DNA of 64,000 nucleotides. Origin: Branchiostoma floridae. Lineage: Eukaryota > Chordata > Leptocardii > Amphioxiformes > Branchiostomatidae. The translations under genes were made by a program, and so were the position numbers. The notes beneath the pieces are model-generated. The model saw only the letters and a program-made list of their open reading frames with translations. It ran no database searches and was not told the DNA's origin. Location of the stretch: positions 21,127,698 through 21,191,697 of the forward strand of contig NC_049988.1 in NCBI RefSeq assembly GCF_000003815.2, in the 5' to 3' direction. Positions 1-64,000 of the stretch are shown here, one piece after another (position 1 is the stretch's first letter; the number at the start of each line of letters is the position of its first letter).

Positions 1-663
1 AAACTGTGACAGTAAGAAGAAGTTAAACCTACCAGCGAATATACACCCCTGATAAACCTGTATGAAACTGAGACAGTAAGAAGTTAAACCTACCAGCGAA
101 TACACAGCCCTGATAAACCTGTATAAAACTGTGACAGTAGAAAGAAGTTAAACCTACCAGCGAATATACAGTCCTGATAAACCTGTATAAAACTAAGACA
201 GTAAGAAGTTAAACCTACCAGCGAATACACAGCCCTGATAAACCTGTATAAAACTGTGACAGTAGAAAGAAGTTAAACCTACCAGCGAATACACAGCCCT
301 GATAAACCTGTATAAAACTGAGACAGTAGAAAGAATTAAAACCTACCAGCGAATACACAGCCCTGATAAACCTGTATAAAACTGTGACAGTAGAAAGAAG
401 TTAAACCTACCAGCGAATATACAGTCCTGATAAACCTGTATGAAACTGAGACAGTAAGAAGTTAAACCTACCAGCGAATACACAGCCCTGATAAACCTGT
501 ATAAAACTGTGACAGTAGAAAGAAGTTAAACCTACCAGCGAATACACATCCCTGATAAACCTGTATAAAACTGTGACAGTAGAAAGAAGTTAAACCTACC
601 AGCGAATACACAGCCCTGATAAACCTGTATAAAACTGAGACAGTAGAAAGAATTAAAACCTAC
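1..663 (-). repeat. Donor-edge minisatellite of cdk5 exon 7
   Basis: Ten extra copies of a 57-66 bp unit follow the real exon end at 664. On the minus strand each unit carries the exon tail TGTATATTCGCTG and the donor GTAGGTTTAAC, then intron sequence. Copies vary in the exon part (TATATT or TGTATT) and in short indels. The array runs off the left edge of the window. Confidence 0.9.
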
Positions 664-4415
<3,752 letters not shown>

Positions 4416-4738
4416 ATTGGAAGATGTCACTGCAAAACACACCTGGCCCGGCTAATGACGTCATGGGACTAGCTGCGATCGACTTTTTGTAGTGCCTGCT
4501 TTTTCTTTCCAAATTGCTGGCAAATTATTTCCATTTTTTAGATATATACATTGAAAGATTCTTTTAAAAGTAAAAACGTTATTATAGAGACTTAAAAAAT
4601 ATTTTTATTGAATTTTTAGGAAGATAATGTCCTACATATTACCAAAAACTTTTAGGCAGTAAAATCATCACAGCCGCCAGCTCCTTTGTTCGTCCGTCCC
4701 AGACGCGGTGAAAGATTTCCGATTTGGTGTTGCAGAGA
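4416..4738. promoter_or_regulatory. Bidirectional promoter region cdk5 / SMARCD
   Basis: 323 bp separate the two divergent start codons. No TATA box sits in a convincing position. A palindromic CRE (TGACGTCA) lies at 4456-4463, and the middle is A/T-rich. Transcription starts cannot be placed from sequence alone. Confidence 0.6.
4456..4463. promoter_or_regulatory. CRE/ATF palindrome TGACGTCA
   Basis: A perfect 8-bp CREB/ATF consensus 41 bp upstream of the cdk5 start codon on the minus strand. Binding is inferred from the consensus only. Confidence 0.5.
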
Positions 4739-7700
4739 ATGCAACAAGCGGGCATGCAGCGGGCTTTTCCCGGTTCTGGATACCCTGTAAGTCTCACAGA
4801 ACAGTAACTCAGCTCTTACTGCAGCTCAAGAAAGGGTGGAGGGGGCAGGAATTCATAAAAGTTGTTGTTTTTGTTGATCTGGAAGTCGGCATCACAACAA
4901 CGCATTGTTGTTTGTCGCCCCCCTCCCCACCGGCGACGTTTGCGATTCTTAAATTATGATAATTTGTGCCCCATAAGTTATGTAGCCGCACAGAAAGGTT
5001 AGGAAGGGGCCGGGGGAATCTTCCTAAGGTTGGTTCCGTCTCTGTGGGTTTGATTTTGTGGGAAATAAACCTCCAAATTTGTGTGATTTGTCCAGTAAGG
5101 TACTGGGCATGCGTGGTTGGGGAGGGAACCCTGATATGTAGGGAAGATTTGAATAGTTCCTGTCTGAGCCAAGCTCGAAATTGGCGCATCTGTTTAGTCT
5201 TAGCCATGATATTTTTGAGGGATTTTGTGGCATCACATGGCATGAAATATTATGGTGGCGTGTTAGACCCAGAACCCAGAGGCCCTGGGTTTGAATCCCC
5301 TGACAAGGCCAGACATAATAATTTGTCCCTTTTGGAAAGGCACTTAACAGGGGTTTCCTCACTCCACTCAGGTGAAAGGTTCCGGTCGGCACGTCCCGAT
5401 AGGATATTACATTACATGGTGGTCTCACAGGAATCAAGCAGAATTGCTTCAGAAGATGTTGTTTGTGTGTTGACATGTTTGTTTGTTTGTTTGCTTTTAG
5501 CAAGGAGGTTAAAGAATTCTTTAACCTCCTTGCTTTTAGCATGCAACAGGGTTGTAGCCAGCCAGAAATCATTTTCCGTCCCCTTGATTTTGAATCGCAG
5601 TGTTCCTAGGGGGGTCCGGGGGCATGCTCCCAAGGAAAATTTGGAAATCTAGACCCTTGAATACACTATTTTCTGCATTTTGAGGGTGGAATTTTGCTCA
5701 CAGAGGACGAAATGGGCAATTTTTTGTTCCGTCCAGAGTTTTGCAAAATTCCATCAAAGGACGGAAGGACGGGTGCTGGCTACAACCCTGCCCTGGCATG
5801 TAGCGGATGTTGTTTGTGTGTTGACATGTTTGTTTGTTTGTTTGCAGCACCCTGGCATGCAGCAGATGCCCCAGCGGATGTTGTTTGTGTGTTGACATGT
5901 TTGTGTGTTGACATGTCTGTTTGTTGACATGTTTGTGTGTTGACATGTCTGTTTGTTGACATGTTTGTTTGTTTGTTCCCAGCACCCCGGCATGCAGCAG
6001 ATGCCCCAGCGGTTGTTGTTTGTGTGTTGACATGTCTGTTTGTTGACATGTTTGTTTGTTTGTTCTCAGCACCCCGGCATGCAGCAGATGCCCCAGCGGA
6101 TGTTGTTTGTTTGTTGACATGTTTGTTTGTTTGTTCTCAGCACCCCGGCATGCAGCAGATGCCCCAGCGGATGTTGTTTGTTTGTTGACATGTTTGTTTG
6201 TTTGTTCTCAGCACCCCGGCATGCAGCAGATGCCCCAGCGGATGCACCCGTACGGCGGCCAGATGCGTCCCGTGGCGGGCGGGGAGTCATCGCGCTCTAA
6301 GAGGCAGGCCGATTCTCGCTCTAAGCAGCAGCAAGCGCAGCAGCAGTCTCAGCGAGGGTGAGGCACCGGACACCCGATACCCAACCTTGCGAAACCCGAC
6401 ACCGTAACCTCCCGACACCCGATACTGTAACCTTAATGTGAACTGGGCTGAGTCACACACGTCACACTAGCTTTCACGTATTCACACGTTTGACACTCTC
6501 CTATGCATTGATATCCAATGGCAAAACTACCTGTCTGGATGTACCCTGCTTTCTCAACTGTCACTCTTAGTTACTGTGGGTGTCACCACAAACCAGCTGT
6601 CAACCAATTAGAGAATAGGCCTTTCAGTTTTCAAAAAGGGTCTCGCATATATAAGGGTAAGTTCATAAATATTCATAAGCAGGGCGTTCAGGAACTAAGG
6701 GTGACGGTTGAGAAAGCAGGGTACATCCAGACAGGCGGTTTCGCCATTGGATGTCCCTGTGTAGGAGGATGATGTTTGGCTTTTAATTTTACATCGTTGA
6801 AGAAGGAACGGTAGCATTGAACAGTCTCCAAGCAGAGGTTTGGTGGGGGAATTGTGACCTTCCCTTGTGACTTTCCCTGCTGTCTGAACGCAGCGTCTGA
6901 GGAGGAGGCAATGATTTCCCTTCCTAACATCTGCTTGGAGGAGAAGCAACAATTGTTGTCATCACGCTGGTGTCTCCGTTAGCATTTCATAGGTCCAGTG
7001 TACTTGGTGTCTTTGTGCTTTGTCAGTAGTCTCCAAGCAGATCCTACAATGGCATAAGATAGTACCAAACTGGCCAAGGAGTGTAGTCAGCCAAGAGGTG
7101 TCCATTTGCCTTGTAGAGGTGTCAGTTTCCCCGATAGCGAAACACACTCCTATGCCGGTATCACTCCTCTGCCAGCTTTTGATACTACGAGTATCTTATG
7201 ATACCATAGGATCTGCTTGGAGATTACTTTGTCAGCAAGGATTCTATCCGAAACGTCTGACCGTTTCCAAAACCATATCCAGTTGCTTGAGTAACTACTT
7301 TTTGGCGTACTTTGTCAGCGTGTTTTTGAATAATCTTCTAATGCCTTGAGCTGCTGACCGTGTCAGCAAACTTGTCAGTAAGTGCCTAAAGCTCAAAGAG
7401 CGTAAGTCAAACACAGAGACACTGAGTACATCACGACTCACTGATATGCAGATAGGGACACCAACATGGCCGCCGCCCCAGCCGACGTGCCGTGACTCTG
7501 CTCTCCCCGCCCGCCCATGTGAGCCTCACACCGTGCCCTAACCCAACGCGCCGTGCGTCTGCTTGTCTTGGTCTCACGGGTCTGCACAGACAGGGTCCCA
7601 CATTAGACTAACAAGTAAAATAGGTCATACTGACTTATCATGTAGAAATAGCACAAGAAAAGTCCCCACAACGGCCACAAGGAGGACAGCACAATACTTC

Positions 7701-10700
7701 CATGTAATAATGATTGAGGTTATGATTCATTGCATCTCCCTGCAACACACTCACTTGTTTCCAACATAGGGCCTACACAACCCCATGTTTATTTTCTAAG
7801 TTTTCCCTTCACAAAGAAAAAACCTAGCCTGGGTAACCTGTTGTGATCTTGAACCAGTTTAGCTCATTGGATAGCTATTCTTTCACTGGTCATGACGGAG
7901 AACCCAGACGCTGTGTACAGTATTTACAGATTGATTGTACAGGGAAAGTTCTGCTAGGTCTTTTCAACAAGAACAGTGAACTGTGGACCACGGCTTAAAG
8001 TCCCGTCGACATCTGCAACCCCATCCAGTAGCGTCCATGTCTGGTGATAAACACAGTCGGGATTCAAACTCTGGCTTCTTGGTGCCATTAACTATGAAAA
8101 CATCACCTGCTTCGGCCATTAGAAGAGACACAAACCCAGACGCTGTGTACAATATTTACAGATTGATTGTACAGGGAAAGTTCTGCTAGGTCTTTTCAAC
8201 AAGCACAGTGAACAATGGACCTCGGCTTAACGTCCTGTCTGCAACCCTTTCCAGTAGCGTGCATGTCATGTGACTTCTTGGTCCAAAGGCAGGGACGTTA
8301 ATCATGAAAACATCACCTTCCAGCCATTAGAAGAGACACTTACCCAGACCTGTGAGTCGAGACACAGCGACGTCCCAAACATTTTCCCTGTCCTGGTCAT
8401 TCATTCACAAAAGGTCATGCACTTTAACCCTGATTGGCGACCTATGTTTTAGGCCCTATTCCATTGCATAGGTGTCCGTGTCCAACCTGACCTGCTGCCT
8501 GCTTGCTTCTCACCAGTCTGCATTTCATGCTTTACTGCAGTTAGTCGTCCTTTGTTGTGTAAAATGATGCCTGTTGTCTTCACACACCAGGTGAGATAAA
8601 ATAACATTGTTATTGACGCAGATCCAGAAAAAAATTGACGGTAATGTTGTGACGTAATTTAAGATTCGTCTTGATATGTTTTACAGAGTTTTAGTCCATG
8701 AATGTAGTTTATGATAACAAAAATGTGAATTTGTTTACTATAATTATAGTGTATTCAAGATTTAGTATTTCTTACTCATGAAGAAGTGTTCTGGACTTCT
8801 GTAATTTTATGTTTGGTGTTGTGTTTTGGAGTTGTTTATGAGTGCCCAATGATGATTGTGGAGTAAGACAACTATAAGATCTGTACAGTTTGTTCCATAG
8901 TTGAGTTTGTGATTTGTGCTCCACAGGAAGAAGAAGAAGGTTGCAGACCGGATCCTTCCCCAGAGGGTGGGACACTTCTCTTATCTGTTGTCTTTCAGTT
9001 TTATGTGTTAAGTAAGCTTCATACAGCACTGATACTGATAGGAGATTTATTGGACTCCTGGCTCAATGCTGGTGACACAATGACAGAATTTTTCATAGAA
9101 ATCATAAAAAATGGAAAGGTAGAGGTTGAAAAAAAAGGAAAAAATGTCATTCATGTCTACAATTTCCCTTTTTCCTCTAGGATTCTGACCTTGTGCCCAA
9201 ATCTTGACCTTTGATCCTTGTCCCCAGGGTTATAATCTTATGACCTTTGTACCTCGGTCTTTGACCTTGTCCCTGTGTATATGGTCAGTCAGATCAGTCT
9301 CAGGAGGTACCTCTGTGGATGAAGTGAAAGAGTGTATCAATGACCTTTGTCCCATGGGTTCATGACCTTCTGACATTTGCCCCATTGGTTCATGACCTTA
9401 TGACCTTTGCCCCAGGTGCGTGACCTTGTGCCGGAGTCGCAGGCGTACATGGACCTGCTGGCGTTCGAGCGTAAGCTGGACTCCACCATCATGAGGAAGA
9501 GACTGGACATACAGGAGGCGCTCAAGAGACCCATGAAGGTCAGCAAGTCCTTCTAAATTAAAAACGCATTTATTCCAGGGCTTTAGCCAGCTCGAAATTT
9601 TTTTCCTTCAGCCAATTACAATCGTCGCGAAAACCGTGAAAATTAATTAGAAGGACTGAACTGAGACCTTGAAAAACGGGTTATAATGAGATTATCGTAT
9701 GCGAAAGGGCGCCGACACACATTGTCAACAATCATAACAATAGCAAAACAAACAGTGTGTGGCTTTTACGGCCGTGGACGGCGTCCCCAAGCCGCCTGTA
9801 GCTTCCACCAAGGATTTTTGTCCGTCAAGGTTCACGGATTGGTTTTAAAATTTTTCCGTCACATGCAGCAAATTTCCGTCAATTGGGGGAAAAACGGACG
9901 CTGGCTAGACCCCTGTTCCAATGTCTGAGAAATGGGAGACTTGCTGAGTGCTTCCTTGTGTAGCGTGGCAACACTCTGACTTCGACATATTCCGCCCATT
10001 TTGTCTTGCAGCAAAAGCGGAAGCTGCGCGTTTTCCTGTCCAACACCTTCTACCCTGCCAAGCCCGATGCAGAGGGGGTGAGTACAAACTCTCTGACATT
10101 ACCTTAGAGCTTTAGATAAAAGAAGGTCTATCAATTCATTTTCATTCATTTATTTGTTTTACCAGAGTTACATCGCTCAGACTTCAGCCTGTTTTTCAGG
10201 ACTCCCTGGACACATATAGAAACAGACAACATACAATACTTGGGAACAGACAGTCACATAACTCAGGAATAAGATAACAGTTAAAGTCCTGCCAACAGTA
10301 TTACCGCATCCGTCCATTTTGATGTAACATAAGAGCTTTACATCAACACTTTTATTTTCACTTTCTAATCTTAAACTGGAACTTATGATAAACACCTTAA
10401 TTTTCAATGTCTGACTTAACATTGAGCTTTAGATAAAAGCTTTTGCTCCAGTTTTTATGCCTTGTACAGACAAGCAGAAGTTTATCAAAATCATCTTGTA
10501 CATGTGTCGTGTCCGTTTGCTGTGTGACCTTACTCAAGGTCGTTTGTTATGTATCTTCAGCAGGAGGACGATGGGAATGTTGCATCCTGGGAGCTGAGGG
10601 TAGAGGGCAGACTCCTGGACGACGTAAGTGAACGAGCCTCGTCTGTAATGCGATCTCTCGCTGTCCCGTGCTGTACACAGCCCATTCCTGCCCTCCTCAC

Positions 10701-13700
10701 CACCAGTGTGAGGGGTGCAAGAAGCATGATTTAGTTTGGCTAAACATCTTTGAAATGTTCGTTGTGATTTTACATTATGGTATCAAATATTATATTATCA
10801 AATACTAGATACCACCACCTGTGCCGTGTTACTACTTTTGTTTGTACTTACTTCAAAAGGAAGTCCCCACAGTTTGCAGTATCAGTCAAAACGTGTTGAA
10901 TCTGGTTTTCCATTGTGTTATGTTGGAGCAACAGTTCAGCTATCCAGTGCTTGAAATACCCACTTGCCCACTTCCACATTTTGCTTGGCGCAACTCAATT
11001 TCGAGCACTGGCTATATCATTATTTCTTTATTTGGGTTTTTCACATGGTGAAAGGGAGGACAAAACAGGTGCAAAAATGCACATTTGAAGGCTGCCCTCC
11101 CGTACATAACATACATTAATAGCGCAACGCAATATACAATTATCTATTAACCAAGTCTCCCCTGACAGCAGGGCGTACCCAGCACCAAGCACGACTCTCA
11201 CAAGACCAAGCGAAAATTCTCGTCTTTCTTCAAGAGCCTTGTGATCGAGCTTGACCGCGAGCTCTACGGGCCCGACAACCATCTGGTCGAGGTAGGGGGC
11301 GCTCTTTATTCAGCTTTTCTTTTTATGAAATATCCACAGAATTGAGTTTTCATCCCTGTCTTTGACTTGATAGAGCAGCAAATGGTAGTGACAGTACATG
11401 TAATCTTCTTACCTTTTTTAATCTGAAGTTTCAAAAATGGCTGCTAAGCTCATAGCAATGCCTGCCTGGAAAACAAAAGTGATTTGTCCATAGATTCTTA
11501 CTCAAGGCTGAACTGGTGGAAGAGATGGTCGAAAATCTATTTTCATCAACATAAAGGGACATGTTTAACAAGGAAAATCCAAAGCAGGTCACAACTGAAA
11601 CTGTGACAAATATCGACATGTGAAATGTAGGACTGACAGACTAAGAAACTCGCCGATCCCCTACGTTATGCGCCTTTTGAATGCCTAATGACTTTATCTC
11701 TAAGGATATCTGTTGTGTTTTAAAGTGTTGCAACACGCACTTATTTGGCTTTATCAATGTTAGAATTTTAATCGTTATTTAAATGTTTAAGATATAATTG
11801 ACGTTATAGATGTTTTAATATTTCTAGAATTAGCTCTGGCTGAACAAAATTATCTGTACGAAATCCGCAATTCAGCCAAACAGGCTGCGAGTAATTTTTT
11901 ACCAATAAACCATTCATCATCATCATCAACTCTGATGATGTTGTTTTGCCTCTGTTTTTGTCCAGTGGCACCGAACATCGACCACGCAGGAGACAGACGG
12001 GTTCCAGGTGAAGCGTCCCGGCGACCGCGACGTCCGCTGTACCGTTCTCCTCATGCTCGACTACCAGGTACGCCCGCTGTTTGTTTATTTTTGTTTATCG
12101 TGTTGAACTACTAGATACGCCGGTCGTTCGTTTTCGTTTATTTTCGGGTATTATGTTATATAGTGGTTTAGTCAGCACCTTTTGTCATGTGAGACTCTCT
12201 GGAAAGCATCCATTGGGTTTTCTTCTTATGATACCTAGATTCTATATAAATGTTTCATTAAGTGTTTATTAATGTTTCTGTTATCATTGAAGACTGTACA
12301 TTACTTTGTCTTATTGTTCAGGTACAGGTACAGGTACAGGTCCAGATCTGGACCTTAACTCTATACCTGTATCTGATGTTATGTTCAGGTACACATCTTT
12401 AAGTGATGATGGGTTCTTACACTGGCAGGAGGATGGCATTCAAGGCTTGGAGAAGTTTTGAATAACATTACCTTGTCAGTAGTTAAGCAAATGCCAGTAA
12501 CAAAAACATCTACTCCCAACTACTGACTTGATGGAAGCTCTTGTTTACCAAGACGGAAGTTGCTGTTGTTTACCTCCATGACGGAGGTTATTGTTGTTTA
12601 TGTTTACCTCTATCTCACCACCAGACCAAGAAGTCTCAGCATTCTTCATTCCAACAGCCGCCCCAGTACAAGCTGGACCCTCGCCTGGCCAGACTGCTCG
12701 GGATACACACACAGACTCGGCCTGTCGTCATCAACGCACTCTGGCAGTACATCAAGACTCACAAGCTGCAGGACGCACACGAGAGGGAGTACATCAACTG
12801 TGACAGGTACCTGCAACAGGTACGTAACACACCTGTCCTCTCACACCTGTAACTTCTCACACAGACACTACACACACAGACCCGGCCGGTCGTCATCAAC
12901 GCACTCTGGCAGTACATCAAGACTCACAAGCTGCAGGACGCACACGAGAGGGAGTACATCAACTGTGACAGGTACCTGCAACAGGTACGTAACTCACCTG
13001 TCCTCTCACACCTGTAACTTCTCACACAGACACTACACACACAGACTCGGCCTGTCGTCATCAACGCTCTCTGGCAGTACATCAAGACTCACAAGCTGCA
13101 GGACGCACATGAGAGGGAGTACATCAACTGTGACAGGTACCTGCAACAGGTATGTAACACACCTGTCCTGTAACACACAAACTCTCACACAGACACTACA
13201 CACACAGACTCGGCCAGTCGTCATCAACGCGCTCTGGCAGTACATCAAGACTCACAAGCTGCAGGACGCTCACGAGAGGGAGTACATCAACTGTGACAGG
13301 TACCTGCAACAGGTACGTAACACACCTGTCCTCTCACACCTGTAACTTCTCACACAGACACTACACACACAGACCCGGCCGGTCGTCATCAACGCACTCT
13401 GGCAGTACATCAAGACTCACAAGCTGCAGGACGCACACGAGAGGGAGTACATCAACTGTGACAGGTACCTACAACAGGTATGTAACTCACCTGTCCTGTA
13501 AACTATCACACCTGTCCTGTAACACACCTGTCCTGTAACACATAACCGTTAAACTACAGGACGCTCACGAGAGGGAGTACATCAACTGTGACAGGTACCT
13601 GCAACAGGTACGTAACCTTAACATTACACACCTGTCCTGTAACATAGAACTCTCACATAGGTACTACACAAACTACAGGACGCTCACGAGAGGGAGTACA

Positions 13701-16700
13701 TCAACTGTGACAGGTACCTACAACAGGTACGTAACTCACCTTTCCTGTAAACTATCACACCTGTCCTGTACCACACCTATAAACTCTCACATGGATACTA
13801 CACAAACTACAGGACGCTCACGAGAGGGAGTACATCAACTGTGACAGGTACCTGCAACAGGTACGTAACCTTAACATAGCACACCTGTCCTGTACCACAC
13901 CTTTACCACAGAACTGTTAAACTCTCACACAGATACTACACATCAACTGTGACAGGTACCTGCAGCAGGTATGTAACTGGTCTAACAAATCGCTTTACAG
14001 TGTAACACACAAGTCCTGTGCCACAGAACCGTTAAACCTTGGTCTTAGAAAGAGCAATGAAAAATAGTAACCATTTTGTGATAAGATGATTTTTACAATG
14101 ATTTTAAGACATGACATGTTTGTTTATTTTTCAGATATTCGAGTGTCAGCGGATGAAGTTTTCGGAAATCCCCCAGCGTCTGCACCCACTACTGCTGCCT
14201 CCTGATCCTATCGTTATTAACCACATCATCAGGTGGGTTAACTTATTAACTACGCATTAACCAGCCATTAACTAGTTATCAACCACATCATCAGGTGGGT
14301 TAACTTATTAACTTCTAATTAACCAGTCATTAACTAGTTCATCACCACATCATCAGGTGGGTTAACTTATTAACTTCTAATCAACCAGTCAACTAGTTCA
14401 TAACCATATCATCAGGTAGATTAACTTATTAACTACTCATCAACCAGTCATTAACTAGTCACAAACCACTTCATCAGGTGGGCTAACTTATTAACTTCTA
14501 ATTAACCAGTCATTAACTAGTTCATAACCATATCATCAGGTAGGTTAACTTATTAACTACTCATAAACCAGTATTTAACTAGTTTTTAACCATATCATCA
14601 GGTTGGTTAAGTAAAATGAATGTGACAGTATTCAGAGACCAATCAACCGCTACAGGGTTCAGCGTTTACTTCAGACATTTCGAGTGACATCCATCACTCT
14701 TCTTCAGCAATGCAGGAATGAATTTGCAGAAGAATACCTGAAAAGGTGTCTACCACAGCCCTTTTGTACACCTTAGGTGAAAATAATCTCCAGGCAGATT
14801 TACCAGTGGCATAAGGTAGTACAGCTGGCCAAAGGGAGTCATCAGCCACTGGGAGCCAAACACACTCCTAGTCCGGCTTCACTCCTCTGGCAGCTTTTGA
14901 TACTATATTATGCTACCGTAGGATCTGCTTGGAGGTAAGGTGAGGGGGTAAGGGCTTGTGAGATACACAGTAGATATTAAGGATGGATGTGAATTTTGTC
15001 CATCCATAGCTGTTCAGGTCCTGAACACAAGAAGACAGCCTGTTATGACATTGATGTGGAAGTAGACGACACTCTGAAGACCCAGATGAACTCCTTCCTG
15101 CTGTCCACTGCCAGTCAACAGGAAATAGCAACTCTGGATAATAAGGTAACTTATAGTCTGTGTGTCGCACAGTCCATATTAAGCACCTTTCTGTGTAACA
15201 TAACACTTATTGGCTACAGGGCCAACATGCCTCAAGAAAATTCTAGCCAATCTTGTCTGTAAAAACTGTCAGTTTGTTCAGTGGTGACTAGAACAGCATG
15301 TGTTTTATCATGAAAGCCCATCTGTATTGGTAGTAATCGTAGTATACAATGCTAAACTTTTTTCTTCCAACACAAAGGTATACATGGATCAAATTTTCAA
15401 GTACCACTGACACCTTTTTCAGGATCTATACTAATGTACTAGTTCTACTTCTTGTGCTGATATCTCTGTTAAAATCACGGCTTCTTCCCTCTTTTCGGAA
15501 TCGAGAAAAAGCGGTCGTAATAGCCAGGTGGTCGCTACGAAGAGGTGGTCGCTACAAAGAGGTGGTTGCTACAAAGAGGTGGTCGCTTGGGTAGGTGTGA
15601 CTGTACTAGTTTTATTTCTTTCGTTGATATCCTGGTTTAAATCACGACGTCTCCCCCCTCCCCAGATCCACGAGACGGTGGAGACCATTAACCAGCTGAA
15701 GGTTCAGCGGGATTTCATGCTGGGATTCGCCAAGGAGCCGCAGAGCTTCATCAACCAGTGGCTGGAGTCACAGTGCAGGGACCTTAAGGTGAGGGGGGCA
15801 AAACACTTATTTCTGTAATACCGCTGTCACATCGCGAAAATCGATTGGACGACAATTCTGTGGCGATTGCTGGAGCCTCGCTTATGATAGTAACTTTATT
15901 GCACAACAATTGTACAAGGTACAAAGTATGGCTTACATGTGACAGGGACGATTTTCAGGTGAAAAATACGCGCAACCCTCTGTCGATCTTAAATATGGCC
16001 GATCTTATATCCATACGCCCGAAGATCGTGGATAATGTGACAGGGGTATAATGAAACTGTAAAGCTAACCTCACATTTCCAAACCGGGGCCGGGCCGCGC
16101 TGTTTGTGGAAACAATAGATAGAAATGTATAGGTACAAATATGCACAAATAATGCCCACAACTATTTTCTTTACGTCTTGTGTAGTTTGGTGTCTTTTAT
16201 ATCATGCTTTTTGTTCCTGAAAGCTGCCCAGCCGGGCCCCGGTTTGGAAATGTGACATTGGTGTAAAATGGAAAATGTGGTTGCGGTGGTTTATGTTAAC
16301 AGTTTTCGCCGTGACTTCTTTGCCAAATATTTCCCCTTCAACAGTAAAATCTTTCATGGCAGTTTCATTTTGGATTTTGAACCCACTGCAGACACTCCAT
16401 TTTTTCTCTAACGTGGAATTGAATCCCTACAAACATGTCCCCTTTTGCAGGATGTTCTTTGCCCTGACTTGTCTTTCATACATTTCAGACAGTGAGTTTA
16501 AGTGTTGTTTATTTATTTGTTTGTTTGTTGTTGTTACAGACGATGACAGATGTGGTCGGCAGCCCAGAAGAGGAGCGCCATGCGGAGTTCTACCACCTTC
16601 CGTGGGCTGGGGAGGCCGTCTGTCGCTACTTCTACGGGAAGGTAAGGAACAGTTGGTTTTACTCTCTGTTTACCCCCTCTACCCTCTACACTTTTTGACA

Positions 16701-17273
16701 GATGGGTAGGCAAACAGTCCCTCGCCAGGGTGGGTTTGGTGACATCTACCTACTGCCAAACTCCCTAACAAATGAACAACACAAGGAAAGGTTCACCCCC
16801 TTAACCCTGTACCTAATGCCTTACCCATTAACCAGTACAGATCGGATGCAAAAAGCCTACCTTAGCTGGCTGTAGGTTAAAAGTGTGCTGTATTTCAACT
16901 CCCTTTCAGTTCATCCTGGACCTCTCTAGAAGTGCAGTGTTGCGTTTTGATTTGTGGTTTGCTAAGATATGTTGCCTTCCGAGAGTTCTTGATAGAATAT
17001 TCCATTTTCCACAAAATTTTTGTAGAGTTTCATGTTTTCCATGAAGTTTTGGTATCATTTCCTGTTCTTCACAAAGTTTTGATAGAATTTACTGTTTTCC
17101 CCAAAGTTTTGATATAATTTCCTATTTTCTACAAAGTCTGATAGAATTAATTGTTTTCCACAAAGTTTTGATAGAATTTTCCTTGAACTTGTGCTAAAAC
17201 ATGTTTTCTTTCCCTGCAGGTACAACAAAAGCGAGCTGAGTTAGAGCAGGCGCTGAGCGTCAGGAACACATAG
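4739..17273 (+). CDS. SMARCD: SWI/SNF BAF60 subunit (SMARCD1/2/3 pro-orthologue), complete
   Basis: Accessory subunit of SWI/SNF (BAF) chromatin remodellers that bridges transcription factors to the complex in the nucleus. Exons: 4739-4786, 6212-6357, 8927-8966, 9416-9538, 10012-10077, 10561-10623, 11172-11291, 11966-12067, 12658-12819, 14135-14232, 15010-15145, 15666-15788, 16540-16641, 17220-17273 (TAG). They join without frame break to 460 aa (human paralogues about 480-515). Exon 1 encodes [16 protein letters not shown] and is less certain, but its phase-0 donor fits the next exon, [11 protein letters not shown]. Then come [33 protein letters not shown], the SWIB domain at about residues 237-320, a C-terminal region with [12 protein letters not shown], and the family ending, here ALSVRNT. 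Several exon edges are amplified into intronic arrays. One gene probably represents all three vertebrate paralogues. Confidence 0.95.
5235..5405 (+). mobile_element. tRNA-derived SINE
   Basis: Has a B-box-like GGGTTTGAATCC at about 5287 preceded by a diverged A-box region, then a body with the CTCACTCCACTCAGGTG motif that also occurs in the SINE at 31545-31795. It is inside SMARCD intron 1. Confidence 0.65.
5547..5790. mobile_element. hAT-like MITE with perfect CAGGGTTGTAGCCAGC ends
   Basis: Terminal inverted repeats CAGGGTTGTAGCCAGC and GCTGGCTACAACCCTG bound 244 bp with no coding capacity. The ends are related to the MITEs at 1882 and 9576. No clean target duplication is seen. It sits at the edge of the SMARCD exon-2 array. 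Confidence 0.8.
5800..6211 (+). repeat. Acceptor-edge minisatellite of SMARCD exon 2
   Basis: Four extra copies of the exon start ([11 protein letters not shown] coding) precede the functional exon at 6212, plus a degenerate one at about 5795. The last units are exactly 71 bp: TTCTCAG acceptor, 33 bp of exon, then TGTTTGTTTG-rich intron. Copies at 5848, 5981, 6070 and 6141 each retain an AG acceptor and an open frame. Confidence 0.9.
6511..6755. mobile_element. Foldback MITE with arms of about 75 bp
   Basis: The left arm (ATATCCAATGGCAAAACTAC onward) and right arm (ending GTTTCGCCATTGGATGTCC) are inverted copies; both strands read [16 protein letters not shown] or nearly so. A single-arm copy is at 46948-47040. 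Confidence 0.8.
6825..6942. mobile_element. MITE with TCTCCAAGCAGA ends (copy 1)
   Basis: Bounded by TCTCCAAGCAGAGG and ATCTGCTTGGAGGAGA. Shares termini with elements at 7030, 14787 and 25933 but has its own interior. Confidence 0.6.
7030..7223. mobile_element. MITE with TCTCCAAGCAGA ends (copy 2)
   Basis: Ends are TCTCCAAGCAGATCCTA and TAGGATCTGCTTGGAGA. The interior matches the copy at 14787-14935 (GGCATAAG, CTGGCCAA, CACACTCCTA, CAGCTTTTGATACTA). Confidence 0.75.
7235..7320 (+). repeat. Interspersed repeat with CCAGTTGCTTGAGTAACTAC core (copy 1)
   Basis: The block AAACGTCTGACCGTTTCC to TTTTTGGCGTA recurs at 62520-62610 (same strand) and, inverted and diverged, at 33597-33685. It is probably the end of a larger dispersed element whose class I cannot name. 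Confidence 0.6.
7840..8115 (-). mobile_element. tRNA-derived SINE, same family as 33058
   Basis: Reverse complement carries a B-box-like GAGTTTGAATCCCGAC, then GACGGGACTTTAAGCCGTGG, TCTGTAAATACTGTACA, CAGCGTCTG and ACCAGTGAAAGA, matching the plus-strand copy at 33058-33342 in order. Confidence 0.75.
8116..8340 (-). mobile_element. Second, partial SINE copy in tandem
   Basis: Repeats the CAGACGCTGTGTAC and TTCTGCTAGGTCTTTTCAAC part of the preceding SINE, but the head is diverged (CTTCTTGGTCCAAAGGCA). A tandem SINE pair or a local duplication. Confidence 0.6.
9185..9415 (+). repeat. Acceptor-side repeat of SMARCD exon 4
   Basis: Seven or so degenerate repeats of TGACCTTTGYCCC lie just before the exon that begins GTGCGTGACCTTGTGCC. 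The exon start itself looks like the last member of the series. Confidence 0.55.
9576..9915. mobile_element. hAT-like MITE, full length
   Basis: Starts CAGGGCTTTAGCCAGC and ends GCTGGCTAGACCCCTG. It is the inverted copy of the element at 1882-2202. No matching 8-bp flanks were found. It lies in a SMARCD intron. Confidence 0.8.
10945..11010. mobile_element. 66-bp hAT-type MITE
   Basis: CAGTGCTTGAAAT and AATTTCGAGCACTG face each other around a short core with ACCCACTTGC and GCTTGGCGCAACT. It resembles an internally deleted version of the 316-bp element at 37561. Confidence 0.6.
11166..11171 (+). promoter_or_regulatory. NAGNAG tandem acceptor of SMARCD exon 7
   Basis: The acceptor reads CAGCAG before GGC GTA CCC. 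Both AGs are followed by an open frame, so use of the first would add one glutamine. The exon is listed with the second AG. Confidence 0.6.
12820..13972 (+). repeat. SMARCD SWIB-exon array: four full 105-bp cassettes and four short copies
   Basis: After the functional exon (12658-12819) its last 105 bp recur at 12880-12984, 13045-13149, 13208-13312 and 13373-13477. Each is exactly 105 bp, preceded by pyrimidine-rich sequence ending CACACAG and followed by GTACGT or GTATGT. Short 3' pieces recur near 13559, 13679, 13812 and 13945, each again with a donor. Each long copy encodes the same 35 residues starting [18 protein letters not shown]. All differences between copies are at third codon positions and silent. 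Confidence 0.93.
14233..14612 (+). repeat. Donor-edge minisatellite of SMARCD exon 10
   Basis: Six extra copies of a unit of about 60 bp carry the exon tail AACCACATCATCAG and donor GTGGGTTAAC, then TTAACT-rich intron. Copies differ (CATATCATCAGGTAGATT and similar). The real donor is at 14233. Confidence 0.88.
14787..14935. mobile_element. MITE with TCTCCAGGCAGAT ends (copy 3)
   Basis: Interior shared with 7030-7223, shortened. Ends TCTCCAGGCAGAT and GGATCTGCTTGGAGG. Confidence 0.7.
15380..15665 (+). repeat. Duplicated acceptor region of SMARCD exon 12
   Basis: The pre-acceptor sequence TGTACTAGTTTTATTTC to AAATCACGACGTCTCCC has an earlier diverged copy at about 15434-15495. Between them GAGGTGGTCGCTAC(A/G)AA repeats three to four times. 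Confidence 0.55.
16071..16255. mobile_element. TIR element with TCACATTTCCAAACCGGGGC ends
   Basis: About 25 bp of inverted repeat (TCACATTTCCAAACCGGGGC and GCCCCGGTTTGGAAATGTGA) enclose 185 bp of non-coding sequence in a SMARCD intron. Class not determined. Confidence 0.7.
16980..17215 (+). repeat. Minisatellite before the last SMARCD exon
   Basis: Six to seven diverged units of about 36 bp with core CACAAAGTTTTGATAGAATT fill the intron end up to the acceptor TCCCTGCAG. Confidence 0.75.
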
Positions 17274-19149
17274 AATAGATCTGCAACGTAACTTAGTATA
17301 TGGTAGCCATCATACCTGTATTATATCAAACCCTGAAACATGCCACCACTGTTTAAGGAAGAAGTCTGCAACATGCTGTAACCTAGCATAGAGTAGCCAT
17401 CGTGTCTGTATCATATTAAACCTGGAAAAAGGCAGAATTCTGATGGAGAAACAAAACATTGTAACAGCTTTTTTTTTTAATTAGCAACTTGGATTAGGAA
17501 GAATCTTCTTGCTAATGATATTTGGCATTTCATTGGCAGAATTAACGTTTCTGATCTGAACAAGATTAAGATTAAGTTGAATCACTCCAGTATGAGTCTG
17601 CTAGATGACAGGATTGAAGCTGGCGCAGACCCTGATGCCTTGTGGCATACTGCTTCCCCCCCCCCCCCCCCACACACACACACACACATCTGTAAGTTGT
17701 CCACAGCAGTACTATAAGGTCACTATAACTTTAGAAAGTCTTGTCTCGAAACGTCATCTTCAATAAAACTTGTCTTCACAGTTCACACTGTCACATTGCC
17801 ATGGAGGATACTTGTGTGTATTGTAGAAACATTGTCACACATATTCCACTGTTTTCAAGAATATTAAAGACCATCCATGTTATGCCAGTGTCAGATATAT
17901 GTGTCCATAAATGGCTGTATATAATGGTTTATTGCTTGTCACACAACACGGTACATATGGCAGGGTACATAAGAGCCTGAATTGCACTGCCGTGTTACAT
18001 TTGTTAAAACCAGAAGACAATTAATAAAAACAGTATTAGCACATCAGCGGATATTGCACATTTGCAGATATTGCATACGATTTCATTACAACAATTTGGG
18101 ATTAAAAAAACACATTAAGTGTGACTTCGAAGGTAATGAATAGTCCTCTTTATACAACTGATGACTACTCTGTTGTGTTGATTCTCTGCTTGGAGTAGGA
18201 AGAATGCGAGAATGTTTGAAAAATTCCAGATTAAAAGAACTCTGTCCTTTTATTGGATAACAATGGGGATTTTCCCAATACTGAAACGTGTCTCGCAAGT
18301 TGCATATTTTCAGGCATACAACCGTGAATATTTTGTGTCACAAACTGTCAGGGCTGACTTCAACTTCAACCACATATTTTTTCCATCCAACTCGTTTGGA
18401 GCCCATGATAATTTCTGTTATTAAATCTGTCATTTTAAGCTGACGAAGATTGATTTTCATCAATTTCATGTGTGAAAGTGCAGATCTTTTGGACAAACGG
18501 GACAAACATTTTTTATCTGTTGCACTGAGCACATGTCGGGGGGGGGCGGAGGGATGGGTTCTATAGGCAGCCCTGTAACGTTGCTGTACACTCTATAGTC
18601 ATTGTGAAATTTTGTATCTAAGATTCATGTTGAATAAAAATGAATCCTCTTTATGTTCAAGCTATACTACGTAATATTTGGACAAAACAAAAAGTAGATT
18701 TTCCTGCCATTTCTTTATATAGTTAGCTAAGTCTACAATTTACAGCCAGGAGGGTCTATTACTCTGGTGGTCACTCAGATAAATTATGTAGTATACCTTT
18801 AATGATTCACTTATTGTATGTTATGTTGCAAACCAACCAAATGCAAAACATATTGCCTGATACTGCTTCAGACTTTTACACATGATATTGTTTTATCATA
18901 TTTGTATCACATGGCAGAATTGATGATATGCCACAAATTGTGCATTTCTATCCTATACACAAGGGAAAAGGTAAATTTGATATTGGGCAAGAAATTGCAG
19001 AGATACAGACAGAAGCCATCAGCATATGTTCCCATGGTAATGCTTCAGGGTAGTTTTAGAGGCCTTTATTTGATAAAAACGGAATGATAGAATTACCTAC
19101 AGTGAAAAGATTATTAGACTGGCTTTTCTGGCTTACCGTAATTTGATCA
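17274..19149 (+). other. SMARCD 3' UTR and intergenic spacer
   Basis: No further gene is visible. Candidate polyadenylation signals AATAAA lie at 17762-17767, 18023-18028 and 18633-18638. A run of C followed by (CA)n lies at about 17648-17690. A hAT-like MITE occupies 18349-18575. A partial TGCTTGGAG repeat end is at about 18186. Confidence 0.5.
18349..18575. mobile_element. hAT-like MITE with CAGGGCTG ends
   Basis: CAGGGCTG and CAGCCCTG bound 227 bp with internal similarity to the copy at 53977-54181 (TTTAAGCT, GATTTTCA, CAGATTTTT-like segments). Confidence 0.65.
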
Positions 19150-19438
19150 AGGTCCCATGGGGTAACTGTAGACAAATGAACGAGCATTCTGGTTGGCTAA
19201 GAGCCAGACATTACAAATTTGTTATATTGGGCAGACTATACGGGGATAAATTCAATCAAAACTGGATAATAGATCACGTTAGTATCACTGTCATATACAG
19301 ACTGTCTCTGGGGTTCCGTACATTACCGTCCTGTACGCTGATTAGCTAAGAGCCGGCCGTACCTCCTGTTCTGCACGCTTATTGGCTGAGAGCCGGCCAC
19401 ACCAAATTTGTTAGAAAGTGACGTTCAATCGAACAAAA
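19150..19438 (+). promoter_or_regulatory. Myo1D upstream region with repeated CCAAT-like modules
   Basis: A module resembling ATTGGCTGAGAGCCGGCC occurs three times (about 19190, 19340 and 19378) with diverged spacers. Two modules are followed by ACAAATTTGTTA or CCAAATTTGTTAG. Each has an inverted or near-inverted CCAAT (ATTGG, TTGG, ATTAG). The start codon context AAAAATGGCGG is favourable. Promoter function is inferred from position and repetition. Confidence 0.45.
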
Positions 19439-22400
19439 ATGGCGGAAGGTCTGGACGGTCGCGAGTTCGGCAAGTCGGATTTCGTCCTTCTGGACGAAGT
19501 CACGATAGATTCCTTCATGCAGAACCTGAAACTCAGGTGAGAATACCTTAAGAAACACCTGTGGGTCACTTTCTTCAGGTGATAAAGCTCGGAAAGTGTC
19601 TTGTTGGCTCCGTTTCGGGTCAGCGGTCGCTAATTATTTTACGTCGTCTGCAGGGCCGGAGAGTAAAAAAAATCACATAGTTGTTTCTGTACGTCACTTT
19701 CCTCTTGAACATGTGGTATGCTAAACAGTCGAGTCTACAGTCGAACTATTCTAACTATGTCAAGTTGGTATTCGTGTCGTTTGGGGGAGTTGTGCACTTG
19801 TTTATGTCCGTTACCAACAGTTAGGTGTTAGTTCCGGAGTAGTGGTATAGGCCAACACCCAAGTTGAACCTGCACACAAAATGGAGATTTATCGAGAAAT
19901 AACGGCTTTATCAAGTCGTTAGTTAGACCACTATTGTTACTCACTAGGCGTGACACACCAGCCCCAAACATTTATCTGTTTTAACATGTCGAGAATATAA
20001 AAGAGGCCCGACTTGAACAAGTTTGCGCAAAGAATTTTGGATCGAATTGTTTTACACAAGTCGATTTTGGGTCGATAATAAAGAACATGATGTTAATAGA
20101 TCTGTAATTTTGTGAGACAATGTTCCAGTGGATACCAGAGTTAAAATGTATTTCAGCAGGAAGCTAAAATGTTGTGTAAAAGAGTGTGACTCTGAGTAAC
20201 GGTACCAGCCATTCATTCATGGTTTACATGTTGTAGTAGTTATGTAACTTGTGTAATAAAACATGATGGGGGAGGGGGGCACTTCCTGTTATGTTTGTGT
20301 GTGGGGGGGGGGGGGGTAACTAACACAGTGATAACGGAAAAAAAGTTTTTTAAAAATTATGTTTTAGTCCTTAATCAAACTGATAAAATCTACATCCATA
20401 CGATATATAATGTCTAGGGTCTGTGTAAATGTTGATTAATTTACATATTTTCATATACATGTACTAGTACCTGATTGACAGGTGTAACTTATTAGAAATT
20501 AGTTTTAAGAACAATGGGTGATTTTTCCAAAAGCCACAGGTCCTTTTGCGGTTGTGTTTCCAATAAATCCTGATAAAAACAACTTTTTCATAATCAAATG
20601 TTGTGCAGAATGACGATTTACGAGGACCTTTAATGGTTTTAACTTCAGAGAGAATTTTTTCATGTAACTAGTGAACATGAGGGACACTCTACAAACATCC
20701 ACCTGTCCCAGTCCCTGGATGGTAGAAAGTATGAACTTGCAGGAAACTGACCTTTGTGCTAAATTATGTTACTAAACACATAAACAGACTTGCATTTGTT
20801 TCAAGTGACAAGGTTCAAAATCGTTTCCCATCCATGGTTACACCACAGGTGTAGAGAGTACGTACAGGGTGTCCTGCTGTACCATCCATGGTTACACTAC
20901 TGGTGCAGAGAGTACGTGCAGGGTGTCCTGTTATACCAGGTGGTTACATAGTGGGTTCCACAGGTGCAGGTGCAGGGTGTCCTGTTATACCAGGTGGTTA
21001 CATGGTGGGCACCACAGGTGCAGGTGCAGGTTATCCTGCTGTACCCTGGTCGCCACTTTGTCTCTTGCAAAGGCCTTCTGCATGGGTGGCAGTTCTTAAT
21101 CATTAATGAATTTTGGGGCTGATTTCTTGTTTCCCAATCGCTCGTACATATAATGCTCTTCCATGTCCAAGCTTAATAGCACCCCAACTGGGTCATAAAA
21201 CGACTGAAATAAGCCCAGGAAAAGATTATCGCATCTCTAGTTAACATCTTTTCAGCCAACATATGACTATAACATTCAGTTTTGCCATGTTAGAGGTTAC
21301 ACAGAAAGACAGGTTTTCTAAAACACAGTGGTTTCAATCTAAGATATTTATTCAAAGACAATGTTAGGTTGCACACAAAATCATAAGTTGTCTTTATAAA
21401 CTAGTTATTTTGAGTTTGAACTAAATCCCTTCATCCAAGGAAGCGGGCAGCCTTCCTTCCAACATAGCTCCATATTTAGTTGTACAATGATGTAATGCAG
21501 AGCCTATCTCCCCATCTGCAGTTGTTTATTTAGTGGGTGTGTGAGGGAAGAGTATAGTAATACAGGGTATGAAGTGGATTGGCTCGGCTATTCTTAGATT
21601 GACCTATAAGACTTATGAAATACAAACTCTAAATTTTTCCTAAAGCCAATACAGAATGTGGGCTTTGTATGTCTGCTAACCTTTTTTTTTTCGTGCTTTT
21701 GTTAGAGTGTCATCTATTTTTATGCACACTTTTAACTTTAAACTATCACAAACTTATTTGTCTAGAAAATTGATCAAACCACTGCTTAGTCCAATATTTT
21801 GGTGTTGGAAACTAAAACTTTGAGGTTTGATCAAGAATAACATCTACCAACAGATGAACTTTAAGTTCATGTTTTCTTTGAACTAGCAGCTTGTTCCATA
21901 GCCTGATTAAATTTTGCTTATATCAGCCCGCCCAACATCCACGGACAGCATCTAGTTTGTGTTACACAGACTACTTGTTCCAATGATATCACAGGATCAA
22001 AGCCTATCAGGTAAAACAATGACTGGTATAAATCTCAAGTCTGATAACATGTTGGTTTTATCACCATTATAAAGTCCTGACATTTCTGTTATCACCCTGT
22101 ACAACTAAACCCAAGTATCCCAGTATCCACCTTACAGTAACAAACCACTCTGCCGTGACCTGCCCTCTTTGTACACATTGGAAACTCCCATTCATGTTCG
22201 GTAAACAAACTTTAAAAGGGCATTCCACTCCAGAAGGGAGTCTTGTTTTTCAATAGATGATGTGTCAATGAAAACATAATCAGCCGAATTTTGTGGAATT
22301 CACCTTGGGATGAATTACGTGATGTGTGTTTTATAAAACAATAATGACACTCACTAAACCCATGCAGACCCTACCCATGCATTCTCTATACGCATAGTTT

Positions 22401-25400
22401 TGTTTATCGTACATATTTTAAATCTTTTGAAATCTTTTGAAATCTTTATTAAAATACCATATCGCGGACTTTAAATCAAGTCTGAATTGTGATGGTAATT
22501 TACATGTACTCCTCCAGGGAGAATTGCACAAAGAGTTACGTACAGTAATTTAAGAAGATACATGGTTTAAAATCGTAATTGCTGACAAATAATATTTACA
22601 AAATATCAAGGACCGTTAGTCTTATATCACGAGGACCAAGACAGGTGTTCAGCTGTTATGTACAGACTAGACATTCACGAATAGTTGACATAATTAGGGG
22701 GACTGTTTTGAAGGTCATTCTGAGTTATTTAACAGTTCAGTCAGAAAGGGAATGGCAGAGTTTTTGTGTCTGTTGTTGCGACAGATAGGCGTGTCCAACT
22801 TGTTGGCATTGCGTGTGAGTCTTCCTGAGATTTGACTCCTGAGTGGGGGTAGCCAGTCCCTGAGTTCCGACTTGAACAGTTTTTTGGCGAAGGACAGGCA
22901 GAGGTTTGTGCGCCGTTCTGCGAGCGAGCTGAGGTTGAGTGAAGTCAGAGCTGATGTGTAGTCTGTGTACTGCGTACCCAGGATGATCCTACACGCTCTT
23001 CTTTGAAGTCGTTCGAGTCTTGCAGATTGTGCTGTTGTCAGTGAGGAGTGCCACGCGGGAGCTGCGTATTCTAATGCAGGTCGGATATAGATGGTATAGA
23101 CCGATGTGAGGTCCTCAATTGAAACACCAAATCGCTTGAGTCGGCGTAACAGAAACAGTTTCTTGTTAGCTGCACTGATCATGTTGTTTACCTGCATGTC
23201 CCATTTTAAGTCACTCTGTATGGTGACTCCGAGTACTTTAAGGTGAATAACTGTTTCCAGTGGTTGTCCATCGATGAAGAGTGGTCCAGGAGTGGGAGGG
23301 GATTTGTTGAAACAAATGTGCATTGCTTTACATTTACGAGAGTTCATTAGCATTTTGTGATGTTTGACCCAGGAGTTGAGCCTGTCCAGGGAGATTTGTA
23401 GTGAGCATTGTTGACGGAGGGATCTCACCTGGATGAGGTTCATGTCATCAACGTATTTCCACCTGTTGTTTACGTCTCTGAGTGCACTGTCAATCAGTGC
23501 TAGGAAGATGATGGGTCCCAGTATAGTCCCCTGTGCCACGCCACTGGATAGATGTAGCCAGTCGGAAACCTTGCCCTGATAACGTACTCTCTGGCGTCTG
23601 TTAGACATAAAACTACAGATCCAGGGTAGGAGGGATGGACGCACTCCTAAGTCGATCAGGCACTGGACTGCGGTAGTGTGATCGACCCGATCAAAAGCTT
23701 TGGACAGATCAGTTGTTATCAGTGTACAGATAGAGTTAGGAACAGATGATGAGCTGTATAGAGTATCTAGCATACTGACCAGAGCATGTGTAGTCGATCG
23801 GTTTCTCCTGCATCCTGCATATTTTCGGAATAAATGAGGTACGCTAAGCACACCGAGAAGGCAAATTGCTCATAAGGTAGCAAAGAATACAAGAACAAGA
23901 CGAGATTTCTTAGCGAACCTGAAATTAGTTTTGTAACCTTACCTAAAAGTTTTGCATTGTATTCAGCCATAGGATTAATTCAATTAGAGGGTACTTGGGG
24001 AGTTTAGTAGAAGACTGAATGCTTTTGAGGCATGTTGAGCAACTGGGTACTTAATCGTATAATGTGAAGTAGTATGCAGTCATCACTTCCTAAAATTAAT
24101 ATCTATCGGAAAATAACACTCCCGTGTGGAGTGGAATGCCCCTTTAAACAAACTTTCATCTTAGATGTAGTCATTAGAGCAGGGTTGGACAAGTCCACTA
24201 GCCCGATTGTCCCTGGCAAGTAAAGGTGCCCATCGGGCAAGTGCATGTCCTACCCTACTTGTCTGATCGGGCAAGCAAGATATTTTCCATTAAGTTTGAT
24301 TAAGTAAGATTTTGATATACTTGCTACCTTTCACAGTCATGGCATCAAGCATTGGTTGACATAGAAAGATAGAGCCAATAAGTGAAAAGTTGGTTCGGGC
24401 AACTAATTTTTTTGTGTACTTGCCCGATAGGACAAGTGAATGTGAAAATTAGTCCAACCCTGCATGAGGTCATCCTCACTTTGTACACATTGGAAACTCC
24501 CATTCATCATTTCATGGTCGGTAAACAAACTTTCATCGTAGGTTTGGTGTCATTAGAGCCTTTTATTTCTCTGTTATTGTACTGAAGTACCTCAAAGATT
24601 TGTTTAGTCACAGAAAAAACATCATCATCTGTAGCCCAACTATATAAGTTTCTAGTTTTGAAGTAAGACTACTAAAATTTGGTTTAAAGACTTTAAATGA
24701 CCATTTCAAGCCCGAACACCGACTTAATCAGTTAATGCCCAACGTTACAAAATGGCCATGACAAAACATTTTTGAATATTGAACATTTTCAATAATTTGT
24801 AGTCTGGTAGCTTTTATCCGGAGCTTGCCGCTTTATCTCAGTCTATGTTGTTGAGCAAGCTGGGGAATTATTACACTGTATTTGTTTGTTTGTTTGTTTG
24901 TTTTATTGGGATCTCCATTATTATACCACCGAATAATCAAGATGTGACAAAACAAGCGACTGTATCACAGTTTTTAATGTGTCACTGGGGAAGAAGTTTT
25001 TGTATTTTCTTAACGATGCTACAGTGCCAGCCTCTATGGAGGGGCAGTTACAGTAATTCTTGGTTTGCTAATGATTCACTTATCATTTTATCGACTTTGC
25101 GGTCACTATTCAACACCTAAAATTTGAACATCACAGTTATTTGATTATTGTACTGATAACCTTGCTCCCATGCACTGCTAAAATTAAATAACATGACTCC
25201 CCCCCCCCCCAAAAAAATACTAAAAAAATTACCCACAGGTTTTAAAAAAAATGGATTCACAGTATTAAAATCTAAAGGGCCATTTGGAAAAGATATATAG
25301 GTTGCTAGAAAAAGGCCATTGCTAGGTAGGACTTGGGCCGGTACAACACTGGTAAGCCTGCCAGTTTAGAATGGTTACCAGGCTAGTCTGGCCTGTGTAG

Positions 25401-28400
25401 AATGGATACCAGGCTAAATTGTCTGTTATCTGTGTCTGTTACAAAGTACTGCAGGAACTATCTACAAATCAAACATCACCACAATCAGCAAACACTTGGA
25501 CTTTGCACATGTACAGTCACAGTTAGATCAATATGCCAGGTGTGGTCTACTTCCTCTACGCAGAATTCATTGCTCAAGACTCAGAAAAATCCCTTCAGAT
25601 TTCCTTCATGAATAAAGGAAATGCACAACTTCCTTGAATGAAAGACGTCCAAAATCATATCAGTTGCTTGCCAACTGCTTTTTATCATTCCTTGAGACTG
25701 AGAGAGTTAGCTGTTGCTAACCTTAGAACAATAACATTTCCACTGCCGTGTTTATAATTTAAAAAGCTTGACATGTATTTAAGGCTAGGTATAATAGATC
25801 TTGTACTTCTAAAGCAATATATTTAATATATATCATGTAAGTGAAAGGCCACTGAAGCAGAGGATTTGTACTGGACCAAAAATGGCCTTTTCAGCTGCAG
25901 GTTTCTGACTACCCCTTCACCCTAGGCTGTACACTCCAAGCAGAAGTTAGTCTATTTCTGGTTTGGGACATTTTTTGGCATATCTGCCAAGTTTTCTTTA
26001 TGTCGCCAAGATAAGTTTGGCTTGGGGACAAAACGAAAACTGGACAAAACATACATGTAAAGCCCCACAAAAATGCCTTAAAAACACGTCCAAGTGGTAG
26101 CCTAACCTCTGCTTGGAGAGAAAGTGACAGTACTGTCACAGTACTAGCTATAGTGTGTCCAGTTTGTAGTAAATTAAATCTCGCCCTGAGAAGAGTCTGG
26201 TAGGCACTTATAAAAGACTTGACTCACCTGGAGTTGGTAGTGCCCAGGTGTAACTCCTTCAAGGCTCCTTGGTCCCCCTTCCCTCCCACTTTATACCTCA
26301 GGTGCCAATTATAATATAACAAAGAACCTACCCGAGGCCACAGTCCCTTCTCTGTGTTCTGAACCAAGGGTCACAGCATTTCTTCTTTTACACATCATAA
26401 ACACAGTTACACAGTTATCATAAACTATAACTCAATGAATCAATCATACATTAATAAACAATTTTGTTGGGGAGGTGGTGGTTTTTGTGAACCCGTACCA
26501 AACCATGGACATCTACAGTTATCATAAACTATAACTCAATCATACATTAATAAATAATTTTGTGTTTTAGGTTCCAGAAAGGAAACATCTACACCTATGT
26601 GGGGGAGGTGGTGGTTTCTGTGGACCCGTACCGAACCATGGACATCTACAGTTATCATGAACTATAACTCAATCATACATTGATAAACAAACAATGTTGT
26701 TTCCCGGGTTCCAGAAGGTAAAAATCTACACATATGTCGGGGTAGTAGTGGTTTCTGTCAACCCGTACCATAACATGACATCTACAGTTATCATAAACTC
26801 CTATCACAATACTGACAGTTATTGTAGTAACTCAATATACAACTTTGTTTTCCAGGTTCCAGAAGGGAAAGATCTACACGTATGCAGGGTTGAACAAGTT
26901 TTCTAAAATCCACTTGTCCTATCGGGCAAGCACATAAAAAATGTACTTGCCCGAACCAATTTTTCACTAGCCCAAAATTCAAATGTCACTGTTAGTGTTA
27001 CTAGTATATGCATTTTCACTTCCAGCAATGGAATTCCCTGTAGACAATTGCTTGATGTCATGACTGTGAAAAGTAACAAGTATATCAAAATTGCACTAAA
27101 ATCAATGGAAAAATCTTACTTGCCTGATCGGACAAGTGGGGTAGGACATGCACTTGCCTGAACAGCACTTTCACTTGCCCTGGACAATAGGGCTAGTGGA
27201 CTTGTTTATCCCTGGTATGTGGGGGAGGTGGTGGTTTCTGTTAACCCGTATCACACCATGGACATCTACGGTTATCATAAACTAGAAGTCAACTTAATCA
27301 TACCTTGATAAACAATGTTGTTTCCAGGTTCCAGAAGGGAAAGATCTACATGCATGTTGGGGAGGTGGTGGTTTCTGTTAATTATAACCCGTACCGAACC
27401 ATGGACATCTTCGGCTATCATAAACTCCTACCAGAACACTGACAGCTATTGTAGTAACTCAATGAACAGTTATAAACAATGTTGTATTCCAGGTTCCAGA
27501 AGAGAAAAATCAACACGCATGTCGGGGAAGTAGTGGTTTCTGTTAACCCGTACCATGACATGACATCTACAGTTATCATAAACTATAATAACTCAATCAT
27601 ACATTAATGATTGATAACCAATTTTGTATCCCAGGTTCCAGAAAGGAAAGATCTACACGTATGTGGGAGAGGTGGTGGTCTCCGTTAACCCGTACCGAAC
27701 CATGGATATCTACGGTTATCATAAACTATAACTCAATCATACATTAATAAATAATTTTGTGTTTTAGGTTCCAGAAAGGAAAGATCTACACGTATGTGGG
27801 GGAGGTGGTGGTTTCTGTTAACCCGTATCGGACCATGGACATATACGGCCCTGACGCGGTGAAACGTTACCAGGGACGAGAGTTTTACGAGTGCCCGCCA
27901 CATCTGTTCGCTGTCGGCGACGCCGCGTACAAGAGCATGAAGAGACAGTCCAGGGATACGTGCATCGTCATATCAGGTTCGTTTGCTTGTTTATTTGTTT
28001 GTTTGTTTGTAACCGCGTACAAGAGCATGAAGAGACAGTCCAGGGATACGTGCATCGTCATATCAGGTTTGTTTGTTTGTTTATTTGTTCATCTCTAAGC
28101 AGGAGACCAACTTGAGGCATTACGCACCAGTTTCTATACAAAAGACACAAGCTACATAGGACCAGAATATAAGGTTCCTCATACACCTATTTTTATATCA
28201 GTTTTGATACTAATACGTTCAAACAAATCTGTTACAACTACAAGCATTTTGGGAATGTTCTTATAACTTGAATACTCTATGTACAGATACAGGGTGTTTA
28301 ACTCACTCACTTCATTCACTCTCATACACTCAGACATCCTCGCTCACCTACTCAATCACTCACGCTCACTGTCTGTTTCAAACAAGGACAATGCATACTT

Positions 28401-31400
28401 GTTCTTTGAACATAACTGTTACAATATACATTGGTTAAAACCCTTTGCCCTGTACAGTGAAGAAGGTAAAACTGAACCCCTTTGTCCGTGAATACTTTCA
28501 TCAGGTTGGCATGTAACTGAAAAAAAGAGACTCTTTTTCTTTTTTACACAAGCACAACTTTACTTTTACCAACGTCTCTGTGACTGTCTGTCACCTTACT
28601 GCAGCTAGATGTTGCAAGGAGTCTCTTTATTCGCTGAGCTCCTTTGTTCTGTACCTGTACAGGTGAGAGTGGAGCAGGTAAAACTGAACCCCTTTGTTCT
28701 GTACATGTACAGGTGACAGTGGAGCAGGTAAAACTGAACCCCTTTGTTCTGTACCTGTACAGGTGAGAGTGGAGCAGGTAAAACTGAACCCCTTTGTTTT
28801 TACCTGTACAGGTGAAAGTGGAGTAGGTAAAACTGAACCCCTTTGTTCTGTACTTATACAGGTGAGAGTGGAGTAGGTAAAACTGAACCCCTTTGTTCTG
28901 TACTTATACAGGTGAGAGTGGAGCAGGTAAAACTGAACCCCTTTGTTCTGTACTTATACAGGTGAGAGTGGAGTAGGTAAAACTGAACCCCTTTGTTCTG
29001 TACTTATACAGGTGAGAGTGGAGTAGGTAAAACTGAACCCCTTTGTTCTGTACTTATACAGGTGAGAGTGGAGCAGGTAAAACTGAACCCCTTTGTTGTG
29101 TACCTGTACAGGTGAGAGTGGAGCAGATAAAACTGAACCCCTTTGTTCTGTACCTGTACAGGTGAGAGTGGAGCAGGTAAAACTGAACCCCTTTGTTGTG
29201 TACCTGTACAGGTGAGAGTGGAGCAGGTAAAACTGAACCCCATTGTTCTGTACCTGTACAGGTGAGAGTGGAGCAGGTAAAACTGAACCCCTTTGTTCTG
29301 TACCTGTACAGGTGAGAGTGGAGCAGATAAAACTGAACCCCTTTGTTGTGTACCTGTACAGGTGAGAGTGGAGCAGGTAAAACTGAACCCCTTTGTTCTG
29401 TACCTGTACAGGTGAGAGTGGAGCAGGTAAAACTGAACCCCATTGTTCTGTACCTGTACAGGTGAGAGTGGAGCAGATAAAACTGAACCCCTTTGTTCTG
29501 TACCTGTACAGGTGAGAGTGGAGCAGATAAAACTGAACCCCTTTGTTCTGTACCTGTACAGGTGAGAGTGGAGCAGATAAAACTGAACCCCTTTGTTGTG
29601 TACCTGTACAGGTGAGAGTGGAGCAAGTAAAACTGAACCCCTTTGTTTTTACCTGTACAGGTGAGAGTGGAGCAGGTAAAACTGAACCCCTTTGTTGTGT
29701 ACCTGTACAGGTGAGAGTGGAGCAGGTAAAACAGAGGCGTCTAAGATCATCATGAGGTACATCGCAGCTGTCACTAATGTCAGTCAGAGGCAGGAGGTCG
29801 AGAGGTGAGGATGTTGTGCTGTGTTCATAGTAATGATCACAATTTCCACTATAGCTTTTAGGCTTCAATTGATAGTATGTTTTAATCTGTATTGTTGAAT
29901 TGCCAGTCCTTTGTTTTTCTTCGTTTCACATAGTAAACCACCTTTAGGTGTAACACACCAGTTTTGTACAGTAGGTACAAGCTGAGTAAGACCAGACTGT
30001 AAGGTTTGATCCTTTCACACCAGGATTGAACCTTACTCTTTTCAACAAGTGTGGTGGAGGTTTGACCACACTTGTTGACTCTGAACACAAGACCTTCAGC
30101 TTCAACTTCCCATCCGAGAGGACGTCTTAACCAAAGCTCAAAGCTAGGTGATCCTATAGCTAGGTAGCCATGTAGCTATTAGTGTTAGTAAGCACTTGTA
30201 GCTTAAAAAGTGATCCCAGTAAGATAAGACTTTGAAACTATTTTCCAGAGTGAAGAACATCCTACTGCAGACCAACTGTATCTTAGAAGCGTTCGGAAAC
30301 GCCAAGACGAACCGGAACGACAACTCCAGCCGGTTTGGGAAATACATGGACATCAACTTTGACTTCAAGGGGGATCCGATAGGAGGGCACATCAACAACT
30401 ATCTGTTAGAGAAGGTGAGATGTAATATTATAATAAATATGATAAACATCAACAACTATCTGTTACAAAAGGTGAGATATAATAAACATCAACAACTATC
30501 TGTTACAAAAGGTGAGATGTCATAAACATCAACAACTATATCTGTTAGAGAAGGTAAGTTGCCCCCCCGTGTAAACAAGACTGGACCATAACACCCCTCT
30601 CTATACAAAATAGACTCAATTTTTGGTCTATGTGACCCATTTTTCCATTTCTAGCGCTAAAGCTACCTCTATACCAGATTCCAGATCAGTTGGCTTTTGC
30701 CAACTTTGCTTTCTAATTCTAGTGCCTTAATAGAATGCCCCTCCCCTTATTTGGTACCCTGAGAATGATATAACTGTCCCCACCAGTGTTGATCTGTGTA
30801 GCTCTCCCCAGGAAACCTGACCACACAGATAAACACTCATGTGGACAGGAAGGTGCAGACTTCAAAAGGAGCAGCACAGACCTCCGTGTCTGTTCACTGG
30901 GATGAGCGTGGGACTTTTTACCAGCTCCAGAAGTTTCAACTACTGCTACTATAATCCAACAATTCTTGATATAATAACGTCCCGGTGGATTCTACATTCT
31001 AATCAAACTGACCATTCTAGAAGGTTTCAATCATGTTCAGAGACAGGTGCAAATACAGTCAAACCTGTCTATAGTGGCCACTCAAGGGACCGGACAAATT
31101 TGGCCACTATGGACAGGTGGCCTCTATATAGAGGTGGCAATTTGTAGATAAAATACTCAAGGGACCGACAAAAAGTGGCCACTATGGACAGGTGGCCCCT
31201 CTGTAGAGGTGGCCCCTAATACAGGTTTGACTGTATGTTCAAACAAATTGTTAAACTTAACTAGGCTTTCATATTTAAGTCTGAAAAATTGTGGCTTTTT
31301 ACTTAGATTGCAAAGCACAGTCCTATATGTTCTTGAAATAGTTGAACTGTAATTTCCAACACAAAAAATTGGACTCACCCAAATTTTATCCAAGTCCTAT

Positions 31401-34400
31401 ATGTTATTGGCTGTCAGCTGATGTTTTTACACCTTTGTTATCCGTTCCCAGTCTCGAGTTGTGAGCCAGCAGCCAGGAGAAAGGAACTTCCACTCCTTCT
31501 ACCAGGTAACAACTTCAGTCTGTACCTTTTGACTTTATATGTGGTCGTGTTACGTAGCTGAGTTGCTGGAGTCCGAGAGTTCACATCCTGTCACGCTACA
31601 GATCATGTCCCCTTGAGAAAGAAACTTACACACCTTCCCTCACTCCACCCAGGTGTAAAAACCAGTACCTGACTTTGGTTGGGGAGGTAAAGGGGGTTGA
31701 AGGAGAGGGATGGACTCTGCCTCCCAACACCGTGCCCTAGACACAGTGGATAACAACCCACTGCACCTACGGCCTTAAAAGGCTTTGAGACTACTTTTTA
31801 GTTCATAGATATAAGAGTTTGCTGCCTTTCATGTCAACATGTGTTTTCTATTCTGTGTCTTACGCTGTTTGTATCGTCTCTCCCCAGCTGTTGTCAGGTG
31901 CTCCAGACCAGCAGCTACAGAAGATGCACCTGTCCAGGTCCCCCCAGGGGTACACCTACACCTGTCCTCAGTCTCAGGTGGGTACACTTACACCTGTCCA
32001 CAGTCTCAGGTGGGTAGGAGTGTGTGCGTGCGTGCGTGCGTGCACCTGTCCAGGTCCCCCCAGGGGTACACCTACACCTGTCCTCAGACACAGGTGGGTC
32101 ATAGGTCAACGTTATGTAATCGTTCTCTGTCCTAGTTTGGACGTCTCTTTCAAACCATGTCTCTCGCCTAGCATTTTGCTTTAATTTTTGATCAAGCTTT
32201 CTTTTGATACCCAGTAACAGATTTCGGGCATATATAGATTGAACAGTTACATGAACTTTGCACTTCTCATCTCCTGTCTGAGCCTGGCCCCCTCCCCATC
32301 AGTGACAAACTTTAATGGCAGTCCAAACAGCCATTAAATCTGTGGGCTTCACCAAGGAGGAATACAGCAATGTTAGATACTTTAACAATGATTATAGCAG
32401 GATTACAGCAATGTCAGATATCGTTACTAATGAATGATTATACTGCCACCCCCCCCCCCAGTCTGACTCTGGCCCCCTCCCCATCAGTGATAAGGCAGAC
32501 TTTAAGGCAGTCCAGACAGCCATGAAGTCCGTAGGCTTCTCCAAGGAGGAGTACGCCACAGTCTACAACATCATCGCGGCCATCTTACACCTGGGGAATG
32601 TCGAGTTCCTAGCCGAGGACGAAGACTCGTGCGACGTAGCGAATCGTGAGGCCCTGGCGGCCGCGGCGTCGTTGCTACGGACGACAGAGGAGGAGCTAAC
32701 GAAGGCGCTGTGTTTCCGCGTGGTGGCGGCTCGAGGGGAGGTCATGACGAAAGGTCACACGCAGCAGCAGGCGCTGTACGGGAGGGACGCCTTCGCTAAG
32801 GTCAGATTTAAAATCTTAAGATTTACCAGAGCTTGAGTTGTCATGAATGCATTTAAATGAAACTTCAAAATCTCAAAGCTATCTATGGACACTTGTTAAC
32901 ATGTGAAGTTGTGAACCCTCTTGTATGTGAACTCTCCAGCAACTTGTGTAAATGCAACACGGTTTCTGATAGTCTTTCTTCTGTCCCCCAAGCTCAGCTA
33001 TAAGTTATGAATATTTGTTCTCATATAAAGCCATAACATGTCTGAATCTGGCAGGTTTTGTGGTGTGCATAGCCCAGTTGTTAGTGGCCCCGCCTCTGGA
33101 ACTAGAAGCCGTGAGTTTGATCCCGGTTGTGTCACTCACCCGACATGCACGCTACCGGAAAGGGTTGCAGTCCTTAGGACGGGACGTTAAGCCGTGGTCC
33201 ACTGTTCATTGTGCTTGTCGAAAAGAGCTAGGGGAATTTCCCCGGTACAGTAAACCTGTAAATACTGTACATAGCGTCTGTCCTCTCTGTCACGACCAGT
33301 GGAAGACTAGCTCTTCAGTGAGCTAAAACTGGATCGAGATCACTTTCCTTTTTCCGATGTTCTTCCTTATGTCAACCCCCCCCCCCCCCCAGGCTATCTA
33401 CGAGCACCTGTTCACCTGGATCGTTAGCCGCATTAACGACGTGATCGCCGTGACAACCACGCGGCACCAACACGGGAAGGACACGGTCATCGGCGTGCTC
33501 GACATCTACGGCTTCGAGATCTTCGACAACAACAAGTGGGTGGTTCTGGTTATTGTCTATGGTTCAATAACTACATTATAAGTACATTGATGAAGGCTAG
33601 ACATCCAGGTAATAAGATATGCAAAATAGCAGTTATTAAAGCAACTGGATATGATTTTGGAAACGGTCAGACGTTACAAATAGCATCCACTAGTTTTTGT
33701 CAGTGACGCTTTTTACATTATAAGTATCTGTACATCCATTCTATGTGTATTATCATGTGGTAATATGTTTTGGAAATAGTCTAAGTTGGAATGACCTGAC
33801 AAGTGTTTCCTTCTCTTTCTCTTTTTGTACCTCTGTCTGTCTGTTTGTTTGTTTGTATCTATAACCTTTCTCCCTCTGTATGTGAGTGTGAGTGTGTGTA
33901 ACACTATATATTTGTACTTTTGTGTGTATGTTTGTGTGTCTGTCTCTTTAGCTCTTAGTGGTGTGTGTGTGTCTGTTCTCAGGCTGCCCAGTAGATTTTA
34001 ATGTTGGTTCTAATATTCCTTAGTCTGGAACAGCTGTGCATTAACTACTGTAACGAGAAGCTTCAGCAGCTGTTCATCGAGCTGGTGCTGAAACAGGAAC
34101 AGGAAGAGTACCAGCGGGAGGGCATCACATGGACAAATGTAAGTACCATCTTACATAGTCAGTATTTTGGGATATCAAGTCTATGTTTGGTAGTTTTAAA
34201 TTGCAGTATTTTCAAACTATTGCAGTTTGAAACCACCATCTGTAAACTTGATATTCTCAAATACTGATTTTAAAAACTTGCAGATAAAGGTGTACTAGCA
34301 TAATTACCTCAAATTTGCAGTGGCTTCAAGTCTTCAAGTGTCTAGTCATAGATTTTGATGAGAATGTCCGTTTCTTGATGAGAGTCTTGGATGGAGCATC

Positions 34401-37400
34401 TTAACTTGGATTATGTTTTATGTCTTGTGGTAAGTCTTGTATGGAGCTTCCAGTCTTAGATTTTGTGTCTTGCCGACAAGTCTTACATACAGTATCCTGT
34501 CTTGGACTCTGTGTCTTGCCAACAAGTCTTAGATAGAGCATCTTGTCGTAGAGCATCTTGTCTTAGATTTTGCTGAATTAATTTTTAATCTTGCTGCCAG
34601 ATCGACTACTTCAACAACAAGATCATCTGTGACCTTGTGGAGCAGCAGCACAAGGGCATCATCGCCATCCTGGACGAGGCTTGTCTGAGTGTGGGGAACA
34701 TCACCGACAAGGTAAACAAACAAACAAACAAACAAACAGGTGTGTCTGAGCATTGAGAACATCACTGACAAGGTAAACAAACAAACAAACAAACAGGTGT
34801 GTCTGAGCATTGAGAACATCACTGACAAGGTAAACAAACAAACAAACAAACAGGTGTGTCTGAGCATTGAGAACATCACTGACAAGGTAAACAAACAAAC
34901 AAACAGGTGTGTCTGAGCATGGGGAACATCACGGACAAGGTAAACAAACAAACAAACAAACAAACAGGTGTGTCTGAGTGTGGGGAACATCACCGACAAG
35001 GTAAACAAACAAACAAACAGGTGTGTCTGAGCATTGAGAACATCACTGACAAGGTAAACAAACAAACAAACAGGTGTGTCTGAGCATGGGGAACATCACG
35101 GACAAGGTAAACAAACAAACAAACAGGTGTGTCTGAGTGTGGGGAACATCACCGACAAGGTAAACAAACAAACAAACAAACAGGTGTGTCTGAGCATTGA
35201 GAACATCACTGACAAGGTAAACAAACAAACAAACAGGTGTGTCTGAGCATGGGGAACATCACGGACAAGGTAAACAAACAAACAAACAGGTGTGTCTGAG
35301 CATTGAGAACATCACTGACAAGGTAAACAAACAAACAAACAAACAGGTGTGTCTGAGTGTGGGGAACATCACTGACAAGGTAAACAAACAAACAAACAGG
35401 TGTGTCTGAGCATGGGGAACATCACGGACAAGGTAAACAAACAAACAAACAAACAGGTGTGTCTGAGTGTGGGGAACATCACCGACAAGGTAAACAAACA
35501 AACAAACAAACCAACAGGTGTGTCTGAGCCTTGAGAACATCACTGACCAGGTAAACAAACAAACAAACAAACAGGTGTGTCTGAGCATGGGGAACATCAC
35601 GGACAAGGTAAACAAACAAACAAACAAACAGGTGTGTCTGAGTGTGGGGAACATCACCGACAAGGTAAACAAACAAACAAACAGGTGTGTCTGAGCATTG
35701 AGAACATCACTGACAAGGTAAACAAACAAACAAACAGGTGTGTCTGAGCATTGAGAACATCACTGACAAGGTAAACAAACAAACAAACAGGCATGTCTGA
35801 GTGTGGGGAACATCACCGACAAGGTAAACAAACAAACAAACAAACAAACAGGCGTGTCTGAGTGTGGGGAACATCACCGACAAGGTAAACAAACAAACAT
35901 CTCCGTGTGAGGAACATCACTGATAAGGTACAACTTCATTTTCAACATGTCTTAAACTCCTATCTCAGTTATCCGAGTGATGATTCCCCTCTTCATGTAC
36001 AAGATTTTAAACTTCATATTATCAGTAATAATTTGTGTTATTCTTTTGTGACAAAGTACCTTTACTCAGACTCCATTAAAAATCATAGTCAGGTGTAACG
36101 AGTCGTTTGGTGTAATATAACCAGCTGCTGTCGCACCGCGTGCCTGCGAAGCTGGTGTGTTACACCGAACGGCGGTTATACCTGCTATATAGATACAGAT
36201 ACAGAAGCTGGTGTGTTACACCGAACGGCGGTTATACCTGCTATATAGATACAGATACAGATACAGAAAAATGATACATTCAACGTACTTTAATTTCTGT
36301 TGCAGATGTTTTTACAAGCCATGAACCAGAAGCTGAGTAACCACGACCACTACACCAGCAGACAGGTCAGTGTGCATCAATACATACATCTTAAAGATCA
36401 AACGTAGGATTAAGACATCTGGGGAATATCTAAGTGTCTGAAAAAAAGTTATAATCTGGTCATTAACAATCAGACAGAAAAGTGCAGACTTGAAGAAAAG
36501 TCCCTTTTGAAACGGCAGTAAAGACTGTTGAAGTAATGGCAGTGACTTAGATGAGCTTTAATGTGGATACAAGTTGGCTAATGATGTATGTATATAAGAG
36601 TGCAGTTCTGTTCATCTCATGTGACCTTTATATTGCAGCTGGTTCCCACAGACAAGACCCTGGAGCACAGCCGGGATTTCAGGATCAGGCACTACGCTGG
36701 CTCTGTCACGTGAGTTACTCTGTCTGTAGTGTTTCATACAATCATGTATAATAGGCATCAGTACTACGACTTTATTTTATAGTCGTAGTACTGTCTTATG
36801 TTCTCCTGTAGGTATTCATGTATAATACACTGATGGCAAAAAATGCTTTGAGTTGCTTTGAGAAGTGATGACTGCTACCATGTTAAAGTTAAAAAGTTAA
36901 ACCCTTCCCGCGCCTGATGACGCATAGGGCGGCGCCCATCTCTGTTTCCTTAGCCCTGGGCCACACAACGCAATCACTACAGCAGGGTGCTAGTCCACTG
37001 GTAGTGGTGTGTGTTTAACTTCCATACTCTTTCCCAAATGCTGAGTGCTAAGCAGAGAAAGCAGCATGTACCATTTTTAAAGTCTTTGGTATGACTCGGC
37101 CGGGGATTGAACTCATGACCTTCCGAATGCAAGGCGAACACTACCCACTAGGCCATTGCACCGGTCTACCATGTATATGACGTTTAATGTAAGAATATTT
37201 TGCTGTGTGAAATAATCTCTCCAATGTGTATGTGTGTCTTTTCTTGTAGTTATTCTGTGGAAGGCTTCATAGACAAGAACAAGGATGACCTGTTCCAGGA
37301 CTTCAAAAGGCTCCTGTACAACAGGTGAGGCATGCATTATTATTGTTCCTACCTCAGGTGAGCTGTGTTGTTGTTGTTGTTTCTCTCGTGTAAACTTAAC

Positions 37401-38266
37401 TCCCATTACTGGATGTCCCTGTAGCTCAACTCGTACCAGCCTCACAGTTGAGCTCCTGGTTCCAGTTAGTTGGTAACTGGGGACCCAGGTTCAAGTCTGG
37501 GTAGGGCATCTCGATTAGGGCTGCACCCATCTTTCGGAAGAGACAAGAAATGGGGTCCTGCAGCGAGCAAAATACCCACTTGCATACTTGCACAATGCAA
37601 CCACTTTTTGCTTGGTGCAACTTACTTCTAAACTCAGGTTGCACAGGATGCAACTTAGATTTTGAGCCTCAGAACTCATTGTTGTCAATTTACTTGGAAG
37701 AAATAAATGGACCGAGGCAGCTCCGTTTCATATTAGCCAAGCATGTATGTATAGTACCCCTTTTTCAGAAATTATTGAATTGTAGGTGGTGCAACTTGAA
37801 ATTCAGTTGTGCAACCTAGTTTTTGCCCCAGGTTGCACAGTGTGCAACCTGGCTCAGAAAAGTATTTTGTACACTGTCCTGTGTTCGAGGAGGTGCCTTG
37901 AGCATGTTAAAGGGGGAAGGGCTGGCTAGCAACTCTTGATAAACCCTACTACAAAAACAGCCAAGAAACTTTCTGCCCTCTGGATCCATCAGACACCTGT
38001 TGACAGTACCATTTCTCCCATTCCTCCCCCAGCTCTGACCCTGTCATCAGCTCCATGTGGCCTGAGGGGAAGCGGGGCATCACAGAGGTCGGTGGAACAC
38101 TTCTACTTTTATTGATTGTATTGAATAGGTATTGATTAAATTGATCGATCAATCAATAGGGTTGAATATAATGTAATTGTTGCCTAGAAATTATAATTAT
38201 TCTTTGCTGTGTTGTTGACTGTTGGTTTTGTGTGCCCAGGTAACCATAGGCCCCTGGCTGCCTGCA

Positions 38267-38305
<39 letters not shown>

Positions 38306-41300
38306 CTGTCTGTATGTGTGTGTGTGTATGTGATCATGACTAATGATACCTATATTACCCAGGTGACCAAGAGACCCCTGACTGCCTGCACCCTGTTTAA
38401 GAACTCCATGATCCAGCTGGTCTCTAACCTGGCTTCTAAGGTAGGAAACATTTCCGTGAGGCATAGACTAAATAGGGAATGTGTATGTGTGTAAGATGTT
38501 TGTTTTCGAGGTCAATGAATTAATGGTCCTCGTGTATTTTCATTTAGTCTTCAGTTGGTAAGATGTTCATTTCCTGTTAAGTTTTGACTGAATTCTCCCA
38601 CCCTGTTTCCTCTCCCCTGCAACCCCTAATGTTGTTGTGATGATATTTGGTATATGAATACAACTTGGGAAGACAAAGATCGAGGTCCATTATAAGCCTC
38701 CTAGCGACTGACCTTGGTACTGCAGCAGAACATCCAGTTCTTGTCCGGAATGTGTGTTGGTAGATAGCTCTTGATGTCAGGAAGAAGTGGAAGGACCCTC
38801 TAGTTTATAGCAGTTTTCACTCCCCTTCCCCGTGTCCAGGTTCCGTACTACATGACAGACAGCACAGCCAAACTTTTAAGCTGTAGTGGCATTGGCTTGT
38901 TATCCACTGTATTTAGGTACAGTTTTGGAAGGTGGAGCCCATCCATCTCCTTCCACTGCCTTGCACCTTCCCAATCAAAGCCAGCTACACATTTTTACAC
39001 CTCCAGGGTAGATGGAGCAAAAAAGTGTCAACTGTCTGTTTTGTCCAGGTCCCGTACTACGTGAGGTGCATCAAGCCCAATGAGCAGAAGTCGCCGGTGC
39101 TGTTTGACGACCAGCGCTGTCAGCACCAGGTCGAGTACCTGGGGCTCCTGGAGAACGTCCGTGTGAGACGGGCAGGCTACTGCAACCGGCAGCACTACAG
39201 CAGGTTCCTACAGAGGTCAGTAACTTAGGTGTGAGGCCAGCACAACATAGGTGTGAGACCAGCACTACAGCAGGTTCCTACAGAGGTCAGTAACGTTGGT
39301 GTGAGACCAGCACTACAGCAGAATTCTACAGAGGTCAGTAACGTAGGTGTGAGACTAGCACTACAGCAGGTTCTTACAGAGGTCAGTAGTAACGTAGGTG
39401 TGAGACCAGCACCCAGCAGGTTCTTTCAGAGGTCAGCAAATATGTCAAAGCAGCCTGTCATTACGCCCCACGATCATAGAAAAAACTGTTGCCAATAATT
39501 GTGTATTCTGCCCATCTCTTGAAAGAAGCCTCAGGTTCCCTTGTCTTCCCTCTCAAATCTGAGTGTACTTTTGCGTTATCCATTGACTGGAGTCAGTTCT
39601 GCCTGTAGCAGTTCCCAGCTGTGACTATCGAGCATGTACTATGACTATATGACTGGGCACATTCATCACATAGGGGCAGGAACTTACTGGCACTGGAGGC
39701 ACCTTAACATTGTAGATCAATATGCTGTAGAACTAATTAAAAGTAGAGAATCAGTGTTGGAGAGCTGAGAGAAGTCTGTTGTTACTGTCTCAGGTACAAG
39801 ATGATTTCTCGGTACACGTGGCCAAAACACCACATGGCGCCAGACAGTTCAATTTATGTTTGTGACCTCAACACTAATGTAGGTTATCAGATCTTGGAGA
39901 CAATTTCAGAGTTAGTATGTTGGTTACCAACCTGAAGTTTATTTTTGTTTTCCTGTAGGTACAAGATGATTTCTCAGTACACGTGGCCGAACCACCGCAT
40001 GGCGTCAGACATGGCAGCCGCCTCTACACTATTGTTAATACTCTTTGTTGTTGCTTTACCAGGTACAAGATGATTTCGCAGTACACATGGCCGAACCACC
40101 GCATAGCAACCCCTCTACACTATTGTAACTATAGAACTATATTAGGGAAGTATGTAGTGAAAAGTTTAAACTTTGTTCCAACACAAGGGAAGAAACTCAC
40201 CATAAATTTTCGGCCGAATACTCCGACCTTCATCAGATGAATGATTCGCTGCACTAATCCGGAAGTCGTCGGATGACGTCAGGTAGCAGCGAATCATAAA
40301 TGGCGGGAAGGCAAAACCTGCCACCATCACGGTTCAATGAGGGTTGGGGTTTCATTCGGATAGGGAAGTATGTATTTAAGAGTAATGCTCTTTGTTGTTA
40401 TTTTCCCGTAGGTACAAGATGATTTTTCAGTACACATAGCCAAACCACCGCATGGCAGCCACCTCTACACTATTTATATTTCAGCCATACCATAGGTATG
40501 GTGAAATATATTGTATTCGTAATGTTTCTTTCTTTCTCCTGTCAAATCTTCAAATCGATTCAACTCCGTCGTTCCTGGACCGAATTACTTGAAATTTGGC
40601 ACAAGGGTAGAGTGGGTCAATACCCAGGTGCTTTTTTCTAATTTTTTTCATATCTTCCTTTAAAATGATTTTATTCATGTTTTTTGCAATTTTTATGTAC
40701 ATTTTGCCCCCCTGTTCCCTGGTGTTACAGCCGAATGACCTAAAATTTGGTACAGAGGTGCCTTGATCATATGCCCACAAAATTCCAAAAACAATTTTGG
40801 CATACGGTACATCAAAATGCTTAATTTTGGCATTTTTTGCCATTTTTTTCCCCAGAAATGACATTTTTTGCTCCTATACCCCCATTTTACAACCAAATGA
40901 CCTGAAATTTGGTATAGGAGTGCCGTCTACAAATGCAAACATGAATTCATTGACACTTTTGGCATACGGTACAACAAAATGCTTAATTTTGGAATTTTTT
41001 GGCCATTGTTTGACCAAAAACGTACGCTTTTGGCTCCTGTTCCCTGGTCTTGTAACCAAATGACCTACATTTTGGTAAATAGGTGCACTAGATATTCATT
41101 CAAATGACCCATGTATAATTTTTGGCATAAACCACTTCAAAATGATATAGTTGGGTACTTTAGTAATTCTCCACTGGCCAGAGGGTCAACGACCTCTCCC
41201 ACCTGAAGACAGCATGTGCACATGTCTATATATACTAGTAACTTGATTAAAGAGGTAACCAATCACGTAGCCTGAGTCAACATCCCGAAGGGGATTGGCA

Positions 41301-44300
41301 GCCAATCAGTGAGCCCGGTGTTATCTGGATGAGTCCATTCTGGCATGGAGGGGGTACATATTTTTTAAATTCATCTTTGGACTGTTGATTATATAATGTC
41401 TCTCAGTGGGAGTATTTTTGAACTGGACTATTTTGCAATTTTACATGGGGTGTACTGGAAGAGTCCATTCTTGCATGGAGGGGGGCATTTTTTTTTAAAT
41501 TTGTTTATGGACTTTGGTGATTTGATATGTCAAAGTGTTTCAGTGTGGGTTTTTTTTGACTGGTCAACTTTGCAATTTTACATAGGTTGTGCTTACATGG
41601 GGGGATTTTTAAAATCCATTTTTGGGACTTTGGTGATTACGTCCAAGTCCAATTTTAGCGGATGTATTTTTGGACTGCACCACTTTACATAGGGGCATCG
41701 CAAAAAGAGTCCATTCTTGCATGGGGATGTTTTCAAATTTAGTTTTAGAAAGGTGATAATTCAATATTCCATTTTTAGTGGAAGTGTTTTTGGACTGGTC
41801 TATTTTACATTTTCATGCCTTTTTTGCTTAGTTCAACCTTGACCATGTTTTCAGTGAGAGTATTTCTGGACTGGTCTATTGTGCAAATTCACATGGGGTG
41901 CACTGGAAGAGTCCATTCTTGCACTAGGAATTTTGTAAGATTCATTTTTGGGTGTCATTAAGTGTCATTAGTGGAAGTGACTTTTAAACAAAAGTGTTCG
42001 ATTCTTGCACATGGGTGATTTTGGAATAGTCTGTTGTTGCATGGGGAGGGAGATGGCTGAAATATGCTGCATTTGCTCTCAAGCAAATGTCGGCCTTTCT
42101 AGTGTGGAACTATATTGGAGAACTAAGTCTTAGAGAAGTAAGATTCTCTGTGTTGTTGCTTTCCCGTAGGTACAAGATGATTTCACAGTACACGTGGCCA
42201 AACCACCGCATGGCGTCAGACATAGCGGCCACCTCTACACTATTGTAACTATAGAACTATATTAGAGAAGTGTTGAAGAGAACTAAAATGCTCTTTGTTG
42301 TTATTTTCCTGTAGGTACAAGATGATTTCACAGTACACGTGGCCAAACCACCGCATGGCGTCAGACATAGCGGCCACCTCTACACTATTGTAACTATAGA
42401 ACTATATTAGGGAAGTATGTATTTAAGAGTAATGCTCTTTGTTGTTATTTTCCTGTAGGTACAAGATGATTTCGCAGTACACGTGGCCAAACCACCGCAT
42501 GGCGTCAGACATAGCGGCCACCTCTACACTATTGTAACTATAGAACTATATTAGGGAAGTATGTATTTTTAAAGAGTAATGCTCTTTGTTGTTATTTTCC
42601 TGTAGGTACAAGATGATTTCCCAGTACACGTGGCCGAACCACCGCATGGCGTCAGACATGGCGGCAGTACAGCTGTTAGTACAGGAACGGGGGTTCAAAC
42701 ACGACGTGGCGTACGGGAAAACGAAAATCTTCATCCGGACTCCGCAGACACTGTACCAACTGGAGGAGAGCCGCGCTAAACTCATCCCCGGGATCGTGCT
42801 GTTTATACAGAAGGTTTGTTTGTTTGTTTGTTTGTTTGTTTATCCCTGGGATTGTCTTGTTAATACAGAAGGTGGGTTTGTTTGTTTATTGTCCTCTTCA
42901 TACAGAAGGTTTGTGTGTTTGTTTGTTCATCCCTGGGATCGTGCTGTTTATACAGAAGGTGGGGTTGTTAGTTTGTTTGTTTGTTTATCCCCTGGATCAT
43001 ACTCTTTATACAGAAAGTGTATTCTTTTGTTTGTCTGTTCATAGAATTTGTTTGTACTCCAGAAAACTTGTATGAATTCCATTGAATGTATATGAATACT
43101 AACTTAGGCTTCCCTAATATCTTTATGATTGTTTGAATTAACTTTTGTTGTTTGACAGAGAAATGAAAGATGTGATGTCGGAAATCCCCCTATTATCTAC
43201 CAGGAGTTTACATAGAAGGTCTCACAATGATGAGAGTTAAGATGTCTCCCATGATTCCCCAGATGTGGCGTGGCGGGCTGGCCCGGATGCGGGCACGGAG
43301 GATGCGAGCGATCTACGCCATCATGGGGCGTTACCGCGTCTACAAGATGCGCAGCTTCCTGGTGGACCTGCTGGACAGGTTCTACAACGTGCGCAACATG
43401 GCGGACTACGGGCGAAGCGTGGCGTGGCCGCAGCCGCCCGCCGTGCTCGAGGAGTTTGTCACCCAGCTCAGGAAGGCTCACAACGGGTGGGTACCAAATA
43501 TGGGCAGGTTAGCAACGGGTGGGTACCTAATATGGGCTGGTTAGCAACTGATGGGTACCTAATATGGGCAGGTTAGCAACAGGTGGGTACATAATATGGG
43601 CAGGTTAGCAACAGGTGGGTACCTAATATGGGCAGGTTAGCAACGGGTGGGTACCTAATATGGGCAGGTTAGCAACGGGTGGGTACCTAATATGGGCAGG
43701 TTAGCAACAGGTGGGTACCAAATATGGGCAGGTTAGCAACAGGTGGGTACCTAATATGGGCAGGTTAGCAAGGGGTGGGTACCAAATATGGACTGGTTAG
43801 CAATGGATGGGTACCAAATATGGGCAGGTTAGCAACAGGTGGGTACCTAATATGGGCAGGTTAGCAACAGGTGGGTACCTATATGGACTGGTTAGCAATG
43901 GATGGGTACCAAATATGGGCAGGTTAGCAAGAGGTGGGTACCTAATATGGGCTGGTTAGCGATGAGTGGCCGCAGCCCCCCGCCGTGCTTGAGGAGTTCG
44001 TCACGCAGCTCAGGAAGGCTCACAACGGGTGGGTACCTAATATGGGCAGGTTAGCAACGGGTGGGTACCTAATATGGGCTGGTTAGCAACTGATGGGTAC
44101 CTAATATGGACAGGTTAGCAATGGGTGGGTGCCAAATATGGGCTGGTTAGCAACAGGTGGGTACCTAATATGGGCAGGTTAGCAACGGGTGGGTACCTAA
44201 TATGGGCTGGTTAGCAACTGATGGGTACCAAATATGGACTGGTTAGCAATGGGTGGGTACCAAATATGGACTGGTTATGGTTAACTAGCTAAGAAACTAG

Positions 44301-46321
44301 TTGATAACAGCCTAAGTATCTCAAGACATTTCTCCATCTTTCCACCAGCTGGTGGGCGCGCCACATCATCGCTCAGATCCCGGAGCGCGACAGGAAGGAG
44401 GTCAGGCTGAAGTCCATCGCGTACGGTCATCTCCATGGTAACCGCAAGGACTGGGGACTCAACCAGCGCTGGAGGGGGAACTACCTCGGACTGGTGAGGA
44501 CTGTTTGTTTGTTTGTTTGTTTGTTTGTGTACGGACATCTCCATGGTAACCGCAAGGACTGGGGGCTGATGTTTCAGTACAAGCCGCATAATCAGATGGA
44601 TTTTGATCCTCTCACACAGGGAAAGACCAGTACTCTTGTACTCTTGATAAGTGTGGTGGGTTTCTTGTGTGGTGCTGGAGGTGTGGCTCTCCTAAAAAAA
44701 ATTATGATTGACAGCTGTCATGTTTTACAGAGCGAAGACATCCAGAAGGCCAAGCTGTTCAACAACTCGCTGAACTCACTTGTGGCCCAAGACAGGTTCA
44801 AAGAAGTGCTGTTCTCTGCTCACGTCAAGAAGGTCAGTTTCTCAAGAACTTCTGCACAGTTACATTGTAACGTCCATCTGTATCTATATAGCCGGTATAT
44901 CCGCCCTTTGGCATAATACACCTGTCCAGCTTCGCAGCGCGGCAGCAGCTGTTTATGTTGCACTGAATGACGCGACACACCTAACTTCCATGGCCTGCTA
45001 AAGATTCAAACCCCAAACCTCTAGGTTCTACATTGTAAGTCAACAACCCTGAAACCACACCACCACCTTCTGGCTGTGCTTGTCCTCAAAGATTCCCTTT
45101 TGAGGATTTGATCCACTCACATCGGGAAGAATTGCTACTCTTTTCTATAAGACTGGTTGGTAAATAAATATTTCTTTCACGTGCTCGAGGTGCGGCTGTC
45201 CTCTGGCTTCACATCAAATCTGAGAGGCCATACCTACCCAAAGCTAGGTGCTCCTTTCCCACTGAGTCGAATGAGGAAATAGCTGTAAAGTGTCTTTCAG
45301 AATGGTACAACATCAGAGCACGGCATGCTTGGGCCTCGAACCCAGAACCTTTTGTTTCTAAGTCAACATCCCTAACCACACTAACAGCTCTACTGTTTCC
45401 CCTCCCCTGTCCAGGTGAACCACCACAATAAGAGCTCGGACCGGGCAGTTCTCGTGACGGACAAGTTCCTCTACAAACTGGACCCCAAGAAGGGCTACAA
45501 GGCCATGAAGCAGGGAACACCTCTGGCACAGGTGGGTGGGAAACAGTGTGTACAGGTGTGTGTGTGTGTGAGAAGCAGGGAACGCCACTCGCACAGGTGG
45601 GTGTGTCTGTGTGTGTGAAGAGTGGTCATTTTTGTTACTACTTATTCTAGTGAAAAGCTCTCATTAGAAAAAAATGAACGAATAAGATGGCTTGCTTTCC
45701 CTAATACATGTACCTAGAAACTGTCAATGAATTATCTTGCCAAATTTAGTGCCAGTATTATACATGTATTTGATTGTCATTCTTTTTTAATTGCACTTTG
45801 TATTCAAATTTTGCATTTGACCTTTGCACCCAACCTTTGAACCTGACCTTTGTATCCAAATTTTGCATGACCTTTGAACCTGACCTTTGTATCCAAATTT
45901 TGCATATGACCTTTGTATCCAAACTTTTCATGACCTTTTAACCTAACCTTTGTATCCAAATCTTGCGTATGACCTTTGAACCTGACCTTTGTATCCGAAT
46001 TTTGCATATGACCTTTGCACCCAACCTTTGAATCTGACCTTTGTAACAAAACTTTTCATGACCTTTGAACCTGACCTTTGTATCCAAATCTTGCGTATGA
46101 CCTTTGAACCTGACCTTTGTATCCAAATTTTGCATATGACCTTTGAACCTGACCAGATGACGGGTGTGAGCGTGACCCCGGGTCAGGACCAGCTGATCGC
46201 GGTGCACCTGGCAGGGGGCAACGACCTGGTTCTGTGTGTGACGGCCATCATGCCTCGCCAGGACCAGCGGGTACCAGAGCTACTGGCCGTGCTGTGTGAC
46301 GCCTATAAAAGGTACGACTAG
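19439..46321 (+). CDS. MYO1D: Unconventional class I myosin, Myo1D/Myo1G type, complete
   Basis: Short-tailed actin motor that works at membranes; Drosophila Myo31DF and vertebrate Myo1D control left-right chirality. Exons: 19439-19536, 27768-27976, 29711-29804, 30249-30414, 31452-31505, 31888-31977, 32462-32800, 33393-33535, 34024-34138, 34601-34711, 36306-36365, 36639-36709, 37250-37324, 38033-38087, 38363-38440, 39049-39215, 42606-42813, 43263-43486, 44349-44493, 44731-44832, 45415-45531, 46157-46321. They sum to 2886 bp in frame, 961 aa plus stop. P-loop GESGAGKT near residue 103, switch [17 protein letters not shown], switch [10 protein letters not shown], actin-binding [10 protein letters not shown], neck WRGGLARMR at 712 with IQ-like repeats, TH1 tail from about 800. 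It ends YKRYD about 45 residues before the human Myo1D end; an unseen extra exon (AAAAG|GTACGA) is possible. Nearly every intron has an exon-edge array. Confidence 0.95.
19537..20829 (+). other. Start of Myo1D intron 1, no gene seen
   Basis: A/T-rich with a G-run at about 20300-20316 and no recognisable exon or complete mobile element. Confidence 0.4.
20830..21060 (+). repeat. Four-copy minisatellite in Myo1D intron 1
   Basis: Units of about 58-61 bp with core GGTGCAGGTGCAGGGTGTCC and CCATGGTTACA or CAGGTGGTTACA. No exon is adjacent, so this one is not an exon-edge array. Confidence 0.75.
22214..24145. mobile_element. TIR element interrupted by a CR1-like LINE
   Basis: Inverted ends AAAGGGCATTCCACTCC (left) and GGAGTGGAATGCCCCTTT (right) are flanked by copies of AAACAAACTT. 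A second, element-free copy of the same host segment lies at 24476-24560 and reads GGTAAACAAACTTTCATC, confirming insertion. The target duplication is between 5 and 12 bp because of A/T ambiguity. Inside, a minus-strand 5'-truncated LINE (about 22418-23835) forms most of the length. Confidence 0.8.
22715..23851 (-). pseudogene. CR1/jockey-type non-LTR reverse transcriptase, 5'-truncated
   Basis: An open frame of 378 codons covers the C-terminal two thirds of a non-LTR reverse transcriptase. Motifs in order: [20 protein letters not shown] (RT domain), [14 protein letters not shown], the catalytic YVDD box, a conserved SRKCKAMHI segment and the C-terminal thumb region with [14 protein letters not shown]. 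It ends naturally at 22715. No endonuclease domain or start context lies upstream on the minus strand, so the copy is 5'-truncated near 23835, typical of target-primed insertion. The 3' side carries three copies of a TTTTGAAATC-like tail at about 22418-22450, as in CR1-group tails. The frame has no stops, so the insertion is fairly recent. The amphioxus CR1-like element BfCR1 is a candidate relative, from memory only. Confidence 0.85.
24180..24462. mobile_element. CAGGGTTGGACAAGT MITE (copy 1)
   Basis: Starts CAGGGTTGGACAAGTCCACT and ends AGTCCAACCCTG. Shares ends and GGGCAAGTGCATGTCCTACC with the copy at 26885-27214. Flanks show only partial duplication. Confidence 0.75.
24476..24560 (+). 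repeat. Duplicated host segment, empty of insertions
   Basis: TTTGTACACATTGGAAACTCC to TCATTAGAGCC repeats the flanks of the two preceding insertions (22170-22213 and 24146-24179) as one unbroken piece. It is the pre-insertion state of a tandem duplicate. Confidence 0.75.
24600..25930 (+). other. Myo1D intron 1 continued, no gene seen
   Basis: Contains (TTTG)n near 24880 and a C-run near 25199, otherwise unique-looking A/T-rich sequence without a convincing exon. Confidence 0.4.
25933..26119. mobile_element. MITE with CTCCAAGCAGAAGTTAG ends (copy 4)
   Basis: CTCCAAGCAGAAGTTAG and CTAACCTCTGCTTGGAG face each other around about 150 bp. Termini match the other three members; the interior is different. 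Confidence 0.7.
26455..27767 (+). repeat. Acceptor-edge array of Myo1D exon 2
   Basis: About eight degenerate copies of a unit of about 110-145 bp: TTTTAGGTTCCAGAA acceptor, exon start ([20 protein letters not shown]), then GTTATCATAAACTATAACTC. Copies begin near 26460, 26571, 26709, 26857, 27327, 27492 and 27636; the real exon starts at 27768. Several copies have non-synonymous changes. One is split by a MITE. Confidence 0.88.
26885..27214. mobile_element. CAGGGTTGAACAAGT MITE (copy 2) inside an exon copy
   Basis: Splits a duplicated Myo1D exon-2 copy between CTACAC-GTATG and GTATG-TGGGGG, so GTATG is a 5-bp target duplication. Ends CAGGGTTGAACAAGT and CAAGTCCACTAGCCC-type inverse. A 5-bp duplication fits the hAT5-type group, from general knowledge. 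Confidence 0.8.
27977..28070 (+). repeat. Donor-edge duplication of Myo1D exon 2
   Basis: The last 51-52 bp of the exon ([18 protein letters not shown] coding) recur unchanged ending at 28066, followed by GTTTGTTTG in place of the first donor GTTCGTTTG. Confidence 0.88.
28200..28600 (+). other. Myo1D intron 2 between arrays
   Basis: Contains an early diverged relative of the next array (GAAGAAGGTAAAACTGAACCCC near 28452) and CTCACTCA-type simple sequence. No exon seen. Confidence 0.45.
28620..29710 (+). repeat. P-loop acceptor-edge array of Myo1D exon 3
   Basis: Twenty-two occurrences of a 50-bp unit, from 28662 to the functional one at 29711. Each carries TGTACAG, then GGTGAGAGTGGAGCAGGTAAAACTGA, the codons of GESGAGKTE. 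Copy changes include GAG to GAC, GCA to GTA and GGT to GAT or AGT, many non-synonymous. Only the last copy continues into [13 protein letters not shown]. Confidence 0.95.
29960..30140. repeat. SINE-like fragment in Myo1D intron 3
   Basis: Contains TTCAACAAGTGTGGTGG and AACTTCCCATCCGAGAGGACG segments in the style of the SINE bodies elsewhere in the window. The family is not certain. Confidence 0.35.
30415..30556 (+). repeat. Donor-edge array of Myo1D exon 4
   Basis: Three extra copies of AACATCAACAACTATCTGTTA(G/C)A(G/A)AAGGTGAG (INNYLLEK coding plus donor), spaced about 40-60 bp. Confidence 0.85.
31056..31233. mobile_element. Tc1/mariner-type palindromic MITE, TA duplication
   Basis: Ends CAGTCAAACCTGTCTATAG and TAATACAGGTTTGACTG, flanked by TA on both sides (31054-31055 and 31234-31235). 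The interior repeats GTGGCCACTATGGACAGGTGG twice. Non-coding, in Myo1D intron 4. Confidence 0.8.
31545..31795 (+). mobile_element. SINE, tRNA-derived, diverged head
   Basis: Body CTTCCCTCACTCCACCCAGGTG followed by TGGGGAGGTAAAGG and CCGTGCCCTAGACACAGTGG. The head keeps a weak B-box-like GAGAGTTCACATCC. Shares the CTCACTCCACYCAGGTG block with 5235-5405. Confidence 0.6.
31978..32096 (+). repeat. Donor-edge array of Myo1D exon 6
   Basis: Two extra copies of the YTYTCPQSQ-coding exon end. One is long and includes CACCTGTCCAGGTCCCCCCA (LSRSP), ending CCTCAGACACAG|GTGGGT near 32092. Confidence 0.85.
32280..32380 (+). repeat. Decayed copy of the start of Myo1D exon 7
   Basis: GGCCCCCTCCCCATCAGTGA, then GGCAGTCCAAACAGCCATTAAATCTG and GGCTTCACCAAGGAGGAATACAGCAA match the exon at 32462 with frame-breaking changes. 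Upstream of the real acceptor. Confidence 0.8.
33058..33342 (+). mobile_element. tRNA-derived SINE, well preserved
   Basis: A-box-like TAGCCCAGTTGTTAG and B-box GAGTTTGATCCCGG are spaced as in a tRNA promoter. The body has GACGGGACGTTAAGCCGTGG and GTAAATACTGTACATAGCGTCTG. Minus-strand relatives are at 7840-8340. Confidence 0.8.
33597..33685 (-). repeat. Interspersed repeat, inverted copy 2
   Basis: TAGACATCCAGGTAATAAGA to GGAAACGGTCAGACGTT is the reverse complement of the block at 62520-62610 and 7235-7320, diverged in the middle. Confidence 0.6.
34712..35935 (+). repeat. Donor-edge array of Myo1D exon 10, about 22 extra copies
   Basis: The unit is 51-61 bp: (CAAA)n CAG, a 33-bp exon tail (CLSxxNITDK coding), then GTAAAC. 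The AAACAAAC tract length varies. Three exon-tail types alternate: AGTGTGGGG, AGCATTGAG and AGCATGGGG, giving SVGN, SIEN and SMGN. The 33-bp piece is a multiple of three and in phase 0 with the preceding exon. Confidence 0.95.
36119..36265 (+). mobile_element. SINE 3' fragment with (GATACA)n tail, duplicated
   Basis: CAGCTGCTGTCGCAC to CTGCTATATAGATACAGATACAG matches the 3' end of the minus-strand SINE at 44868-45062. The segment GAAGCTGGTGTGTTACACC to GATACAG is present twice in tandem. Confidence 0.7.
36975..37170 (-). mobile_element. tRNA-derived SINE
   Basis: On the minus strand: A-box-like TGGCCTAGTGGGTAG and B-box GAGTTCAATCCCCGG, followed by GAGTCATACCAAAGACTTTAAA. Relatives are at 55030-55270 and 55375-55510. 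Confidence 0.8.
37415..37920 (+). mobile_element. tRNA-derived SINE split by a hAT-type MITE
   Basis: Head TGTAGCTCAACTCGTACCAG and B-box CCCAGGTTCAAGTCTGGG. The body resumes after the insertion with GTTCGAGGAGGTGCCTTGAGC, which resembles the 5S-SINE body (CTCGAGGAGGTGCCTCGACC at about 3954). Confidence 0.75.
37561..37876. mobile_element. hAT-type MITE with TCCTG target duplication
   Basis: Ends CAGCGAGCAAAATAC and GTATTTTGTACACTG; TCCTG flanks both sides (37556-37560 and 37877-37881). The interior is rich in TTGCAC and GTGCAA inverted words. Inserted into a SINE body. Confidence 0.75.
38225..38258 (+). repeat. Decayed acceptor-edge copy of Myo1D exon 15
   Basis: GTGCCCAGGTAACCATAGGCCCCTGGCTGCCTGC matches the start of the exon at 38363 (GTGACCAAGAGACCCCTGACTGCCTGC). 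A (TG)n run follows at 38271-38303. Confidence 0.75.
38832..38856 (+). repeat. Decayed acceptor-edge copy of Myo1D exon 16
   Basis: GTGTCCAGGTTCCGTACTACATGA resembles TTGTCCAGGTCCCGTACTACGTGA at the functional border (39049). It stops in frame at once. Confidence 0.7.
39216..39432 (+). repeat. Donor-edge array of Myo1D exon 16
   Basis: Four extra copies of about 51-57 bp carry ACCAGCACTACAGCAGGTTC(C/T)TACAGAG and donor GTCAGTAA, then GTAGGTGTGAG. Changes are mixed synonymous and non-synonymous. Confidence 0.88.
39793..40478 (+). repeat. Acceptor-edge array of Myo1D exon 17, first block
   Basis: Four copies of the exon start ([17 protein letters not shown] coding) near 39794, 39959, 40063 and 40411, separated by diverged intron. 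The copy at 40411 has a stop (TGG to TAG). The array continues at 42160 after a 1.6-kb insertion. Confidence 0.88.
40490..42150 (-). mobile_element. Composite interspersed repeat splitting the exon-17 array
   Basis: 40490-41130 is the reverse complement of the family at 60860-61545 (shared end TTTCAGCCATAC to GAAATATATTGTATTCGTAATG; then GTTCCTGGACCGAAT). It contains three internal repeats of about 130-150 bp with AATGACCTGAAATTTGGTA. From 41330 a second set repeats GAGTCCATTCTTGCATGG and TTTTTGGACTGG about six times. No protein domain recognised. Confidence 0.7.
42160..42605 (+). repeat. Acceptor-edge array of Myo1D exon 17, second block
   Basis: Three nearly identical copies of about 144 bp (starting near 42170, 42315 and 42459) with acceptor TTTTCCTGTAG and exon start, all carrying ATAGCG where the functional exon has ATGGCG. 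The functional exon starts at 42606. Confidence 0.9.
42814..43025 (+). repeat. Donor-edge array of Myo1D exon 17
   Basis: Four extra copies of the exon tail ([10 protein letters not shown] coding) with GTTTG or GTGGG donors in TTTG-rich intron. Most copy differences are silent (for example ATTGTCCTCTTCATACAG), with one F-to-L copy and one diverged copy. Confidence 0.85.
43487..44280 (+). repeat. Donor-edge array of Myo1D exon 18
   Basis: About 25 units of about 32 bp (GGTGGGTACCTAATATGGGC, then AGGTTAGCAAC). In the middle, 43967-44028, lies a 62-bp copy of the exon end ([21 protein letters not shown] coding) with four silent differences and none that change a residue, again followed by GTGGGTACC. 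Confidence 0.9.
44494..44568 (+). repeat. Copy of Myo1D exon 19 segment in the next intron
   Basis: After a (TTTG)n run, 44530-44568 repeats the [13 protein letters not shown] coding segment with three silent differences (GGT/GGA, GGA/GGG, CTC/CTG). Confidence 0.85.
44868..45062 (-). mobile_element. tRNA-derived SINE
   Basis: On the minus strand: head GGTGGTGTGGTTTCAGGG, B-box-like GGGGTTTGAATC, body CAGCTGCTGCCGCGCTGCG, 3' end CCGGCTATATAGATACAG. Related to 36119-36265. Confidence 0.75.
45200..45400 (-). mobile_element. tRNA-derived SINE
   Basis: On the minus strand: GTTAGTGTGGTTAGGGATG, B-box GGTTCTGGGTTCGAGGCC, then the body to about 45200. It ends just before the exon 21 acceptor. Confidence 0.65.
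45532..45612 (+). repeat. Donor-edge duplication of Myo1D exon 21
   Basis: 45573-45596 repeats the last eight codons (KQGTPLAQ) with three silent differences (ACA/ACG, CCT/CCA, CTG/CTC), followed again by GTGGGTG. Confidence 0.85.
45815..46156 (+). repeat. Acceptor-side minisatellite of Myo1D exon 22
   Basis: Seven to eight units of about 40-55 bp with CCTGACCTTTGTATCCAAAT and TTTTGCATATGACCTTTG. The final CCTGACCAG forms the acceptor at 46156. Confidence 0.85.
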
Positions 46322-46947
46322 CCGTGTGTATGTTTGTTTGTTTGTGTGTGTGTGTTGTGAAATGTATTAATTTTAATGTTTTTCCATTAAAGATATATAT
46401 CAACTTTTTTACTTGAACAGTTATCATAGAAGAGGTCCGAGAAATGCATTTGCAGCCTAAAACTGTCTGTTGTGCTGTTTTTGAGTGGATATGGGGGTAG
46501 TTTCACAGGAATTGAAATCAGTCTCTCAAAGATGGTGTACCTGTAAGTCCCCAGCACACCCTCAAGCTTGACATTCCACATTTAAACCCAATAACAGCTA
46601 GCCCATCAAAATAAAAACAAAGATGTGATTTCTGTAACCTTGTTTTGTGTACGTAAACCCTGGGCCTAAAACTATCTAATAGGTACACATTTCACTGTCA
46701 AACCCCAGTACTATCAGTCAGCTAGCTATCTCACCAGAACCCTGCCCTCTGGAAACACAGGACATATTATTCCAGTAACCTACCTTTGTGTACCTAAACC
46801 CTGGACCTAAAACTATTTAGATATACATTTCACAGCTAACCCCCTGGAACCCTGCTTTTGAAAACACAGAATGTGATTCCTGTAGCCTGTACCCCAGTCA
46901 GGCTTGGTGCCAGGTTTGGGCTTCAACCATCATTGATTATCCTACGC
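46322..46947. other. Spacer after Myo1D, no gene seen
   Basis: Contains a short (TG)n run and loosely repeated segments with CTAAAACTAT and GTAACCT motifs. No exon of Myo1D or PECR could be recognised on either strand. Confidence 0.4.
46386..46391 (+). terminator. Candidate poly(A) signal of Myo1D
   Basis: ATTAAA lies 65 bp after the TAG at 46319-46321. It is the first polyadenylation hexamer variant downstream of the stop. Confidence 0.4.
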
Positions 46948-47040
46948 AGGGACATCCAACAGCCAAACCGCCTGTCTGGATGTACCCTACTCTTTTAACT
47001 GTCACTCTTAGTTCCTGTGGACGTCCCCCCCAAACCAGCA
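46948..47040 (+). mobile_element. Single arm of the foldback MITE
   Basis: GGGACATCCAACAGCCAAACC to CACTCTTAGTTCCTGTGG matches one arm of 6511-6755. Confidence 0.65.
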
Positions 47041-47285
47041 AACCCTCTCTGTAACTGTATACGCCACTACAGAAACAGCAAGGAATCTTTCTCCCTTATG
47101 TACCACTAGGCACTATAAACTTACTGTGACCTTAAGGTGAACAATAGCAACAGTGGAAAATACCCCATGCTACTGTGATGAACGGACACATACTGCAGAA
47201 ATACTGCAGAAATAGTTACCTGATGAACCCATACTGCAGAAATAGTTACCTGATGAACCCATACTGCAGAAATAGTTTCCTATCC

Positions 47286-47624
47286 ACACTGCGCACTCAT
47301 TGGATCATCCTTCATATGTGATTAAGTTATGGGGATAGCGCCGAAGTCGCGCGGCGAAGACGGAACCCTTGCCAGCTGTACACGAATATAAAGGAGGGTG
47401 GGTGGGTGGGTCGGTTTCTGATAAATCCCCTCCTCGGGAAAACCCTGTTTCTCATCGAATCTCCCTCCAGCTGTTACTTCCTGGGTCGACCTCACCACGC
47501 GCTCCTCGGCGTTGCGGATGGATCCAACAAGAGGCAGTAGGGTGATCATCCCTTGTACTTATATGGTTGTGAGAATCATGTGATTCAGGATCAACCAATG
47601 AGCGCACAGTGAAGATAGTTTCCT
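47286..47624. mobile_element. Short member of a CACTG-ended TIR family
   Basis: CTATCCACACTGCGCACTCATTGG faces CCAATGAGCGCACAGTG AAGATAG; the common core is CACTGNGCNCTCATTGG. It contains the G-run at 47396-47410. TTTC separates it from the long member. The CACTG start recalls CACTA/Chapaev-type elements, but the class is unproven. Confidence 0.75.
47396..47410 (+). other. G-quadruplex-type motif
   Basis: Four GGG runs separated by single T (GGGTGGGTGGGTGGG). This pattern is expected to fold very stably; in-cell relevance is unknown. Confidence 0.7.
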
Positions 47625-48359
47625 ATCCACACTGCGCACTCATTGGATCATCCTTCATATGTGATTAAGTTATGGGGATAGCGCCGAAGTCGCTTACCTT
47701 CACCTTATCCCCATGCTAACTTGTTACTTCATAAATCTACACATTCTCTGACTCCTATACTTTACCCCCTTCCTTATCATTGAAGTTCTCTCTACTTCAA
47801 CATTTCACATCTCTTACCCCCTCCCTTATTCTCCATTTTCTCTCTACCTCACCTTCTCACGTAACTTCAAACACCCTCTCTTATCTTTCTTCGTACCCCT
47901 TTCACCCATTCTAATAAAACTCGAAAGGCGTCCACTCTTTCTTTCATATTCCCTCATTTCACTGGCCTCAAAACCGTCGAAGTAATCAAAGAATTTCCCC
48001 CTTGTCCGTCAAGATATCTCATCTGACATATACTCTCGCATTCATTCTTCCGAAACGAGCAAAATCTGCCATTTTCTCGCCATGAACAACCGTCCTCTGC
48101 AGGGCGACACTCTGCCACCAAACTCAGTTTTGCACCCTCACGGTGCCAGCAACCACCAGGCACGAATAACTAGAGGCCCGCACATGCGCGCTGATTCCTT
48201 CGCCAGGATGCAAACGCACCATGTACAAAGATTCTTTATTCACCGGTACTCCGTCTTTAACCACTTTAGAGTGACCACAAACATCCCAGCCCAAACCACT
48301 GGACCCCAATACACGAGTGCCGTTTCCCAGCATGAAACTCCCATCGTACGCGATTAGAG

Positions 48360-51300
48360 GCTCCCTGACCGCCACTAGTCACGCAGTGATCGCACACTAA
48401 CACTGAGTGCAGCAAACACGACGCACGAACGACCAGAAACCCACACATGCGCGCCATTTCCTTTCTGTGAAAACGCCCGCTATGTGCAAAGGACGCAGTC
48501 TCTCTGACTCACGCTACTCCTATGAGTCCCACTAAGCACCCACTAACAATGCAGCCAACGCCCAGCACCATCAACAGCCCGCACACGCGTACCATTTTCT
48601 CCCTGTGAAAACACCCGCCGTGTGCGATCAGACTCTCTGACCAACGCTACTCAGCAATTGCACACTATCAACCGTGCAGCCAATACCAAGCACAACCGAC
48701 CAGATCTAGAAACTCGCATGACATCTTCTTCCTATGAAACACCCGTCATGCGCGGAAAAACTCTCTGATCAACGCTACTCAGTGATCGCATACTAACAGA
48801 GCAGCAAACACCAAGCACAAACAATCAGTGGCCCGCACATGCGTGCCATTTTCTTTCCGGACTCTGGAAACACCCGCCACGTGCGGAAAGACTCTCTGAA
48901 CAACGCCACTCAGTGAGCTCACACTAACCATGCAGCAAACACCGAGCACAGCCGATCAGCGGCCCAAACATGCGTTCCCTTTTCTTCTTGTCAAAACACC
49001 CGCCAAGTGCGGAAATACTCTCTGACCAACGGCACCACTACTCAGTGATCGCACACTAACAGTGCAAGAAACACCAAGCACAAACGATCAGAGGCCCTCA
49101 CCTGCCACCTGCATGCCCTTTTTTCCCTATGAACACACCTGCCATTCGCGGGAAAACTCTCTGATCAACGCTACTCAGTAATCGCACCCTAACAGTGCAA
49201 CAAACACCGAGCACAAATGACCAGAGGCCCGCCCATGCGCGCCATTTCACCCCTATGAAAACACCAGGCATGCGCTGAAAGACTCTGACCAACTTCACTC
49301 ATTGATCGCACACTAACAGTGCAACAAACACCAAGCACAATCGGAAGCCCGCACATACACGCCATTTCATTCCTGTGAAAACACCCACAATGTGCGGAAA
49401 GACTCTCTGATCAACGCTACACAGTGATCGCACCCTAACAGTGCAGCAAACACCGAGCACCAACAATTAGAGGCTCGCACATGCGCGTCGCTTCATTCCT
49501 GTGAAAACACCCGCCATATGCGGAAAGACTCTCCGATCAACGCTACTCAGTGATCGCACACAGTAACAGTGCAACAAACACCGATCACAATCGGAGGCCC
49601 GCACATACGCGCCGTTTCATTCCTGTGAAAACACCCGCCATGTGCGGAAAGACTCTCTGATCAACGCTANNNNNNNNNNNNNNNNNNNNNNNNNNNNNNN
49701 NNNNNNNNNNNNNNNNNNNNNNNNNNNNNNNNNNNNNNNNNNNNNNNNNNNNNNNNNNNNNNNNNNNNNTCAGTGATCGCACACAGTAACAGTGCAACAA
49801 ACACCGAGCACAATCGGAGGCCCGCACATACGCGCCGTTTCATTCCTGTGAAAACACCCACCATGTGCGGAAAGACTCTCCGATCAACGCTACTCAATGA
49901 TCGCACACTAACTGTGCAACCAACACCGAGTACAATCAGAAGCCCGCACATGCACGTCGTTTCATTCCTGTGAAAACACCCACCATGTGCGGAAAAACTC
50001 TCTGATCAACGCTACTCAGTGATCGCACACTAACAGTGCAACAAACACCGAGCACAATCAGAAGCCCGCACATGCGCACCGTTTCATTTCTGTGAAAACC
50101 CCCGCCATGTGCGGAAAGACTCTCCGATCAACGCTACTCAGTGATCGCACACTAACAGTGCAACAAACACCGGGCACCTACGATCAGAAGCCCGCACATG
50201 CACGTCGTTTCATTTCTGTGAAAACACCCGCCATGTGCGGAAAGACTCTCCGATCAACGCTACTCAGTGATTGCACACTAACAGTGCAGCAAACACCGAG
50301 TACCAACCATCAGAGGCCCGCACATGCGCGCCGTTCCATTCCTATGGCTATGAAAACACCCGCCATGTGCGGAAAGACTCTCTGATCAACGCTACTCAGT
50401 GATCGCACACTAACAGTGCAACAAACACCGAGCACAATCAGAAGCCCGCACATGCGCACCGTTTCATTTCTGTGAAAACACCCGCCATGTGCGGAAAGAC
50501 TCTCCGATCAACGCTACTCAGTGATCGCACACTAGCTGTGCAGCCAACACCGAGTACAATCAGAAGCCCGCACATGCACGTCGTTTCATTCCTGTGAAAA
50601 CACCCGCCATGTGCGGAAAGACTCTCTGATCAACGCTACTCAGTGATCGCACACTAACAGTGCAACAAACACCGAGCACCAACGATCAGAAGCCCGCACA
50701 TGCGCGCCGTTCCATTCCTATGGCTATGAAAACACCCGCCATGTGCGGAAAGACTCTCTGATCAACGCTACTCAGTGATCGCACACTAACTGTGCAGCCA
50801 ACACCGAGTACAATCAGAAGCCCGCACATGCGCGCCGATTCATTCCTGTGAAAGCACCCGCCATGTACGGAAAGACTCGCTGATCAACGCTACTCAGTGA
50901 TCGCACACTAACAGTGCAGCAAACACCGAGTACAATCAGAAGCCCGCACATGCGCGCCGTTTCATTTCTGTGAAAACACCCGCCATGTGCGGAAAGACTC
51001 TCTGATCAACGCTACTCAGTGATTGCACACTAACAGTGCAGCAAACACCGAGCACCAACCATCAGAGGCCCGCACATGCGCGCCGTTCCATTCCTATGGC
51101 TATGAAAACACCCGCCATGTGCGGAAAGACTCTCTGATCAACGCTACTCAGTGATCGCACACTAACAGTGCAGCAAACACCGAGCACAATCAGAAGCCCG
51201 CACATGCGCGCCGTTTCATTTCTGTGAAAACACCCGCCATGTGCGGAAAGACTCTCCGATCAACGCTACTCAGTGATCGCACCCTAACAGTGCATCAAAC

Positions 51301-51480
51301 ACCAAGCACCAACGATCGGAGGCCCGCACATGCGCGCCGTTTCACCCCCATGAAAACACCCGCCATGCGCGGAAAAACTCTCTGATCAACGCTACTCAGT
51401 GATCGCACACTAACAGTGCACCAAACACCAAGCACAAACGATCAGAGACCCGCACATGCGCGCCGTTTCACCAGCTGAAA
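48360..51480. repeat. Satellite array, units of about 121-132 bp
   Basis: About 25 units with CAACGCTACTCAGTGATCGC, ACACTAACAGTGCAACAAAC, CCGCACATGCGCGCCGTTTC and CCGCCATGTGCGG. Unit lengths of 122, 126 and 132 bp were measured; the 132-bp form has a CTATGGCTATG insertion. Higher-order alternation is visible near 50260-51130. Older, more diverged units lie at the left. Confidence 0.92.
49670..49769. other. Assembly gap (100 N)
   Basis: A fixed-length run of N inside the satellite array, so the unit count here is unknown. Confidence 1.
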
Positions 51481-51939
51481 AGAAAACACGCCAACACGAA
51501 ACCTCTCCGGACCTCGCTACTCGGTGTTCTCACGGTATAAAAGAACCATCAAACACCAAGCAGGAGCGACCGAGAACGATCCGTACATGCGCTGTTTTCT
51601 CCAAAATATAGTACAAAACGGACCAAAACACACCTTCTTTCCTCGTGATTTAAGGAGACTCCCCTCAGCGATAGAAACTGCCAACGCTGCTGCCAGGCTG
51701 TGGTTCCTTAGACGACTGCATTCCTTAATAGTCCAGGTCTGTGTCGCCGTCACTGTGTCAACACAAGCAAAACTTTACAAACAACAACGGTAAAAGAAAA
51801 TATCCCTAATTAGAGGGAAACCAAACACTTCAAAACAGCAACAACAGACATAAAGACAAAATATCTGAGGGGAATCCCGCCTCAAATCGATGTCACCAAA
51901 AACGTGCACGCCTCCCTGAAAAAACCAAAGCCGTGCGCT

Positions 51940-53500
51940 CCGTGACGGCTGTCGTCTAGTGTCGATGCCGCGAAGAACTGCCGTATGTGTTGGGAATGCT
52001 CGGCTTGCTGGCTCCAACGCTCTGTCGCAGCTTGCTGCACCTCGGTCGCGATGTGGTAGTCACCTTCCTCGGCACAGGAGAGCTGGAAACCGGGCTGATC
52101 TACTAAGAAAACAACACGTTTAGAACACAAGTATCAATTAAAGACAAAGCAAATGCAAATCAAGCACGAGCGAACCGAGCGAAAGCCCGACACCAAAGAT
52201 ATGCAAAACAACACGTGTACACATTAACCACCCCAAACCATTGTTCCCAGGAAAACATAATTGGACAAAAAACACAAACGTTTGTTACCGCATTTTCGCC
52301 CCAAACCTGCCGTATCTTTAACATCCGACGTTTCGACCCGCCAGGTAGGACTCTTCCGCCCTTTCAATATGTGAAGAGGCCGCCAAAAGTCTGTCAGAGC
52401 TTGCTGCATCTCAGTCGCGCTGTGGTAGTCGCCTTCCTCGGCCTGGGAGAGCTGGAATCCGGGCTGAGCTGCTAAGAAAACAACACGTTCAGACCACAAA
52501 TTCTGAACCTACAGTAAAGCAGCTAAACCCAACTCGAGCATTCACCCGCCACGCTGGCACACACCTCACGTGGTCACAAAAGGGGATCCTGTCACGAGTT
52601 TCCCTCCCTTCCTAAGAACAAAACCTGCTACGTTCCGTTCCAAACAAAAGATAATGAAATTCCCACCCAGTCAACTAAGGCAAACAAATGCAACAAAGCA
52701 GTAAAAACCGGGAGAAAACCCGACACCAAAGATATGCAAAACAACACGTGAACAACGACACCCAAGCGAGTGTTCCCAGAAAAGCAGAATTCAACACATA
52801 CAACAACGTACGTTACCGCATTTTCCACCCAAACCTGCCATATCTCAGCCATCCTGAAGTTTTCCCCCCACTATGTCGGACTCGTCCGTCCTTTCGCTAC
52901 GTGGAGATGGTCTGCCCAAGGTCTGCCGGAGCTTCTGGTTCCATCGCCCCGCCGTTACTTGCTGCACAGCTGAACCTCAGAAATTGTCTTCCTCCGTCAA
53001 ACTGGAGTCTATGCTGCCTCCCTGTGTGCTTATCGACAAAATACCCAGTCAACTAAAAGCAAACAAATGCAAATCAAGCACGTGCAAACCAGGCGAAAGC
53101 TCGACACCAAAGATATGCAAAACAACACGTGAACAAAACGGCACACAAACCATTGTTCCCAGAAAAGCAGAATTCGACAAATACCACAACGTATGTTACC
53201 GCATTTTCCACCCAAACCTGCCGTATATCCACCGTCCTGAAATTTGACCCCACTAGGTAGAACACTAGGACTCTTCCGTCCTTTCGATGCGTGGAGAGGG
53301 TCTGCCCAAGGTCCGCCGGAGCTTCTGGATCCCTCGCCCCGCCGTTACTTGCTGCACAGCCGAACCTCCGAAGTTGTCTTCCTCCCACTGGTAATCCGGA
53401 GTCTAGGCTGCAACACTGCGTGCTCCTCGGGCACAAAACCCGCCCGGCGGCGAGAAACGTGGTCGTGAAACCGCAAGCGGCGGAGACCTGGTCGTCCATC
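51940..53500. repeat. Tandem repeats of about 390-540 bp inside the long TIR element
   Basis: Three to four diverged units recur: AAGATATGCAAAACAACACGTG, TGTTCCCAGRAAARCA, TACCGCATTTTCSMCCCAAACC and CTGCTGCACAGC-type blocks at about 52200, 52730, 53110 and 53300. No protein recognised on either strand. Confidence 0.75.
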
Positions 53501-53750
53501 GCCAGGCGACCTCGGCGTTGCGGATGAATCCAACAAGAGGCAGTAGGGTGATCATCCCTTGTACTTATATGGTTGTGAGAATCATGTGATTCAGGATCAA
53601 CCAATGAGCGCACAGTGAAGATAGTGGAGAACTCTGGATAACATACCTGAAGAGGCATGCCATTAACAACATGGACATTTCAAATACTATGCCCTATACC
53701 CGTGCACACATAATTCTATTATCAATAAAAAAGGCCAAAACTTGGATCTA

Positions 53751-56244
<2,494 letters not shown>

Positions 56245-56486
56245 TTTGGACTTTGACCTTTTACCTTATTAGATAGTCCACTTAAAAATAGGAGGTTTTG
56301 GAATACAAATATTATATATAAAATTATACGTTTTTCGGTTCTAGTTTGTCCTCAAAAGATAACACAGTAAAATTCTGTAATTGAGCTTTATAATGTTTTG
56401 TCTCAACTTTAATAGCGTTGATAATGTTACTTTTATACGACTATACTTCACCCCTTCAAGGCAGGATGTAACACTCCACCAGCAAG
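56245..56486. promoter_or_regulatory. Bidirectional promoter region PECR / VEZT
   Basis: Only 242 bp lie between the divergent start codons, so both genes must be driven from this interval or from overlapping 5' UTRs. It is A/T-rich in the middle and holds a TGACCTTTT element next to PECR. No TATA or CpG cluster is obvious. Confidence 0.6.
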
Positions 56487-59400
56487 ATGGCTGCCTGCAC
56501 GGAAAAAAATCCGGCTGAAGAAGAAGACTTCGACGAAGATGTTGTTTTTGAAAATTCTCCACTATATCAACATCTTCAAGACGTTGGCGAGTTAGACTTC
56601 GAAGTTGGTGAGTTGAAATACGTTCATCTATTTGTCCACACGATTAAATTAGATGATTTTATAGAGGGGCGGAGCTAGCTGTCATAATCGCAACAGCTGA
56701 AAGTATATGTTATTTTGACTGCAGTAGAAGCCATAAAAGTCATATAATGATAGGTGATTTATATGTTATAAATTACAGTTATAAATCACATTTGTTACTA
56801 CATGAGACAGATGCTTTTAAATCACACTACTTGTATATATAATTTTCCAGTAGAAGAAAATATTATTCCCTAAACACGCGTGTGTTTGCCATCGTATCCT
56901 TCCTACATGTGGTACGTGAAATATTAGTACCTCCCCGACCTTTTCCATCTATTTTTAGCGGTCAGCCTTAATACCGGAATCCACAGGAAACCACATGAAG
57001 GAGTGTATAATATACTGAAATACAGTTTGTTTTTAATCAAAACATACCGTATCCATATACTTCTTCATATCCATATAAGGTTCTTTAAGCACAACCAAGG
57101 AGTACATGTACTTACTTTCAATGTCTAGCAGAAACCATCATCAGGATAGAATGCTTGTAGCCACATTTGGGACGGCATTCTTGCTACTGCAGCGCCACCT
57201 ACATCGGCTATAAGTAGCATCAAGAAGTAGTTTCCAGTCATTCTACCCTGATGATGGTGTCTGATAGACATTGAAACATTTGAAGTAAGTACTCCTTGGT
57301 TGTGCTTAAAAAAACCTTACTACATGTATATGAATAATTGCCTGATGAACCCGATGAAGTTATTTACAGAAAACATACCGTATTTCGGTAGATTATACAC
57401 CCCTTGATGTGATTTCCTGTGGTTTCCTGTGGATTCCGGTACTAAGGTCGACCCTATTTTTAGCGTCGCTCCCGCCGGATGACATTACCATGCCCACAGT
57501 TGTTACATTCTTCTCCACGCTACACTAAACTGTTATACACACCCGCATTATCATAGCTGTTCCTCATGTGCTAATATGGTGATCACACGAATACTTCAAA
57601 CCCTCACGTGTTGGTCTGTGAAACCTTTTCCTCGAGTGCTTTGCCAAGGTTTGGATGTGGAGTTTTTCATCTTTAATCTCTGCTTTTACGAAGAGTTGTG
57701 AGTAGATGCACCATTAATAGAAAGAGGAGGAGCAATGCTGGATTACTTTGCTACAGCCTAGCATCACAGTGTGGTGAGAATTGGCCCTCAGCATATTTCA
57801 CAGACGCGAGGGGAGGGACTTTATGGGCATTTGTAGCCTGGTGGTAGGTAGTACTGTAGTAACAGATGTTAGCATTACCAAAAGGAGCACAGCTTTAACC
57901 AACAGAATTTCAGCCAGTACTAGAAGTAGGTCAAAAGCCCATATTTATGTGCATGTGCCAACTGGTAGGTACATATGTAGGCTTCCCTGTGGATGCTATT
58001 TTTACATGCATTTCTGATTGCTTTGTGTAGGGACAACTTCAAAATGTAAACCTGAGGTAAACGGCCTGACAAGAACGCAAGGAAACCAGGCCTGGTTCAA
58101 AGGTGTCATCATGTCACTTCTGAGAAACATCCTCGGATTTCTCATCCACGTTGGAACGTTTCCAAAAAGACTGTTGGCAGAGATCGAGCAAGGTTACGTA
58201 AAGCAGTACGTCTCCCTGTTGATCCAGTCCAAGCTTCTTCTCGACGACGATCACCACTTTCTTCAGCTGTATGATCCAGATACCTTCAGTGGTGATGACG
58301 TTGATACAAACTGGTTTCTCTCAGCAGATGCTTTGAAACTCGAACAGTTCTCAACACATTTCTGTGCAGCCTTAGTCCTAGCAACTGCTCTGTTCCTCCA
58401 ACAGAACTGTTGGTTGGTTGTTACGTTTCTGGTCCTACCGGCAGCTCTGTGTATAATCTGCTGGTTCATGTTGTTTGTCAGAAGTCATCACGAGCATAAA
58501 TCAAGCCTGACCCTGTTAAGGACGTGGTTGTCGGAAGGAGAGAAGTGCGTCTCCCTCGCGAGAAAGAGCTTCCGCCACGTCCAGGAGAGAGAGTTGGTGG
58601 CGCGAGGGTTCACAATGGTACACGGACAGGTTCCCGTGGAGAGAATGATCCACAGTCGGCTGTGGCAGAGTCAACAGCAGTGCGTGTCGTTACGAGCAAC
58701 GCTCGTGCGCGCGACGGCGGACATGATACAGCAGCACAGAAAGGCGGTGCTTCGGTTGTTGCAGGACTGTCCGCTCAACTCAGAAGTGGACAACACCAAC
58801 AGTTACATCAGTGTGATACCACTACAGGAACTAACCAATCAGCTGCTGAATGATACAGCACAGGTTTGTACTTATCTTACCTATAAACATCAATCAAAAA
58901 GACTGTACTATATTTCAAGTAAGCTTTGAAAATCTCAAATCCTCAGAGAATGAAATTATGAAGTTGTTGCTTTTCTCATAGAATAATTAATAATCTGTAT
59001 CATGAATTTGAAAAAGTCTTAAGCAACCCACACATGTTTCTGTATATCTCTTTTGTACAATGACAGCTTTTGTCAACCATACTGTATCAGTGCCATGCTT
59101 GAAGTTAAAGTATGTCCTCAGACTATACAGCACATCCTTCAACAAGCATGCTGTTGTTATGTTATTTTTGCCAAATCTACACATGTATTTAACTCTTGTA
59201 TCAATCCAGCAAATGATATGTAGATCACAAGAATTGCAGTTGCCTGATGTAACTTGATAAACATTCAGTTGTATGTGTAGTTATTAGATGACATACAGTA
59301 GACACACTATACCAGTATTCAGTGACACCGGCACTGTGCCTGGTATATTTAGACTGATAGCCAACAGCTGTGACTAGTACTGAACATGTGGTTAGTATGT

Positions 59401-60742
59401 AGAGGTTGAGGGAAATATGGGTCTGTGGTAGTCTCAGATTAATGGAGAATGTGTCTGCCCCACTTTTAGCTGGACAGACTAACAGATGATTGTCACGTGC
59501 TGGCTGGAAACATTGCCGATGAATGATGATATACGAGGGGCGTGCAATTAGTAATGGTCCTGACCCATTTCCCATAGCAGGAGATTAATGAAACTTGGCA
59601 CAGTTATTAGTCTTTCTCTTCATAGGAATCACCCAGAGTTATGCATTTCTCCCATCGTTTGATGCAGCTCTGGACACCGATTTTGTAGGACACCCCAGGT
59701 TGGTCCTCCAACTGATGCCTCATCAATGGCACAAGAGGGACGACCAGGTCTGGGAGCTGTTTCCACAGACTTCCAGCCACGTTTGAATTCAGGATGCCAG
59801 CGTTTTACAAGGTCATATGATGGGGCATCATCACCATAAGTTTTTTTCATTTATTTCATCAAAAGTCTTCTTTGGTGTGCGTCCTTTCAAATACAAAAAC
59901 CGGATCACTGCGCGACACTCAACTGGTTCCATTTCACACCTGGTCCATTTCGCACCTGACTAAGTTCAAACACCAGTAAATCAGAAACCACAATTAGTTC
60001 AGAGCTGTCTTTTGCAACATAACCCAATGGCCATAGAGATATGAATTATTACACATACAAAATTTCATTTAGATCAGACAACTGGAAGTGGGTCAGGACC
60101 ATTACTTATTGCACGCCCCTCGTATTGATGTGGAGTTTTTCTAATAGTTGGTCAAAAGTTATTGGCACATTTACAGTTTATTTATATGTTACTAGTATTC
60201 TATAATGTCAATGACAATGCATTGAAGAAGTTCACACTTCTCACTCACACAATCTGCTAGCATCACGGGGGGATCGCATCATTTCTGCCAACATTCAAAT
60301 AGACTCTAGCATTACCTAAACTTGAGCTTTGGTGCATTCATTTGAAAGTATGGCTAGTGTCGTCAAACATACTAGTACTCAAATGTTGACGGAAATGAAG
60401 TATGTCTCATCTGTGAAGCAGTTTTGTGATCTATAGGAACGTGGACTTGTGCTAGTATGTCAATGATTTCTATAGTGTGCAACTTTTGTGTATTTACCTA
60501 TCTTTACAATACTTATTATCATCTTAATTGGTCCCTGTTGTTTTCCCAGCCAGCCATTGTATTTATAACGCACAGGTATACATAAATGACTGCTCCACTC
60601 ATGCTCCCCTCGCTTTCTTTACCATCACAGGTAGAAGTGAATGATGACAACAGTTCCCTGAAGTCCCTGAAGAACCTGGTCCAGCTTCAGGCTGACCAAG
60701 TGTCCGAGTTTCTCCCGGCGTCTCGCCCTCTGCTTCTCTCCT
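56487..60742 (+). CDS. VEZT: Vezatin (partial, runs into an assembly gap)
   Basis: Adherens-junction transmembrane protein that links the cadherin-catenin complex to myosin VIIA. Exons: 56487-56607 (phase 1), 58031-58863, and 60631 running into the gap at 60743. The N-terminus has the conserved [19 protein letters not shown] block that opens vertebrate vezatin. Exon 2 is one long exon of 277 codons with a hydrophobic pair of likely membrane spans (around LVLATALF and [20 protein letters not shown]), followed by the conserved basic region with RGFTMVHG and then [19 protein letters not shown]. Exon 3 starts [19 protein letters not shown]. Downstream exons are not visible to the right of the gap. 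Intron 1 holds a 493-bp palindromic MITE and intron 2 a deleted mariner. Identity rests on the N-terminal and post-membrane blocks. Confidence 0.92.
56961..57453. mobile_element. 493-bp palindromic MITE with long target duplication
   Basis: Outer arms (CTTAATACCGGAATCCACAGGAAACCACA and inverse) and inner arms (AAGCACAACCAAGGAGTAC and inverse, at about 57090 and 57300) make a nested inverted repeat. CTATTTTTAGCG is present on both sides (56949-56960 and 57454-57465). An 11-12 bp duplication suggests a MULE-like mechanism. In VEZT intron 1. Confidence 0.88.
57466..58030 (+). other. Remainder of VEZT intron 1, no gene seen
   Basis: No repeat or exon recognised before the acceptor TTGTGTAG at 58030. 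Confidence 0.4.
58864..59530 (+). other. VEZT intron 2, left part
   Basis: A/T-rich, no recognised feature before the mariner. Confidence 0.4.
59534..60122 (-). mobile_element. Deleted mariner element with TA duplication
   Basis: Ends CGAGGGGCGTGCAATTAGTA and inverse (TACTTATTGCACGCCCCTCG) of about 32 bp, flanked by TA at 59532-59533 and 60123-60124. Contains the transposase N-terminal remnant on the minus strand. Confidence 0.88.
59629..59850 (-). pseudogene. Mariner transposase N-terminal remnant
   Basis: A 73-codon frame contains [18 protein letters not shown] followed by APRPGRPS. This is the helix-turn-helix linker pattern of mariner-type transposases (RW..EFK.G....E..PR.GRP). The catalytic DDD segments are absent. 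It sits inside a 589-bp TIR element with TA duplications, so it is an internally deleted, non-autonomous copy. Confidence 0.75.
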
Positions 60743-60842
60743 NNNNNNNNNNNNNNNNNNNNNNNNNNNNNNNNNNNNNNNNNNNNNNNNNNNNNNNNNN
60801 NNNNNNNNNNNNNNNNNNNNNNNNNNNNNNNNNNNNNNNNNN
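60743..60842. other. Assembly gap (100 N) inside VEZT exon 3
   Basis: Interrupts the exon after LLLS. The sequence to the right is repeat, so the gap may hide more than 100 bp. Confidence 1.
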
Positions 60843-60859
60843 GCAAATACCTTCGCACA

Positions 60860-61545
60860 CGCACGACACCAAATTTATATGAAGGGATTATCAAGGCACA
60901 TCTGTGTCAAATTTCAGCTCATTCGGTTGCAATACCAAGGTACAGGAGCCAAAAGTGTCCTTTTTTGGTCAAAAATTGGTCAAAAAATCGCAAAAATAAG
61001 CATTTTGTTGAACTGTACACCAAAAGTGTTATTGAATTTATATGGGGGCATTATCAAGGCACATCTCTGTCAAATTTCAGCTCATTTGGTTGTAATACCA
61101 GGGTACAGGGGCCAAAAGTGTCCTTTTTTGGTCAAAAATTGGTCAAAAAATCGCAAAAATAAGCATTTTGTTGTACTGTACACCAAAATTGTTATCGAAT
61201 TTATATGGGGGCATTACCAAGGCACATCTCTGTCAAATTTCAGCTCATTTGGTTGTAATACCAGGGTACAGGGGCCAAAATATACAGTTTTGGTCTAAAA
61301 TTGACCAAAAAATCTCAATAAAATCATTTTAGAGGCAGATATGAAAAAACTGAGAAAAAAGCATCAAGGTATTGGCCCATTCTACCCCTGTGCCAAATTT
61401 CAGGTCATTCGGTCCAGGAACGGCGGAGATGAATCACTTTGAAGATTTGACAGGAGAAAGAAGAAGAAGAAGAAAGAAAGAAAGAAGAAACATTACGAAT
61501 ACAATATATTTCACCATACTATGTATGGCTGAAATATAAATATAC
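60860..61545 (+). mobile_element. Interspersed repeat, inverse of 40490-41130
   Basis: Three internal units of about 130-140 bp (TCAAATTTCAGCTCATTTGG, then GTACAGGGGCCAAAA) end in GGTCCAGGAACGG, (GAA)n and CATTACGAATACAATATATTTC. It is the same family as in Myo1D intron 16, opposite strand. Class unknown. Confidence 0.75.
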
Positions 61546-62519
61546 TATGAACAGATATGTTGTACAATTTACGTTCTACTACAAAATGCTGTCCATCTTC
61601 TATTCAATATAGTACTATAAATATGGTGATTATGTTTCTGTGTGAGAGTCCCACTAGGGCTCATGATCAAAATCACGGCCAAAATTTGCAGGAAAATTTA
61701 TTGATTTAAAGCTAGATCCATGTAACAAGCTATTGTTATGCACACATGTATCCTTCCTTACTTCCTGACAACTAATTATAGTGCTATAAAACCCTATCCA
61801 TCAAACAGGTAGCTTAGACCCTGGAGACTTTCATATCCTGCTTGATATTTGATGTTCAGATGGAGAGTTTAGAGTGGAGCTTCTTGATCCAGACCGGATG
61901 GGACTATTCACGGAGGATTCGTGACTTTTCCTATAGATCTAGAACCGGTGTTATAAGGCCTGGTGAAGTCAGTGTTATGTTTCAAGTGAGGGTCCAGGGA
62001 AAATTTTTATTGTGTTGGTAGATAGGGATTTTCTCTTTTTTTACTTTTGTTTAGATTTTGGCCAAAGTCATCCAAGAACTGTGTGAACCTGGAGGATTCG
62101 TGACTTTCCTGAACATAACTGGTGTGTAAGGCCTGGGGAAATTACTGTTCTGTTTCTGGTTAGGGTCCAGAAAAAATTAGCCTGGTTAGATCTCGCTTAT
62201 AGCAGCCCGTCCAACATCCGCTGGCCTCCTAGAGGAGAAGAAGGGCCAGTTACAGCCCTAGATGGCAGAGTTTGTGTTAAACAGACTATGAAAAAATTAG
62301 GTTGGAAGGCAGGGATTCTCTCTATTTTTTTTTTTAGATTTCAGCCAAAGTCATCCAACAAATACAGTTTAACTTTGTATAAACCTGACATGCACCCTGG
62401 TGTTTTCAATATTGTATAGAAGCACATTCAAGTACATTGCATTTCAATTCACAGCTAGGATATAAAAACTCTCTTCAATAAGTCTTCTGTGAGAGTCACT
62501 GTGGAAAGACACCGGATGG
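61546..62519. other. Spacer with a diverged tandem duplication
   Basis: GGAGGATTCGTGACTTTTCC and GTAAGGCCTGG blocks recur at about 61911 and 62092, a duplication of about 185-190 bp. AGCCCGTCCAACATCCGC at 62205 resembles 21930. No exon of VEZT recognised. Confidence 0.5.
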
Positions 62520-62610
62520 TTGTCTGAAACGTCTGACCGTTTCCAAAACCATACCCAGTTGCTTGAGTAACTACTTTTTGGCGTATCTTATTACATGTAC
62601 CTGGATGTCT
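62520..62610 (+). repeat. Interspersed repeat, copy 3
   Basis: Same block as 7235-7320, extended by TATCTTATTACATGTACCTGG. Confidence 0.6.
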
Positions 62611-62984
62611 AATCTTTATCGACATATATAGTACATTGTATATGACTGTTCAAAACCTTGTCTGTGAAATACAGGAAGTCAGTTTTGAATTTCACCACTT
62701 AGATGTAAGATGGAAAATTTTATGCCACTTGCCAGCGGTTGACCGAGAGAAAAAAGGGCTGGGGTTTTCAGGCTTTGTTAGGGTCATCAAACTAATTATT
62801 CTACCGTTAAATGTTGCCAGCAACCCAACCCCACCCCCACCCCCCCACCCCCCCTTGCAGATCCTCAGAAATTTTATGTCCCTTGCTTTGCAGTTGAGCA
62901 AGAAAAAGGGTTTTGCTAGGGTGGGTCTGGTAACTGTAAACCCCACATTTCATTTCCCCGGCCCGAGCCTGGTGATGGTTTGTT

Positions 62985-64000
62985 TAGTATTCTCCTCAGG
63001 CAGGTTTGACGTCAGAGCAGCGCTTGTCGAAGGCGAGGGTTTAAACCGAGCTCCGGGGATTACACATGATTATTCCTCCTACATCAGCTTGTATTAATAA
63101 ACCACAAGAGTCAAGCCAACATACTGGAACAGTTGTCCTCTGCTATCATGGTAACCTGTGCGAGGTTCACACTTGGCGGGTTTGACGTCAGAGCAGCGCT
63201 TGTCGATCGCGAGGGTTTAAACCGAGCTGTGGAGATTACACATGATTATTCTACCTGCATCAGACTTGCACTAATAAACCACAAGAGTCAACCCAACATA
63301 CTGGAACAGTTGTCATCTACTATCACGGTAACCCTTGCAAGGTGCACGCTTGGCAGGTTTGACGTCACCACAGCACAAGCTTTTATACTGAGTAGCTAAG
63401 ATTACACATGATTATTCTACCTGCATCAGACTTGCATTAATAAACCACAAGAGTCAAGCTAACATACTGGAGCAGTTGTCAGTACAGCACTTGTCGAACA
63501 CAAGCTTTTATACTGAGGAGCTGAGATTTGTCATGATTATTCTACCTACATCAGACTTGCATTAGTATTAAACCACAAGAGTTGACCTGACAGACCGTAA
63601 CTGTTGTCTTCTACTACATGTGTATCATGGTAACCCTTGCGAGGTGCACACTTGGCAGGACTGACGTTAACGCAGCACTTGTCAGACACAAGGTTTTACC
63701 GAGGAGCTGAGATTAGACATGATTATTCTACCCTCATTAGACTTGTATTAATTAACCAGAAAACTCAAGTTTTGACGTCACACAGCACTTGTCAGACACA
63801 AGCTTTTATACAGAGGAGCTCATAAGTCTTGAGTATTCCTCCTACATCAGCTTGTATTAATACATCACTTGAGTCAAGCCAACATACTGGAACAGTTGTC
63901 CTCTGCTATCATCGTAACCCGTGCGAGGTTCACACTTGGCGGGTTTGACGTCATTGCAGCACTTGTCAGACACAAGGTTTTATTCCGAGGAGCTGAGATT
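62985..64000. repeat. Satellite of about 175 bp units at the right edge
   Basis: Six to seven copies with GGCGGGTTTGACGTCA, GCAGCACTTGTCGA, ACACATGATTATTC and TAAACCACAAGAGTCAA, at about 62997, 63175, 63352, 63480, 63655, 63770 and 63945. Some units are shortened. The array runs off the window. Each full unit carries a TGACGTCA palindrome. Confidence 0.88.

Follow-up and report, generated by a model that had tools for sequence, protein, structure and literature searches.

Copied exon edges in the introns of four neighboring genes

Introns of the amphioxus DNA analyzed here hold tandem arrays whose units include the last or first bases of the neighboring exon, which raises the question of why minisatellite-like sequence should keep to exon borders. 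The window, meaning the whole stretch of 64,000 nucleotides from Branchiostoma floridae (C10:21127698-21191697; genome of 513 Mb in 431 contigs), was chosen for its striking look. It contains SMARCD (14 exons), Myo1D (22 exons), and cdk5 (7 exons, minus strand, incomplete in the window), and Pfam matches confirmed the families (SWIB, Myosin_head with Myosin_TH1, and Pkinase). Exon borders were set by splicing, with GT-AG joins and no stop codon inside the resulting frames (that of Myo1D being read from exon 2 onward), and Myo1D exon 1 (19439-19535) was placed by tblastn. These three genes gave a test set of 81 splice edges (41 donors and 40 acceptors) and 41 introns of 38,982 bp together. An edge was counted as copied when a 50-base core over it aligned with a score of at least 44 to the adjacent intron, the search space being adjacent introns only, and the reversed core served as control.

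By this measure, 16 of the 81 edges have copies in the adjacent intron, compared with 0 of 81 for the reversed cores, confirming that the exon edges of cdk5, SMARCD, and Myo1D are really copied, as an earlier note on this DNA had claimed; PECR, on the minus strand, adds one further donor array, giving 17 arrays in four neighboring genes (Table 1). Lowering the score to 36 or 30 raises the count to 17 or 18 edges. The same note had listed at least 20 arrays, about 13 donor-side and about 10 acceptor-side; the arrays stand, while these counts are too high at a score of 44, where 11 of 41 donors and 5 of 40 acceptors have copies. Weaker acceptor copies do occur, and those of Myo1D exons 7 and 15 were seen by eye only. 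Units are mostly spaced by 32-165 bp, so that the lower bound of the proposed unit size of 32-145 bp holds and the upper one has to be extended, and each edge has from 1 to 21 extra copies (a single one at 3 of the 16 edges).

Table 1. Arrays and copied exon edges, with positions counted from the first letter of the window.
Feature	Position	Strand	Description
cdk5 exon 7 donor array	1..679	-	unit 64/61 bp, 10 extra copies within the window, touches its left end
cdk5 exon 6 acceptor array	1272..1554	-	unit ~77 bp, 3 extra copies
SMARCD exon 2 acceptor array	5802..6244	+	unit 71-135 bp, 4 extra copies
SMARCD exon 9 donor array	12704..13968	+	units of 165 bp with 105 bp of in-frame exon; 5 full and 4 partial ones including the exon; variants all silent
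SMARCD exon 10 donor array	14213..14610	+	unit 62 bp; 7 units including the exon (6 by strict pattern)
Myo1D exon 2 acceptor array	26465..27848	+	unit ~133-148 bp, 6 extra acceptor copies
Myo1D exon 2 donor duplicate	27923..28089	+	unit 90 bp, one extra copy
Myo1D exon 3 acceptor array	28634..29735	+	unit 50 bp, 21 extra copies
Myo1D exon 4 donor array	30389..30556	+	unit 40-57 bp, 3 extra copies
Myo1D exon 6 donor copies	31925..32095	+	TRF 31948-32016, plus a copy whose edge lies near 32093
Myo1D exon 10 donor array	34682..35899	+	unit 53-61 bp, 21 extra copies, with a higher-order period of 110 bp
Myo1D exon 16 acceptor, weak copy	38833..38855	+	score 36, under the threshold
Myo1D exon 16 donor array	39190..39436	+	unit 48-70 bp, 4 extra copies
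Myo1D exon 17 acceptor array	39790..42665	+	unit ~145 bp, 7 extra copies spread across 2.8 kb, some separated by other sequence
Myo1D exon 17 donor array	42782..43020	+	unit 37-58 bp, 4 extra copies
Myo1D exon 18 donor array	43481..44277	+	unit 32 bp, ~20 extra copies
Myo1D exon 21 donor duplicate	45507..45605	+	spacing 65 bp, one extra copy
PECR exon donor array	54570..54844	-	unit 114 bp; exon, one clear and one degenerate copy
Array ending at cdk5 exon 7 acceptor	759..897		without copied exon sequence
Array ending at SMARCD exon 4 acceptor	9340..9414		TGACCTTTG-based repeats from 9180
Array ending 2 bp before Myo1D exon 22	45796..46154		edge not copied; TGACCTTTG-based repeats

The TGACCTTTG repeats at 45796-46154 and 9180-9414 resemble what we take to be a nuclear-receptor half site. 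Three further features were seen in the window: a 5S rRNA-like sequence in cdk5 intron 1 (3778-3897, plus strand; Rfam RF00001, 54.4 bits), perhaps a 5S-derived SINE or pseudogene; an open frame of 384 residues in Myo1D intron 1 (22715-23869, minus strand) that looks by eye like a fragment of a non-LTR reverse transcriptase; and, between Myo1D and PECR, an array of 122-126 bp units with about 22 copies in two TRF stretches (48541-51470), which had no Rfam match at the gathering threshold.

As the earlier note suspected from such a minisatellite at amphioxus Adh, the class is already known. A paper on the globin genes describes minisatellite-like copies of exon-intron boundaries in the neighboring intron at BflGb6, BflGb9, and Adh3 under the name of mirages; they occur at both boundaries, often keep the splice signals, vary in unit number, and leave splicing undisturbed, and they are considered possibly general in cephalochordates (PMC3087553). 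In the window, likewise, the unit spans the exon-intron boundary, copies lie in the adjacent intron at 5' and 3' boundaries, and AG and GT are mostly kept. As a positive control, four of nine listed globin loci, which may or may not include BflGb6 or BflGb9, showed no array over the matched exon and one 17-bp intronic array; this control carries no weight either way.

The copies gather around exon edges beyond chance

Among the TRF arrays of the three gene spans with a period of at least 25, 12 of 24 cross an exon edge, with 2.4 expected (P = 3e-7), and several of the remaining 12 are parts of edge arrays. The claim that arrays respect exon edges more often than ordinary minisatellites should is thus borne out, more weakly in the 253 edges examined elsewhere (see below). 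A crude comparison per position had given no excess (16 of 81 edges and 744 of 3376 interior positions), because the interior positions included the mirages' own copies; once edge-derived arrays were removed, 245 of 5177 interior positions (4.7%) had copies, compared with 19.8% of the edges. When only first copies were counted, they occurred at 16 of 81 edges, at 8 of 78 positions 40 bp inside the exon, at 4 of 81 positions 60 bp into the intron, and at 30 of 1073 positions (2.8%) in distant intron (120-400 bp). First copies form a broad hump that reaches about 60 bp to either side of the edge, and the spacing of units in edge arrays is like that of ordinary interior arrays (P = 0.27). Given both observations, the data do not establish that the splice junction as such is targeted, as the earlier note had proposed.

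We also considered whether these are ordinary minisatellites, favored by base composition and noticed more at edges since exon sequence decays slowly. The shared unit spacing would suit this explanation, and so would two of four base-composition comparisons that reach P = 0.03 outside the window; within the window, in contrast, none of four such comparisons separates edges with copies from edges without, and neither GC content nor splice-site strength accounts for the copied edges. Moreover, the excess is also found among near-identical copies: at a score of 76, the window has 11 of 81 edges and 27 of 1073 distant intron positions with copies (ratio 5.4), so that the excess does not come from slower exon decay alone. 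We regard this explanation as quite unlikely.

Nucleosome-sized units were rejected as a signature of the edge arrays, as six edge and six interior arrays fall at 130-170 bp and spacings up to 200 bp are alike. The exonic share of the unit in 23 hand-curated arrays averages 0.49 (sd 0.18; P = 0.008 by simulation against a uniform share, P = 0.086 by KS test). We set this junction-centered unit aside as evidence, because edge-only arrays were omitted from the set and selection should purge units with little intron.

The edge effect extends beyond the window at lower density

An independent sample was drawn from 42 segments (211 kb), of which 40 gave exons; these 40 were taken for their myosin, dynein, or adaptin domains and not for repeats. 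From 140 typed family matches, 139 were usable and gave 253 edges, the exons being placed by family match and splice-site score instead of transcripts. Copies were found at 11 of the 253 edges (dynein 8 of 127, adaptin 2 of 21, myosin 1 of 105) and at no edge with the reversed control, which makes the density in the window about 4.5 times that of the sample. Four of 13 TRF events cross an edge, compared with 1.25 expected (P = 0.024), and first copies occur at 10 of 253 edges (4.0%) versus 28 of 2500 positions at 120-400 bp (1.1%; P = 0.002 by bootstrap over the 40 segments). Adding five omitted exon matches (of seven) gave 12 of 260 edges with copies and first copies at 11 of 259 versus 29 of 2535 (P = 0.0004). 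The edge effect is therefore not confined to the window.

The outside sample is also small, with 11 copied edges. At a score of 76, the ratio is 2.5 (4 of 253 and 16 of 2500) and comes from 4 edges only; for the dynein genes alone, the ratio per position is only 1.8 (8 of 126 and 247 of 7078) and TRF events give P = 0.065. Seven of the 11 outside edges have a single extra copy, and at 3 of the 11 the copy lies 380-726 bp away, so some of these cases may be exon duplicates or assembly errors instead of tandem units. Edge copies are scarce in the myosin loci (1 of 105 edges versus 10 of 148 in dynein and adaptin genes), where interior arrays are also rare (mostly C9 loci), unlike in the dynein genes.

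Many of the sampled myosin loci lie in tandem clusters, and we guess that they encode muscle myosins. In addition, a kinesin gene on C2 (segment L067, 1089-1503) has an acceptor-side mirage with a 151-bp unit and two extra copies of the exon start, and a dynein gene at C11:20521813-20522184 shows a similar triple match.

A second copy of the locus carries the same arrays with changed unit numbers

Used as a DNA query, the SMARCD exon 9-10 stretch revealed a second copy at C1:21354266-21355764 (87% identical). SMARCD-Myo1D sequence on C1 extends over 21353900-21356099 and 21368400-21371899, with non-coding sequence about 84-87% alike and an intron stretch near the copy 84% identical; in the three exons read on C1, 22 of 469 bases differ, with no residue change in the compared codons. 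The C1 copy is either a segmental duplicate or a deeply diverged or misplaced haplotype. Apart from its own locus and this copy, the query (which covers 2 of the 17 arrays) matched only a 36-bp piece on C4, in a search that skips very common words. Dispersed intron-making elements (introners) were rejected for the exon 9-10 stretch, as it is not scattered over many genes.

All four arrays that can be compared are present at both loci, and the number of units has changed in three of them: SMARCD exon 9 has 6 full units on C1 versus 5 on C10, SMARCD exon 10 about 4 (3.3 by TRF, 3 by strict pattern) versus 7 units, and the Myo1D exon 2 acceptor 3 versus 6 extra copies, the Myo1D exon 2 donor having one extra copy at each. 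Since they are shared by C10 and C1, the compared mirages are older than the split of the two copies, and they are unstable in length.

This comparison also bears on the concern that the arrays were produced in assembly, by placing two diverged haplotypes in tandem where their exons are conserved. Such joins could account for the edges with a single extra copy, in the window (3 of 16) and outside (7 of 11), and the existence of a second copy of the region on C1 is in keeping with them. They cannot, however, make arrays of 10-21 short units, and the same arrays recur on C1; published cases were backed by trace reads or re-sequencing. We consider an artefact highly improbable.

Most copies decay like dead sequence

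The copies mostly decay like dead sequence. Over 18 window edges (a set including one edge without a copy and the weak acceptor of Myo1D exon 16), the distinct exonic variants are 37 silent and 87 replacement, where 25% silent is expected (P = 0.15), and stop codons are present in some exonic copies. This neutral decay argues against selection that would keep the extra splice sites as spares or for regulated alternative splicing. Of 171 copies from the window and other loci, 163 retain their GT or AG (97 of 104 donor, 66 of 67 acceptor), as this idea would predict, and AG at acceptors is slightly more conserved than the positions near it (0.98 versus 0.67-0.93, nine arrays); the donor GT, on the other side, is kept no better than nearby exonic bases of the same copies. 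Furthermore, the donors of copied edges are slightly stronger and not weaker (18 versus 147 donors, P = 0.047 uncorrected). The data thus do not support selection for redundant splice sites, raised in the earlier note, and we consider it very unlikely.

SMARCD exon 9 is an exception

The array at SMARCD exon 9 behaves differently. Its 11 full units (5 on C10 and 6 on C1) are 105 bp of exon each, that is 35 codons running from phase 0 to phase 0, open in all 11 and flanked by AG and GT, and 10 of 10 variants are silent (P = 6e-7), 4 of the 10 being found in units of both loci. Six partial units, with 29-60 exonic bases, have 6 silent variants and 1 replacement. A gapped count in the window had given 11 silent and 3 replacement variants; the 3 replacements arose because partial units were over-extended by gaps, and an ungapped recount gave none.

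These properties would be expected if the units were genuine tandem exons, translated as 35-residue repeats: all full units are open, in phase, and flanked by splice dinucleotides, with no replacement. Against this, the unit acceptors score 1.3-2.1 and the weakest of the 40 true window acceptors 4.2 (on a score built from those 40), partial units that hold only the final 29-60 bases of the exon show almost as little replacement, and extra copies would interrupt the SWIB domain. Translation seems doubtful to us. Because the unit acceptors are weak and the partial units nearly as silent as the full ones, exchange or renewal fits better, and the pattern of variants suggests that the copies may still exchange sequence with the working exon or be renewed from it. 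Unequal exchange could move copies into and out of the functional position, and selection would thereby reach the non-coding copies at second hand, leaving almost only silent variation in complete and partial copies alike. That mirages form a local reservoir trading sequence with the working exon is a tentative proposal, to which we give somewhat less than even odds; that the exon 9 units are translated exons is less likely.

A possible origin in exon-anchored mis-repair

We read the arrays as amphioxus mirages that arose by local tandem duplications spanning the junction and were placed there by exon-anchored mis-repair, a reading to which we assign a probability of about 0.5. One breakpoint of the small tandem duplications is several-fold more common in exons than in introns, the unit spacing being otherwise ordinary. 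Amphioxus heterozygosity is high. In so heterozygous a genome, exons would match between homologues while intron alleles may be too different, and mis-repair, by template switching or unequal exchange, would start where the homologues still match. The founding tandem duplication would then span the exon-intron junction, selection would keep only duplications reaching from exon into intron, in which the original splice site and exon stay undamaged, and the array could later grow and shrink in the intron as a minisatellite. Mis-repair of this kind is the cause that we infer; the scarcity of edge copies in the myosin loci is not predicted by it.

That scarcity could fit the main competing explanation, in which germline transcription, through R-loops, stalled polymerase, or co-transcriptional breaks, makes junctions fragile and prone to duplication. 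The sampled myosin loci are poorer in arrays than cdk5, SMARCD, Myo1D, and the dynein and adaptin genes, which could fit a dependence on germline expression. Interior arrays, however, fall off in the same myosin loci, so the scarcity is not specific to edges, and we hold transcription-induced fragility to be rather unlikely. Exon-anchored mis-repair remains our preferred reading.

Relation to known repeats and meaning for amphioxus genes

The arrays of the window resemble the mirages of BflGb6, BflGb9, and Adh3 in being tandem boundary copies on both sides, with splice signals often kept; they differ in that here 17 arrays lie in four neighboring genes and the excess was measured (PMC3087553). 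Unit number is labile in those mirages, and here it differs in three of four arrays between C10 and C1, which may or may not be haplotypes. SMARCD exon 9 differs in suggesting exchange with the working exon, the cluster-boundary units of the globin mirages being reported as excluded from homogenization. The lancelet PGBD5 gene has tandem repeats of 60 and 108 bp over splice sites, and TnC is also named (PMC3902484); these units likewise cover 5' and 3' splice sites but, unlike those of the window, concern one gene and few copies. Amphioxus VCBP3 introns are stated to hold complete or partial exons, some with splice sites (data not shown in that paper; PMC2632668), and these pieces are, like ours, similar to the adjacent exon, the available description containing no tandem structure.

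In the literature searched, which covered few subscription papers, we found no genome-wide count of mirages. Gao and Lynch in 2009 reportedly described the creation of introns by internal gene duplication. There, as here, duplication takes in splice motifs inside genes; it makes new introns in their case, whereas in the window existing introns grow. As far as our searches show, the measured edge excess with its independent sample, the comparison of two loci, and the coding-constrained SMARCD array are new.

If the edge excess holds genome-wide, small tandem duplications in a chordate would have their breakpoints preferentially at exon borders, and this would bear on the growth of introns and on the origin of new introns or exons. 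The SMARCD locus, in turn, makes it testable whether intronic copies rewrite the adjoining exon.
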